From positions 7,292,501 through 7,356,500 of the forward strand of contig NC_134031.1 in the NCBI RefSeq assembly GCF_964204645.1: a stretch of 64,000 nucleotides of DNA, read 5' to 3'. The notes under the pieces are model-generated. The model was not told the DNA's origin and did not search any database. It saw only the letters and a program-made list of their open reading frames with translations. Below, one piece after another: positions 1-64,000 of this stretch (positions are counted from its first letter, which is position 1; each line of letters opens with the position of its first letter). Source of the DNA: Tubulanus polymorphus. Taxonomy: Eukaryota > Nemertea > Palaeonemertea > Tubulaniformes > Tubulanidae. The position numbers were made by a program, and so were the translations under genes.

Positions 1-371
1 CACAACATCTATATCGCCCTCACAATCACAGCATCTATATCGCCCTCACAATCACAGCATCTATATCACCCTCACAATCACAATTACATCTATTTCACCC
101 TCACAATCGCAGCATCTATATCGCCATCACAATCACAGCATCTATATCGCCCTCACAATCGCAGCATCTATATCGCCATCACAATCACAGCATCTATAAA
201 GCCCTCACAATCGCAGCATCTATATCGCCCTCACAATCACAGCATCTATATCGCCCTTACAATCACAGCATCTATATCGCCCTCACAATCACAGCATGTA
301 TATCGCCCTCACAATCGCAGCATCTATATCACCCTCACAATCGCAGCATCTATATCGCCCTCGCAATCACC
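1..371. repeat. 26-bp minisatellite, truncated by window start
   Basis: About 14 copies of a 26-bp unit whose core reads CAGCATCTATATCGCCCT, followed by CACAATCA or CGCAATCA. Copies differ by single substitutions such as cgcc/cacc and cac/cgc, so the array is old but still regular. It runs off the left edge. No coding frame is implied. Confidence 0.95.
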
Positions 372-599
372 ATTCTGAAATCTTACAGGAGTTGCTAACA
401 CAACCGGACACACAACTTCCAGCTACGCAATAACTCGGTTTCAACACCAATTTCAACTCCTTATTATATCGCAGTTGAATGGTTGTTCAATATTGACAGT
501 TCTCTGAATTTTATAAACATAGAATATATAACTCTGCAAAAGTTTTACTTTTCCTGAAATGTTGACGAGAATGACCAGAATATATCACCGACTATCGAC

Positions 600-873
600 T
601 ATCAGCTTTCTGATTGCCGACTGCCGACCCGGAAAATGGTCGACAATCAGGTTTCTGATTGCCGATTGTCGACCCGAGAAATGGTCGACATTCAAGTTTC
701 TGATTGCCGATTGCCGACCCGAGAAATGGTCGACAATCAGGTTTCTGATTGCCGATTGCCGACCCGAAAAATGGTCGACAATCAGGTTTCTGATTGCCGA
801 TTGCCGATTGCCGACTCGAGAAATGGTCGACTATCAGGTTTCTGATTGCCGATTGCCGACTGTCGACTTCTGA
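600..873. repeat. 45-bp minisatellite containing GTCGAC sites
   Basis: The string TTTCTGATTGCCGA recurs at 607, 652, 697, 742 and 787 (period 45), then at 839 after a 7-bp internal gccgatt expansion. Each unit holds GTCGACAATCAGG or a close variant. Because 45 is a multiple of 3, frames stay open through the array (559-873, 636-845); these are by-products of the period and not genes. Confidence 0.95.
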
Positions 874-2317
874 ATATTACTTCACGTGCCTCTTTCTATC
901 GATATGCGCGTATTAATACTTTTCTCAGTGAAAATGTTGGAACCAACCCGCAGATCTACTTTTACCTGTTCTGGAGTTGAGCCCAGATCTTTTTGACAGT
1001 TTAACTGTCCCGTTACAACGCTCTTTATTATTGTGAAGCGAATCCAACTCGAAACACATGAAACCAATCAAAATTCGACTGCCTTTGCAGTTACAGTGCA
1101 TCGATGCAAAATTAAGAAATAGTAAATTCAGTTTTTTGCATCGTATGCTTCACAATTTCACATACATCAAATGTGAAAATTTAGTTAGCTCCCTTTTCTT
1201 TTTTATACAGGGATACTGGTATCATCCATTCATTATCAAATTGTGACAAGCCCCTGTGCTTTTTTGATATGATATATAGTTTATGGGGATTAAACGCTCA
1301 AACAAAAGAAATATTCTGCACCAAATATCCCAAGATACGCGATTTTTGCCTGTCGCAGTGAAACCCTCAGAAGATAAAATCATCTCCGTTACTTCATATA
1401 TGAGCCTAAAGCTACTCATTTGCCCTTTACCTAACAAGCTATTGATATGATGAATAAATTTCACTTTATAGAGCTACAAACATCAGTGCATGCCATAGCT
1501 GTCGCGAAAATATCGACCAGACGTTAGGCCAAAAATTGAGGACTGCGTTTGCAAGGCAAAAATTGTATAGTACGGCATTTCAGGTTTTAAATATATCGTG
1601 CAATAAACGTTATTTCATTGTTTTGACTGTGTCCAGAAGCCACAGAAACATAGATTTTTGACTTCTTACGATTCTGTTTGCAAGACACGTTACTATCATT
1701 CCCCGAATAATTTTACCAAATCAAAACGGATCTTTTCCATACGTTACGTCAGTTGAGATGGGTGTTTCAATGATCATTTTATCTGTTTGATAACTTGTCT
1801 TGTATGGACGCGTCGGGAGATATCGCTTGATGAAGATAATGGCCACAAGATATGTTACCACACGATACGTTACCTTAATCAATTTTTTTTTTTGCGAAAT
1901 CACGCTTTATTTCTAGGTAGCGATGTAATTTTCATAAATAGGGCATAGGAATGAATGTATAATCCTATATAAAAGTTGTTTCCTGTGTGTAAAACATGTA
2001 CTACGTTGAAGAGGTTACGTATCTGGTCTTTGTAACGGTCTGGCTCATACTGCTCGTAGAAATATCTATCGCGTTAAAATCTTCTAAGTACATGTTATAA
2101 TTGATTGCCAATGGTCTTTATCCCGGCTGTTCTTGATGAAATATGGGAGTCTTACCATTTCGCGATCATTCCGTGTGCTCCCAGAGTTAACTATCCGAAA
2201 ACTGTTTTGACGACTGCCTACATAAGCGAAAAGCGCTTCGGCCTAACCGTATAATTTGCCGGCACTAGCCATTAACCCTTCAGCCATTACTTACGGTACA
2301 CAATCTCCACTGCCCAA
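874..2317. other. Intergenic, no feature recognised
   Basis: AT-rich sequence without a convincing coding exon, tRNA or repeat structure. Short open frames on both strands (882-1067, 1058-1246, 1222-1464, 1721-1903) have no recognisable domain or splice context. Confidence 0.5.
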
Positions 2318-2605
2318 TCTCACTAGTTGGCACAAATCTTCTATATCAAACCTCACTAGTTAATGCAAATCTTCACCGCCCAACCTCACCTAGTTAGTGC
2401 ACAATTTTCAATGTCCAATCTCACCAGTTGGTACAAATTCTCACAGGCTAAACCTCACGAGTTGGCATATAATCCTCAATGTCCAACCTTACTAGTTGGC
2501 ACAAATCAGCAATTCCAACTTCACGAGTTGGTACAGAATCTTCAATGTCCAACCTCACAAAGTGGTACGAAACATCCGAACTCTTAACCTCACTAGTTGG
2601 CAAAG
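2318..2605. repeat. Degenerate 33-36 bp minisatellite
   Basis: Nine imperfect units built around CCTCACTAGTTGGCACAAAT and then TCTTCAATGTCCAA. The CACTAGTTGG anchor or a variant appears at roughly 2322, 2354, 2386, 2422, 2456, 2491, 2522, 2555 and 2591. Frames through it (2363-2587, 2448-2672, 2479-2718) are shadows of the repeat. Confidence 0.85.
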
Positions 2606-3299
2606 AAATTAAGTTACAAACGGAACGCCCACCAGAGGGAAGTCGACCGATCGAGCTGAAGTCTTCAGGCAAAATTTGTTGCGTCAGATTATTACACTGG
2701 TGTCGCTGGTGTCACTGAGCGTCGAGACACAGCTAGCCACATAAAGTTATACCCGTACTTGAACTCAAAGCAATGGCAATAAAACTATTTAAACAGAATA
2801 AATATGTATTTTACACATTGATATAAACATAGCATTTTACAAGAAACAGTCAACTTATCCATTATACCCATCAGTAAAACCCTTGGTCCAAATCAACTAT
2901 AGTAACACGTTAAACATTTTATTTCAACTCCAGTGAACCACGCACTGCAACAGTGAAGCAAGCAACAAAAGAAGAATTTGATATTTCTGTTTTTTAAATG
3001 CACAAACTGATATCGAACATAGAACTTGCAGTTTAGATTTCATTATATATTCATTGATGGTCCGTATACAGTAATCGTTGTTGATATATTATTTACAATA
3101 ACAGAGACATTTAACTTTTTTTCATACAAATGACTAGAATATCAATAGCTTTGTCTTTAGTCTGGGGTAAGTAATTTGTGTATACGAGGTCCTAACATGG
3201 AGCTAAATCCGTGACGATCCTTAACCACCTAAGGTAATCTAGAGAATGGGGCCAGTAGTTGAAAATATGACTAAGGTTAACCAGCGGGCGAACACTCAT
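2606..3299. other. Intergenic, nothing recognised
   Basis: No exon, RNA gene or clear repeat is visible between the minisatellite and the foldback repeat. Confidence 0.45.
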
Positions 3300-3690
3300 G
3301 TACCCGGTGGTTTTTTTACAGTCACTACAACCACCGCGATCACACGGAGACAATTTGGCCCGGGCCAAATTTGCCGAGATCAGGACTGAGTGAAATTTGG
3401 CCTGTGCCTGATTAGAGAGTGCTCTCACACATAGACCAATGGCTCAATACTATACAAAGCTCATACAGAGCAAAGTGAATCATCTCAAGAACCAGCTGAA
3501 ATTCACATTTGACCTGTGCTAAAATTCGGCTCGGACATTGTCCAACGTTTTTGGGTTGGCCCAATTTTGGCACAGACCAAAGACATTTGTGCGATCGCAG
3601 CTTATATCAGTCATGCAGAGGATAACATTCACTGTAGTCACTATGCCAGTTATTCAGAGGTTAGCTTTCACCCAATGGTTGACTGTAAAA
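3300..3690. repeat. Foldback (palindromic) repeat
   Basis: The left side (GTTTTTTTACAGTCACTAC at about 3310) is mirrored on the right by GGTTGACTGTAAAAAC, ending near 3691. GCGATCACAC on the left pairs with GTGCGATCGC on the right, and GACCTGTGCTAAAATTCGGC pairs with GGCCCAATTTTGGCACAGAC. It also contains a perfect 20-bp palindrome at 3352-3371. It looks like a MITE-type foldback; the family is unknown. Confidence 0.6.
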
Positions 3691-4957
3691 ACTAGGGGTC
3701 CAGGGACACCATGCCCACTTGGGAAGTGGTTTCAAATGCTCTACAATCTAACAATTTCAACATTCAACGCCCCTAGGTGACCATTTACAAAAACCAATGA
3801 CCTTGAAACTCACCACAATCATAGAACCTGTCAGCAGCTACGATTTTGTAATTGATTGTGATAACAAAATATGCCTCGTTACCAATTTAATATGGAAATA
3901 CTAAGTCATTCTACTATTCAACGCCCCCTGGTGACCATATTCAAAACCCAACGACCTCAAAACTCACCACAATCATAGAACATGTCATGAACTACAACTT
4001 TGCAATTGATCATGGTAACAAAATATGCCTAGGTACCAATATAATAAGGAAATACTAAGTTATTCTACTATTCAACGCCCCCTGGTGACCATATAGATAA
4101 ACTTATGTCCTTAAAACTCGCAAGATGATGTCATGAGCTACAACTTTGCAATTGATTGTGGTTACAAAATATGCATAGGTACGAATATAATAAAGAAATG
4201 CTAAGATATTGTATTATTCAACGCCCCCTGGTGGCCATATACAAAATCCAATTACCATGAAACTCACCACAATCATAGAACACGTTATGAGCTTCAACTT
4301 TCTAATTGATTGTGGTAGCAAAATATGCTTACGTATCAATATTATTTGGAAAAACTTTTTCCCACTTACGAATGAGTACTGGTGACACAAAGATGGCCGC
4401 CAATTGCGTCATAATTGGCTGATGAAAAATACCTATCTCAGGTATAAAACATCCCTTTCCAAAGAATACCCATCACAAATTGCAATGAGAAATGATAAAC
4501 CAGTAGGAAGCTACAGGACTCAGAATTTGGGCCAAAATTAACATTTTTGGGCACTAAAAAGGTCATAGGACGGCCATCTTGAGTCCGATCGACCCAATTT
4601 TTGTTATGTTGATGGGCCCTGGGGGAATTCACATATATCCGAAAGATCAAGGTAATTGATCAGAGCGTCTTCAAAATTTCCCTCAAAAAGTTCAAAAATG
4701 TGTAAAAAGTGCTGATTTTGACGAACAACAATGGCTGCCAGTCGGCCATCTTGATTCTGACGGGGCAGTTTTTGGGCTGAAGATGTGTCTAGGGTAGAAA
4801 CATGTGTAACCCAAATATCAAGACGTTACCTTGAAGCGTCTTCAAAACTTCCCAAAATAACTGGATTCCGTCTATGGACGGATGGACGGACGACGGACGA
4901 AAAGTGAACGCAATAGCCCTCTGGGACTAAAGTCCCAAGTGGGCTAAAAACCCTAGT
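3691..4957 (+). mobile_element. Non-autonomous repeat element, copy A, with CTCF-like tandem units
   Basis: The left end ACTAGGGG...GCCCACTTGGGA is mirrored at the right end TCCCAAGTGGGC...CCCTAGT, giving imperfect terminal inverted repeats. The first part is a tandem array of four ~150-bp units, each starting ATTCAACGCCCCCTGGTGAC (motif starts at 3769, 3923, 4077 and 4223). The second part (about 4330-4950) is unique and carries three GGCCATCTTG-type motifs and GACGGAC clusters before the right end. The same architecture recurs at 61815-63075, with partial copies at 52740-53115 (reversed) and 59757-60090. No transposase frame is present, so it must be mobilised in trans. The superfamily is unassigned. 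Confidence 0.75.
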
Positions 4958-5317
4958 TTCAAGCGAGGCGAATGGTTTACCGATTAGATCGGTATTGAGG
5001 AAGAAGTATACTCATACCAATCCGCGTTAGTACTGTGGATCATCAATCGGATACTGATAAAAGCAATTTGACTTATTACAAATAACGGCTGTCTGAGTTG
5101 GATTATGTATGTCTTAAAACATTTTACAACCCCTACATAATAAATAGATCAAAATCTCCGAAGATATTAATTTCAATTGATGAATATCTTATCTCGCGGA
5201 TTGATGTTTATAGAACATCCGAGTCCTCGTTGGAATGTGAGGCTTCATTGGTGGTGCGGCTTTGACAGAGTCCAAATATTTGTGTCCCTCACACGTAACT
5301 ACATACTACATTTGACA
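4958..5317. other. Intergenic 3' flank of VAMP4
   Basis: Short AT-rich spacer between the repeat element and the VAMP4 polyadenylation signal; nothing else recognised. Confidence 0.4.
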
Positions 5318-5323
5318 TTTATT
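5318..5323 (-). promoter_or_regulatory. Candidate polyadenylation signal of VAMP4
   Basis: AATAAA on the minus strand lies 8 nt downstream of the VAMP4 stop codon. That is unusually close and would give a very short 3' UTR; a more distal signal could also be used. Confidence 0.4.
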
Positions 5324-5331
5324 TCTGCGGC

Positions 5332-8150
5332 TTACGTTTTCTTCGTTTTCTGAATGATTATCGGAACTGAAAATAAAGAAATGGTTTTCATCGAATATCC
5401 ATAGATGCATGTTTGAAAACATGGTATGATTATGGTTCAAGATGCATTTTGTTTCAAAAACCTCAAACTATTTAGGCACAAAGGTTACATGTGGTACTCA
5501 AATACTGGTTTGTTAAGGCTTTTGACCTTTATCAAGGAAAGGTGCAAACTCACCGAATATAATCAATAAAACGATTATTATGATAGCGGCAACTAAAATT
5601 CTCATCTGAAAAGAAAAACAATATCAATCGTTAGTACACACTTGTATACCATAGCTTCATACCGAAAAGCCTCAGGGCACGTTTTTGTAAAACAGCAAAG
5701 TTAGCCCTGCAGACAAATCCCCGACTTGCTAAAATGAGGAACAATTGGAATTAATTTTCTCCAATTGACCCCCTCACCCAGAGTAGAATTTTCACCCTGT
5801 TAATTGAACTGGCCTTCGGTGAGTATACACAATTCTCACAAGATGATATAGTATGCTTTTCTTACCTTACATTCACGCCACCACATGGTCGTTTTCAAAC
5901 CTTTAGCTCTAACTCGGAACAGATCGGCATTGCTGGTTAAATTTTCTATGGAAAATAAAAACAACTGAATATACAATAGATGATCTCTAAGGCAAAATCT
6001 ACTATACTGAACATCCATTGATTAAACAGTGGACTAAACTAGTATACTTGTATATCTAGTTTATACGTCTGTAATTTAACATAAGATCAGATAATTGGAT
6101 CGGAGCTTTAAGTGGGAAAACACCACATATGTCACCCCGCTATGTTAAAAGTTACGGTAGCCATTTCGAAACATTGAGTAACATGATTTTCATGATAGCT
6201 GGACCGAGCCCATCTTAACTTTCAAGTTTGAAGAAGATTGCACCTCATATGAAGTGCGTAGAGCGCCAACGAGAAATCATATTTTCCTTGGTGGCTACTT
6301 AGTGATAGTGAGACACCTGATTTTGTAATCCAATTTGAAGAAAACCGCACTATATTCATAGCGTCTAGGGCACTGACAAGAAATTCAAAAAATCTGCAAT
6401 GGTGCCCATATTGGCACAGCTGGAAACTTGATTTTCAATGGTTCTAATCAATGAACTTACCCCGTTTCACCTATTTATATAAAAAGTAATCGCACATTAT
6501 TTGGAGAGTGTAAAACGCTAATGAGAGATTCCAGATGACCACCTTGGTGGCCATTGCGGGACAGCGAGAAACCTGATTCATGATGGTGTACTCTCATGTG
6601 TGTTGAGCGGGAAAAATGAGAGGGAAAAACGCACAGCACCCCTCTCCCTAGTGGGGTGACCTAATAATTACAATTTTGATTATACACTTTGTGTGGTAAA
6701 TCTTACCAGATTTATCTTGTAAATCCTCTAATCTATCACCTCGATCGAGAACTTTACCAATATTATCTTGCATAACATCAACGACTTCATCCACCTGACC
6801 TTGGAGTCTAAAATTATCAATATAGAATTGTGAATTTCGATGGTTTTTCCTGAAGCAACAACTTAATTTGAGCAACAACGGGATGGCTATTTTGCTCAAC
6901 ACTGAAATACCATGGTAGCAAATAAAATTATAGTGGAATCTCATTACAACGACCTCGATATGGCATAGAACTATAAGTGAACTATACATTTGCCTTTGCG
7001 AGCTTTGAAATTGATCAGCTCCCTAACCGTAGATGAACAATCAATTCTTGGCAATATTTTCAATAATATGTTCTCCCGAGCATTGAGGACAGCTTTTTTC
7101 AAGGCTCAGTTAAGCTTTAAGACTTAAAGAATAATGAAAAACGCTTAAAGGATTGGGACCGACAACCAGTCTACAAAATTTATCGTTTAAATCGCAAACG
7201 ATGGAGCGTTGATCAAAACACAAGGGGACAGCTGCTCAAAGGTCGGTTAAAGATAACCGGCGCATAAATACCATAGTAACAATGAACTAAACCAACTTTT
7301 GAGCAACTGGCCCGAGATTACTCGCGGTGCCTAGTGGATTTGTGAGGAGTTCGCTAAGAGATCTGTGGATGGTAACAATTTATCTGTCATTAGAAACCTA
7401 GAATAGGTAAATTGTAATAAATTCATTCTAGATATAATGATCGGCTATGACAAAAAAATTGATTTCGTCTTCTAAGTTTTGTTGTATCGATGTCCCACAG
7501 TGTGTATTTTAAACCCTCAATCACGACTTACCTTTTAATCTTATCATTCGGTCCTGGTTTAGCATTTTGTCCGCTGAAACGGGAATAGATAATCTTAAGT
7601 TTACTTTTTTTCAAGTAACGACATTGTAAATGAACTAATTTTAACTCAAGGGTCAAACTAACGGACTACAAAACTGAGTCCCTTACTGTGACGAAATTGA
7701 CGTTGTTTTGTGAATGATATTTGGCATTAGAGACGATCCATTGAAAAGACATGTACATAGGGATACAGTTGTAAATAGCATTGAAGTGTTTAATTCTACC
7801 CTCCCTGCTTGTGCACGTTATTAGTAGACACCTAACTTACTTCAGAAAGAAATCTTCTTCATCAGAATCACCATCCAACAAACTGACCTGCAGCAGAATT
7901 ATGAATTCGTTAGATAATGGTCTTTAGGGGCCTACTGAGCAACTGGTTCCCGAGTAACTTTATTCATCACTGGTAATACTGGGCTATGAAATGTAACATT
8001 ATTCACTAAAGGCAGGTCTCAAGCTTTTCAAGCATAAAAATTACCTAATTCAGGCTTAATCTAAAATGAATGTGATTTCATTACCTTTTCTGATTCTCTA
8101 GCTGATGTAAAATCTTGACCAGCAACGTGCCTCTTAAATTTGGGAGGCAT
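5332..8150 (-). CDS. VAMP4: VAMP4-like R-SNARE (vesicle-associated membrane protein 4), 7 exons
   Basis: Spliced from minus-strand exons 8085-8150, about 7841-7887 (47 nt, edges +/-2), 7532-7573, 6707-6807, 5866-5945, 5554-5605 and 5332-5366; all are GT-AG and all phases match, giving 140 aa (human VAMP4: 141). It starts MPPKFKRH, the signature VAMP4 N-terminus. Residues 25-37 (LLDGDSDEEDFFL) match the dileucine plus acidic-cluster TGN sorting signal. The R-SNARE motif spans about 54-106, with the zero-layer Arg at R74 (VLDRGDRLEDLQDKS), then MWWRECK and a C-terminal membrane anchor at about 113-134. The family works in fusion at the trans-Golgi network and endosomes with Q-SNAREs such as syntaxin 6/16 and Vti1a. 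The intron between the fourth and third exons holds a MITE. Identification is firm. Confidence 0.95.
7223..7313. mobile_element. Palindromic MITE in VAMP4 intron
   Basis: The left end CAGCTGCTCAAAGGTCGGTT is mirrored by the right end AACCAACTTTTGAGCAACTGG. A related copy is at 22051-22176. No coding capacity. Confidence 0.6.
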
Positions 8151-9104
8151 GGTTCATGGGTATCGTCTTCTAGCTTCTTGGTATTCTTATATTGCTACTC
8201 GACTGTTCCTGGCCTGTTGTCACCTCTACAAAATATGAAATTCATAGACGTGATGTGTAACATAATAAAGTTGGGGCTCCAAAATCAAAGCCAAAGACAG
8301 ATCACCAATATCAGGTCACTAACTAGGCCAAACTCGGGACCTCAGATGTGCTTTAATGGTAATCAGATAGCCCGCAGAGCTCATGTCCATGCGTGATTCC
8401 ATGTGACTTCACTGTCAAGATGGTTGCAACGCTATAACAGGTTTGTGCCTTAGGCCTATTCCAGTATCGCTTTAGAATTTGCTACCCACTATGTCAATGA
8501 GGTCTACTCTGGCATCCTATTAGTCAGTGTCACTATCAAAGCTAACCTGAGGGGGATGACTGTACTTTAGCCAGGTTTCCCTATAGTTTACCCAATTTGA
8601 CTAATAATAAGCCTACTAATACTACCCATAATCCATAGGCCTACCGGTAGTCACATTGGCGAAACTAGTGGGAAGTAAAACTATGTTGCGATAATGTAAG
8701 AAACAACAAAAACTCAGTTCACTGGACTGAGAACCTTAGTCAGTGGCAGTGGAAAATGGTTAATTGTGACCCCTGCTGCTGGTGCTCTGGTTCACGGGAG
8801 GTCATAATAGTACAATCACCTCTGAGACAACAAGCAAAAGACAATATCCGTGTATGATGAATAAACGCTAGAAATCTATTTATTATTATTTAAACTGGCG
8901 TTTACAATTTACAATCACATCTGCATCTACAAAGTGTCTAAACATCCAAAACTAAACAGCCGCTTTCAGGATCGGACTGGGTGAAGTCATCTCGGTAATT
9001 TTGGTCATATCGGTAATAAAGGCAAAGCCAAACGATGACGAATGATTGGCTTAACAACTCAAAACTGCCTGCACGCAGTCACCACAGGGGCTCGAAGTTA
9101 GACC
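8151..9104. other. VAMP4 upstream region
   Basis: Region 5' of the VAMP4 start codon. No upstream exon, TATA box or recognisable repeat could be supported. The promoter and 5' UTR of VAMP4 must lie here. Confidence 0.35.
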
Positions 9105-9304
9105 GAAGTTAGGGGGTGAACTACTGTGGTTTGTGAAAATATCCGATCGTGAAACTAAACCAGACGGGTTACTGACTAGGGTGAACTGCAGCTTAGATCA
9201 TCCAATATCCAAGGTACTATAATCATAAAAATAAATACCGGTAGTACCTAGTACCTTTATAGTATTGAATGATCTAACAGTTCAACAGTTCACCCCCAAA
9301 CTTC
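9105..9304. mobile_element. 200-bp MITE with 18-bp terminal inverted repeats
   Basis: The left end GAAGTTAGGGGGTGAACT (9105-9122) and the reverse complement of the right end GAAGTTTGGGGGTGAACT (9287-9304) differ at one base. The interior has a second inverted match (GATCATCCAATA / TATTGAATGATC). No open frame. Confidence 0.7.
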
Positions 9305-9393
9305 AAATACGAGACCCGGTGGACGCAGTTGAGTTGGTAGTTGCTCGTGACATCGTCAACTTCACGCAGTTGCATTAATTATAGACGGACGAC

Positions 9394-9410
9394 GGGCGCC
9401 TAAGGCGCCC
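9394..9410. repeat. Perfect GC hairpin
   Basis: GGGCGCC - TAA - GGCGCCC forms a 7-bp stem with a 3-nt loop, in an otherwise AT-rich region. A TGACGTCA (CRE-type) octamer lies about 100 bp downstream near 9502. Function unknown. Confidence 0.5.
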
Positions 9411-11106
9411 GGAGGACGTCCCTTTGATAAACGCGTATATGTGGATTCTAGAAAGTGTCTTTTTAACCGAATCTGACTTACTGACAAAGTCAGAAAAAAA
9501 TGACGTCAGAGTACGTCGGGTTTGAAGTTCATGGGGAAATCGAAAGTAGAATTACGTCACGCTAAAATCCGGCAGCGAAGTAACTAAAATCCGGCAACTT
9601 TTGGATCGGGTGATTTCAGAATGTATTTATTTCGTGAAATTTCGACCAAGATTGGATCTTTGAATCATTTAACAATCAACCGCGTTGATCGAACGAGTTC
9701 AAAATAGCTGAAATTCCCTTAGAAACCGGAGCGAATTCATAGTAACACGGGCCCGCTCCGGCATCGCGCACGGGTTCGAATCCCGGAGAATTACGCTCTA
9801 GCGCGCACGTACAGCAGTCAACCCCAGCCGCAGCACTGAAACATTTAATTATCTTATCAAATTAAATTACTCTAAAACAGCGATGATAGTTAAACTGAGT
9901 GCGTTAGACTGAGTCGTACGATTTGCTTAAAATTTCACGGCAGCGCGGCGGATTGCCGATTGGTCTGGCGCGAGCAGCAGCCCCAACCATCGTGGTCGGC
10001 AACAACATTTAGTCTCTGCCCCTTCTTTCACCAAATAAGGAATTCGGTACCGCTAGCTACGTGCACTGCTTATTTACTTGAGCCGTAGATACCCATACTC
10101 GATATTCCCGAAGGATTAGAAACAAATAAATATTTTTCGTAAGAGAAATCAATTTCTCTTTTTGTATTGACATTTGAATTTTTCTGCTGATAATTAATTA
10201 ATTCGATTCTTTCAGGCAGAAAATAATTTTCCGATTGATGCGTTTCAACGCGTCTTCCATTTTCCTCCGCAATTAAACAATTCGTAGTAATCTTCTTGTC
10301 CTTTTGTTTTCGAATGGTGCTACCGGTAATTTCTAAATTAACAACCAGGTCAAAATTCTTCAATCTTGCAAAAAACCAGTCTCAGTCTAACTCAGTTTCA
10401 CTTCAAAATGTCGGTTAAATAGTGGTTTTGCAAAGTGGTTTAAACCATTGAATAATTCTTGATACACTATAATCTAAATCAAAATAGTTTTTAGCAGTGA
10501 TAAACAGTGCCACGGGTAAGCCATATACCAAAAATTAATATCGATAAATAATTCAGTTGGGAAATTGGGTCAAGTCTTTTTCTGGCAGAATATTGAATTT
10601 CATTATCTTAAAAGCCCAAATTTTCTATAACCAGAAATTAATCAAACCTTAGAGTTACAGTTTCATCGTCTTTCCCCCCTCCCCCAACCCTCTGGCATTA
10701 TTTTTCATTTTGCCAAGTTTTATTTAAGAATTGATATGCTTTGGGCCCACAATTTCAATATGAAATAAAATTGATCAAAGTTACTTTCCAGTTCCATGGG
10801 ATTGACAACAATTAATTTTCTCTGTGTTCCTAGTCACAGAAAATATTTTGAGTGTATTTCGTTATACACTCAAAATACACAATACATACACAATACACAA
10901 TATCAAAATACACGAAGTTGTTTTCGAATCGAAATGATTTGTTAGTATAAAAAATTACGAAGTGGCTACTCGTACGGACCCGTACGAATAATTCCGTAGG
11001 CTATTCGTACACACCCGTCGGATAACTTTGGAATTATGTGTACGGGAAGGGATAGGGTTAGGGTAAGGTGAAGCTATATGTAGTTAAAACATTCGACCGA
11101 CTGTCA
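9411..11106. other. Intergenic with a tRNA-like B-box relic
   Basis: Mostly featureless. At about 9770-9786 there is CGGGTTCGAATCCCGG, a perfect tRNA T-arm/B-box, flanked by AGCGAATT and AATTACGCT, which can pair like an acceptor stem. No D-arm or anticodon arm can be folded, so it is at most a tRNA or SINE relic. A hairpin GTACGAATA/TATTCGTAC lies near 10983-11011. Confidence 0.35.
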
Positions 11107-11180
11107 GCGAGCTCGGTGGTCTAGTGGTATGATGCTGCGCTAGTAATTTACTGGCCCGGGTTCGAATCTCGCTTTATCCG
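11107..11180 (+). ncRNA. tRNA-like sequence (tRNA pseudogene or SINE head)
   Basis: It has a clear A-box (TGGTCTAGTGG) and B-box (GGTTCGAATC) at tRNA spacing, and the 5' part resembles tRNA-Pro. The anticodon arm around CGCTAGTAATTTACTGG does not form a stem, and the T-stem has a mismatch, so it is not a functional tRNA. Most likely a decayed tRNA gene or the head of a tRNA-derived SINE. Confidence 0.5.
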
Positions 11181-13440
11181 CTATTTTTCTCTAACTCTAT
11201 TCTCCACACTTGAATTTTTAAGTCGTGCACTTCTGTACGCATGCGCGGCGTTAATCGGCCAATCAGCAACAGTTATTAGCGCATGGAGTTCGTGAATTGA
11301 CGTAAAATCGGAAAATTCGCGTTTGCAAAGCTGAAAGATCGTATGGATTAACGAAACAACCGCAATATTTAGAAAATATAGAATGTTTTGCGCATTTGAA
11401 GCCCTCGACCATCAAAATCGGTGAAGGATTTCGTGTCGAACTCAACGTTTTAAATTTCGAAATCGGCAAAAACCGGTGTCATAGCATTTTCGGTCCAGGC
11501 GATTTCGGCCCTAATTTCGCGTTCAAAGACATATAATTCACGAACTATTCATTGGAAGTTAACGGGATTAGTTTCGTTAGAAGCCGGAAGCTATTAGCTT
11601 TCATATCATGCCTGGATTATCAAAATCGGACGAGAAATAACGAAATAGTAAGCGACTGAAGTTGAGTAGTTTGTGAGCGTCGTTAGCCCCCTTGTTATTT
11701 TATATATACTATATACATTGGATTAACAGATTATCGTTTTTACATTACCTACAACTCTGATACGAGCCCCTGTGGTGACGAAGCGTCCGTCACTTGGATT
11801 TCATCTATTACATATTACGCAAAACCAAAAGTAATGTGTAGGCCTAATTGTAAATATATTGAAATATAAATCAAGCTATGAAAGACGCGTTTTAATGAAT
11901 CACTGGCAAATACGGAGCAAGATTTTCTAACCTAATATCACGAAAATTGCAAATAAACGAAATATTTTCTCCGTAAAAAAACTTCACCCGGAAGTACGCG
12001 TGAGCTCCACACAAATCGCAAAATGTAGGCATAAAGGGTGGCTCCGACACAATTCGCAAATTCAAATTCAAATATTTATTCAGTATAAACAATTGCACTG
12101 TTTGTGACTGACATTTATACATACATACATGTTACAAAGTGAGAAAAAAAAATAATAATCATTAACATCTGAACAATCTAAACATCTAAACAAGCACTGA
12201 TATAAAACAGATATACATGTAATATGATAGACTATATGCATGGCTTTCAACAAAAAATACTGTATCGGCAGTTGCCAGTGCATGCCAGGAGATGAAGCTG
12301 ATAAAGTTTTAATGACGGCAATCCAAGAAACCGAATGTCAAATGTGACTCTTCTTAGTTTGAAGTCTGAGATTCACTAATCGGTCTTTTCTATTCTTCCT
12401 CTGAAGGCTTCCTAAGTCGACGAAAGATTAATACAAACAGCGCTAATTCTAGAAGACAAACCCAATCTTTTTTCATACCAGTGTTTACAAGTAGCCAACG
12501 CACACGACGCCGCAGCGAAAAATTGAAACAAGACACAGAAACATGTTTCCGAATATTTCCCTACGTCACACGCGAGTTGGGCATTAAATGTACATACTAT
12601 ATGGTGTGTTCGAATCTAAATCTTAAACATTTCGTGCTCCACGAAGGTTGACTAAGCTCTTTGTGAAATATTGAAAACGAATCCCGCTCTGTTGTCACGA
12701 TCTTGTTCTTAAATGTGATGAAAATTCTAATTTTTGCGATTTGGTATAAATAACGGACAGGCGCTCAATTACTGCGACGCACGCTCAGTCGGGATCTCGA
12801 TTACCGTATTTTTTCGAAAATTCGCTTTGTAAATATAAAATCAATCGAAAAGTGGTCGCAAGAACGCGTTCACGGTAGGATTTACTTTCACTCATATTTG
12901 AAACTTAGAGAACAATTTAAACGCTCAAAATTCAGCCATAGACTGAAGTAATGTACACGTAGGTCCACGCACAAAAACAGAAGTTTTAAATTTGTCAGAA
13001 TATTATTTCATTTTATTTTCATGAAATTATACATGAAAACCCGTGCTTGATATTCGAAGAAGTTGTTTATCCGGATCTGTCATGCGCGTTAGAAAAAAGA
13101 AAATCCCGCGAAAATACAATAGAATCATAGTTAATGATCACAACATACAAGTTGAATACATATAATCTGACAAACACAATGAATACTACTATGTACAATG
13201 TATATCGATTCTAAAGATACGACATCGAATCCAGTTATCTCGTTAGTTTTCAATTAAAAGAACAAAATACTTTTAATTTAGACCAAAATCTTTACCAACC
13301 TAGCAGAAGCCATTAATTCCACAGTTAAGAGTTAGAGTTAAAACTTCTTGTTTTGAATTTCAAATATCAAACTCTGACTTAAATTCGAACTAAGGATCCA
13401 AGTTCATTAAGCGTGGGTTAAGATTTAACATAAGGGTAAA
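11181..13440. other. Intergenic with LINE-type tail and an orphan TATA box
   Basis: At 12058-12092, CAAATTCAAATTCAAATATT is the reverse complement of an (AATTTG)n-type retroposon 3' tail, suggesting a minus-strand LINE or SINE end running to about 12330. At about 12742 on the plus strand, GGTATAAATAACGG looks like a TATA box with a TCAGTC initiator-like string about 40 bp downstream, but no plus-strand exon follows. Nothing else recognised. Confidence 0.35.
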
Positions 13441-13454
13441 CATTGAAGATAAAA

Positions 13455-13625
13455 TCTGACACAGGATCCAGTTCCACAAAGTTCGGGATCAAGTTCCACA
13501 GTTCAGGACCCAGTTCCCCAATTCTGGATCCAGTTCCACAGTTCTGGATCCAGTTCCGCAGTTCGGGATCCACTTCCACAGTTCGGGATCCAGTTCCGCA
13601 GTTCAGGGTCCAGTTTCACTTAATC
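13455..13625. repeat. 20-bp minisatellite related to a MITE terminus
   Basis: About eight units of GGATCCAGTTCCACAGTTCT with small changes. The unit matches 18 of 20 bases of the terminal sequence of the palindromic MITE at 58865-58974. Upstream sequence (13310-13440: AGTTAAGAGTTAGAGTTAA) also resembles that MITE's interior, so the array probably arose from a MITE end. The 63-aa open frame at 13443-13634 is a repeat artefact. Confidence 0.8.
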
Positions 13626-13752
13626 GAAAACTGAATGCTGAACTATGAACTTGTGTGTCCTGCTGAACTGTCGGCCCAGACTGAGCTTGAGCAATCACAT
13701 CGATGAGATAATAGCCAGTAGGACCGATTCAGTTAGAGTTGGTGTTGTGAAT

Positions 13753-14790
13753 TCACAGTGAAGAGGATTTGACGAGCTTAGAGCCTCCACGACACATGAG
13801 ATAACCTCTCACTTCCGCCGAGGAAAACACATAAACTAGAAAGTTCAACACGTAATTCATCTCCCATAGAATATTAGTAACCGGACCGTAAATATTCTCT
13901 CTCATCCACAGCCAATCAGGCCACACGAGCATACATGTTATCACGATAGTACTCGGTGTCAAACATATAACCAATGTCGAAGTAACCGCTACTAGTAATT
14001 TAGTGACCTTGAGAGCGTTAGCGCGCTTCTTTCTTTCAGATGGATCCGCGCTAGCCAACTCGGAGAGATTCTTGCGCCTGAGTAATGCGGTGATTATGGA
14101 CGCGTTGCAAGCCGTGATTAAAGTCATGGGCAAAATAGAAATCAACGCCGACGACGTTAAAGCGTTTGCAGCTTGGGTTTTTACGTCGACATAACAACCC
14201 AATATCGGGTGGAACTCTAACTTAAAACTGGGCATCAAAATGTACGTCATAACCAGTGCTGCTACAAATAGCGTCGAAACGGTAATAATCGTTGCCGCTT
14301 TTCTCGTGCACAAACGAAAACCAAAAACCGGGAAACAGACCACGATCAATCGTTCAACGCTGATCGCCGAAACCAACCAAGAACTCTGGACAGCTAATGT
14401 AAGACTGAAGTACGTGGCCGCGGTACTGGTCGCGAAATTCACCGGTTTAACTACCAACGGACCACCGAACCATAGACTGGCCAAATTCAACCAGATAACC
14501 AGACGCTGGACCACGTTACCCACATCAACCAATGATAGAGCTGATAGGTAAACGGTGTACGAATGCCTGCGCATTTTCGTGAAAGTCATGATTACAAATG
14601 ATAAAATGTTTGCCGCGAGACCGAAAGTCGAAAGAACGAATGATCCGATAAACTGAAGCCAGGCTTTCCACATCGGTCCGTCCAGTAGCGATTGCGCGTA
14701 TACGTAGTATAAATCACAGTAATGCCCGAGTTGGTAGACACCGACACTTTCTTCTTCGCCACCAAGAGTTACATTTCCGCTTAACGCCAT
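13753..14790 (-). CDS. Intronless rhodopsin-like GPCR, FMRFamide-receptor-like
   Basis: 345 aa from an ATG in good context (AACATGG). Seven hydrophobic segments are visible: TM1 with N61 (GLAANILS), TM2 with D89 (SLVD), TM3 ending E146-R147-L148 in place of DRY, TM6 with CLTP (276-279) in place of CWxP, and TM7 with NFLVY (316-320) in place of NPxxY. An N-glycosylation site (N6-V-T) precedes TM1. The usual TM3 cysteine (expected near residue 122) is absent, although C199 in the second extracellular loop is kept. This combination is common in lineage-expanded invertebrate peptide GPCRs; the ligand cannot be told. A candidate TATA box lies about 300 bp upstream. Confidence 0.88.
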   Translation of the reverse strand: MALSGNVTLGGEEESVGVYQLGHYCDLYYVYAQSLLDGPMWKAWLQFIGSFVLSTFGLAANILSFVIMTFTKMRRHSYTVYLSALSLVDVGNVVQRLVIWLNLASLWFGGPLVVKPVNFATSTAATYFSLTLAVQSSWLVSAISVERLIVVCFPVFGFRLCTRKAATIITVSTLFVAALVMTYILMPSFKLEFHPILGCYVDVKTQAANALTSSALISILPMTLITACNASIITALLRRKNLSELASADPSERKKRANALKVTKLLVAVTSTLVICLTPSTIVITCMLVWPDWLWMRENIYGPVTNILWEMNYVLNFLVYVFSSAEVRGYLMCRGGSKLVKSSSL

Positions 14791-15089
14791 GTTACTGTAT
14801 TCACAAAAGCTCCGGCAGGTATAAGGTAGTTCTCGATACTAAGTTTGCGAGTAAAATTGTATTTTTGTCGGATATTCGACTTCCTATAATCAACCACCGA
14901 TAACAGCCGCGGACGAAGCGGATTGTTGTTGCCACACTACAGTAAATCTTGGAGTCTCTTTAACTGATGACAGCTTCCTCTTTTGAGAAAATCTTGAGAG
15001 AAAAAACGCGCTACTAGTTGAACAAGAAGCTGTCGCAAGGATTATGAACTTGCGGCGCATCTGACATGGCTGGTCGAACACCTCACCGG

Positions 15090-15097
15090 TATTTATA
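15090..15097 (-). promoter_or_regulatory. Candidate TATA box of the GPCR at 13753-14790
   Basis: On the minus strand the sequence reads TATAAATA, about 300 nt upstream of the GPCR start codon, which would give a 5' UTR of roughly 270 nt. Position and sequence fit; there is no transcript evidence. Confidence 0.35.
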
Positions 15098-15689
15098 AGG
15101 ATTTCGCTGAAAGGGGTGTTTAGAGCGTGTGAACTGGTATTTTGAACTTAGTAATTATTAAATTTCATATCGAAACCATAATTGCCACAATTGACAAATA
15201 AGATGCCCTGGCTAGTGTAGAGTTCATCATGATAATGGCCAAGTATTTATAATAAGCGGGAACAAATGGTTTGCAGAATCAGGTCCGCCATCTGTGTCAG
15301 AGGCGCCAACATAAACAAGCGAGAAACTGTCAAAATCACTTATCTCTTGCAATCTATTGATACATTTTTTTCATCATCTCGTTCTATATTTATCATGTTT
15401 TAATAGAGTAATAACTTTTAAAAAGTAAAAGTAAATTAGATAAAATCGTAGGTCACATAAAACCAGCGGTAATTTAGTGTTCGTATTAAATGCTTTATGT
15501 AAAGATCTACAATAACCGCCCCCCCCCGCCCAAATACAGGTCATACGTATCGTTAAAAACGAGGAAAATTTTACAGATGAAGTACTGGACTGGACACATC
15601 GATCAGTTTTTGAAACTTTCTAATGTCTGCAGTGTTTGTAGTTCATTTTCATTGAACGACATCAAGTGCGATTGAAAGTAGACCTAAAA
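15098..15689. other. Intergenic, nothing recognised
   Basis: AT-rich spacer; it has a C-rich run near 15520 but no gene or repeat. Confidence 0.4.
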
Positions 15690-16380
15690 AAGGGAAAATG
15701 GTGTCCAGGGTGAGCAGGTGCAGGGTCTGGGCTGAGGGTCTACAGGGTCCAGGCTGTGAAGGTACAGGGCCAGGCTGAGAGGGTACACAATGTCCAGGCT
15801 GAGGGCTTACAGGGTCCAGGCTGTGAAGGTACAGGGCCAGGCTGAGGGTACACAAGGTCCAGGCTGAGGGTCTACAGGGTCCAGGCTGTGAAGATACAGG
15901 GCCAGACTGAGAGGGTACACAATGTCCAGGCTGAGGGCTTTCAGGGTCCAGGCTGTGAAGGTACATGGCCAGGCTGAGGGTACACAAGGTCCAGGCTGAG
16001 GGTCTACAGGGTCCAGGCTGTGAAGGTACATGGCCAGGCTGAGGGTACACAAGGTCCAGGCTGAGGGTCTACAGGGTCCAGGCTGTGAAGGTAAAGGGCC
16101 AGGCTGAGGGTACACAATGTCCAGGCTGAGGGTCTACAGGGTCCAGGCTGTGAAGGTACAGGGCCAGGCTGAGGGTACACAAGGTCCAGGCTGAGGGTTT
16201 ACAGGGTCCAGGTTGTGAAGGTACAGGGCCAGGCTGAGGGTACATAAGGTCCAGGCTGAGGGTCTACAGGGTCCAGGCTGTGAAGGTACAGGGCCAGGCT
16301 GAGGGTACACAAGGTCCAGGCTGAAGGGAATTCAGAGTTCAGGCTGAGGGTCTACCAGGGTCCAGGCTGTGAAGGTGCGA
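15690..16380. repeat. 65-bp minisatellite made of three ~22-bp subunits
   Basis: GGTCCAGGCTGTGAAG recurs at about 15748, 15815, 15880, 15947, 16012, 16077, 16142, 16207 and 16272 (period 65-67), with a diverged last copy near 16361. Within each unit, three subunits begin GGTCCAGGCTG or GGCCAGGCTG, so the array grew from a ~22-bp ancestor. The long Pro/Ser-rich frames on the minus strand (15649-16050, 15807-16115) are repeat shadows: 65 is not a multiple of 3 and the frame rotates. Confidence 0.95.
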
Positions 16381-18873
16381 AGTCCAAGATCTAGATGGAT
16401 ACCTGCACTAGAAGAATTATGCAATCAAGTTTTGGGTGGAATCGAGGTGGCTTGAAATGTAAAATCATGTTACCAGAATCTGATTCCTAATCTTACACGG
16501 GCAGAAGATATCCAAATTATTATAATACATTACAATTAATTCATTGTAGTTAATTATCTAAGAGTTTCATTTGATCAATAATTTAGAGGAAATATTGCAA
16601 ACAGTGTTAGCATTCCTAACTCATAATTACCGCCCGAACTTAACGGTGAGACGTATATAATCAGAATTATTTCTCTAATCGCGATGATTATCTAGACGAA
16701 GCCTATCATCATTTTAATTTTAAGTGACGCGGGAGTCTCTTGTGCGGAAAATCTCGCTTTCAAAGTTTCGTGATTCGTGTAATTTACTCACACGCGTGCG
16801 TTCAGAAACAAAACGATGTGTCGTTATGGCACTAACAAGGTGTTTGCTCACACCACAAATACACCTAATTTCGATGACGAGGCCACAATCACCGCAGCCA
16901 GATTTACTCAGGCCGACTGGAGGAAGACATTTCGTGAAGGGATCTTGTACCTTCAAGGCCCGCCAGTTACAGGCTTGAAGTGGCTCGGGAGTGCTCGGAA
17001 TACATCGTCAGTAAATGTGGGATCCGAACGTAGAATATGATTGAATCTCAAGTGAACATCATCCACCGCTAGTTGGAGCCATCCGCGTTCGTTCGGCGAG
17101 AGGCAAGTGAGGATGGGTTTACTCGGCGTCGATTACCTCGGATTATCAAGTGCCCTCTTGATAGGCCTACTACAAGTATTACTCCAATTCGTCATGATCA
17201 CAACCCGTAGCTCCAGATAGAAATTTCAGCCAACCAGTATCTAATATGAATATTTTTTTCCAATCAGTAAAAGCGAAATGTTTAGATATATACATATATA
17301 CACACAAGAAACATATTGTGTAATGAGCCATATTTAGACAAAAAGTGACGTGATCTGCTTAAGCCCGGCTTAACTCTTTCCATGTTGGAATTTTTTACCA
17401 AAATCCAATCAATCTGATATTAATTAATTTAGGCGAATTTGACATATGGTTTTTAATGTCCATTAAAGTGCTTTTCTAATGCAAAACCCCTGTATAACCC
17501 CTGTTTTTTCACCCAAGCGGACCCTTTAAATGCATTATGAAATGAGAGCAGTTACTCTGGGACTGGAAAATCTGGATGATCTAGGCTTACTTATCACTCC
17601 GAACTTCAACTACGAGTCCCTGTCAAACAGCTGGCGATCTATGGCAACTCCGATATGTAGTGTGGAGCGTCGGAAAGCCACGTACTGTCATTTTGTTTTG
17701 TTTAAGTCACTTAATGAGCTTGCGCCGGAAACACAAGGCCCGTCGAATCGTTGAATAAACTACTATCTCCAGGAAACATTTTCGGACTTTTTTCTGTGGT
17801 GTTCTCTTTAAACTTTCGTCACAACGCGAATAGTGTCGTATCAATCGAACAAGGCCCGTTCCATCGCGGTTAAATGTAAAATCCAAAACGATTTCTTAGG
17901 ATAGAATCGAACGACGTGAAGCAAGAGGTAACCAAACAAACAAACCCGCAAGTTTGTCAGTCACCTATTTGGCCGCGTATTTGTGGCCGGGTGTTCGAAG
18001 ATAAAGATAAAGCACAGCTGGTGACCTGGCCAAACTTCGCAAGTCTCGTTTGGCAAATCCCGAAACAGTTTCTGCAAAAGCCGCGAGTGTGATAATTGGA
18101 AACCAACATTGACGACGAAAAACAAAAGATTCATTTTTCAACTTAATAAATTTCGGGGAAATTGTTCGAAGTTCTCCGCTACAATCGATACTATAAAACC
18201 CGATTCAACAATTCTGCACTAAATACTAACCCTAGAGCTCAATAATAATTGAATCTTACTGAAAATTGAGGAACTGGGTCCGAAAATCTATGAATAAGTT
18301 ATAAAGAGTTTCCTGTGACTGGGAACAAAGAGTTTCTGTAAATAGAAGAGCTCAGTCCGGATCACATTCAGTTCACACACATGTACGCACGTACATAAAC
18401 TGTCAGCTTTATCTGCTATACCTGAAAGCTTGCATCATCATTCTGTAGATATGTCAGTGAACGTATGGATGATGGTATGATCACAATTCGCTTATCGGAA
18501 TTTATTGTTTATCGAGGTTAAACAATAGGAGAGATTGTCTGAATTCCCCACTTATCTTTAATCTAACTCACATCATACAAATATACAGCTTTCATCTGAG
18601 ATCGTTGATGCCTTGAGGGGTTTATCTAGAATATTTATGAATAGATTCTGCATGTTTTTTCTTGCAGAAAATAAGTTTGATATTGCGCTCTATATTTCAG
18701 AGAAACAATTATTCCATCGTGAAAATGACACAATTAATTATATTCAAACCAAACATATGAAATATTTCAGTATAACGTTCGGGAATAGATACAACAATAT
18801 TATGGTCTGGTTAAATCATCATTTTAGGTGAGCATGTCTCTGGTAAATCGTCAGGTTCTTCATAGAAATGTTA
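16381..18873. other. Intergenic with a retroelement 3'-end-like tail
   Basis: At 17745-17800 the string CGTTGAATAAACTACTATCTC followed by CATTTTCGGACTTTTT matches a second copy at 32838-32885. The motif resembles 3' ends of Penelope-like elements. A 74-aa ATG frame at 16816-17040 has gene-like composition but no recognisable domain; a 74-aa frame at 17530-17754 precedes the tail. Neither can be supported as a gene. Confidence 0.35.
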
Positions 18874-20088
18874 CTAAGATTTCTGACTAGATTTCATTTT
18901 ACAAAAAAAGCAATCAGTAAACATTTTAATAGATTGATTTCTGAAAACTTTCATTGTTCCGGTGTATATAAAGAAATTGACACAAAATACAAACTGTCGA
19001 AATGTTTGTAGGAATTTTTCTAACTCGAACCATAAAGTGCCGAGAAAGAATGTAGAATGTGGAAATGAACTGGCACCGATAATAATTCCATGATTTCTAT
19101 AAAGCACTGGTTGAATGGCGGACATTAAGTTGTAAATGCATTTAGCTGCAGCTTGCGGAAAAACTAGTAAAACATACACAATAACTACAACTAGAAGAGT
19201 TTTACTGGCTGAAGATTGATGACGATCTGTTCTCTTCGCTCTCAGCTCAGATCTCTTATTGCGTAATACAGCAGTTAACACTGATAATATTACAATCATT
19301 ACAGAAGGAAAGATATCTTGTAGAAATGTTTTTACAGCTTTTATTTGTGAGGTTTGGGATGAAGGCATATATTGGAATAGATGTCCACATGCAAATCTGT
19401 CATATGTTTCATTGTATCTACGAGATTTGCTGAGATAAACCTTGTAAGTGATTGCAGAATCCAAGTTCATGAAATACGCCCAGAAGATGACAGAACCTAC
19501 TGCAATTTTACGCCGAGTGACGGTGAAATGTTTCATGTGAAAGAAAGGAAAACGAATAGAAACAAATCTCTCGAGAGCAATCACTATAACTGTGTAGTTT
19601 GATACAGATATTGCCTGGTTATAAAATAGGTTTGAAAATATACACGAAGGAAACACTCGATTGGGCAGATAGTGGAAATAGTAATAGAAATAGTAAAGTG
19701 ATGGACATAGTTTACTGTGTTTAGTGAATGTCAGGTAAGTTACGTCACATTCTGTATAAAATCCTAGATGATAAACAACGAACCCTTTCAAAAATTCAGG
19801 GAAGTTCCTAAGCTCAAACAAGACGACAAGTTGATCTGAAAACGCGAGAGTTATGAGATAGGGGAACGTGCAACGAACTGACCGATATCTGCGACACTTT
19901 ATCAGTAAAATCATTGTCAGTAAGTTAAACACACTTCCCGGCGGAAGCAAGAACACATTTCTGAATATTCTGTTATATTCATTAACGAAGTTGATAAATC
20001 TTCTGAAAGCTATGATATAACCCGGTGTCTTCACAGCAGTGCGGTATATTCTACGAGTTGTGGTGGTGATAGTGGTAAAATTATCCAT
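18874..20088 (-). CDS. Intronless divergent rhodopsin-like GPCR
   Basis: The open frame extends to 20142, but its first codon there is TTG; the first ATG is at 20088, giving 404 aa, and there is no upstream ATG before the in-frame stop. In ATG-based numbering, TM1 carries N55 (GSVFN), TM2 D85 (AFSD), TM3 C149 and E173-R174-F175, extracellular loop 2 C234, and TM7 NFFIY (371-375). N-glycosylation sequon N-F-T sits just after the start. The first extracellular loop is very long (about 55 residues) and rich in Tyr/Phe, which is odd. The C-terminal tail is short and basic. Overall it is a peptide-type class A receptor of an expanded family; the ligand is unknown. Confidence 0.82.
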   Translation of the reverse strand: MDNFTTITTTTRRIYRTAVKTPGYIIAFRRFINFVNEYNRIFRNVFLLPPGSVFNLLTMILLIKCRRYRSVRCTFPYLITLAFSDQLVVLFELRNFPEFLKGFVVYHLGFYTECDVTYLTFTKHSKLCPSLYYFYYYFHYLPNRVFPSCIFSNLFYNQAISVSNYTVIVIALERFVSIRFPFFHMKHFTVTRRKIAVGSVIFWAYFMNLDSAITYKVYLSKSRRYNETYDRFACGHLFQYMPSSQTSQIKAVKTFLQDIFPSVMIVILSVLTAVLRNKRSELRAKRTDRHQSSASKTLLVVVIVYVLLVFPQAAAKCIYNLMSAIQPVLYRNHGIIIGASSFPHSTFFLGTLWFELEKFLQTFRQFVFCVNFFIYTGTMKVFRNQSIKMFTDCFFCKMKSSQKS

Positions 20089-20142
20089 GAAAAGAACAGA
20101 ACTGTTTGACACGACAATCTGTGTTGTTACTGCTTCCCCCAA

Positions 20143-21680
20143 AGTATGTGTTAGAATGCATCCTTCAAACTACTGCTACAGAACACACTTTAATCATCTA
20201 TGCGTTTCACATACTGTGTTTGAATTACTACCTACGCGAGGCGCTCGATTTAAAAATACCCAATCTAAAATTGTTTTGAAAGCCTCATATATGACAATCC
20301 ACTGCAGATTTAATACTTTTTAGATCTAAAAGCTCTTCTTTTGTGAGAATATGTTGCTGTGTTGACACTGTGGTGTGACATTTTAGGGAATGGTGCAATC
20401 AATTGTATTAGAAAGTACTGTTTGAGACTATAAGAATGTCATTAGGAATCTAATGGAGTTTATTTCATGATATATCTACGAGAAAGTAGGTTTTGGGGCC
20501 AGTTTTGGCTCAAGACCGCCACGACTTGTGCGTCAGCGCCAGTTGTCACAATTCCAGAAGCCGAGCAAAACAAAATAAAAACGATTAATGCAAGAGTGCT
20601 GTAATCTATCTCTTCATATAAGTTATGTTTATAGTACGTACTTTGTGCACGAAATACAATGTGATCTTTACAAATATCACCAATAATTGTTGCATTTTCC
20701 CGGGAATTCCCAACTCTCGGTCTTTGACTTCGTCGATACGGTACATCGTTTTCGGAGCTCTGATAAATGTTTGTGAATGGTGCCTTTCTTTAAACGATGG
20801 ATCCTGAACAATCCTGTTTTACAGGAAGGGGGTCATGGTCATTCATAAAAGTATGTACGCAAGGGGGTTATGAAAAAATGTACAGAGAGCGTACATGGGG
20901 CCGGGGAGGGGGGGGGGGGTTAAAAATACGCGGATGTCAAGCGTAGGCACGGCCCCTATAACGGAAATACACGTAACAATCAACCTTGAGAAAAAAATTT
21001 AATTACACTGTATTATTGTTTTGTAATCATCATATTCTATTTCAGTCTAGATTTGAAGTCTCGCGTGTAGGAAGGACGCCCTAAACTTGATCACACATCA
21101 ATTCGTCTGCTTATTATGACTTAATTTTCCCTCATTTTAGCCAGCCCGAACATAAGCAATTTTAGCTGCCTTATTTTCAATTTCCTAAATCTAAGCATAA
21201 ATTAGAAAATCATACTTACTATGGAGTCTTAAAAAACATAAGTTTATGTTATTTAAAAAACCCACTCGAATATTTACAAATTTACAACCGTTTAAAGTCA
21301 ATTTGTGATTCCCCTAGAAACTATTGAACTTACGTTTCGTTTCACAGAGCCTGTTGCACACGCCTGTTCTAAAGAAACGACTATTGAACGTGTTCTCCCC
21401 TCGTAAGTGAGCCATGGGGTCTTAGATTCAATACAATTAAGTTAACGTCAAATTTGTTGAAATATATTATCGACAAATCTCGTTATCAGTAAGACCCAAC
21501 GATGAGAAATCAAACTCTTTTTTAAGCCTCAATCTTTTTGTAAAGCCTGGCGGTTTCAAATACCATTAAGAATTATCCATCACCCTTACATGTATTTTGG
21601 TGTATGTTTACCCAATTTAACGAATTGTCCTCAGTCACTGTGCAAACGCACCCAATGACGCCCCCTCTTTTAAAAGTTCA
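20143..21680. other. Intergenic, nothing recognised
   Basis: Contains a G-run of about 12 near 20910 and otherwise no recognised gene, RNA or repeat. The 3' UTR of the gene at 21681-30779 must begin at its right edge; no canonical AATAAA was found close to the stop. Confidence 0.35.
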
Positions 21681-24600
21681 TTATGATTCTGAATACGAAG
21701 GCAATGTATTTTGACGGCGGAGCCTTGGTGACGATTTCAGTTCCGATACGGTAGAACCCATAGAATGTATCGATTTTCTCTGTTGTGATTTGTTGTAACC
21801 GGAAGCTGACGGTTTATCCATGCTAGTTCCTTGACCGGCTACGAGCATGTCCTCCTCTCCCCAATGAAACGACTCCCTCAATAACTGATAACTCGTCAGT
21901 CTAGGCTGGTACTGAAATTTCCAAGCTTTGTAATCTTTGTAATCGAAATAGGTCTCAATCATTTGTCGTCCTGAAATAAACAAGGATGTACTTTAAATTT
22001 GCAAATCCGAAAGCGAAAATCCCGTTCGTCCCATATTTTGATCTGATCTGGAGCCAATTGCTCAAAAGAGTTCGTCAATGGATAGTTGACATAGTGTAGA
22101 TTAAAAGTTCATCGTAACTATTTACGGTATTATCAACCGGCGGTTTGCTTTAACCAACTTTTGAGCAACTGGCCCCCGGGGACCAGTTTCAAAGCTGATG
22201 AATAATCGGAAAGGATATTAATTGTGCTTAAGTTATCTGCTGTCCCTGTTATTAATCAAATCGCGAGGATGTCCCAGTTTCATCGAGTTTGAAATTAGTC
22301 ACAGTTGACAATTTTTTCTATGTAGCCTTCTATCAACGCCAACTGGGAACATTTTAGAATGTCTGACTTGTATACCGCAAGCGTTTCAGCGCTGTTTACA
22401 CGATAGAACAAACACACATCAGCAAACATCCAGTGAACGACGAATAATTAAAAAACCATTATAAAAAAAAATATCTATTTGACGTTGAGTCGGTTTTGAA
22501 GTTTGGGCGGAACTTTTTAAAATGCGTTCATAGTTTGTTTTTGGATTGCGGTTGATAAATTCATTTACGTATGGTAAAATAACGTACCTTCTACTGAAGC
22601 CTCAACCGGTGCATCGAATAAAGCAACGTTTGGATGCATTAAGTCTTGCATGTCTTGCATTACCTAAAAATGTTACTAAACGAGTTTTAGGACTAAACAT
22701 TCACCTGTAATGCACGATGGCTATATTTGATGCGGTTTACTTACAAATTGTCCTTGTTTACTGCCCAGGAAGAAACAACCCATGATGTGCACGATGGATT
22801 CTTTCGGCTCAATTTTACTGATCATGCATCCTAATTCTTTCCAAAACCTAATACGATATTTCAAGTGATTTTTAAATATCATATATTAAAGATTCAAAAT
22901 AATATTCAGATGATTTGGATTCAGAGCATGAACATATTTTACGCTTACGTGGCCATGTCTTTGTTATCGAGTCTGGCTAATTTTTCACGCGTTAGAACTT
23001 TATTTTTCAACAAGTACAGATAACCGGGTCCACCCTGACAGAATAGCAAAACGGATCTCGCCTTACAGCCCGGCCTGTACCGCTCTAGTTGGGTATTTAT
23101 CTCAGCTGAAATAGTAGAAATGATTCATACTCTATTTAACATTATTCCCAAACTTACTGACTGTAAGTAGTTTTTTGTGGCAACGTTTTTTGTGGCTTTG
23201 AAATAATCAGTTGGTTTTAACGTGGGGTTGAAACGAAAATGACTGCGTTTAAACAAAGAAAGATGTCAATGTGTTTTGCCAGAAAGAGCGCCAAATCTTT
23301 TTACAAATATGGCTCGAATCAGACACCATATCGCATAGATCCGGAAAATTCTTGCATGTAGTGAACAAATTGAGAGTGACAACGAATATGACAGCAACAG
23401 TTCAGATGATGAGACTTAGTCAGAAAATAGGTTTATAGTGCCGGCAATGATTTTGATGATGAAAATGAAATCAGTGACAATTTTTTTAGACCCTGTTGAT
23501 ACGGTTGTCATGGCAACGGACACCAATAACAATAATGGAGAACCAGACACAGTTCATCTTCAAGGTCACATTTATCCAAAGTATTTGTCTTATTTGTAAG
23601 CCCAAAGGTTATCAACACCCTGGTATACAATGTATCAGTGTCAAATACATAGGTAACAATTTTCTGAGGCCTGAAATCATTCCCCAATGAAACCCCTTAC
23701 ATCCGGCCTTCCGACATATCAGTGGAGAAGTGGGTAAATCAGTGGAAAAATAAATCTTTTAGTTGTGCTATTGCTTTGAAATTTTTACTACTTAAAGTAA
23801 GGATATATGGCATACAATTGCAGTTGGAATTGAATAGATCAGTGCATTTTGCTGGGAGACAGAGCAGTTTATCTGAAACTTTTTTGTGAATTTTTTCATG
23901 GCGGCCATCTTGAAGAATGTGACCTTGACCTCGAGTTCACTTATACCCACATTATTTATGTCTACTTTGTTGGCCCAAAAGTTATCAACAACATGCTATA
24001 TAATTTTTCTGTGTCAGATACTTTGGTAACTATTCCATGAAGCCTCAAATCCCCTATAAACCCCTAAATTCCCTCCGGTACAGCAGCGGAGACATTATGT
24101 GGTATTGAAAGGGTTAACACGGTCTTATGCGTTTCAATGTCTTTAAACAAAAAGGTGGTTTTGATATGGCGTGATGAAAAGAAAAAGACCACGTCACAAC
24201 AAGAAATTGCTTCCAACGTGCCGTAAATACAAAAAGTTAGTTTTAACGAGGTGTTTATCGTGCTACGTAAAAGAATTCGTAAAGATGAGTATCATATTTA
24301 TCTATTTATATATGTATATTTATTTTCCATCTGGCCCGAATCAGCCAGCGTGATGCAAGAATCTATACGTTACCTATTAATCCGCTGAACGTGCTGTGGT
24401 TAAAGTCCTACATGAAATAAACACATTTAAAGTTACTATCTCGGATGACAACTCGGGCAGCGATATCCCAGGACCAAAATTCGGATTTCAAGTCTATGCA
24501 CTCTAAACCTATGAGATTTCTATTTTTAGTACCCAGGCGCGGATCCGAGGAAGGGTTGCATTGAGTGCCAGTGCAACCCTTGGAAATATTCTTCGTATCA

Positions 24601-27600
24601 TTTATTTCAGTTTATTTTCCAACGCAACATTTCAAAGTACAAGGTGCATGTAAGATGATCAACAGTGCATAGAAACTCTGCGAAATCAGAATGCGCGAAA
24701 TTAGACAAATATTTTTCTGAATTTTCTGAGGGACCAGCAGATTACCCCACTTTGAAAATCCTGGACCCACCCCTGTTACCGGTGTACTGTTTTCTTCTTT
24801 GAAATGATTGACAATGGATTTGTTTAATCTGGAGAACATCTGGACATTACCGATGTTCTCAAAAACATCATATCAATCAACGTACGTATGGAATACTGAT
24901 AATGTTATCTTCTTTCTTCACGGCATTTAACAAATGATCCCTTCTCTTGATATTTGACGAAATCAACTGAAATTCAAACAAGATCAAACTGACATAATGA
25001 TAGAAAAACGTATATGTATTTGTTCACAAAAAAACGTGCCCCGAATGGTGCTCGATCGGATTTTAAGAGGGGAACTTACAACGATTCTGGGTGGTTTGAA
25101 ATTAAATCCTGTTTTCGATGATTCGATCTGTTGCTCGGCCAACCACTTCGTTTTTTCTATGTCGGAATGGTAAGGTAACGAACTACGATCAGCCTCTGAA
25201 ATAGAAATGCAACGATGAAGTGATACTACATGTGGCGTTTACGCAATGAATTTGATGTGATTATGAAATACAACTGAAATATAAGCGCTGCGTAATTCAA
25301 CAAATTCATTTCCCATGTACTTAACCCAAACTATCATATCTCCGGTAAATATCAACCCGTGTGTAATTTAGGAGAATCACCAGAAGAAATCTACCTTTGA
25401 TTGTCTCATCGTGCAATGTAGAACTTGCCCTGGAAGGCGAGGTTGCCTCCCACGGTTTATCTCTGTTGTCTCGTGCGTGTCGTCTGTTATCTAAATGTTT
25501 ACATGATTTATCTATAGCTCCGTCAGACTGGTGACAAAAATCACCTTCTTTCTTACGACGAATTGCGCTGGAAAATAAATAAATCAGTCATTCTGAGGCT
25601 TAAAAAATTGATACCTTGTTTCTCTCATTTCTGCTGAGCTTAAAATTTGACGCCGTCGATCTACCATGTACTTTTCTATTCTTAAAAGTCATTATCAAGC
25701 TAGCCACAACAGATGTTGCAACTACAGAAATGCACTGATTACAAATTTCATTGCAGTAAACTTTAAGTGATCCGGCCGATTAGGAGAAAAAAGGTATCAT
25801 TTTATTTCAGCCTAACATAAAAAGAAGTATGACGGATCAACCCAAAAGCGCTGATACAAAGAAACCCGGCATTCTAACGAATATCTTCTGAAACTATCCA
25901 ATATATAATTCACTTAACATATAATAATGTAATTGTATTTTACTATACTAGTCCTCTGTATTATCGCACTACACTGCCCATCGCCCAACCAGGCCCAATA
26001 GATCTTCAGCCCACCGGCCTCCCTATCATCTTTACCGAGAATCATGGAGTCAGTGTACCACCCTTCTCGGTTGGCTACACTGATGTATGAGCGTCATAGA
26101 TCACTGTGGATACAACCACTTCCAAGTCTCGGACGTGAACTTTCACCCCGATCAGTCTGGCTCGTCCGCCATTCAGTCTCCCAGACCGTTCCCTATAGCC
26201 ACCCCAGTTCACAACTAACTAATCAGCCCAGTTTTTCCTGCCGAGATGTCAAATCGGAAATATTCGCCAGATTTTCGAAGTAAGCTTATTGCTACAAAGC
26301 GTATTGATTACCCCTCCGCTTCGTCAAGTTCCGCAGTTGGGGTCATCAATCAAATTCGGGATTTAATTGATTATGCGCGTAGATTTGTAATTTTGTAATT
26401 AACTGTAACGATTCATACATCATATACACTAATCATACATACACGATTGATAAACAATAGCTCAGCTTTGTCGTTGATAATTAACTATGTATACAATATA
26501 CAGAGCGCAATGATGGCTACTCACTGTATCGATTCTTACATATTGTTGTTGATAAATCAATGCGATTTGAGATAACTTCGGGTCTCTCGTCACCGGGCGC
26601 ATCATCATCGAATTTTTGCATCCATTGATGCCGACAGAACGCAGCCGAGTCGATCTAATGCGATTGCGTGGGTAATCAGTGCCGAAAATCTAATTGCGTT
26701 GTGACAAGTCGTAATAAACTCAATAAACAAGGTTCGGATATCAACGAACTTGAATGGTTGTTCAAGTGGAACGTCGGTAAACCAACGGCCAGTATATACG
26801 CGCTGTGAATAGATTCTTATGAACATCCGAAGATCCAATTTCCCGTGAAGATCCACTGATAGCCTTAACACTTGAACCGTTCGTAACTGTACTACCCCCT
26901 CCCCTTGAACGGCAGAAACGACGATATAGATGCAGAATCAGGAGAATGAAGAGACTATGGTCGGCTTACACTCACTCGTCTCAGAAGCCGCAATGAAATG
27001 ATAACTATAAAATCGGTTGTGATGACGTCTAGGACAGATTTCTTCTGTCTACAGAGATTCATTCTAGATTAATTTTGACTTTGAATAATTATCTGAATAT
27101 GAATAGAAGAATCTTTCTAAAACATCATGAACAAAACAGCTAACTTGAAAGTTTATCGACGCCTTGAATTATTGTTGAATTATGGGTCGATAGTTGAATG
27201 GACCAGCAACCAGAGCGAACTTCCGAATTTGTCGACTATTTGCGAATAAAGTGAAACCGAATGCCAGTGAGTCCGAACTATAGTCCGGAAATAGTCTACC
27301 GCGGGAGTGAACACGGTCGTAGTTCGGACCTAATTCCAAGATGGCCGACACTCCTGAAATGCGTTACCACTGACTATAACGCGTTCGGTTATTAACTACG
27401 ACCATCAGTCGACTAACTATACTATGTAAACTGAAGTTCGCCCCGATATCTTGATGACGTAGTGCCCATCCTCGCAAAAATGATTATCAAATTCATCAAA
27501 TATAGAATGAGATCGTTATGAAAAATATGTAATCAGAAATAAACGCCAAAATTTACAATTATATGTTATTTCGTTATGCTAATTCTGAATCTGATCTCCC

Positions 27601-30600
27601 TGGTGTTTTCAATAATCTATCTCCTTTTGGACACAATCGCCACAGACACCTCACTAGAAATTCCTTAGCTTTTGACATAAAATTTACCAAATCCACAGCA
27701 ATGTCTATATCTGTTACGATAGCTGGGCCTTCTCTTTGGAATAGCTTAAATGCTATCATATCCACATCTAACTCTCTCCCGATTTTTAATAAAACGATAT
27801 AAGAGACATCTATTGCAAGGATATTAATCTATGTTATATCTTATTTATTATAGTATTAGGCAAATTAGTAATTCTTCCATATTTGTACGTGTATATTTAT
27901 TATGTAAGTGTACGTAGGTATGTGTGTGTGTGTGCGCCGTGTGTGTATGTATGTATGTATATGTATGTAAGTGTATATGTATGTATATGTGAGTATGTGT
28001 ATATGTATGTATACGTAGATATTTGCATGTGTGTATGTGCGCGAGTGTATGTGTGTGTGTGCGTGTGTGTACGAGTCCTTTTTTCTGGTTAGAATTGTCT
28101 GTTTTTTCCCCTTTGTGTAGGTAGGTGCCTTCAGTATTCAAGTTTCGGCTGTTGTATTAGAATTTTATATTACATGTAATGATAAATATTGTAACACTCT
28201 CTTAGTTTATTTATCCAATTGTTATTCATTCAGAAATAAAGATGATGAAATGAAATGACGTAGTGCACATCGACTTACGCAGAACAACGTAAATAATGCA
28301 TTCAAAAGGTATCAATGTATTTAAACACTATTGAAACGTTTTTTATGGCGTCAACAAATTTTACAGTTACCATTTCGCCAATATGTAGGTTGTTTACATA
28401 TACGTTACACTGTGACTGGTATGAATTAATATATCCCTCCCATGTTTAACTTTATTCTAAGAACAGGCGACGTGTTATGAAATTCTGTAAAATGTTCCCT
28501 AAAGAATCCATCCCAATTAATCCGGAATTATCGATTCTAATTTATTAATTTGCTTTTCGGCAAGATATCTAACTAGATATCGCTAGTGAGTGGTCAATAT
28601 TTGAGAGCGAAGCGGCAAAATTATCAGATAAACTACTGGCCAACAATTAATCGAATGAAGCGAATTAGCCCAATACTTCTGTTAGAATACTAATTAGTAC
28701 CGAAGGCTACTACAACTGCTGTACTCTGGCAATCCTATATTCGCTATATTTACTATTTCTATTTGTAAATATTATGTATACATATTCAAGAACACATTCT
28801 GGGCCGGTAATTGCGATATTTCAAGCAAGTATATACGAATGTACGAATTGTTTCTTACCTTTTAACCGAACTTATACTGTACAATGAGAAATTCAAATGA
28901 TTATTGCACGAGGTCTTACGTGCGGCAAAGTTGACCTCACACAGAAAATAGAATTAAAGCGAAAAGAAGCTTTTACAAATAAAGAAAAATGAGATACCTT
29001 AAAAACTTTTCACAAAATCCCTTGATATTCCACGAGGTCTAGAAATTGACTGACGCAGTAACGTCGGCCTGACAGTCCATAGAATTAATTAAAGCGAAAA
29101 AGCCTTTTTCATATGAAAGATAAAGAAAAATGAGATACCTTAAAAAACTGTTCACAAAATCCATAAGACCATCTTCACAACAAACACCCCCGTAAAATAT
29201 CGTTAGGTTAGGGAATACAGCAAGTCACGTTCGCTGAAAATCGATTGATTCGTATCGATCAATCATAATTAGTTTCATCGCCGTTAAAAAGGTTCCGTCT
29301 TCAACAATATCGTCGATAATAAATGTGAATTGATCACCGAGACCTTTATGTTAAATCGAATCTCATGATATGTATACATCATAAACTAACATGTTTTTGT
29401 ATACAGTATAAAGAATCAATGATATATTGAACATATGTCACCCAACCCGAGCTCAATGTATAATAAGTTCACAGATGTTTAAACCCTCTTCTATCTAATT
29501 CCGCCCGTTCTGTCTTCTGAATGAAAGACAAATCGAAGACCCCCACGCGCACACTTTTCCGCCCGTTAGATTTGAATTAGAATCTGCACTCATTATCGAT
29601 CTGTTCGGGCTCAGATCAAAGAATTTATAAACACGTCCGTGATTTGCTCTAGAAAGAAGACGAAATAGACGGTGAATACGAAACGTAATGTTGACACAGA
29701 TTAGAAATGTTTCAACCAGAAATGAACGTCGGACCATCTTTCAAAGTTGGACCCGTTTGAAATTTGAATCCTATCAAATAATCAATGAAATCTACTCAAA
29801 ACAGAATTAACTCATTGTAGATCTACTGTATCCTATCAATGGGAATTTTCAAACATTGAAAACGAATATCCTGGGTGAAAACCCGATTCTTATCTTAGTT
29901 AAATTCTGTGGAAACCAATTCGACTAAAGACAACACAGAGGAATCGAGTCATGGGTGATTAATTTAACCGCAGATTCAAATGAAACAGCTGGACATGATT
30001 TATGATAACACTATACAAGGAAGGGTCACATACGTACGTGGCTCAGGAATAAAAAAAACGATATAACGAAATTTGTCCGCTATTTATGCATCACACGTCA
30101 AAGCCAGAATATCTGCCAGCCTTTAGTGATGGATGAGTTTGAGAATAACCCATCGTAAATTATTAGAATCCACGACAGCGTGTAATTTGATGCCAAACTT
30201 GGCGTGTAAACAGTCTCATCTGCGGCGGCCCAGTATACCTCGTAATGATCGACGTATATCCTCCCGACGTGGCCCAAAAATCGAAAATTTCAAATTATCG
30301 ATCAACAACATAATCCAGTGGCGTTCCCTTTACCTATCGCTGTCATGTATATCGGCTAAATCGATAAATGAGTCGCTGTTCCTCCTGATCGCAGCGCCCT
30401 CTCTCGACACTAATCTTATATCGTCTGTAGGCGGGGTTTCGTCATTTAGCATGCGCGATAAACGTCTACCTAACCACGAAAAACGTTTTCTACGATGGCG
30501 ACATTCATCGTTTGCGTTTTGATCAACAGTTCCATATTCTGCGTTGTTGTAATGTTTTTCCGTCACCAACGGATATTCAAAATCGACTTTACGCGGTACG

Positions 30601-30779
30601 CTCGCCGCTCGTGACCTTGACCTGGAAAACCTGCGCGCAAATGATGGAATGGTGGATTCGCACTGGCATGATTTTTGTCGGCTGGTAGACGGTGCTGTTT
30701 CGTCCGCACTATTTTCATTATCCGACCGATTATATTGGTGCATTAAATTCCTGATCAAATTTGATTTTATGCTAAACAT
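21681..30779 (-). CDS. Unrecognised seven-exon gene, 451-aa protein
   Basis: Minus-strand exons 30334-30779, 25395-25567, 25080-25195, 22949-23100, 22745-22847, 22588-22663 and 21681-21970 join in phase into 1356 nt. It starts at an ATG (MFSIKSNLIRNL) and stops at TAA. The acceptor of exon 4 is less certain: an AG five bases upstream would read into a stop, so the inner one (CTGAG|ATAAAT) is used. The N-terminal 240 residues are Ser/Arg-rich and probably disordered (RRFSRSRSRAASVPRK; RRKRFSWLGRRLSRML). Residues ~246-390 look globular, with LLFCQGGPGYLYLL, FWKELGCMISKIEP, HIMGCFFLGSKQGQF and GRQMIETYFDYKDYKAW. The tail is Ser-rich again (RRQNTLPSYSES). No signal peptide or membrane segment is evident. 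I do not recognise the family. Confidence 0.85.
22051..22176. mobile_element. Palindromic MITE, second copy of the 7223 family
   Basis: The ends GGAGCCAATTGCTCAAAAG and CTTTTGAGCAACTGGCCCC (through AACCAAC) are inverted repeats. It shares ACCAACTTTTGAGCAACTGG with the VAMP4-intron copy. It sits in the last intron of the seven-exon gene. Confidence 0.65.
23200..24360 (+). mobile_element. Diverged repeat with a piggyBac-like terminus
   Basis: GGTATTGAAAGGGTTAA at about 24102-24118 reads, reversed, as TTAA followed by CCCTTTCAATACC, the style of a piggyBac end next to its TTAA target. Two diverged blocks (about 23490-23760 and 23890-24118) share ...AAAGGTTATCAACA... and ...CCGG...CAGYRGAG.... 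An acidic stretch (SEQIESDNEYDSNSSDDET, about 23360) and a later basic Cys-containing stretch (about 24170-24290) could be ends of a decayed transposase. The left terminus was not found. It lies within the intron at 23101-25079 of the unrecognised gene. Confidence 0.35.
24534..24775. mobile_element. hAT-like MITE, CAGGCGCGGATCC end
   Basis: Left end CAGGCGCGGATCC; right end GGACCCACCCCTG (reverse complement CAGGGGTGGGTCC). The flanking 5 bp are GTACC and TTACC, a near match. Same family as 32916-33761 and 56495-56703. Confidence 0.6.
27563..28258 (+). pseudogene. LINE 3'-end relic (CR1/jockey-like reverse transcriptase tail)
   Basis: The frame at 27563-27802 reads like the last ~80 residues of a non-LTR retrotransposon ORF2: SIAGP-style SVTIAGPSLWNSLN, then SLPIFNKTI. 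The next residues (KRHLLQGY) are in another frame, so it is broken. It is followed by a TG-rich microsatellite and a 3' tail (AGAAATAAAGATGATGAAAT). The flanks are two parts of another repeat (see 48555-48810), so this LINE inserted into older repetitive DNA. It lies within the first intron of the unknown gene. Confidence 0.6.
27895..28075. repeat. TG/ATGT microsatellite
   Basis: About 180 bp of (TG)n, ATGT and TATG tracts, e.g. GTATGTATGTATATGTATGT. Apparent Tyr/Val- and His/Thr-rich frames on both strands are artefacts of the dinucleotide repeat. Confidence 0.9.
28907..29162. repeat. Tandem duplication of ~125-135 bp
   Basis: CACGAGGTCT at 28907 and 29031, TAAAGCGAAAA, and AAAATGAGATACCTTAAAAA followed by CACAAAATCC are each present twice in the same order. 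Two diverged copies are intact. Each carries a splice-donor-like string on the minus strand (TTTTTAAG|GTATCTC), but no coding exon is evident. Confidence 0.75.
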
Positions 30780-31499
30780 GATTGTTCACTTTCACTTTTC
30801 GCTGTTCTTAAGTCTGATGATTCCAGATTTCTGAAATTAAGATAACACAAAAAAATTGTCAGTCAAAAGCTCATTAGCTAAAAACAAATGTACCTTATAT
30901 TCAGGGAATTCGTATTACGTAGATATATATTTCAATATAAAAAGCATTCCCTTTGCATACTTCGTGCAAAATTGAAAATGTTCTCTATACACACCGCACT
31001 AAACAGCATAAATAATAAATGAATGTAGAGAGCGTTCAGAGAGGGAAAATCGAGAGAATGTAAATCGTAAAAACAGTGTTAATGCTCGACGTATAAACCG
31101 TGTTCGATAACTCACGTCGGTAATTAGCATTTTAAGTAGTAGACTTTTTGAAACTGTTGTACGTCTCATTGAAAGTTCATATTATTTTCCATATTATTTC
31201 CGTCTACATTTATTGCCGTTCCATAGTTATGCGAGATTCGCGGCGAGTGTTCGATTATCCGGAAAAGTGTCTCTTAGGATATTCGTTGAGTTCGCAAATC
31301 CCGACATATATACAACACGACGCGTGACGAAACAAATGGATTTCTTAGTCATGAACTTTGCGTGACCATTCTTTTGAGCTGATGAGGGGAACTACAGAGT
31401 TCAGATTTCCTGTTTATCGAATATAATGACATACGTTCATCATATCTATGGATGATATCAATTTAAATGTCCATCCCTCACCCCGTTTCCTGTGTCATT

Positions 31500-31815
31500 A
31501 CATTTTAATTCCCCTAGGCGTCTCTAAGGTACATCGTCCCTAGGATTCGAACCTGATGGCATCGAGACTCGCCATGGTACGATGAAGCCCTGCCACACTA
31601 GACTGAGTGCGCAGCGATGTCATTATTAGCCAATCAGAAATCCTGTTTTATTTGAACCCAGGTTTTCCCATCTATAGTTCTTCCGTGAAATTCGCCTCAG
31701 CGAGCAATCTAGTGCTGCAAGTTTCCGTTGGGCAAACCTGCGACCCCGGTCTAGTGTGGTAGGGTTTCGTGCCGTGGCTGAGAGTAAGCGATGCCATCGC
31801 GTACTTATCCCTGCC
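31500..31815. mobile_element. Inverted pair of SINE-like sequences with tRNA B-box
   Basis: The left part, on the minus strand, contains CAGGTTCGAATCCTAGGGAC (a B-box). CCCTGCCACACTAGAC (about 31588) is mirrored by GTCTAGTGTGGTAGGG (about 31753), and GATGGCATCGAGACTCG is mirrored by a diverged match ending GCGATGCCATCGCG. Two head-to-head SINE copies or a foldback derived from one. The 90-aa minus frame across it is not a gene. Confidence 0.55.
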
Positions 31816-32811
31816 GGCGAGGATGCTCCAGTATAGAATTGTTTTTTTTCATACAGATTAACCAAAATATCTAAAATATGTTTTTCATACACTTTCAATC
31901 TAACGACGAATTTAACTTATGAATATTTATGACGAATACTTATATATGATGAATTGAACATGTAGTTATATTTTGCTTCTTTATCCTAGAACGGAAACAC
32001 AACCGGATAATGGAAATTGATGGTTTTATATTTTTAATCTTGTCCCCAAGAGGTATTGGACGACGTAACTAGTTCATAGAAGCTTACGTGGGTAGCGATG
32101 CAATCCTGAGTAGGGAGATATTTTTGTTTCTTCGAGAAAGATAAGCGATTGACAAGCAACCTGACCTTTCAAATCTCTTTCCACAACAAATAATGCTCTA
32201 TATACACATACGTTATTATGTGATATATAACAATTATTCTGAATTCTAAATTAATTGAACTAGATCTGATCGTGGGAATCTATCTGAATTGTATGATAAA
32301 GTGTGGGCTAGTCATCATATTGATTTATTATTACTCTATACGGCGATATTAGTTCGAAATTTAGTTCCAAATTAGGCCTACCATTGTTAGTAACCGAATG
32401 TTTGAAATGTTCGGAAAAATGATCTGTTCGTGAAAATACGTTACAAACCGTTTGAATGTACGCTGACATGAAACCGTTGTATTCCACTAAAAATAACCGA
32501 CTAAATCATTTCCGTTTTGCGTCCGTTCTGAAATTTTCAGATGTCTCGAAAGATAACGATTGAAAGAACACTATATCCGTGTTGACGCGATGTAGAGAGA
32601 ATCCAACAATCATAAGGAAAAAGTGTCAAAGTGACAAATTCAACAATTAGTTGCTTATAATTACCCTTTGGTTTGCTACCCTTTAATCTATTTTAGCGAA
32701 CTGTTTCTACGTTAAATTCCTTAGTTTGTATCATCTCTGATTACTTGAATTGGTCTCTTTGTCTATGGATTGTATATATATATCTCATAATTTTTGTTGT
32801 ATCTCATTCCT

Positions 32812-32890
32812 GAAGATGACTATTAGGATATAGTTGAAACGTTGAATAAACTACTACCTCAAAGTTACATTTTCGGACTTTTTCCTTATC
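32812..32890 (+). mobile_element. Retroelement 3'-end-like sequence (Penelope-like style)
   Basis: CTGAAGATGACTATTAGGAT, then GTTGAAACGTTGAATAAA and CATTTTCGGACTTTTT. The 'GAAGATGAc...gTtGAAACGTTG...AATAAA' pattern is typical of Penelope-like element 3' ends. Its tail is shared with 17745-17800. Confidence 0.45.
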
Positions 32891-32915
32891 ATTGTGGGAT
32901 TCTCTCTACGTCTTG

Positions 32916-33761
32916 CAGGGGCGGATCCAGACCGTATTAGCCGTATTGCCCAATACGGTCTAGAATTGTTAAGTGCCCTTCGAAATTTCACCGGCTATAT
33001 TTTTGACGGCATTATTTCAGCAACCGCTAATTCCGTTTCCGTAATCCGGGCATAATTATAAAATTAATCGGTTAGTATATACTGCTGCCGAGAAAGTGAG
33101 GAGCGATAATCATATTTGTAAAGCCTTAAATCATGATAAATTAAATAGGGCACTCTCCTTTTGCAAGGGGCACTCATGCTTTAGATGAGGGCACCTTGTC
33201 CTTGCCTTTTCAGGGAGGGCTAAAGGGGCACTCGTACTTTAGAAGAGGGCACTATACGCGGAAAATGTTGAAGAAAAGGGCACTTTTTTGCCTAATTTTT
33301 AAAATTTTAGGGGCACTTTTGGTTTGGAAGATGGCACACGACATGAGGATAAATGTGAAGACGAGGCAATTTTTGCCGATTGTTAACAATGAAGGGGCAC
33401 TTAGCCGTATTCTGTATAATTGTTAAGGGGCACTTTTAAAGATTATAGGGGCACTAGGCGAAGTTGGCGACAACCATTCTTTCATGGGTTCACCAGCTTC
33501 ATTTTTTATCCGCATCTGTTGAAATCTTGTCTCGAATTCGTTTATTCTGGATTGCTCTGCTAGCCTCTAGAAGCCCTCTAAAAGCCTTTAAATGGTACCA
33601 TATTTTCAAAATTTTCTGGGGTGGGCACCCAGACCCCCCTTTCAGGACATCGCGCCTTCGGCGCTCGCTTTGACCTGGATACTGGGTGTGCCCTGAGATC
33701 AGAAAGGTGCCCTTCAATTTCCTTCCAATAATGTCTACCCATCCCCCTGGATCCGCCCCTG
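32916..33761. mobile_element. hAT-like non-autonomous transposon, 846 bp, perfect 5-bp target duplication
   Basis: Left end CAGGGGCGGATCCAG, right end CTGGATCCGCCCCTG: a perfect 15-bp inverted repeat. The 5 bp on each side are TCTTG and TCTTG. The interior has many GGGGCACTTTT-type short repeats (about 33155-33460) and no transposase. Open frames inside (33196-33426, 33464-33673, 33499-33852) are not conserved domains. Confidence 0.85.
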
Positions 33762-34645
33762 TCTTGAAAGATACTTTCGTTAGAAATTCACGTAAGAGAC
33801 AACGTTTAGTTCTAAGATCTGTCGTTTTATAGGCTTCTTTTAAACTGTTCAAACTGTCTGAAAAAGTGTTTAGGTATTCTGATTACAATGGAAGGTGACG
33901 TTCGAACGATCGATCAATGGGATCAAGGAATCTAAAGAAAATTATTTCAAGTTTTAGATAAGATGATGATGCGAACCCTTATTATTTTATCGCCAAGGAC
34001 AGCATACGTTGTTGTTTGTATATTGTGGTCGTGCATATTTCGATTATCAATCAGTATAGTACCGCGCGATTTCCGTATTATTTATTTTGCAGCTGTCTCA
34101 CGGATTGATTGCCAATATTCTATATTCAATATGTTGTGTTTACATCATTTGTTGGTTTATAACCCCAATAGAATTGATTAGTAATCCTCCCCGTATTACG
34201 ATTTAATTAGCCTGATAATCGCTAATGCTTTTCTATTTTCATTTTGATAGTCGTGTTTAAACAATGATTTTGGTGATTATGTATGTAAAATCACCGTAGG
34301 CCTAAACCTAAAATCGAACCGTATCGAAATCGAAATCTTATAGCCATTACACGAAATTCGATCTTTTCTCGAAAAAAAAATCTAAATTATAAAATTCTGA
34401 GAGGGCAGCTAGAGCGGGGTAGTAGGGATCATTTGACCTTTGAATTTCCCCTCTACAGCATCGCTGCCCTGCATTCAAAAGTGAAAGTTTTTTCAGCTCA
34501 CGTTCGTTTATTCATTCGTTCAGTTTCATTCGTTCAGTGTCGGGAAATTGATTTTCAATTGAACTGTACGCGTTTATACGTGGAGTTTAATTTCAAACAA
34601 CTGCGATATTTGGCAAAATCTCAAAATGTTAAGTGCCATTGTGCA
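33762..34645. other. Intergenic, nothing recognised
   Basis: AT-rich spacer upstream of the tRNA gene. Short frames only. Confidence 0.4.
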
Positions 34646-34717
34646 GGCTCGGTGGCCAAGTGGTACGGCGTCGGTCTCGTAAACCGAAGATCCCGGGTTC
34701 GACCCCCGGCCGGGCCT
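34646..34717 (+). tRNA. tRNA-Thr (anticodon CGT)
   Basis: Full cloverleaf. Acceptor GGCTCGG (34646-34652) pairs with CCGGGCC (34710-34716) with one G-T wobble. Anticodon stem TCGGT/ACCGA encloses loop CTCGTAA, with anticodon CGT at 34678-34680. The T-arm is CCGGG-TTCGACC-CCCGG; the A-box is TGGCCAAGTGG and the B-box GGTTCGACC. The discriminator base is T. It closely resembles metazoan tRNA-Thr-CGT, has no intron, and a T5 Pol III terminator follows at 34745-34749. It decodes ACG codons. Confidence 0.95.
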
Positions 34718-35199
34718 TTGTGCAGTACTTAGTACTTCAGAGAATTTTTGCATAATTTCATTTCCCTTTGTAGAAACTGAACTCAGCTTATGACTATCAT
34801 GCGGATTACTGTCTGTTTTTTCTAAAGATTTTATTTCAAACAAGAACTTTGAAAATCAATTTGATTTCGAGGATTTAAGCTTTTACATCAAGCGTTCAGT
34901 AAGCATTTTAACAGTTAAGCATCTGGCGAAAAAAACCCACATGCATTAACCTCGTTTTTAGTTCCACAATGAAGCTGCCTGTGACAAGCGAGCGAAGATG
35001 ATTCTAAATTTGTAAACAGAAAAGGAGAGCATTTCCATAAACGTTTGTTGCTTTTAGTATTTCTGGCCACGTTTGCCCAGTTTCAGTCTGATATGCTAGT
35101 AGCCGAAATATGACCGAGAAAGATTCCCAAATAGCATGCTCCGCTTATCAAAACATGGATTGCATAAATTAGTACGCTTACGTTTATTACTGGGCTTAG

Positions 35200-35409
35200 T
35201 TAGCTCACTGTGACCTTATCCTGTGCAGGGTTAACCGCGCAAATCGTGAAATACATGGACATCACAGAGAACTTGCTCCGGTTATCCGAAACAGGGGGAT
35301 TATCATGTACTGATCGTTGAGCAACAATAAGCTGATTATTTACCATGAAGAACGAATGAATTCTATCACTGTCGCTCATCTTCAACACTGCTTTGATGAA
35401 CGCAGCCAT
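35200..35409 (-). CDS. Possible small ORF, 69 aa, no known family
   Basis: Begins at an ATG followed by G (ATGGCTGCG), with balanced amino acid composition (MAAFIKAVLKMSDSD...). There is no signal peptide, no recognised domain and no obvious splice partner. It could be a small protein, a terminal exon or chance; reported at low confidence because its codon use looks more gene-like than the surrounding noise. Confidence 0.2.
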   Translation of the reverse strand: MAAFIKAVLKMSDSDRIHSFFMVNNQLIVAQRSVHDNPPVSDNRSKFSVMSMYFTICAVNPAQDKVTVS

Positions 35410-36416
35410 AACATCTTTAGATTCTCTTTTTAACTATCTCAATAGATGACTACGTGTAACGTGCAATGAAAGATTTCTCCTTTCCAGTAAGGTTATGTTG
35501 TTATAATCATATAAACCATGCATTTCTTGAACAAAAATATTCGGCCGAATTTGATTACGTCCAGTAGTTCTGCATACATTTTGTATGAGAACCAACACTT
35601 TAAGCTTTACGTCTGTCTTACTTAGTAGCTTGTGTGAAGATGGACCAGTACGTAATTAAGAATGAAATTGATTCGAGTTTGACGCGAACATCAGTCGCGA
35701 CGTATTCTGGTTTAAAGGGCTTTAAGGAGGCTGTAGACGTCGTAAACACATCGATAAAACTAAGAAGATACTGATGACAATATAATGCCATCTCACAGCA
35801 GTTTCGTATCTCTCGGGATTAGAATATCGTTCGTACGTTGACCGTTTCGGTGACGTCAACGCAATTAATGCCAAGGTCAATCTCCGAAGCTGCGCAATTG
35901 CCGCTTAAATCATCAGGAAAAAATAAGCCATTGTTTTTAGGGGAAGAAAATGTTATGATAGATCGTGAATATATAGAAAATCGCATAATCGTTTCAATGC
36001 AGCCATTTAAACGGTTTAGTTGTCCACATTCTGTTTCTCGTAAATTTAGATTAAGCCTAGATAATCATAGTAAAGTATCATGATAATTCAACACAGCTGC
36101 GCTTCACAATATGGGAATTGGTCTCAGAGGAGAAATCGAGAGGAAATTGTTACCAGCTAATGTTTCCAAATTCCCGTTAATGTGAGTATGTTGTAGATGA
36201 TTCGATAAAAGGATTTCGTTCTACTCACTTCGTACGGATGTGTTTAGATCATGATACCTTTTTGAGGGGCCCTTTTTCCGATTGCCATTTTGGCGCGATG
36301 CTTTTCAGTAATCAAACATATTCCGTAAACAGTTAATAAGCAGTGCATTCTTCAAACTAATCACGGATAATTGCATTCTCATCAAAACGTTTAAAAGTTG
36401 AAAATAAAAATCTTAC

Positions 36417-36636
36417 CTGAACTGTTGATCAATCCGATGAAAAAGACTGCCTCAAATACATTCCATCTTATGACGTCATTTGCTACGCGAATACGGGATC
36501 CGACGTCGTACAATAAACGAGCTGTAATTGTTTGTGGTGCTTGTAAAGCCGCATCGCGCGCTATCGCAGCAGATTTTGCCGTCCTCTCCTCATGTGATCT
36601 AATCCGATCGACCAATCGCGAACAACGATATCCCAG
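36417..36636 (-). CDS. Possible coding exon ending at a good donor
   Basis: The frame reads VDRIRSHEERTAKSAA... through TARLLYDVGSRIRV to FFIGLINSSG and ends at TTCAG|GTAAGATT, a strong minus-strand donor. The composition (charged helix, then a hydrophobic segment) looks like protein. There is no in-frame ATG at its start, the upstream acceptor is weak and no following exon could be matched. Not recognised. Confidence 0.3.
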
Positions 36637-37204
36637 CTATCACCGGTAACTAACGACTTTCTTCCTGAACTTCCCGCTACCGCGGTTCGATCCGCTTACA
36701 GCTTGATGTCGTGGAAACTTTTTCACGAAATTTTGCGCCGATCGATTTTATCCACAATTTCGCTTGAAAATAATTCGTTTCGAATTGTAGTTTTATCACA
36801 ATTTCTTCTTCATCTGCCGTGTAGGCGTGAGGTTTTTTTTTCATTTGCGGAGAAGCTTAACGGCAGATCACGACACAGACAGAGAAATGCTGATTTATCG
36901 GTTTATAATTGATGTTACATCACAATAAATCTGCATTTACGAGACTGGAATGATCATAAATCTAACTCAACTAAATCCATGATAATCCCTGCCACAGTGT
37001 CTGAAATTTGTGAAAAAAAGTTCCGCTGAAAAGAATATATGGGGCTTGAACTTTAGTAACATTTTATCCAAAAATTCTGAACTTTCGACGTTTAGTAAAG
37101 GTAATTTAATTTCTATAGCGCCAGATATTCACTATGGCACAATGTTCAACGGCGCTTTCCATACCCCAGTCTCAGGAATCATAGGAACCCATTTTACTCC
37201 TGGG

Positions 37205-37320
37205 TGAAGAGAGGCAATGAGGAAAAGTGTCTTGCCCTGCTACACTACGGTAATGTACGGCGTTCGAACCTAAGACCTGGCTTCACAGAGTAAAACGTTC
37301 TAACCACTCGCCCGCCCCGC
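37205..37320 (-). mobile_element. Degenerate SINE with tRNA-like promoter
   Basis: On the minus strand it holds a tRNA-like head (GGTTAGAACG... and AGGTTCGAACGCCGTACAT) followed by GGGCAAGACACTTTTCCTCA. This matches the conserved central block (cf. 'gtgccttgccc') of V/Nin-type SINEs in invertebrates and fish. Diverged; no target duplication found. Confidence 0.55.
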
Positions 37321-37440
37321 TCGTTATATGTGAATGCTTATAAGTCTCGACAGATGATTAAATATGGGGTCTTAACAACGTCAAGTCTAAGAGATAATCT
37401 TTATATATATTTTCTGTAATTGCCGATTTTTTGGATTAAT

Positions 37441-38437
37441 ATTAATACCAGAATTATCACGGACAAAAAGGGTCTTCTTCGACCTTTGATAAAATACTAA
37501 GGGTAACAAAGTCCTAGATCTAATGTCGTCTTCTGTAATATCATATCACTAAATAGATTAAAACATACGCGTTTACACAACGCGATACCGCAACATTGGA
37601 AGCTTATTCTATTTAGACCCTGGTGATCTACCATAAATCTATGTCCAATTTGATAATATAGATTGGACTATAGGGAAAATTGCATCATCTCAAATCTATA
37701 ATATTCTATTACACAAAAATCTCCATCAAATCGAACCGATTGGGCAAAGAGAAATTACTGAAATGTTAAGTATCGATCTGAATTTTGGCCAGAAATTTGG
37801 AATGAAGTCCATAATAAACTTAATAAATAATATTCATTGGAAACTACTACATAATACTCTTGCGACAGCTTCAAAATTAGTACGTTGGAAAATAAAAACT
37901 GATCCAAATTGTAAAATTTGCGGACGCGCGGCAACAAATGATCATGTGGTATATTCATGCACGGAAGCTCAACAATTATATTCACCTATACAACCAATCA
38001 TTGAACGCATGCTGGACACACCAAAGACATCGTCTACACAGGAATTACCCAAAACATCAGAAAGAGACGTTTTCAAACGCACACTCGCGAACTATCTTTT
38101 ATTTCTCGCACAATTCATTTTGTACAAAAATCATTACAATCTAGAGCAAGTCTCTGGCCGCATCAATACTATAATTTATTTCAAAAACTCACTTATAGAT
38201 CGCCTAAACCAAGAAATCATACTTCAACAAAATCTTCATATATGGAGTCTTAACAATATACTTATACATCTGGACGCAAGCGGACAGAATACAGTCAACA
38301 GAACCACAATCGACGCCATTAGCGTAATGTACTTATCAAACCCTATGTTATCTTTACACCTACATATCCTGACTTTGATACTTGAGGTATGTTCTGATTT
38401 AGATCGAGCAGGGATGACGGTCTATCAACACGGATAG
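37441..38437 (+). pseudogene. LINE ORF2 C-terminal relic with zf-RVT domain (L1/Tx1-like)
   Basis: Frame 1 (37480-37620, with two in-frame stops) encodes SLNRLKHTRLHNAIPQHWK. After a frameshift near 37625-37635 the frame runs 37637-38437, including IHWKLLHNTLATASKLVRWK and CKICGRAATNDHVVYSC (a C-x2-C...H-x4-C zinc-binding motif), which is the reverse transcriptase zinc-binding region at the end of L1/Tx1-type ORF2. The 224-aa intact stretch is long for a relic, suggesting fairly recent decay. The polymerase and endonuclease parts are missing. Confidence 0.8.
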
Positions 38438-40814
38438 AACTGTCTGACCACTTTTTCCTTTATATCATCACATACGCATTGGTTAAATGTTTCTGAAGTC
38501 TTGACTGTAAACTCAGTCTCATTGCCGTGATAGCTGGAACGCTGCCCCCTTTTTTGGCTTCAGGATAGCAAGCTCAGTCTGTTTGCGCGCAGTGGTGACT
38601 GGAAGGTTGCCTCTTGACACCAGTCCCATTACCAAAAACGCAATTGCGACACTGTTAATAAAACCCGATCAATACTGTATATACGTAAACGTACACACAT
38701 ATTGTAATATTCACGTGCCTGTGCCGCTTTCTTACTGACGGGCTATTAATGCGTATAGCACTGTCAGTATAATTGCGACGCATCCACGGACCTAACTATG
38801 CATTGTATATTAGTAACACAAAACTGCTCCCCGTGTACAACTTTTACTTTTAGGCAAACTCTATACCAGATGTGAAGTTCCAACTGCGCACCCCTTGACG
38901 GAGAAACCCATCCTCATCGGAGCTGCACCGTCGATGTCTTACAACTACACTTCGGATACCCAGGACCATACTCTCATCTGGATAATTTGCGTTTCGAAAT
39001 GTGCTTTCCTTTCTATCTAGTCAACACGCAGGACAATCAACTTAGAGGACTTCTACATCAACATCTACCCGAGAAAAAACTACATTACACTATCGGACTA
39101 TTTACTCGTAGAAAACGATAAAGAATATAAAAGTGGACAAAGATCATCAACCTTGTAATATAACTTCCAAAATTTCGATGTATTAAAATAGGCAGCCAAA
39201 AATAACCCCAATCAGTCGCTTGCCTGTTCAGACTGGTTGGAAGATTGTTTGAATGAACCGGAACCGAATTTCCCAATTATATACTTCGATTAAAACAAAA
39301 AATTATGTAAACTCGACCGCCGATCACACAACTTTAGCTGTACTTCGATTTCCGATTTCAAAATCAAACCCCCTGTTTCGCTCCCGGCAGGCGTGGTGGG
39401 TTTGTAAGGGACACTCCGAATAATTGAAACGAAATTAAAACCAACCAAATAAATAACAGAGTCAATCCCTATTCTAAGATAAAAAAATATCATATCATTA
39501 CAAGTACGCAAGAATGAGGACCCAGGGCCACCGGCGGCCATATGGCGTGCGTATCATTATGACTATTCTGGTTCATTTTTTCTAGCCTCAGATTGATTTT
39601 AATGGTTTGCGATTATTATTCGTCATTCATAGAATTTGAGAAATTATCGATAGATTCTAATTGAATCTGAGGCGAAATCCGGCCGGCAACGTTGTCCGAA
39701 TGCACAGTAGCGAACTTGGTGTAACCTCGCTTGCCACAAGTGGCTCGTCTTTAATTAAGGTCCCGCCCTGCTTAATTTAGTCCCAAATCCCGATATAAAC
39801 TCTTGGATTACGCTATACAGCTGGCGGGGTATTATTTTCTTATCGGCAACGCATTTTTATATCTCACTGCTGTTATCATATCTTGTTACGTATTTGATAG
39901 CTAGACGTAGTCGGTATGTAACATCTGCCGGTTATGCGTCTCTAGTCTGGCTGGCATAAAGTTATCGGTTCGCTATAGAATTTAAAAACTATTGGCTCTC
40001 AGGCAACAAATATGTCAAATATCTATTGTTCATCAGTCATTTATTGCCCGTACGCCGTATTGATGGTCGAAGATATTAACTACATCGTTTCAACTAATCA
40101 TTACTTTTGTATCGAACTGATATGTTTGTTGTAAACTGTAAGAAGAAAATTAAATAGATTTGAATTTGAATTGAATTTGGTGATAGAGGGTTTCATTTAT
40201 ACCGATGAGAAATTCTGCTCAACGATGTACATTGCAGGCAATATGGCACATAATATATAGAATAAGACACATTTTGAAATGCGCAGAAAACAGTGAAATA
40301 AACAAAACCCAGCGAAAAGCTCGTTGAAAGCAAGAATAGTATAACGTCGTTTCATCTGTACCCGTGATAACACGCTGATCCACAGAATATTATTGGATTC
40401 CCCGTGGAGACCGAGTCATCCAACAAGGAGAACTCAGATCGGACACCACACGTTGCAGAACTAAAAATGAGTGTATCAGTCAAACTACCGATAAACTTAC
40501 TGCCAGTATTAGTCAAATGTTGTGATGTAGCCAAAAGAAGATTCCTGTTTTCTGGGTTTATTTGGGACAACGTAATTTTTTTCAACTTACGAAATAGCCG
40601 TTGCACCGGTTCAATGAGTTCGAACAATAGTTACGGCTATCTATGGTATAGATCGATTCACTTTTAACTGAAATCTGACTAACTACTTTTGAATCTTATT
40701 CATCTTTCATTTCTTATTCATTCACAATTATTTGCATTCTGAGAAAACACGACAAACTTGGTTTCCCAATGATGTTAACGTGGTGGGTATTTAGCTTGTG
40801 GATATATACTCGAT
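38438..40814. other. Intergenic; retroelement tail near 40150
   Basis: The LINE 3' UTR probably extends some way past 38437. GATTTGAATTTGAATTGAAT at about 40153 resembles a (GAATTT)n retroposon tail, mirroring the reverse-complement tail at 12058. The CDS frames listed on either strand here lack domains. Nothing else recognised. Confidence 0.35.
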
Positions 40815-41828
40815 CTACATTCGCTTTCCAAAATAACGACAACTCAAACACCAAAGAAGCGTTCGACCGAACCCTCTTCGGATGCCTAGGTATACAAATA
40901 GATTTATCATCGCATTTATAGCGTGTAGTAATTGTCCTGGATGATATGGTCGATAGTTCAAATGAATAAATATTGCTGGCAATATTGTATTTATTAATGT
41001 TATCGAATATTCGACGAAGAATATCAGATTAAGCGCTAAAATCATGGATGTAATTTGCCGACCTTGATTGCTGTTTGTTTCTTGTTGTTGTTCACCTTGC
41101 TGGCTGATTTTGAGTCGTTCTTGGGCTGCCTTTCGGACCAATATGAACATGTGTATATTACTTATTAGAACGATAAAACCAGGTATTAACTTCAGCACAA
41201 CAGTACCGATGAGGAAATCGTAATAAAGGGCATACTTTCTGTTGGATAGTAGTAGGTGTCTCTGGCTGACGTGTTCACATGCTTCACCAGAGTTAACCCG
41301 ATATGTTTGTACGTCCCACAAAGTTGGAATATCGAATAAAACTGTGAGAAAATAAGCCAAAACTGTGACACGTCGTGCAACATTTATTGTAGCGAATTGT
41401 CTCGCCGAAAATGGAAATCTAATAGCGATATAGCGATCAATACTCATTACGAAAAGCAACCAAGCACTCGTCGAAGTAGACATCTGAAATGCCGTGTCTA
41501 CATACACGTATAGGTTAAGATAGAATTTCTGGTAAGTCCGACTGAATTTGATGTATTCGAATGGAAAATCTCTTGCGAGCATCATCAACTCTCTTCCAAA
41601 TACTCCAGTTAAACAGTTGATCAAGTCAGCTACTGCCAGAGCCTTGAGATAGAATACGCTGCTAATTCCTTGAAGTTGCATGACGTTCAGTACCATCAAT
41701 GAAAAGATGTTGGCGACTATACCGATAAAGTAGATGAAAGCTCGAACTATACCCATTATGGCACCGTACGAGTATGTAGCAACTTCGCCATTGCAGTAAC
41801 GACCGCAACATATAATCGTTTCATTCAT
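40815..41828 (-). CDS. Intronless rhodopsin-like GPCR, FMRFamide-receptor-like
   Basis: 337 aa starting at ATG (MNETIICCGRYC; sequon N2-E-T). TM1 has N40 (IVANIFSL), TM2 D68 (AVADL), TM3 ends in a canonical D131-R132-Y133 followed by IAIRFP, and TM7 has NLFVY (309-313). TM6 (ALNLIFFVEYSITLI) lacks the CWxP motif. C184 is present in extracellular loop 2, but no cysteine is at the expected TM3 position (~107); N-terminal cysteines C7, C8 and C12 might substitute. The third intracellular loop is Gln-rich. Class A peptide receptor of an expanded family; ligand unknown. Confidence 0.88.
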   Translation of the reverse strand: MNETIICCGRYCNGEVATYSYGAIMGIVRAFIYFIGIVANIFSLMVLNVMQLQGISSVFYLKALAVADLINCLTGVFGRELMMLARDFPFEYIKFSRTYQKFYLNLYVYVDTAFQMSTSTSAWLLFVMSIDRYIAIRFPFSARQFATINVARRVTVLAYFLTVLFDIPTLWDVQTYRVNSGEACEHVSQRHLLLSNRKYALYYDFLIGTVVLKLIPGFIVLISNIHMFILVRKAAQERLKISQQGEQQQETNSNQGRQITSMILALNLIFFVEYSITLINTILPAIFIHLNYRPYHPGQLLHAINAMINLFVYLGIRRGFGRTLLWCLSCRYFGKRM

Positions 41829-42172
41829 GGAACTCGCGATTCACTTTATTGTTCAGGGGAAGTGATTGTACGTCAATGGATGGTTTTGACTCATGTTAGA
41901 AAAAGAATGAAAAGGGTATAATTTTGCGTATGTATCTAGAACGTGCCTCGATACGTCACCATATTCATGAGGAAAATTGCAGTTTCTGCGCTCACAGTTT
42001 TCAGCGATCATTTCACAATACAGCGAGCACGCACAACTTAAGTATTCGCTTCTCTATTCTTCAGAATCATTCGCCCGAATCGCAAAACGCAGGGCCTGCG
42101 TTTTTAACTCAATTGAAATGAATTGAGTTACCTACTGGGTTTTAAGTTGATACGGATTTATAAAACTGAGCC

Positions 42173-42457
42173 CAGGGGTGTAGCCAAGGGGAAGCAAAAA
42201 CGTATGAGATCCGCTATATTTGGGAAATATGCTTTAAACATTGAAGAATACAGGCCTTCTTTAAACTATCAAGACCTTTAAAAAAATCATCTCCTTGTCA
42301 TCATCCTTTTTTATTCTCTTAACCCATAAAACATTCTGCACCCTCATCAGTATCACGCATTCGGCACTCACATTGTGTTTTCATAACGACACAGCAGTTC
42401 CACTTTCTCAAAAAATGAACAGAAAATACAGGAGATCTTGGCTACGCCCTTGCCCTG
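42173..42457. mobile_element. hAT-like MITE, CAGGGGTGTAGCCAAGG end
   Basis: Left end CAGGGGTGTAGCCAAGG; right end CTTGGCTACGCCCTTG followed by CCCTG. Inverted ends are clear, the target duplication is not. Related in style to, but a different subfamily from, the CAGGxGCGGATCC elements. Confidence 0.55.
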
Positions 42458-42514
42458 AAGTTTGCAAATCCTTTGATTATCTTTTGTTGTCTTGTAGGCT
42501 TAAATAGGGTACTT

Positions 42515-42613
42515 GGGATCCGACAGACGAGTCTTGGCCGAATCGGCGACTCAACCTCACGCTGTGACGTGAGTGCTCTTTAACCGAATCGCAGACGTTT
42601 GAATCGGATCCTA
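42515..42613. mobile_element. ~100-bp palindromic MITE
   Basis: GGATCCGA...GACGAG...CCGAATCG on the left is mirrored by CGAATCG...GACG...TCGGATCC on the right, around a centre CTCACG-ctgtga-CGTGAG. It would fold into one long imperfect hairpin. Confidence 0.6.
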
Positions 42614-44441
42614 GTGTGTAAGATGATTTCAGTTTTTTCCGAATATCAATAAAATCTTGAAATTGAGGTTTGTAACTGGGCCAATGCTAACAATATTCGC
42701 TTGCAATTATTTTCAGTATGAAGCCTTTTTTAGTTCGAAAGACAGTCCAGTTTTTTTGTTGGCCACAAAGTCATTTTTCATTCGTTAATCGATTCTTAAT
42801 ACATTATCTTTCTGGTCTGGAGATAATACGATATTGAGCTTCAGGATCACGGCGCATTAATCAACCATGCATCGATTTATTTATCATTAACGACTGGTCC
42901 TCGCTTCACCGCTTAGCTATAAACTCTATACGTCCGCCGTTGCGGGCATCGGTTAGCTAATCGGAACCGTATCCTCATCAATCATAGAAAAACGGTCGAA
43001 AGGTGACAGCTCAAATCCCAGCTTAAATTCCAGATTTTTTGAATGAATTGTATGAATTAGGTTTGAACAATTTACATTTTTACTGTCGGTTGGTTGGAAT
43101 ATATCAGGTAGATTAGGGTTCTGGCGAGTTGGATCGGAATTGAAATATACCGACGTTTTTCAGCTGCGTGACGCATTTCAAAGATGAAAGAACAGTCATT
43201 AGAATTAGAGCATGTAGCCCGGTGGCAATACTTCCATTTCTAGAAGTGAAATTAAGATTATGATTAGCTCATTGGAGACTCCCTGTGTAGTGTTCCTTTT
43301 ATTTGCGATACGCGTAGGGAGAAGAATGGAGGCATATTTTATTCATATGCGTTAAATACTATGAATATCGCTCACTTTGCTCTGTGGGAAATAGATTAGT
43401 TGATATATCGATCATTTTAGAATATCACCGGAGAGACTGAGGAGCAATCTCTTCAATGCGTCCTCTACTTCAAATGTCGCTCTCGCAAATTCCGAGAACT
43501 AACAGGGCAATGTCCGCAGAATGACCACTCGGGATCTCTGGACTTCGACTTCGCCAATGATTGAGTTTTGTTAACAGCGCTTAATCATGATAGTTCAGTA
43601 TGAATCCGTTACTGTTATGCCACGAAACAATGAGTCTTAGTAAGATACGAGACCTTCTGGTTATTCAGACGTTCTTGCTTGTCTCGTGAACCCCACATAT
43701 CTGTCCAAGTTCCAGTTCAACCCTTTTGTTCAATGCATATTCAAATATGTCAGATTGGAATGTACGGATTTCAATCCAGTGTACAGTCACATCTTAATAG
43801 TTCTCTACGACACAGTTCGTTTGATCAGTAAATCCCATTATTCAAAACGGACGTTGACGCGACTCAATAGGCCTATACTTAAAATAAGGTTTTGTTGATT
43901 CGAAACTATCAAGAACCGTAAATGATTTGGAAATGCTAATACCAAATTCATCATCGACCTACACGACATTGATGTGTTTAATCTCAGAGATGTTGTGTTT
44001 AAGAACTAAAACTAAACCTTTGCATCTCAATAGAAATAACTGATCTCACTGAAGCTATCCGCCCGTTAACTAATAACCAACCTACATGAAATTATCAAAT
44101 ACCTCCATTTGTAGATTAATGCCCAAAAACCCATGGAACATTTTCTTCTGTTTTGTTCCACAAGCATCTGGCGAGAATTTGTATGAGCGCATGCAGTATG
44201 AGAGTGATGAGAGAGTGGATGCTGTTGGGTGACATGCCTAATCTCTTCGTGTAGACACATTATTTGTTACATTTTTTCCTTGTATCAACCACATTAATTT
44301 TTATGGGTATAAGATCATGATGATGTAAAATTTCTATTCTTTTCTCACTGAAGCACTATCGCTTACCATATGAACTCTTCAACCAATCACTAGTCAGCCG
44401 AAAAAAACTCTATATTTCCATTTTCATCTTCAATAACATTG
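42614..44441. other. Intergenic, nothing recognised
   Basis: No coding exon, RNA gene or clear repeat structure seen. Confidence 0.35.
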
Positions 44442-44740
44442 AAAAAAAAGTTATGTAACACAAATTTTGTCAAAGGAAACCTTCTTTTCTCCAAGTCAGC
44501 ATATCTCGGCTATTATTTACGATAAACAAAAACGGTAAAAAGCGTCTGAAAGAAGGAATTTTGTCTTTAAAAACGTGAATTATTTCACGCTTGAGTACAC
44601 AATCGTTCCATTAATAAGAATACTTGATTTTTTGTATACTGCAGAAATTATGTCACTGAGTGGAAACTCGACCAATTTAAATTGAAAATTTCAAAAAATA
44701 CGTCACCGTTCGACAAAATTTGTGTTACCTAACTTTTTTT
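44442..44740. mobile_element. 299-bp MITE with ~30-bp terminal inverted repeats
   Basis: Left GTTATGTAACACAAATTTTG; the reverse complement of the right end is GTTAGGTAACACAAATTTTG; both are preceded by an A-run of 7-8. One mismatch in 20. The interior is unrelated and non-coding. Confidence 0.75.
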
Positions 44741-45727
44741 GTTCGGTGTATTATCCCCTACCTTTGTAATCGTTCAACTCTTTTTTTAGCAAGTTTTTGT
44801 CCTTCGATCACGCGAGGGTTGTCGGGTTTGTATTTGAAGGCTGATCGGTTGAATGTCGGCGATTCTTCAGCAACAAATTCCCTATCGAAGTAAAAAAATG
44901 TTGATATTGAGAACCGACTTTTTTTTCCACGAAATCTTTATAGACTTTTCAAAAGAAATAGGTTTAGGGAAGATTGAATTATATCCGACAGAAACGGGAG
45001 GGGCAAGGGGGCAGGATTCAAATGGAGGGGCAAATCACATATTTTGGCCCCCTGTTCTTCAAGATTTTGTCTTCATTGCCAGGAAACTACATCTCAGTGC
45101 AGTTAATTTGCTAAAAAGCACTTCGTGTCAGGACATTAATTGCTTGGAAATCGCTGCAAAAACGCAAATTTTCAAAATTTCAGAATGCCCATTTTGTTTC
45201 AAAATACCCTTTTTATAAGTTGTGCTACCCTCCACAGTGGTCCCTGGATCAACCCCTGATATCTTTTCTGAATAAGAGACATTTTGATGGTTTGATTTAT
45301 CAAATCGAGGCCCGTAACGGAGGGGGGAGTGGTTTCAATAAAAATCAATTTAGTCCCGTTCGTTTTTAATCATGAAAATAAAAACGATGATTTAATTGGC
45401 CTTTCGCGATTGCCAACTGGTAGACTGTGACCAGCGTCCAATATTGGACGATACATGAACGATGCTGAAACTAACTACACTTGCAACTATTGTAACATAT
45501 ATTAGATTAGTTCATTTATTCAGTCATTTGTTGCATCAACGGAAATTGTTTAGAGGCCTTATCCGAGCATCAAATTTTCAAAATTTGTCCCCCGTTTGAA
45601 ATGCGTCCGACGCCTGCGCGAATCGTCTCATGGATGAAATCATACATTATCTGGTTCTCCAAGATTGCAGTTATATCTCATGCCTAACATACATACCTGG
45701 GTATGATAACAGGTGAACGCGGTCGTC
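44741..45727. other. Intergenic; possible decayed hAT-like element
   Basis: At 45240-45257, CCCTGGATCAACCCCTG resembles a hAT-like right end of the local family; a G-rich candidate left end lies near 45003. The 121-aa plus frame 44853-45218 overlaps this and has no domain; not called as a gene. Confidence 0.3.
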
Positions 45728-45745
45728 GACCGGCAGGGGGCGCTG
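45728..45745 (+). promoter_or_regulatory. Single CTCF-like motif
   Basis: GACCGGCAGGGGGCGCTG agrees with the core of the vertebrate/insect CTCF consensus (C-C-A-[CG]-[CT]-A-G-[AG]-[GT]-G-G-C-G-C) except at a few flanking bases. It lies in unique, locally GC-rich sequence. Prediction from the consensus only. Confidence 0.3.
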
Positions 45746-46894
45746 AAACGGCCCTGTGCGTCAATAACCGTAAAGTCGTCAAACTATCCAAGACTGGTTG
45801 GCGTGCGGACTGGACCCGTCTATCGCGGGGTCCTCGATATATATCAACTGCAAAGGCTGGCACTAAATCAATCTTAGTTCCGCTCAATTGTAGATCGGGA
45901 GCTTCGTCTCTTTTACGATAATAGATAGCCGTACTAAAATACCAAGCGTGCTCCAGCTGAAATACAACAGTTACTCTTCTTCAAATTGGAGTAGATTTAG
46001 CAACCTGTTCTTAAAACCGAGCATTTTAAAGAAGGAAACCTTAAACTGATGATTTGAATATTGTTCAGATATCTAAACGACTTTTCGAAACTTAAAAGTA
46101 TTCCAAACATTATTCGTAAATGTGGTACTAGAATAGTGTCATATTAAGAAGATTGAAATATCTTAAATCCGGATTCATGGATCGAACAAATTTCAACAAT
46201 TATGAGATGTTTAAGAATGACATATGAAGCCACGGCAATAATAAAAAAACCGATTTTGTGCGTGGACTTAATGCGATTGATCTAACACAAATAACTCACC
46301 TTCATTCTACTATTTTCTGAGTTAAAATGGCATTTTGCGTCGTGCAGTCTGCAGTGTGTTTGTAGCAAGTTATTCCAAGTATATCACACCCTGATATGAC
46401 CACATATGGGAATCAACAAGAAGCACCCTCATACTCATAATGAGCCAGTGGTAATTGTGGTGCATTCTCAAAACCGTTCGGCGAGACTTTCTGGTTTTTG
46501 AAAGGGTCATTGTCTCTATGTATGGTTTGGGCAGATCTCGGGGAGGGGGAGTTTTTCGTAACGAGCGGATCAACTTGAGAAATAACCTTGATGGGGCCGG
46601 TCGTGAGTAGCGGAAACCAAATGGTAATACGTAATTTAATGCACAAAATAAACACACACTCGATAGAACGAATGTATCTTGTCAAGGGCGAGAATAGAAT
46701 TACAAAAATATCGTTAAAAACTTATTATTACAAATACGGATATATACATATCGTGATATATAGACACTAGACATACTACACAATTAATGCATGCTGATAA
46801 TCAGATCATGTCACAAAAATAACAGGTGTGCCATCAATTTGACATTAATTTGGATATATATTTACATATGTTTGCATCATGTACATTCAAATAG

Positions 46895-47850
46895 ATTTCC
46901 ATAGCCGTCTCTTTACTTGTATATTTGTTCGTCAGTGTAATTTGCATGGCTATCGGATCTTTCGTGGTTAATAAAGATACTATCGCTTTATACAGAATTA
47001 ATGCGGACATATTCAAGAATCTATGGGAGGTCGTTGGTATGGCTCTCGGGTCAACAGTGTCGTCATTATCTATCGACACAGCCTTGACAGCCGGTATCTT
47101 TTTGACCGGTACTTATGGAGTGGTTGAACTTGTAGCATTAAGCGTCTCGTTGCAAGTAATCTTTTTAAACCGCAATATATGTTGGGGTATAGGAGAAGCG
47201 TACTGTATGAGAGTTGGTTTCCTGTTATCATCCAGGGACGGCCAGACAGCCAAACGATCTTTATTCTTTTATCAAGGTATTTTCGATGATGGTCGCTGTA
47301 GTTTTTGGTGTATAAATTTCTTCGCTTCACACTGCTCTAGCTCGGGGATTCGCTAGCGCTGAATCGGTGGAAGCCAAACTAAAGTTTATGTTACTTGTAC
47401 ATCGGAGCAACTTTACCCTTATTTGCTGTAGATGTGATATTTAATGCTGCGATTCGAGGATGCGCTAGAATAGCCCTGATTTCAATAACTTGCATAGTTT
47501 CGTTAATGATAGGAACATCGTTAGGTTTGATTCTGTTGTATATCACTCGGTTAGGTGCTATTAGTGTGACAATAGGATTCCAGAGTTCATGTGTTTTAAA
47601 TTCGTTGATATTCGTTCCGTACGCCCTATTTGTTTTAGATTGGGATGAACAATCTAAACTAGCGCATCAAAGAACTACAGACGATCTGAAGTTCATCCAA
47701 TACGGAACCAAAAATAGAGATTTGGAGTACAATACGTTTGATTTATTATCCAGCACCACCTTGAGTCGAGATTCATATTCAAAAATAGAAAATGGTACAG
47801 AAATATTGGAATACATTGAAACTGATTCAAATAAAGATATGAAATGGTCA
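46895..47850 (+). pseudogene. MATE-family transporter pseudogene, C-terminal half
   Basis: Frame 2 (46895-47275) reads like the second half of an animal MATE (SLC47) transporter: FKNLWEVVGMALGS, FLTGTYGVVELVALSVSLQV, ICWGIGEAYCMRVG and AKRS align with the W-x-ELG.., G-x(3)-EL.., GI..A..VRVGNALG and A(K/R)RS landmarks. The frame then shifts (+1) near 47275, hits an in-frame TAA at about 47322, and shifts again near 47395, after which LPLFAVDVIFNAAIRG and a further TM pair continue to about 47650. There is no N-terminal half upstream and no introns, so a 5'-truncated retrocopy is likely. The long frame past 47850 to 48258 has no MATE similarity that I can see. Confidence 0.7.
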
Positions 47851-48258
47851 ATTCATTTATGCTTTAATCGCTTGAGTTTCTATCATCTTGAATTTCTTAA
47901 ATTCTTAAAATCGAATTTTGAATTTCGCTATGATCCAGGTAATCGCGATACGTTCTTGGAAACTTTTTGTTTTCTTCCGCGAGAAATCAAAGCATTTTTA
48001 TTTTCACGCGCGAGAATCCAACTTTGCGAGAGAAAAGAAATTGGCCAATATAAAAAAGCCTCTATCCGTACAGAAAATTGTTTTCGTATGGCCCGAATCA
48101 GCCTTCATAAGCTGATTGATACCCGGGTAGCAAGTTCGCATAAATACACGTGTGCAACCAGTGCTTCAAAATGGTGGCCCATTGAACAAGAATATAAGCT
48201 GTTACTATTGAAGGAGGACACTACAAATCCCTATGAACAATCAGAAAAAGAAAACTGA

Positions 48259-48554
48259 AAAAATTGATAATTGATTTGAAAGAAGTTTGACTTAATTCAG
48301 TCGATTGGTACTCAGGCGAAGATTCTCGGAAGCGATTTCGCATGAATTGTGATACTTTTTCAAAATATTTTCTGTGTCTGTTTCCCAAACATCGTCACCG
48401 TCTTTTCCGAGTACGTACTCGGAGGTACTTGCTCGGCTGACGGTACCCTACTCGGCATACCCAGCTATATCCGTCGCAGATAGACGATTGGATAAACGTA
48501 ATCGGTGCTCATAAAAACGGTTGCATATCGGGTAGGATACTTTCGGTGTGCTCA
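48259..48554. other. Intergenic, nothing recognised
   Basis: No gene or repeat recognised between the MATE relic and the next repeat. Confidence 0.35.
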
Positions 48555-48810
48555 TAAAAACACCTATTGATGACGTGGTGCACATCCTCTTAAAGATAAT
48601 CTCTAAAATTTCAAATATAGCACGAATAAGGAAGCATGAATAAGAAAATACGTACATCTAATTACGAGATAAACACCAAAATTCGCAATTGTAATTGTTA
48701 TTTTGAAAGGTTCATATTGATGACGTAGTACACATCAACTCACAGAGAACTCTATAAAAATATTGTAACGGTTTTTACGACGCCAGTTTTCACTGCCACC
48801 ATATGTAATT
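48555..48810 (+). repeat. Interspersed repeat shared with 27445-27560 and 28255-28390
   Basis: TTGATGACGTGGTGCACATC and ATAAACACCAAAATTCGCAATT correspond to TTGATGACGTAGTGCCCATC and ATAAACGCCAAAATTTACAATT at 27450-27560. ATGACGTAGTACACATCAACT and TTTTTACGACGCCA correspond to 28256-28350. Here the repeat is uninterrupted, whereas at 27.5-28.3 kb a LINE relic splits it. Confidence 0.65.
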
Positions 48811-49864
48811 AAGATTCATATTCTGGAATTTATTTCTAATATATTCAACATAATGATCTCTATACGTACCTTTCATGCAGGAAGGAAACAATGCTTAAAA
48901 AGCTTAACTTTGGCCTCAAGTCGTTTTTTAACTGAAATCAAAAAAATTGTATTGCTCATTATATTCAATTATTGCTTTTTACGTTACCTTAAAAAGTTGC
49001 TTTTAACGTTACGTTAACTATTTCGTGAAGAATTATTTACTGATCATGAGTTGTAGCACGGGAATTAATTTTCATTTGAATCTACCTTACTTTCAAAATC
49101 AATTTAGGCACGTTTCCAATAAAGAAGAGGATAATATCTGTTATGAAGCTATTAAATGTTTGGAATACAAAGTTTTAAGATCGGGGAGCAATGTGTGTCC
49201 AAAATCTGGAGCTCGAATTCAGGTTCCTCACGTCTTCGTTTACATAACCTTAGTTCGCTCATAGCAAAAATAATGATTCGAGTAGAGAGCATTTAGACGA
49301 CTGTAAGACATCGCTATAGCGAATGCTGATTTCAGCAGCCAGGTTTTACAAGTTTGACACCTAGTGGAAATTTAGAAGAAGTATAATAATATATTTAATC
49401 ACCAATATATGAATAGTACGGTTTACTATGTAGCTAGTCAGAGTAAATTGTTATGAGAGTGATCTAAGTAGGATCTCATATTAGCTTGGTGATTTTGAAT
49501 AAAAGATGTGCATCTATTTACAGTAACTCCACCTAACTCGCATTCTTTGGGACCAGAAAAAAAATTATCGGAATTCGAGTTGGGATTCTGACGAAAAATA
49601 TTAAAAAATTGAACCTCAATAAAACATTCTGTATCGATCCTACATGGCTTGTTGTGCAATACAGATTTTACTTCGGATACGAAAACACTACAAAGTTTAT
49701 GTCCGACTGTGCAAGTCTTTTAATGGGTTTGTTTAGAAAAGGTTTGAACCCGATACACGTCAATTCAAGTTAACTTTAATTGAAAAGTCTCATAGTGCCT
49801 GTTCGAACTCTAATCGTGTCTAAAGAAAATTGCAAGGTATTACTGTGATATAATACATTGAAGT
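48811..49864. other. Intergenic, nothing recognised
   Basis: AT-rich; short frames only. Confidence 0.35.
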
Positions 49865-51631
49865 AATAAAGAAGTTTCCAGTTTCTAGGCGCCATTTTGT
49901 GGCGGTCACTCGAGGTCCCTATTGTTGCGATAATTTGCGCTCTTTTTTAAAACATAAGTTTAGATTGAATATCATATAGTTCTGCAGTCCCTTGCTCGAC
50001 GAAATCAATTTATACACCATTTTAAAGGAAATTAAATGCAGATATTTGCTGGCGATTCTTGGAATTTTTGAACGCAACAATTGAGAACAGTGAAGATGTG
50101 AAACCAAGGACCGCATATCTTAACCGTGCGTAAAAGAAATCGCAATGTTTATTAGTTTTAAAATATCTAAGTATCTCTTAAAGCTATATTTCCAATTTTC
50201 ACTGAGGTTAAAGAGGGTTATTTGCAGTTTAAGCCTGCGTTGAATTTTTTTGAATATCTTTCTTGACGACTGATCTGTACCCGCTTGAGTTTGAGATTAC
50301 GCGCAAAAGGGGTCTCCCACTGCGCACCGCCATTTCACTGAACATTGAGATTTGTGAAAATAAATCGCAAAAATAAGATTTTATACTGGTTTGTAATTAT
50401 CAATATTGCTTCTGATGGTTATATATTACCTTTATTTTCGTATGGTTGAAAATGGACTTTGAGTGCTTTGATGAATTCGAGTTTTGTAGCGTTGGGAAAT
50501 TGAAGGATTTCTTGTAAGAGTGGGGACTTTCTGTGTTGGTTGCAAATGTGGCCTAGTTGAGAACCTAATTTGCGTTTCAACCGAATGTACCACTCATGGT
50601 TGGACACTAGAAAAAAATCTAAGTTTTTATATATTTTTGAATATGCGGCGCAGCTGAAAGTTGCCAAACTGGACGTTGACCCCCTAAAACAGAATATCAA
50701 ATGGGGGACAGATATGAACCCCTATAAATATTATATTGGAATTTTATATCAGTAAGGTTTTCTGGTCGATGTTTTCAAGCAAGAAGGTTGAGATTTATTA
50801 AATAAATTCATCGTATGATCCCAGAATGAGGGATTACCAGAGAGAGATATGTGTTAAATATGTCCTAATATGTCCGTTTAAAATGACTGGCACATTTCAC
50901 CATCGAATCTAAAACGTTTGATTTCACCGAACACAAAATCGGCGCTAGGCTGGACGGGCTGTATACGACAATTCCTCAACTGGGCCGTTCACACTTCAAT
51001 AGCGGGACAAACCGGATCCCGAAACCAGATTAACGAATTGCCCCCGCCAAAATACGGTACAAACAAGATATGGATTATCATCTCAAAATATCCCCATGGA
51101 AAATGTGAAGAAATCAAATTGCATTTAAAAATTTCTTGTCGCAAATCTCAATGTTCAGTGAAATGGCGGTGCGCAGTGGGAGACCCCTTTTGCGCGTAAT
51201 CTCAAACTCAAGCGGGTACAGATCAGTCGTCAGGTAAGATATTCAAAAGATTTTAACGCAGGCTTAAACTGCAAATAACCCTCTTTAACCTCAGTGAAAA
51301 TAGGAAATATAGCTTTAAGAGATACTTAGATATTTAAAAATTAATGAATATCGCGATTTCATTTACGCGCGGTTAAGATATGCGGTCCTTGGTTTCATAT
51401 CGTTACTGTTCTCAATTGTTGCGTTCAAAAAATCCAAGAATTACCAACAAATATCTGCATTTCATTTCCTTTAAAATGGTGTATAAATCGATTTCGTCGA
51501 GCAAGGGACTGCAGAACTATATGATATTCAATCTAAACTTATGTTTTAAAAATGAGCGCAAATTATCGCAACGATGGGGACCTCGCGGGACCGCCACAAA
51601 AAGGCGCCTAGAAACTGGAAACTTCTTTATT
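49865..51631. mobile_element. 1.77-kb element with ~0.5-kb inverted arms
   Basis: The left arm 49865-50370 and right arm about 51125-51631 are inverted copies at roughly 85-90% identity. The outer ends read AATAAAGAAGTTTCCAGTTT on both strands; inside there are matching blocks such as GCGATAATTTGCGCTC, GCAGTCCCTTGCTCGACGAA and CACTGCGCACCGCCATTTCA. The ~750-bp centre has a 93-aa minus frame (50419-50700) and a 93-aa plus frame (50918-51199) without a recognisable domain. No target-site duplication was found. It could be a non-autonomous long-TIR DNA transposon or two head-to-head insertions of one repeat. Confidence 0.8.
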
Positions 51632-52739
51632 GCACCAGTCGTATCAGGTTTAAATTCCGACGATAAAGAATGTTTTCGTATCAAAAGATTGAGCCACTTT
51701 TCCATTTTTCTTATTACGGGGCTCACATATTCAACACATCGTAAATATGGTTACATCGACCATCCGATACTTACAATTATTGACAACTAATAATTTGAAT
51801 TGTAACTGTAATAAAGACTCTGATGATTGATTGAGTGTTAAATCAATTTTCCGGGATGCGAGAAGATACGGTCAGTTCCAGTACACTCTCAAACAGCCAA
51901 TACTCTCTCAGACAGACGTTACACTTTCCTCATTATAATCGTGATTTCTACTCAGATGGATGCGAGTCTGGAATCTACCATGCTGTACCATTGGTCATTC
52001 TGCCTTAAGAATGACTTTCTCCTTATTAGACGAGTTTGATATTCAGACTCTCACAATAATGATAAGTCGAAGATTCCGAAGTTTATCGTATAACTATCTT
52101 ATCATTCTACTTTCTCATTTAAAAAGAAAAAAATTATATTCCAAAGTCGGATTTTATAAGTTGGAAACTCACCTGACGTAGTACTCTTCTTGGTCCCGAA
52201 GTAAAAAATCAGTTAAATTACTCACCGAAAGTCGGATGGCTCCTCCCTTAGCAGTTTGACTGCTCAGACCCCTGTTCGAAATCGATGATATCTATCAACG
52301 TCGTTGTTTTAGTTGTTGTTAGTGTATTAGAACAAAAATCCGGCCGAAATATTTCTAAATCTTTGTGTGTCTAAATCTTTTCTAGTAGAATTCTAGTAGA
52401 ATCTTTTTTTTTACATTTGACAGAAATTAATTCTCAAGTCGTAGTTTTTGAAAAGAGGCTGGAAATCCGACTTATTCTAAGTCGAAGGATTTGAAAAAAT
52501 GGATACCTCAAAAAAGAAAAAGTCGCAGCCAATGACAAAAGTGTCGTATCCTTTTCAGACTGTAACTGTGTCAACACCATCAGGAAATTGTCACCTTTCT
52601 AACGATTCATAAGTTTAAATTTTGTACCAAAAGAGGGATGGACGACAATTAAGAGGTTTTAGTTTAAAAATGTTAAAATCTGTCTAACAATGCGTGACCT
52701 GTGGGGCCGTCTCATAATGACGCCTGGTCACTGAAAACT

Positions 52740-53115
52740 TCCCTATCGCGTTCACTTTTCTTCCGTCCGTCCGTAGACGGAATCAAGTCATTTAGGGATG
52801 TTTTGAAGACGCTTCAATGGGTTGTCTTGATATTTGGCGTATGTATGTATCCTAGCATCTTCAGTCCGAAAACTGGCCAGGTCAAAATCATGATTGCTGG
52901 CTGGCGGCCATTTCGCCAAAATCAGTACTATTTCCAATCAATTTTCTTGATCTCCCATAAATATATAATTTTCAAAGGCCCATCAGCATGAAAAATTGGG
53001 TCAATCGGACACAAGATAGCCGTTCTGTGACCTTCTTTGTGACCAAAAAGATCATTTTGGCCTGAATTCCGAGACCTGTAGCCTTTGTAGTTTGTCATTT
53101 TTCACTGATAATATA
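52740..53115 (-). mobile_element. Partial reversed copy of the 3691-4957 element
   Basis: In reverse orientation it matches the unique right half of copy A: TCGCGTTCACTTTT..CCGTCCGTCCGTAGACGGA, GAAGACGCTTCAA, GGGTCAATCGGAC and GGCCTGAATTC. The tandem CTCF-like units and the termini are missing. Confidence 0.7.
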
Positions 53116-53280
53116 TACGTGATGGGGAACGGATCATAAACATATCAGACGTGTTTTACAATCGGCGGGCATCTTAGTGTCATCAGACCTCATTCGTGGA
53201 TAGAAATAAGAGGTTTTTTGAAGAAAGTATCAAGGTTTTGTTTTAATTCATAGCCATTATATTTGATAATTGTAACCACT

Positions 53281-53430
53281 GTCGGGTGTATCGGGTATAT
53301 CGAGATTGTTGGGAATTCCCGGTATGTTGGGAATGTCGGAAGCGCCGGACATGTCGGCGAGATTGTCGGGAGTGCAGGTTATCAAATATCGGGTGTGTCC
53401 GAAGTGCCGGGTTAGTCAGAAAAGTCAGGT
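53281..53430. repeat. Low-complexity TCGGG-rich tract
   Basis: Loose repeats of TGTCGGGAATG / GTCGGGTGT, roughly 15-bp spacing and highly diverged. The nearby 66-aa frame rich in Cys/Arg is a by-product. Confidence 0.5.
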
Positions 53431-53856
53431 TTGAAATAATTGTGCCAGGTACGTATGATATTATATATGTACGGTATATTGAATGACGAAGAATAGTTTT
53501 TTAGAACTGTACTGAATATGCGCGGAAGAGTATTGAAACCAGTTCTATTTAGTGTGATGTGGTCTTGGGGACTACTTATCCGTATATTACGGAGTCCATT
53601 GCCGTGTATATTTTTGAGGCTATCGTAAACGGCTGGGATTCTGACACTGCTGCTTCTATAGAGATACTTGAACTTCTGGAATCGATCACAGTTGGTGAAA
53701 ATTTAGGAGTACGATCATAAAACCCACCTTACTCCCGTCCTCCCTCAACCCCACTCCCGCCTTGAATTACTTTTACAGTTTGAAAATCAATTTTTCTTCT
53801 TACAACAGGAACAACAGGAAAGGCATCGACGCTATAAACCGGAAATTATCGAACCG

Positions 53857-53892
53857 GAGCCCTTGCGAGGCCCTTGCGAGGCCCTTGCGAGG
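53857..53892. repeat. Triplicated 11-mer
   Basis: GAGGCCCTTGC-type 11-bp unit occurs three times in direct succession. Confidence 0.7.
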
Positions 53893-54727
53893 GGTCTGGG
53901 CGCTCTCCCCCAGAAAATTTTCTAAATTTGATGCAATTTTAGAGCTATCTGGGCTTTTCTGTTGGCACCTGGGAGCCTATGCGATTCCTGTATCCTAGAC
54001 ATGTATTACATAGCCAAAGATAAGAGTCGAAAAGGAAGAGTTGTCTAGGCCCGGCCCACCCCCCATGAAAGTCACCGGAAAACATCAACTATATTTTTGA
54101 AACACCCAATTACGGATGGTTTAATTTTGCAAAAAAATTTACTTAAACAAAGAAAAACTTTAAAAATTTTAGAAATTTTGAGGGGGCGCTCCTCCTGCTC
54201 CCCTCTTGAATCCGCCCTGGCCATTTTCTTGTTCTGTGTCAAATGTCACTGTATCCTTTCAGCCACAGGATTCTAACGTTTCAACATGAAACCTCACACA
54301 ATGAGTCTCCCTAACTCGGGAAGATCGAATCAAATCTATTTGATAAATTGAATTAAGTGATAATACGGCTCTAAGATATGGCTTTTAGTGCATTCCCCCA
54401 ATTGAAGCCCAATAGATACGCTAGTAGCTGAATGGAAAAAAAAACGATTTATAGATTTCTGTATCACAATACATCTATGTTTTGGATCGATTAAAATTTC
54501 AGCGTTTCATACACAATGTTATTTTATAGTTATAAAACAGAGGCGGCTGCAATTCACGAATTCAGTATAGTATTTTTTTTATATTTCAGGGCCGCGTGAA
54601 AAGACCCACCAACAGGCTCAAGTGCATTATAGCATTAAATAGTTCCAGCAAAGACTTATCACATTGGACTGGTATTTGGAATTAATCCGCCAATATTGGA
54701 CTGATTGAACGTCGTCCGATTCTACTC

Positions 54728-55100
54728 GTCGACAATGTCTACAGCCCCGATTGTCGACCGATTCTAATCGTCGACAATGTCTGCAATCCTGATTGTCGAC
54801 CGATTTTACTTGTCGACAATGTCTACAACCCCGATTGTCGACCGATTCTACTCGTCGACAATGTCTGCAATCCTGATTTTCGACCGATTTTACTTGTCGA
54901 CAATGTCTACAACCCCGATTGTCGACCGATTCTACTCGTCGACAATGTCTGCAATCCTGATTTTCGACCGATTTTACTTGTCGACAATGTCTACAACCCC
55001 GATTGTCGACCGATTCTACTCGTCGACAATGTCTGCAATCCTGATTTTCGACCGATTTTACTTGTCGACAATGTCTACAACCCCGATTGTCGACCGATCA
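54728..55100. repeat. 42-bp minisatellite in 84-bp higher-order dimers
   Basis: GTCGACAATGTCT occurs at 54728, 54770, 54812, 54854 and onward, exactly every 42 bp for nine monomers. Two alternating monomer types (one with TGCAATCCTGATTTTCGACC, one with ACAACCCCGATTGTCGACC) define an 84-bp higher-order unit. It contains CCTGATTGTCGACC, also found in the reverse complement of the 45-bp array at 600-873. The 108-aa frame at 54777-55103 is a repeat artefact. Confidence 0.95.
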
Positions 55101-55590
55101 TAAACCTATATTAATCGATCGTTTTCCGTCAAGCTTCAAGCAATGCGATTACATCTCTCCCGGGCATCTCTCCCAAAGTAAACATTGGACGGTATGTTTT
55201 GACCGAAAGATGTTGGTATGATGCCCAAGTCATTATCATTGCACTTGTTGGCGTTATGTAAGTCAATCGCCTGTAAGCTGGAGAGCAATGACGTACTGAC
55301 GTCTGTAACCGATAATTACCTAAACTTGTACATTTTCGTTGCTGTTTTAAGTTTCGCCACTATGTTCAAACGGCAGAGCCAGCACACAATTACATGCACA
55401 TTAAGTAACATTATTTTGTCAACATGTCACGATTGATTTTACACGCGATCAATCTATCTCAACAAATTTTTCTGACTTTCCCCTGATTTAAGCTGTTTAC
55501 AAAATTCCCTGACTTTTATCAATAAAACAAGAGGAGCATCAGCTTATATAGCCGTGTGTCCCCGCATGGCCAAATCAAAAAACGGCTCTG
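55101..55590. other. Intergenic with part of an interspersed repeat
   Basis: About 55450-55520 (TATCTCAACAAATTT..CTGACTTT..CCCTGATTTAAGCT) matches 58046-58110 in the EARS2 intron. Nothing else recognised. Confidence 0.4.
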
Positions 55591-56010
55591 TACTTTGTAG
55601 GTGTTGGTCCTCAGAATATCCATACCGAACTTGGAATTAATCTGACTAAAACAGTAGTAGGACTGTAGCAATTTGGAAAAATAGAGGGCCGCCCCTTGGA
55701 GGAAAAATAATCTACAAAATGCTCTGTAACTTTGTAGGTCTTGGTCCATAGAGCATGCATACGAAATTTCAATTGATCTGATTAAAACTGTAGGACTAGC
55801 AATTCTTAACGAAGGTCCCACCCCAGGGGCGCCCCCTGGGGGACAAATAAAAAAAAGCTCTTTGTAGGCCTTGGTCCATCCAATATTCAATCCAAATTTG
55901 GAGTTGATCTGATTAAAACTGTAGGAATATAGCAATCTAAAGCAATAGAAGTCCCACCATCAGGGGGAAAAATCCAAAAACGGTTCTGTTATTTTGTAGG
56001 CCTTGTTGAT
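55591..56010. repeat. ~132-bp tandem repeat, 3.2 units
   Basis: TTGTAGG(T/C)(G/C)TTGGTCC at 55596, 55731 and 55863, and TTGTAGGCCTTG at 55995, give periods of 135, 132 and 132. Each unit continues with TTGATCTGATTAAAACTGTAG. Moderately diverged; no coding frame. Confidence 0.8.
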
Positions 56011-56494
56011 TTCAAACCACTTTTTGAAGAAACTGACTCCAGAACATATTTCTTAGAATATTTGAGGTACAAGTATTCTAAAATTTTTCCCTTCACTGGG
56101 AATAAACTAAAACTGGATGCCATGCACACCTGGGAAGTGCAGGGGTGGAACCAGGGGTATTAGCCCCATTTTTCCCGGCTGAGTTACCGCGGAATTTTCT
56201 CCCTGTACAATCAGGAAAGTTCGCAGAATGAACCAACATGCATCTTATTTCCAGGGAAAGCCAGAGTAAGTGAGATTCACATCAGGCCAGACAACATGAT
56301 TTGATATAAGGTTTATTTCACATTCCTATAAATCCAACTTGTGCATCCTCGAGAACTGAAAAGAGAGCGCATGAGATGATTATTGATTTCGAACCTTACT
56401 TATTCAAATACTAATCCTGAGGAAAGGGTCACTACCACAATCCATCCATTTCCAAAAATTCGTGGTATTTTCGCAGTAAAAACATAACTTTCCC

Positions 56495-56703
56495 CAGGCG
56501 CGGATCCAGGACGAAATTTTAGGTGTAGCATAAAATCAAAAGGACAAGCAATATTCTAAAAGGACACTATCCCCTTCAGATGCAATTTCCAGTCACTTGG
56601 GATTCTTTCCACCAAATAAAAACATAGTAATAATTTTCGGGGGAACTTAGAAAATCTAGAGGGTAGTACGTGCCCCGTGCGCTACCCCCTAGATCCGCGC
56701 CTG
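56495..56703. mobile_element. hAT-like MITE with perfect 5-bp target duplication
   Basis: Left CAGGCGCGGATCCAGG; right CCTAGATCCGCGCCTG. Immediately flanked by TTCCC on both sides. 209 bp, non-coding. Same family as 24534-24775 and 32916-33761. Confidence 0.8.
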
Positions 56704-57207
56704 TTCCCTGTGTTCTTGTGAATGGCAGTAAGACCAGAGCGTTATCTTGACAGAACCAAGTAGTAGCTAGCCCAGCAAATATTCCAAATTTTAGCTAATC
56801 TACTTTCATAGGAATTTTAAAATTTATATGACACGAAGATTGTAAAGTTCTGATGACAGACATAGGAGAAAATGAAATACAATTCACGCAGAAAATGCGT
56901 ATGCAAAATAAAATTAATTTCCTGTGTTTTCCCACAAAATAAATCAGTTCCAGAATCTTGTGGAAAACCCTGGAGGAGAAAAAAAGATGTTACGGCTTCT
57001 ACTGAAGCCTGGTGGGAGTTATAGCTACTGGTATTTCTGTAGGGTAAACTACTCATCCTGTGCCATGTAAAATATATTTCTTAACAAAATTTTCTTAACA
57101 TAGATAACATATATTTGCCACATAAAACAATTCTACAAATTGGAATCGACAACAAAAATACATTTGAACTGTGAAGAATACCGGTTGGTTTAAGCCGTAT
57201 TAAATAA

Positions 57208-60200
57208 TCACATGGATTCTGGTGAATTTTCTGCGTGACTAGTACGTTCTATATGATTGACAGCTGTTTCCAGACGGTGGACAGATCTGGAGCATCCCAG
57301 TAGTGCGATCATTTCCGCTACGCCAGGTCCTTGCTGTAAAAATTCATCAGAGAAATACATATAATAGAACTCGTCATAAATGAATCCGATCAACATTTTA
57401 ATGACAAACAATTCAAAAATTCTAGCTGGATCTAAAATTTGATATTGAAATAGGGACCCGTTCCTTTTATTCATTTGATCGATAGATTTGATCTTATTTT
57501 TTGGAATCCTTACTAAAACACCACACCTGAGGAATGAGAAAGGGGAAATGACCTCAATACGTAAAACATAAACGGAATAACCGATTTGATTTTACAGTCA
57601 AAGCTCGTTATAACGCCAGCCCCGGGACCGTCAAAATCTTGGCGGTATAACGAAATGATGATCATGAGAGTTGACATAGTGTACACAACATGACTATTAA
57701 CCGAATCCAGAATTAGTCATTAGTTGATCTTAATTTAGGAAGTGTAAAGGTCTTAGCTCATTTCATTTAGATGATAGAAAAAATAATACAGTAGATGTGT
57801 GATACTGCCAACAAAATGTATCAATTCTTAACCAAAAGACTGGAAACGTTGGTAATTGACAATGAGTTTGAATAGGACTTCTAGGATTTCGTTGGAGTTA
57901 TGGCGGAGGGTGAGAGTGGTATAACGAGACCTATTTACATACATTTAATACCAAATGAACTGCGCACAAGGAAATTATTGGCGATAGGTGAATTTGGCGG
58001 TATAATGGTTGGCGGTATAACGCGCTTTGACTGTATAAGTGATGAAGCTATCTCAACAAATTTCCTTGACTTTTCCCTGATTTAAGCTTTTTACTAAATC
58101 CCGTAACTTTTCCCTGATTTCCAGGTTAAGTGGCTACCCTGTAAAAATGAGAAGAAAAAATGGACCTCGACAACATTTACCTCTGACTTGACCATTTATC
58201 CGACTTACACAATGGTTAAGTGGATTGTGCTTTAATGAATCTTTAAATTGAATCGAAATGAAAAATCAGAATATTTACCTTCAAGCCACTGATTACTGTT
58301 CGTAATAATTTCATATAATCGCCGACTTTCAATTTGTGTTGTTTAGGGATTTGCTTCAACGCTGCACCAATATTCGTTTGTGTGAATGAATTGTTCAGGT
58401 CTTGTAGAGCAGATATTGTCATCCGAAGAGCGGAATTCAGATTGTCTTTTGATTCACTTGATACGACTGCCTTGCTATCGAAAGAAGGACTGTGCCAGAC
58501 AAACCGAAATTCCGACTTCAATAAGTCTTCGAGAAGGTGGATTCTCAACTGAAATTTTTAGATTAGACATGATAATATTTAGGATATTACTTATTTTCTG
58601 TACGGGCATCTAGGAAGAGGCGAAAAACATCAACCTCTAGTGGGAGGATATCTCAGAGATAAGCAAATGTGTAATGGGAGAGTCACGATGTACAGCGTAT
58701 GAAACACCAATTGACTGATTGTATTCAGTCACCACAATCAAACTACTTCAAAATTTTCTGGGTTCTCCCGATAAAAAGAAAACTATCCCAGTGATCTGAT
58801 GAACGACACAATCAAAGACCAGAGAGTTGTCATCTTGCCAGATCCATTATTACGCTAGCCCCCAGGGTCCAGTTCCACAGTTCGTAGTTAAGATTTGACC
58901 CTGAGTTAACTCCTTGAAAATGAACTAATTTTAACTCAGAGTTAACTCTAACTCACAACTGTGAAACTGGGTCCAGTATTCTTTACTTTCAGCTGATATA
59001 TTTTTACAGGAATCTAAGCTAAACCCCGCGCACCGAAGATTTTATAGTTTCAATGTTCTAATGACAGAGATGAAGAACACAATTTGAGTGCGTAAGAGAA
59101 TAACGCCAATATTTTCCAGATTTATCAAATTTCATTGAATTCCCTGTGTTTTCCTTGAGAGAAATCAGTTCCCTATGGGCTCTGTTTTCCAGAAACAGAG
59201 CTAGAAAGTTGTGGTCACCCTCATATTTGTTAGTATTTCCGCCGTGGAATACAGCGTTTTAATTTGATGTGTATAGACAAAGAAAGCTGTTACCTTGGAC
59301 CCATACATTGTATATCCATTTTCAAACTTTAGTAAAATGAGAACTCCCCCCCGAAATTTGTAAGAAAATCAATGAGGTTCATTGTGAAAATATTTCTAAA
59401 ACGCATTGAGGAAAGTGGGATAAAACTTACAAGGCTCCAATCTAGGACACAATGTAAATATTCCTGAGAGAGAAGATCGTCACCAGATGTCAACGTTTTG
59501 CTCGTAATCAGTAAACTGTGTAATCTGTCGACTAGCTGTTGACGATCGCCGATATTCTGCAATTTTGTCGTCAGGTGAATTCGATTGAACTCATTAATAC
59601 GAGCGACTTCGAGACGAGTAGACTGTGTTCTGACTTTCTCCAATGAAAACTGTAAGAAATAGTTCACCATATAATGTGATCACCAATGATTTTCTGATTT
59701 GATAACTCGAAGTCGGTTGCCAAAAAAATTGTCAGTTGATATTATCTCAGCTAATTTCCATAACAAGGTGCCCAGGGACACCATTGCCCACTTGGGTAAT
59801 GGTTTGAAATTCTCGACAATCTGACAATATCAATATTCAATACCCCTAGTGAACATGTACCAAAACCAATGACCTTCAAGACATGCCATGAGCTACATTT
59901 TTGGCATGTTACCAAAATATACCTAGGTACCAACATAATATGGATATACAAAAGCTATTTAACGCCCCCTGGTGACTATATACAAAAACCAATGACCTTG
60001 AACATACAACAATCATGAGCCACTACGTTGCAATTGATTGTAGTTACAAATATGCATCGGTACCATTGAATATACAAAATAGACAAATTGTGTAAAATCT
60101 ACATAATAGACCAATGGATAGACGAATTGTATAAAATCTAATATTCAATTCCAAGTGATGCCCTAATTGTGTACCAAGTTTTTAAAAAATCTGTCAAGAA

Positions 60201-61129
60201 TTGCAGCCTTGTCATTTTTCATGACGGCCCCTGGTGGCCATAGTTTAAATCAAATCAATCCGATCATAAATAGGGTACTGCCTCATAAGTGATGCCCTAC
60301 TTCTGTAAAAACTTCTACTTCTACTTCTGTACAAAAATCAGTTGACGATTGCGGCCTCAAGGCTGTTAATGTTGTTTTTCATTTCTAATTTGTATAGAAT
60401 CAACTCAATTTTGAATAGGGTTGTGCCCTAAATAATACCCTAGTTGTGTGCGAAACTTGAAAAAATTGGTAAATAGGAATGTACCTCCGACCATTTCCTA
60501 CTTGTGTAAGTTTGAAAAAAATTTCTCGAGAAATGAAGGCTCTATCGTGCTACCATAGTTTTCCAATGCAGCCCCCTGGTGGCCACAATTTAAACTTTAG
60601 CAGCCTGAGTTTAAATAGGAATGTACCTTCAACCATTTCCTACTAGAAGTTTGAAAACAAGAGCCCCAAGGGGCACTATGGCCAGCCTGTCAGCTTTTCA
60701 TAAAATGGCAAATGATGCATTCTGTGGGTTAAATTTGTCCAAATACACTCCCAGCTCAATAGACTTGTCAATCCCAGGCTAATGAATTACACAATTCAAT
60801 CGTGGTTTCATAAGTAGCACAGACAACAGCGACTGGTGCTGGCAGGAACTAATACCTCAGATAAATCTTTTCCCTTGGTCTTAGTGATTTGAATGCGGAA
60901 TAGAATTGAATTTTCTGAAATTTGCTCAATAAAACAAAATTGAATTGGATTTGCTGTTTTACCTTGTTTGATAAAGTAAAATTGAATTGGATTTGATATT
61001 TTTTTTTCAAAATCAAATTTGATTGAATTTGCAGTTTGAGCACATGGCTAATTACCATATCAAGGTCATCCATCCGATTTGAGAAAAAGCTATTTTTCCC
61101 GGACTTTGCACAAATGTCAATGATATTTT
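57208..61129 (-). CDS. EARS2: Mitochondrial glutamyl-tRNA synthetase, last four exons (5' part beyond window)
   Basis: Minus-strand exons 61056-61129, 59431-59649, 58279-58548 and 57208-57333, all GT-AG and in phase, give 229 aa and a TGA stop. The order matches the class I bacterial-type GluRS C-terminal half: ENIIDICAKSGKN (end of the catalytic/stem-contact region), EFNRIHL (the conserved 'FNRLHL' helix of animal EARS2), then the anticodon-binding domain with LKVGDYMKLLRTVISGLK and QGPGVAEMIALLG, the hallmark 'GxxxKLLR..LSG...GP.v.EmI..LG' ending. The enzyme attaches glutamate to mitochondrial tRNA-Glu. The Rossmann fold, HIGH and KMSKS-type motifs are not in the window; the next upstream exon must lie beyond 64000. 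Its introns hold two MITEs and repeats. Confidence 0.92.
57595..58031. mobile_element. Tc1/mariner-like (pogo-type) MITE with TA target sites
   Basis: Left CAGTCAAAGCTCGTTATAAC; reverse complement of the right end CAGTCAAAGCGCGTTATACC; each is directly flanked by TA. 437 bp, no transposase. It lies in the last EARS2 intron. Confidence 0.85.
58865..58974. mobile_element. 110-bp palindromic MITE
   Basis: The left GGGTCCAGTTCCACAGTT and right AACTGTGAAACTGGGTCC ends are inverted repeats. The interior (GAGTTAACTC..TTAACTCAGAGTTAACTC) is also self-complementary, so the whole element folds back. It lies in an EARS2 intron. Its terminus is the likely source of the 20-bp minisatellite at 13455-13625. 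Confidence 0.8.
59757..61020 (+). repeat. Composite of CTCF-motif-bearing repeat units
   Basis: 59757-60090 is a shortened copy of the left half of the 3691 element (GCCCAGGGACACCA...GCCCACTTGGG, then units). 60110-60660 has diverged ~130-bp units reading TGTACCAAGTTTGAAAAAAA...GAAGGCTCTAT...CAATGCAGCCCCCTGGTGGC. The region lies in the EARS2 intron 59650-61055. No coding capacity. The minus frame 60849-61184 overlaps the EARS2 exon at 61056-61129, but only that exon is real. Confidence 0.65.
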
Positions 61130-61814
61130 CTGTAGTGCAAATAAAAATATTCCTCTCAAAAACCAAATCAACTAAAGATTTCACAGAAATCGATATTGAA
61201 ATACAATTTTAGATCTTAAAATAAAACCCAGAAATAAAACAGTACCCGGTTGACGATACCGCGGGTTCACGTGAACACCTGCTGATCTCTGCGGCTAAGC
61301 CAATCATAGAGGAGTCTTTGCTTTCTGATTGGCTTTTTAAAACAGATATTTTTGCAATCAGATTTTCGCGAAAAAGCTCATATAAATGTTAACAAGGCCC
61401 TCTTTCAAAATTCAGCTTCATAGGGGTTGGAGAATGCTCCAATGAATGATTTGTATGAATATATGCTCAGTTGCACAGACAAAGAGCCTTAGCTCTGGAA
61501 ACCATGTCATTTAAATTCGCTCCATTTGTATAGTAATAGGCTCAGCCTACAGCTGGCCTAAAAATTTCTCGGGAAATTAAGGCTCTATTGTGCTAACATC
61601 GTTTTCCAATGCAGCCCCCTGATGGCCACAATTCAAAGTTCAGCAACCTGAATTTATATTGGAATGTACTTCAAACCATTTCCTACCTGTGTACCAAGTT
61701 TGAAAAAAATATCTCGAGAAATGAAGGCTCTATCGCACTAACATCCCTTTATAACCACAATCTAAACCAGCAACCAAAATTTTAATAGGAACCATTTCCT
61801 TGTACCAAATTTGA
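61130..61814. repeat. Upstream intronic repeats of EARS2
   Basis: Contains two more units of the 'CTCGAGAAATGAAGGCTCTAT' repeat (61560-61640, 61690-61750), one with a CTCF-like motif at 61614. The expected preceding EARS2 exon was searched for by eye and not found. Confidence 0.5.
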
Positions 61815-63070
61815 ACTAGGGGTCCAGGGACACCATGCCCACTTGGGAAGTGGTTTCAAATGCTCAACAATGTAACAATTTCAATATTCAACGCCGCCTG
61901 GTGACCATATACAAAAACCAATGACCTTGAAACTCAACACAATCATAAAACATGTCAGCAGCTACGATTTTGTAATTGATTGTGATAACAAAATATGCCT
62001 CGTTACCAATTTAATATGGAAATACTAAGTTATTCTACTATTCAACACCCCTGGTGACCATATTCAAAACACAATAACCTTGTAACTCACCATAATCATA
62101 GAACATGTCATGAACTACAACTTTGCAATCGGTCATGGTAACAAAATATGCCTAGGTACCAATATAATAAGGAAATACTTAGTTATTCAACGCCCCCTGG
62201 TGACCATATAGAATAAATAATTTCCTTAAAACTCACCACAATCATAGACGATGTCATGAGCTACAACTATGCAATTGATTGTGGTGACAAAATATGTATT
62301 GGTACAAAATATAATATAGAAATACTAAGATATTGTATTATTCAACGCCCCCTGGTGGCCATATACAAAAACCAATGAACTTGAAACTCACCACAATCAT
62401 AGAACACGTTATACGCTACAACTGTCTAATTCATTGTTGTAACAAAATAATAATATGCTTAGGTATCAATATAATGTCGAAAAACTTTTTCCCACCTACG
62501 AATGAGTACTAATGACACCAAGATGGCCGCCAATTGTGTCATAATTGGCTGATCAAAAATACCTGTCTTAGGTATAAAACATCCCTTTCCAAAGAATACC
62601 CATCAGCAATTGCAATGAGAAATGGCAAACCAGTAGGAAGCTACAGGACTCAGAATTCGGGCCAAAATTAAAATTTTTGGGCACTTAAAAGGTCCTAGGA
62701 CGACCATCTTGAGTCTGATCGACCCATTGTTTGTTATGCTGATGGGCCCTGGCCCTGTTCAATTATATACAAAAGATCAAGGTAATTGATCAAGGCGTCT
62801 TCAAAATTTCCCTCAAAAAGTTCAAAAACGTGTAAAAAGTGCTGATTTTGGCTGCCAGTCGGCCATCTTGATTCTGACAGGGCCAGTTTTTGGACTGAAG
62901 ATGTGTCTAGGGTAGATACATGTATAAACCAAATATCAAGACATCACCTTGAAGCGTCTTCAAAACTTCCCAAAATAACTGGATTCTGTCTACGAATGGA
63001 CGGACGGACGTACGGTCGATGGACGAAAAGTGAACGCAATAGCCAGCTGGGACTTAAGTCCCAAGTGGGC
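61815..63070 (+). mobile_element. Non-autonomous repeat element, copy B, with CTCF-like tandem units
   Basis: Collinear with 3691-4957: left end ACTAGGGGTCCAGGGACACC, four ~150-bp units (motif starts 61893, 62046, 62192, 62347), the unique block with AAGATGGCCGCC, and the right end GTCCCAAGTGGGCTA. It interrupts another repeat: the flanks TGTACCAAATTTGAA (left) and ACCTCGAGAAACGCTAACTT (right) rejoin into the sequence seen intact at 60500-60570. The insertion is therefore nested and younger than that repeat. Confidence 0.8.
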
Positions 63071-64000
63071 TAAAAACATACCTCGAGAAACGCTAACTTC
63101 ATTTTCCAATGCGACCCCTGGTGACAACAAATCTAACATCAGTTTAATTTGATTCCATGTTCAACAAAATATGCCAGCCCTACTCAACGTCTGCTTAAAA
63201 TTCATGATCCTAGTTGAAATTCTTCAGTAGTTATAGATGTTTATAATTATGCAGCAGTAGCGCCAGATAGACACATCAAAATCTTTACGCCGCCCCTACT
63301 AACGTTGAGCAGGAGCATAAAAATGGCAAATTATGAGGTAACTACAGGCTTCGAAATTCAGGCAAAAATTACCTTTTTAGACACAAAAAAACATTACACG
63401 ATGGCTATTTTGCATCCGATCAAGCCAATCTATCTCATGCTGATGGGTGAGTAGGTACATGCAATTAGTACCAAACACATTTTGTCAACACGGAAATATT
63501 ATATATTTTCAATACTCAACATTCCTGCTGAACAAATACAGAACGCTTCAATACATATATGGATCATTTATGTTAAAATAGAACATTCATGTTAAACTAA
63601 TGGTTTTCAATTCCACTCATTCTTTTCATTGGCAAAGCTGAGCGAACAGAGGATTTACAAAATAATATCTTGTTACCCATTTGTTTAAAAACCACGTAGG
63701 CAATTGAGAGTTTGACATCATAAAAGGCACCAGCAGCAAAAGGGGAATAGGGAAACACTCTCTGGTTCAATTCCAAATACCGGTAAGTACGTAATAGACT
63801 AGAATACTCATAACTCATCCATAGTTCGACAAAACTGTCCGTATATAGCAATCTATCTTAACTAGCGTATATGTGTTGTCTTTTGGACCGGGCTTAAGCA
63901 TCTTCAAAATGTTATAAAAAAATTGGGATCTAGTACCCAAAGCAAAAATGCTTAGGCACAATTTGTCTTTTTCTAGGTTTTTGATCCCAACAAGTAGTTA
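63071..64000. other. Repeat remnant then featureless sequence to window end
   Basis: 63071-63130 is the right flank of the interrupted repeat and ends in ACCCCTGGTGAC. 63130-63500 continues loosely repeat-like. No EARS2 exon is recognised; the 84-aa minus frame 63597-63851 has no domain. Confidence 0.4.

What the first reader, a model, noticed from the sequence alone, without database searches (positions are those of the whole stretch)
3769..63126. A transposable-repeat family that carries arrays of CTCF-like motifs in one orientation
At least 12 sites in two repeat clusters share a core whose minus-strand reading, TGGCCACCAGGGGGC or TGGTCACCAGGGGGC, closely matches the CTCF consensus. Starts: 3769, 3923, 4077, 4223, 59964, 60226, 60571, 61614, 61893, 62046, 62192, 62347. 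All point the same way, and within elements they recur every ~146-155 bp. Other bases of the units have drifted more than this core appears to have. In mammals, B2 SINEs disperse CTCF sites; an invertebrate DNA-repeat equivalent with four sites per copy would be new to me. The motif match is seen; binding is inference.
Basis: partly seen in the sequence, partly recalled or inferred. Interest (0 to 1): 0.8.

Follow-up and report, generated by a model that had tools for sequence, protein, structure and literature searches.

The report
Jumping repeat carrying CTCF-like site arrays
A rolling-circle-type jumping element in this invertebrate genome exists in about two thousand copies, each usually carrying four same-facing copies of a sequence that matches the animal's own recognition motif for CTCF, a DNA-folding protein; the motif match is well supported, but binding is untested and individual copies show no sign of being preserved for a function.

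Summary
All 12 listed sites exist (16 matches with up to 3 mismatches in the window, 0.46 expected). Genome-wide there are 7,028 sites with at most 1 mismatch, against 5 for the reversed control. Nearly all lie in one family, A: about 1,260 bp, four units of about 154 bp, with the structure of a non-autonomous Helentron (HINE). The genome holds at least 2,169 3' ends. Sites 60226, 60571, 61614 and 63113 belong to a different, older tandem-repeat family (B/C) that shares only the 15-bp core with A.

The genome encodes a CTCF orthologue; base-contact residues of fingers 3-5 equal human ones, fingers 6-7 are close. Non-A DNA is strongly enriched for the same motif (659 vs 3; 889 vs 10), mostly at unique sites, and A units fit it.

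'Core drifts less' is only partly right. Across unit types it is the best-conserved block. Within copies, post-insertion mutations hit it at the neutral rate (O/E 1.24, CI 0.92-1.64). Copies look like decaying transposon DNA, not host-maintained sites. Binding is untested. The shared orientation is a by-product of tandem repetition. New variant of a known kind.

The parts
3690..4950 (+). Family A copy 1: complete HINE-type element (5' module, four units, 3' palindrome module)
   Evidence: Shared ends in most of 30 copies with unrelated flanks; sequence
3706..3728 (+). 5' module of copy 1: subterminal inverted repeat CCCACTTGGG with complementary repeat (CCACTT..AAGTGG)
   Evidence: Read; pairs with CCCAAGTGGG at the 3' end
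3762..4356 (+). Array of four ~154-bp units in copy 1; cores at 3769, 3923, 4077, 4223
   Evidence: Tandem Repeats Finder; core scan; unit profile
4920..4950 (+). 3' end of copy 1: palindrome GGGACTAAAGTCCC, inverted repeat CCCAAGTGGG, terminus GGGCTAAAAA
   Evidence: 2,169 genome copies of this end at <=3 mismatches vs 1 control
59766..60075 (+). Degenerate family A fragment with core at 59964 (approximate limits)
   Evidence: Sequence; core scan
60091..60345 (+). C-type unit(s) of family B/C with core at 60226 (approximate limits)
   Evidence: Matches C-type units of L049/L067/L068
60400..60670 (+). B-type unit(s) of family B/C with core at 60571 (approximate limits)
   Evidence: low copy number of flank
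61555..61813 (+). B-type units with core at 61614; interrupted by copy 2 of family A (approximate start)
   Evidence: the B unit text resumes at 63077
61814..63076 (+). Family A copy 2: complete element inserted in a B unit
   Evidence: Ends as in 30 copies
61880..62449 (+). Array of four units in copy 2; cores at 61893, 62046, 62192, 62347
   Evidence: Tandem Repeats Finder; core scan
63077..63150 (+). Continuation of the interrupted B unit with degenerate core at 63113

Best explanation
Family A is a non-autonomous Helentron-type (HINE) rolling-circle transposon whose internal array of about four ~154-bp units carries one CTCF recognition sequence per unit, all in one orientation. Transposition has spread about 2,000 or more copies and about 7,000 near-consensus sites through the genome. 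Most likely the host CTCF can bind these sites where chromatin permits. Copies then decay neutrally, so the number of sites reflects transposition and decay, not host selection. Shown: element structure, copy number, motif match, CTCF orthologue with conserved core fingers, independent genome-wide enrichment of the same motif, neutral post-insertion decay. Inferred: actual binding, any insulator or loop role, and that the core helps the element propagate.
For: HINE layout and shared ends (compared with PMC7492417); 2,169 3' ends; 7,028 cores vs 5 control; Helitron_like_N genes present. CTCF orthologue, contact residues of fingers 3-5 identical to human and 6-7 close. Same motif enriched outside family A: GCGCCMYCTRSTGG 659 vs 3, HCGCCAYCTRSTGG 889 vs 10; 47 of 60 sampled sites unique, none family A, with the extra A expected from the vertebrate motif. 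Tolerance for A at the last motif base and at the first covers all A units. Neutral decay: O/E 1.24, CI 0.92-1.64.
Against: No occupancy data. The 15-mer shared by A and B/C includes CCA, which the genome's unique sites do not prefer, and B/C lack the favoured C before GCC, so CTCF alone does not explain the shared core. The core CpG is lost in about 10% of units. The element looks absent from 6.3 Mb of C1 where unique CTCF-like sites exist. A Helentron partner with the same ends was not sought. The enriched non-A motif is assigned to CTCF by motif and ZF likeness only.
Confidence: 0.65

Rival explanations
1. The core is a cis element of the transposons themselves (Rep binding, replication, or maintenance/exchange of the tandem array); its likeness to a CTCF site is incidental.
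For: The 15-mer is shared by two tandem-repeat families with no other homology and includes CCA, which unique CTCF-like sites do not prefer. B/C carry a base disfavoured by the genome's own motif. Oyster HINE satellites with dissimilar monomers also share short conserved boxes (PMC7492417).
Against: Family A units fit the genome's own CTCF-like motif at every tested position. The same motif is abundant in non-repeat DNA, so incidental likeness is a coincidence of about p=1e-7 to 1e-9 per site.
Confidence: 0.2
2. The sites are host-exapted insulators or loop anchors maintained by selection on individual copies.
For: Core well conserved between unit types and in source lineages. TE-borne sites are known to be co-opted in mammals (e.g. 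PMC6979391, listed).
Against: Private mutations hit the core at or above the neutral rate. Copies look confined to chromosome interiors on C1. A minority of exapted copies is not excluded.
Confidence: 0.06
3. The CTCF-like core arose by chance in the founder and was merely amplified.
For: Copies evolve neutrally in the core; the conserved 25-bp block between unit types is only borderline as a post-hoc scan (P=0.058).
Against: A chance match at p=1.2e-7 to 1.5e-9 in a 1.26-kb element is improbable (about 3e-4 to 4e-6 per element), and an unrelated family carries the same 15-mer. Lineage-level variants are among the fewest in the core window (rank 6 of 133).
Confidence: 0.09

Closest known systems
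Cg_HINE elements and Pearl (non-autonomous Helentrons of bivalves; PMC7492417)
   Same: Subterminal inverted repeats, left complementary repeat, right palindrome, internal short array of 140-180-bp satellite-like units, high copy number; divergent unit families sharing short conserved boxes.
   Different: No CTCF motif was reported there in the passages read. Here the (GGAC)n-like microsatellite lies in the right module (about 4869-4900), not the left. Sequence relation not tested.
Mammalian B2 SINEs and other TEs that disperse CTCF sites (Schmidt et al. 2012, cited; PMC7156512, PMC6979391, listed)
   Same: A lineage-specific transposon carries a CTCF motif in its consensus and spreads it in thousands of copies.
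   Different: Rolling-circle-type DNA element, not a retrotransposon; about four sites per copy in tandem; no occupancy data; invertebrate host.
Placozoan Mutator and ctenophore transposon-associated loop anchors (PMC12221973)
   Same: Invertebrate transposons associated with chromatin-architecture motifs.
   Different: Those animals lack CTCF; other element classes and factors; loops were observed there, not here.
CTCF-bearing tandem repeats such as mammalian DXZ4 (own knowledge, not looked up)
   Same: Tandem units each with a CTCF site in one orientation.
   Different: Single-locus macrosatellite with ~3-kb units, not a dispersed transposon.

Membership tests
HINE (non-autonomous Helentron) | Subterminal inverted repeats in left and right modules, with a complementary repeat in the left | tested here: met
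   CCCACTTGGG / CCCAAGTGGG; CCACTT..AAGTGG in the left module
HINE (non-autonomous Helentron) | Palindrome / stem-loop at the 3' end | tested here: met
   AGCCCGCTGGGACTAAAGTCCCAAGTGGGCT in most copies, read by eye; folding energy not computed
HINE (non-autonomous Helentron) | Internal short tandem array between the modules | tested here: met
   Mostly 4 units of ~154 bp, some copies 2-5 or more
HINE (non-autonomous Helentron) | No target-site duplication; insertion at a fixed short target | tested here: inconclusive
   Flanks show no evident duplication by eye, nearly always an A before ACTAGG; no empty sites examined
HINE (non-autonomous Helentron) | Left-module microsatellite | tested here: not met
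   The GGAC-type microsatellite lies in the right module; this feature varies between elements, so I treat it as secondary
HINE (non-autonomous Helentron) | Autonomous Rep/helicase partner with matching ends | not tested
   Helitron_like_N genes exist in the genome (58 matches), but their ends were not compared
TE-dispersed CTCF sites (B2-like in effect) | Motif in the family consensus, matched to the host's CTCF | tested here: met
TE-dispersed CTCF sites (B2-like in effect) | CTCF occupancy on the copies | not testable with these tools
   No ChIP/CUT&RUN data available here
TE-dispersed CTCF sites (B2-like in effect) | Host CTCF orthologue present | tested here: met
Host-maintained (exapted) CTCF sites | Core evolves more slowly than flanks after insertion | tested here: not met
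   Private mutations O/E 1.24 (0.92-1.64), 345 assigned units

The most novel reading that the evidence does not exclude
A rolling-circle transposon that exploits host CTCF: same-facing CTCF-site arrays are kept in its active source lineages because CTCF recruitment helps the element (open chromatin, escape from silencing, or targeting). It thereby supplies most of the potential CTCF sites of an invertebrate genome, and an unrelated repeat family has arrived at the same core.
Probability: 0.25. Interest if true: 0.85.

Novelty: new variant of a known kind. Interest (0 to 1): 0.6.

Why it matters
Whether CTCF organises chromatin through oriented sites outside vertebrates is open (echinoderm boundaries show motifs without orientation, PMC13317027; annelid sites lie mostly at promoters, PMC7854359). 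A genome with about 2,000 natural insertions, each a same-facing CTCF-like array, plus decayed copies as controls, is a ready-made experiment: one CTCF CUT&RUN and one Micro-C map would show whether site number, strength and orientation affect contacts. It would also extend TE-driven spread of CTCF sites from mammalian retrotransposons to an invertebrate rolling-circle-type element.

Tried and rejected
Chance motif in the window: rejected by shuffles and reversed-pattern controls. Host-selected sites: rejected for the bulk of copies by private-mutation analysis. The apparent deficit of core mutations in the first tally (3.3% vs 5.9%) came mainly from subfamily-diagnostic positions elsewhere and vanished when only private mutations were counted. 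Common descent of A and B/C units beyond the core: no alignable homology. The idea that GTGACC cores (units 1-3) are poor sites, as the vertebrate matrix implies, was dropped because the genome's own sites tolerate A there. Prior report: no relevant paper on CTCF plus Helitron/HINE in the held library; the core letters occur in two unrelated papers only. The species could not be identified: no COX1 in the assembly. A viral-contig search with the CTCF protein found no relative. One search failed (file name) and was redone. Not tested: termini of Rep-coding elements, exact target preference, gene proximity of the copies.

Full report
CHECK OF THE OBSERVATION. Every listed start carries the core GCCCCCTGGTGRCCA on the + strand with 0-2 mismatches; the window has 16 matches at up to 3 mismatches, against 0.46 expected. 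Tandem Repeats Finder reports the two four-unit arrays at 3762-4356 (period 154) and 61880-62449 (period 153). In the whole genome (268 Mb, 77 contigs; the window is C7:7292501-7356500) the core occurs 7,028 times at up to 1 mismatch, 3,648 forward and 3,380 reverse, against 5 for the reversed pattern. With the vertebrate matrix MA0139 (counts recalled from memory, so a lead rather than a database result) unit-4 cores score 25.0 bits (p=1.5e-9) and GTGACC cores 20.0 bits (p=1.2e-7); the window has 19 sites at p<=1e-5 against 0-3 in Markov sequence.

ANATOMY. Thirty copies (one of them the window's own) were fetched by similarity to the 3' domain, that is, without reference to the core. Most share ends: 5' AACTAGGGGTCCAGGGACACCATGCCCACTTGGGAAGTGG and 3' CGCTGGGACTAAAGTCCCAAGTGGGCTAAAAA, with unrelated flanks and typically about 1,264 bp between (in a few copies my anchors were not found). 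The 5' module holds a subterminal inverted repeat with a complementary repeat, the 3' module a palindrome next to the matching inverted repeat, and between them lies a short array of ~154-bp units, modally four. This is the layout described for HINEs, non-autonomous Helentrons, in oyster (PMC7492417). Copy number: 2,169 3' ends at up to 3 mismatches, 1 in the control. Rolling-circle machinery exists in the genome: 58 Helitron_like_N matches, several in long open frames. A shared terminus with an autonomous element was not tested.

TWO FAMILIES. Only 49 exact-core sites in the genome have both neighbouring bases unlike family A, and of 30 fetched, 24 were family A units with mutated flanks. The rest are one site with no resemblance to either family (L071) and a second tandem-repeat family, B/C (unit about 145 bp in C), to which window sites 60226, 60571, 61614 and 63113 belong. 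B and C are homologous to each other; A has no detectable homology to either outside the core. Copy 2 of A (61814-63076) sits inside a B unit, so B is older at this locus.

IS IT CTCF-LIKE FOR THIS ANIMAL? The genome encodes a CTCF orthologue (C3:3430379 and 3431265, 62% and 52% identity; translations; best PDB match human CTCF). By the standard -1/2/3/6 reading, contact residues of fingers 3, 4 and 5 are identical to human, finger 6 is QNSA against QGTM, finger 7 RTDI against RSDV, while fingers 1, 2, 8 and 9 differ. That predicts the same core motif with freer flanks. The prediction was tested on sequence that is not family A. GCGCCMYCTRSTGG occurs 659 times against 3 for its reversal. Of 60 sites fetched, 47 resemble no other sampled site and none is family A; the 47 show a preference, not imposed by the pattern, for A just before the motif (27/47), as in the vertebrate motif, and none for the CCA after it. 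HCGCCAYCTRSTGG occurs 889 times against 10, mostly ACGCC, the A-unit form. Replacing the last G by A, C or T still gives 1,174 against 17; about 30% of those listed have the family A letters, the rest are mostly T or A. Replacing the C before GCC gives 490 against 47, mostly T. The genome's own motif is therefore close to [AG]CGCC[AC][CT]CT[AG][CG]TG[GAT]. Family A units (ACGCCCCCTGGTG[AG]) fit it throughout; B/C units have the disfavoured A or G before GCC.

SELECTION. Units were sampled without reference to the core, including 60 regions from copies taken in genome order along C1: 347 units, 345 assigned to one of four unit types. Counting only private, i.e. post-insertion, changes at non-CpG positions, the core shows 49 against 39.5 expected from base-matched positions: O/E 1.24, 95% CI 0.92-1.64. 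So the bulk of copies decay neutrally. At the older level the core is well kept: between the four unit types, 1 of the first 25 positions varies against 40 of the other 122, a run that is borderline as a post-hoc scan (P=0.058), and variants shared by at least 3 units are few in the core window (15 against a median of 26, rank 6 of 133; GC-only permutation P about 0.04, all-position P 0.07). Together with the same 15-mer in an unrelated family, this suggests that source lineages, not host copies, keep the core; the statistics are modest. The site's CpG is the fastest-changing part (about 10% changed). In 45 copies of that C1 sample with recognisable units, 87 of 142 units still match the genome's own motif; 38 of 45 copies keep at least one and 6 keep four.

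INTERPRETATION. Most likely this is a HINE-type transposon whose satellite-like units contain a host-readable CTCF site, spread by transposition and then left to decay. Whether host CTCF occupies the sites, and whether the element gains from it, is unknown. Uniform orientation is an automatic property of a tandem array. Elements look absent from the first 6.3 Mb of C1, where CTCF-like sites outside family A do occur, which argues against a broad role near those genes.

LITERATURE. TE-borne CTCF sites are established in mammals; placozoan and ctenophore loops are associated with transposons but not with CTCF (PMC12221973). CTCF motifs mark echinoderm boundaries without orientation (PMC13317027) and annelid promoters (PMC7854359), and are reported at cephalopod TAD borders (PMC10658181). 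The held library gave no relevant report of CTCF motifs in Helitrons/Helentrons or of this core sequence; most subscription papers are not covered, so absence there is weak evidence of novelty.

Noticed in passing
G000:C1:1-6340000 (outside the window): Family A looks absent from the first 6.3 Mb of C1 (first exact core 6342921, first exact 3' end 6347275; about 100 of each follow) although 9 GCGCCMYCTRSTGG sites lie there. Insertions seem confined to the chromosome interior.
   Followed up: partly
L076/L081/L090/L108/L121; L084/L085/L087/L088; L083/L089; L114/L127: Four further repeat groups, unlike family A, carry a CTCF-like GCGCC[AC][CT]CT[AG]GTGG site.
   Followed up: no
G000:C3:408093-732245 (outside the window): Eight or nine GCGCCATCTGGTGG sites spaced about 15-55 kb apart, perhaps a large tandem or gene-cluster unit.
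   Followed up: no
window 45727 and 55827: Two strong vertebrate-matrix CTCF hits outside families A and B/C (24.4 and 21.5 bits).
   Followed up: no
window 13753-14790, 18874-20142, 40815-41828 (minus strand): Three long open frames whose translations look like seven-transmembrane GPCRs by eye.
   Followed up: no
window 1-370, 15721-16369, 54711-55098: Strong minisatellite arrays with periods 26, 22/65 and 42/84 bp.
   Followed up: no
G000:C8:11297621-11620905 and C10 near 3.2 and 10.9 Mb (outside the window): Dense clusters of C2H2 zinc-finger matches to the CTCF query, suggesting expanded zinc-finger gene arrays.
   Followed up: no
family A unit positions 7-8: The core's CpG changes about 10% of the time, C to T at 9.6% against 3.1% for other C's, as if methylated in the germ line.
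   Followed up: partly
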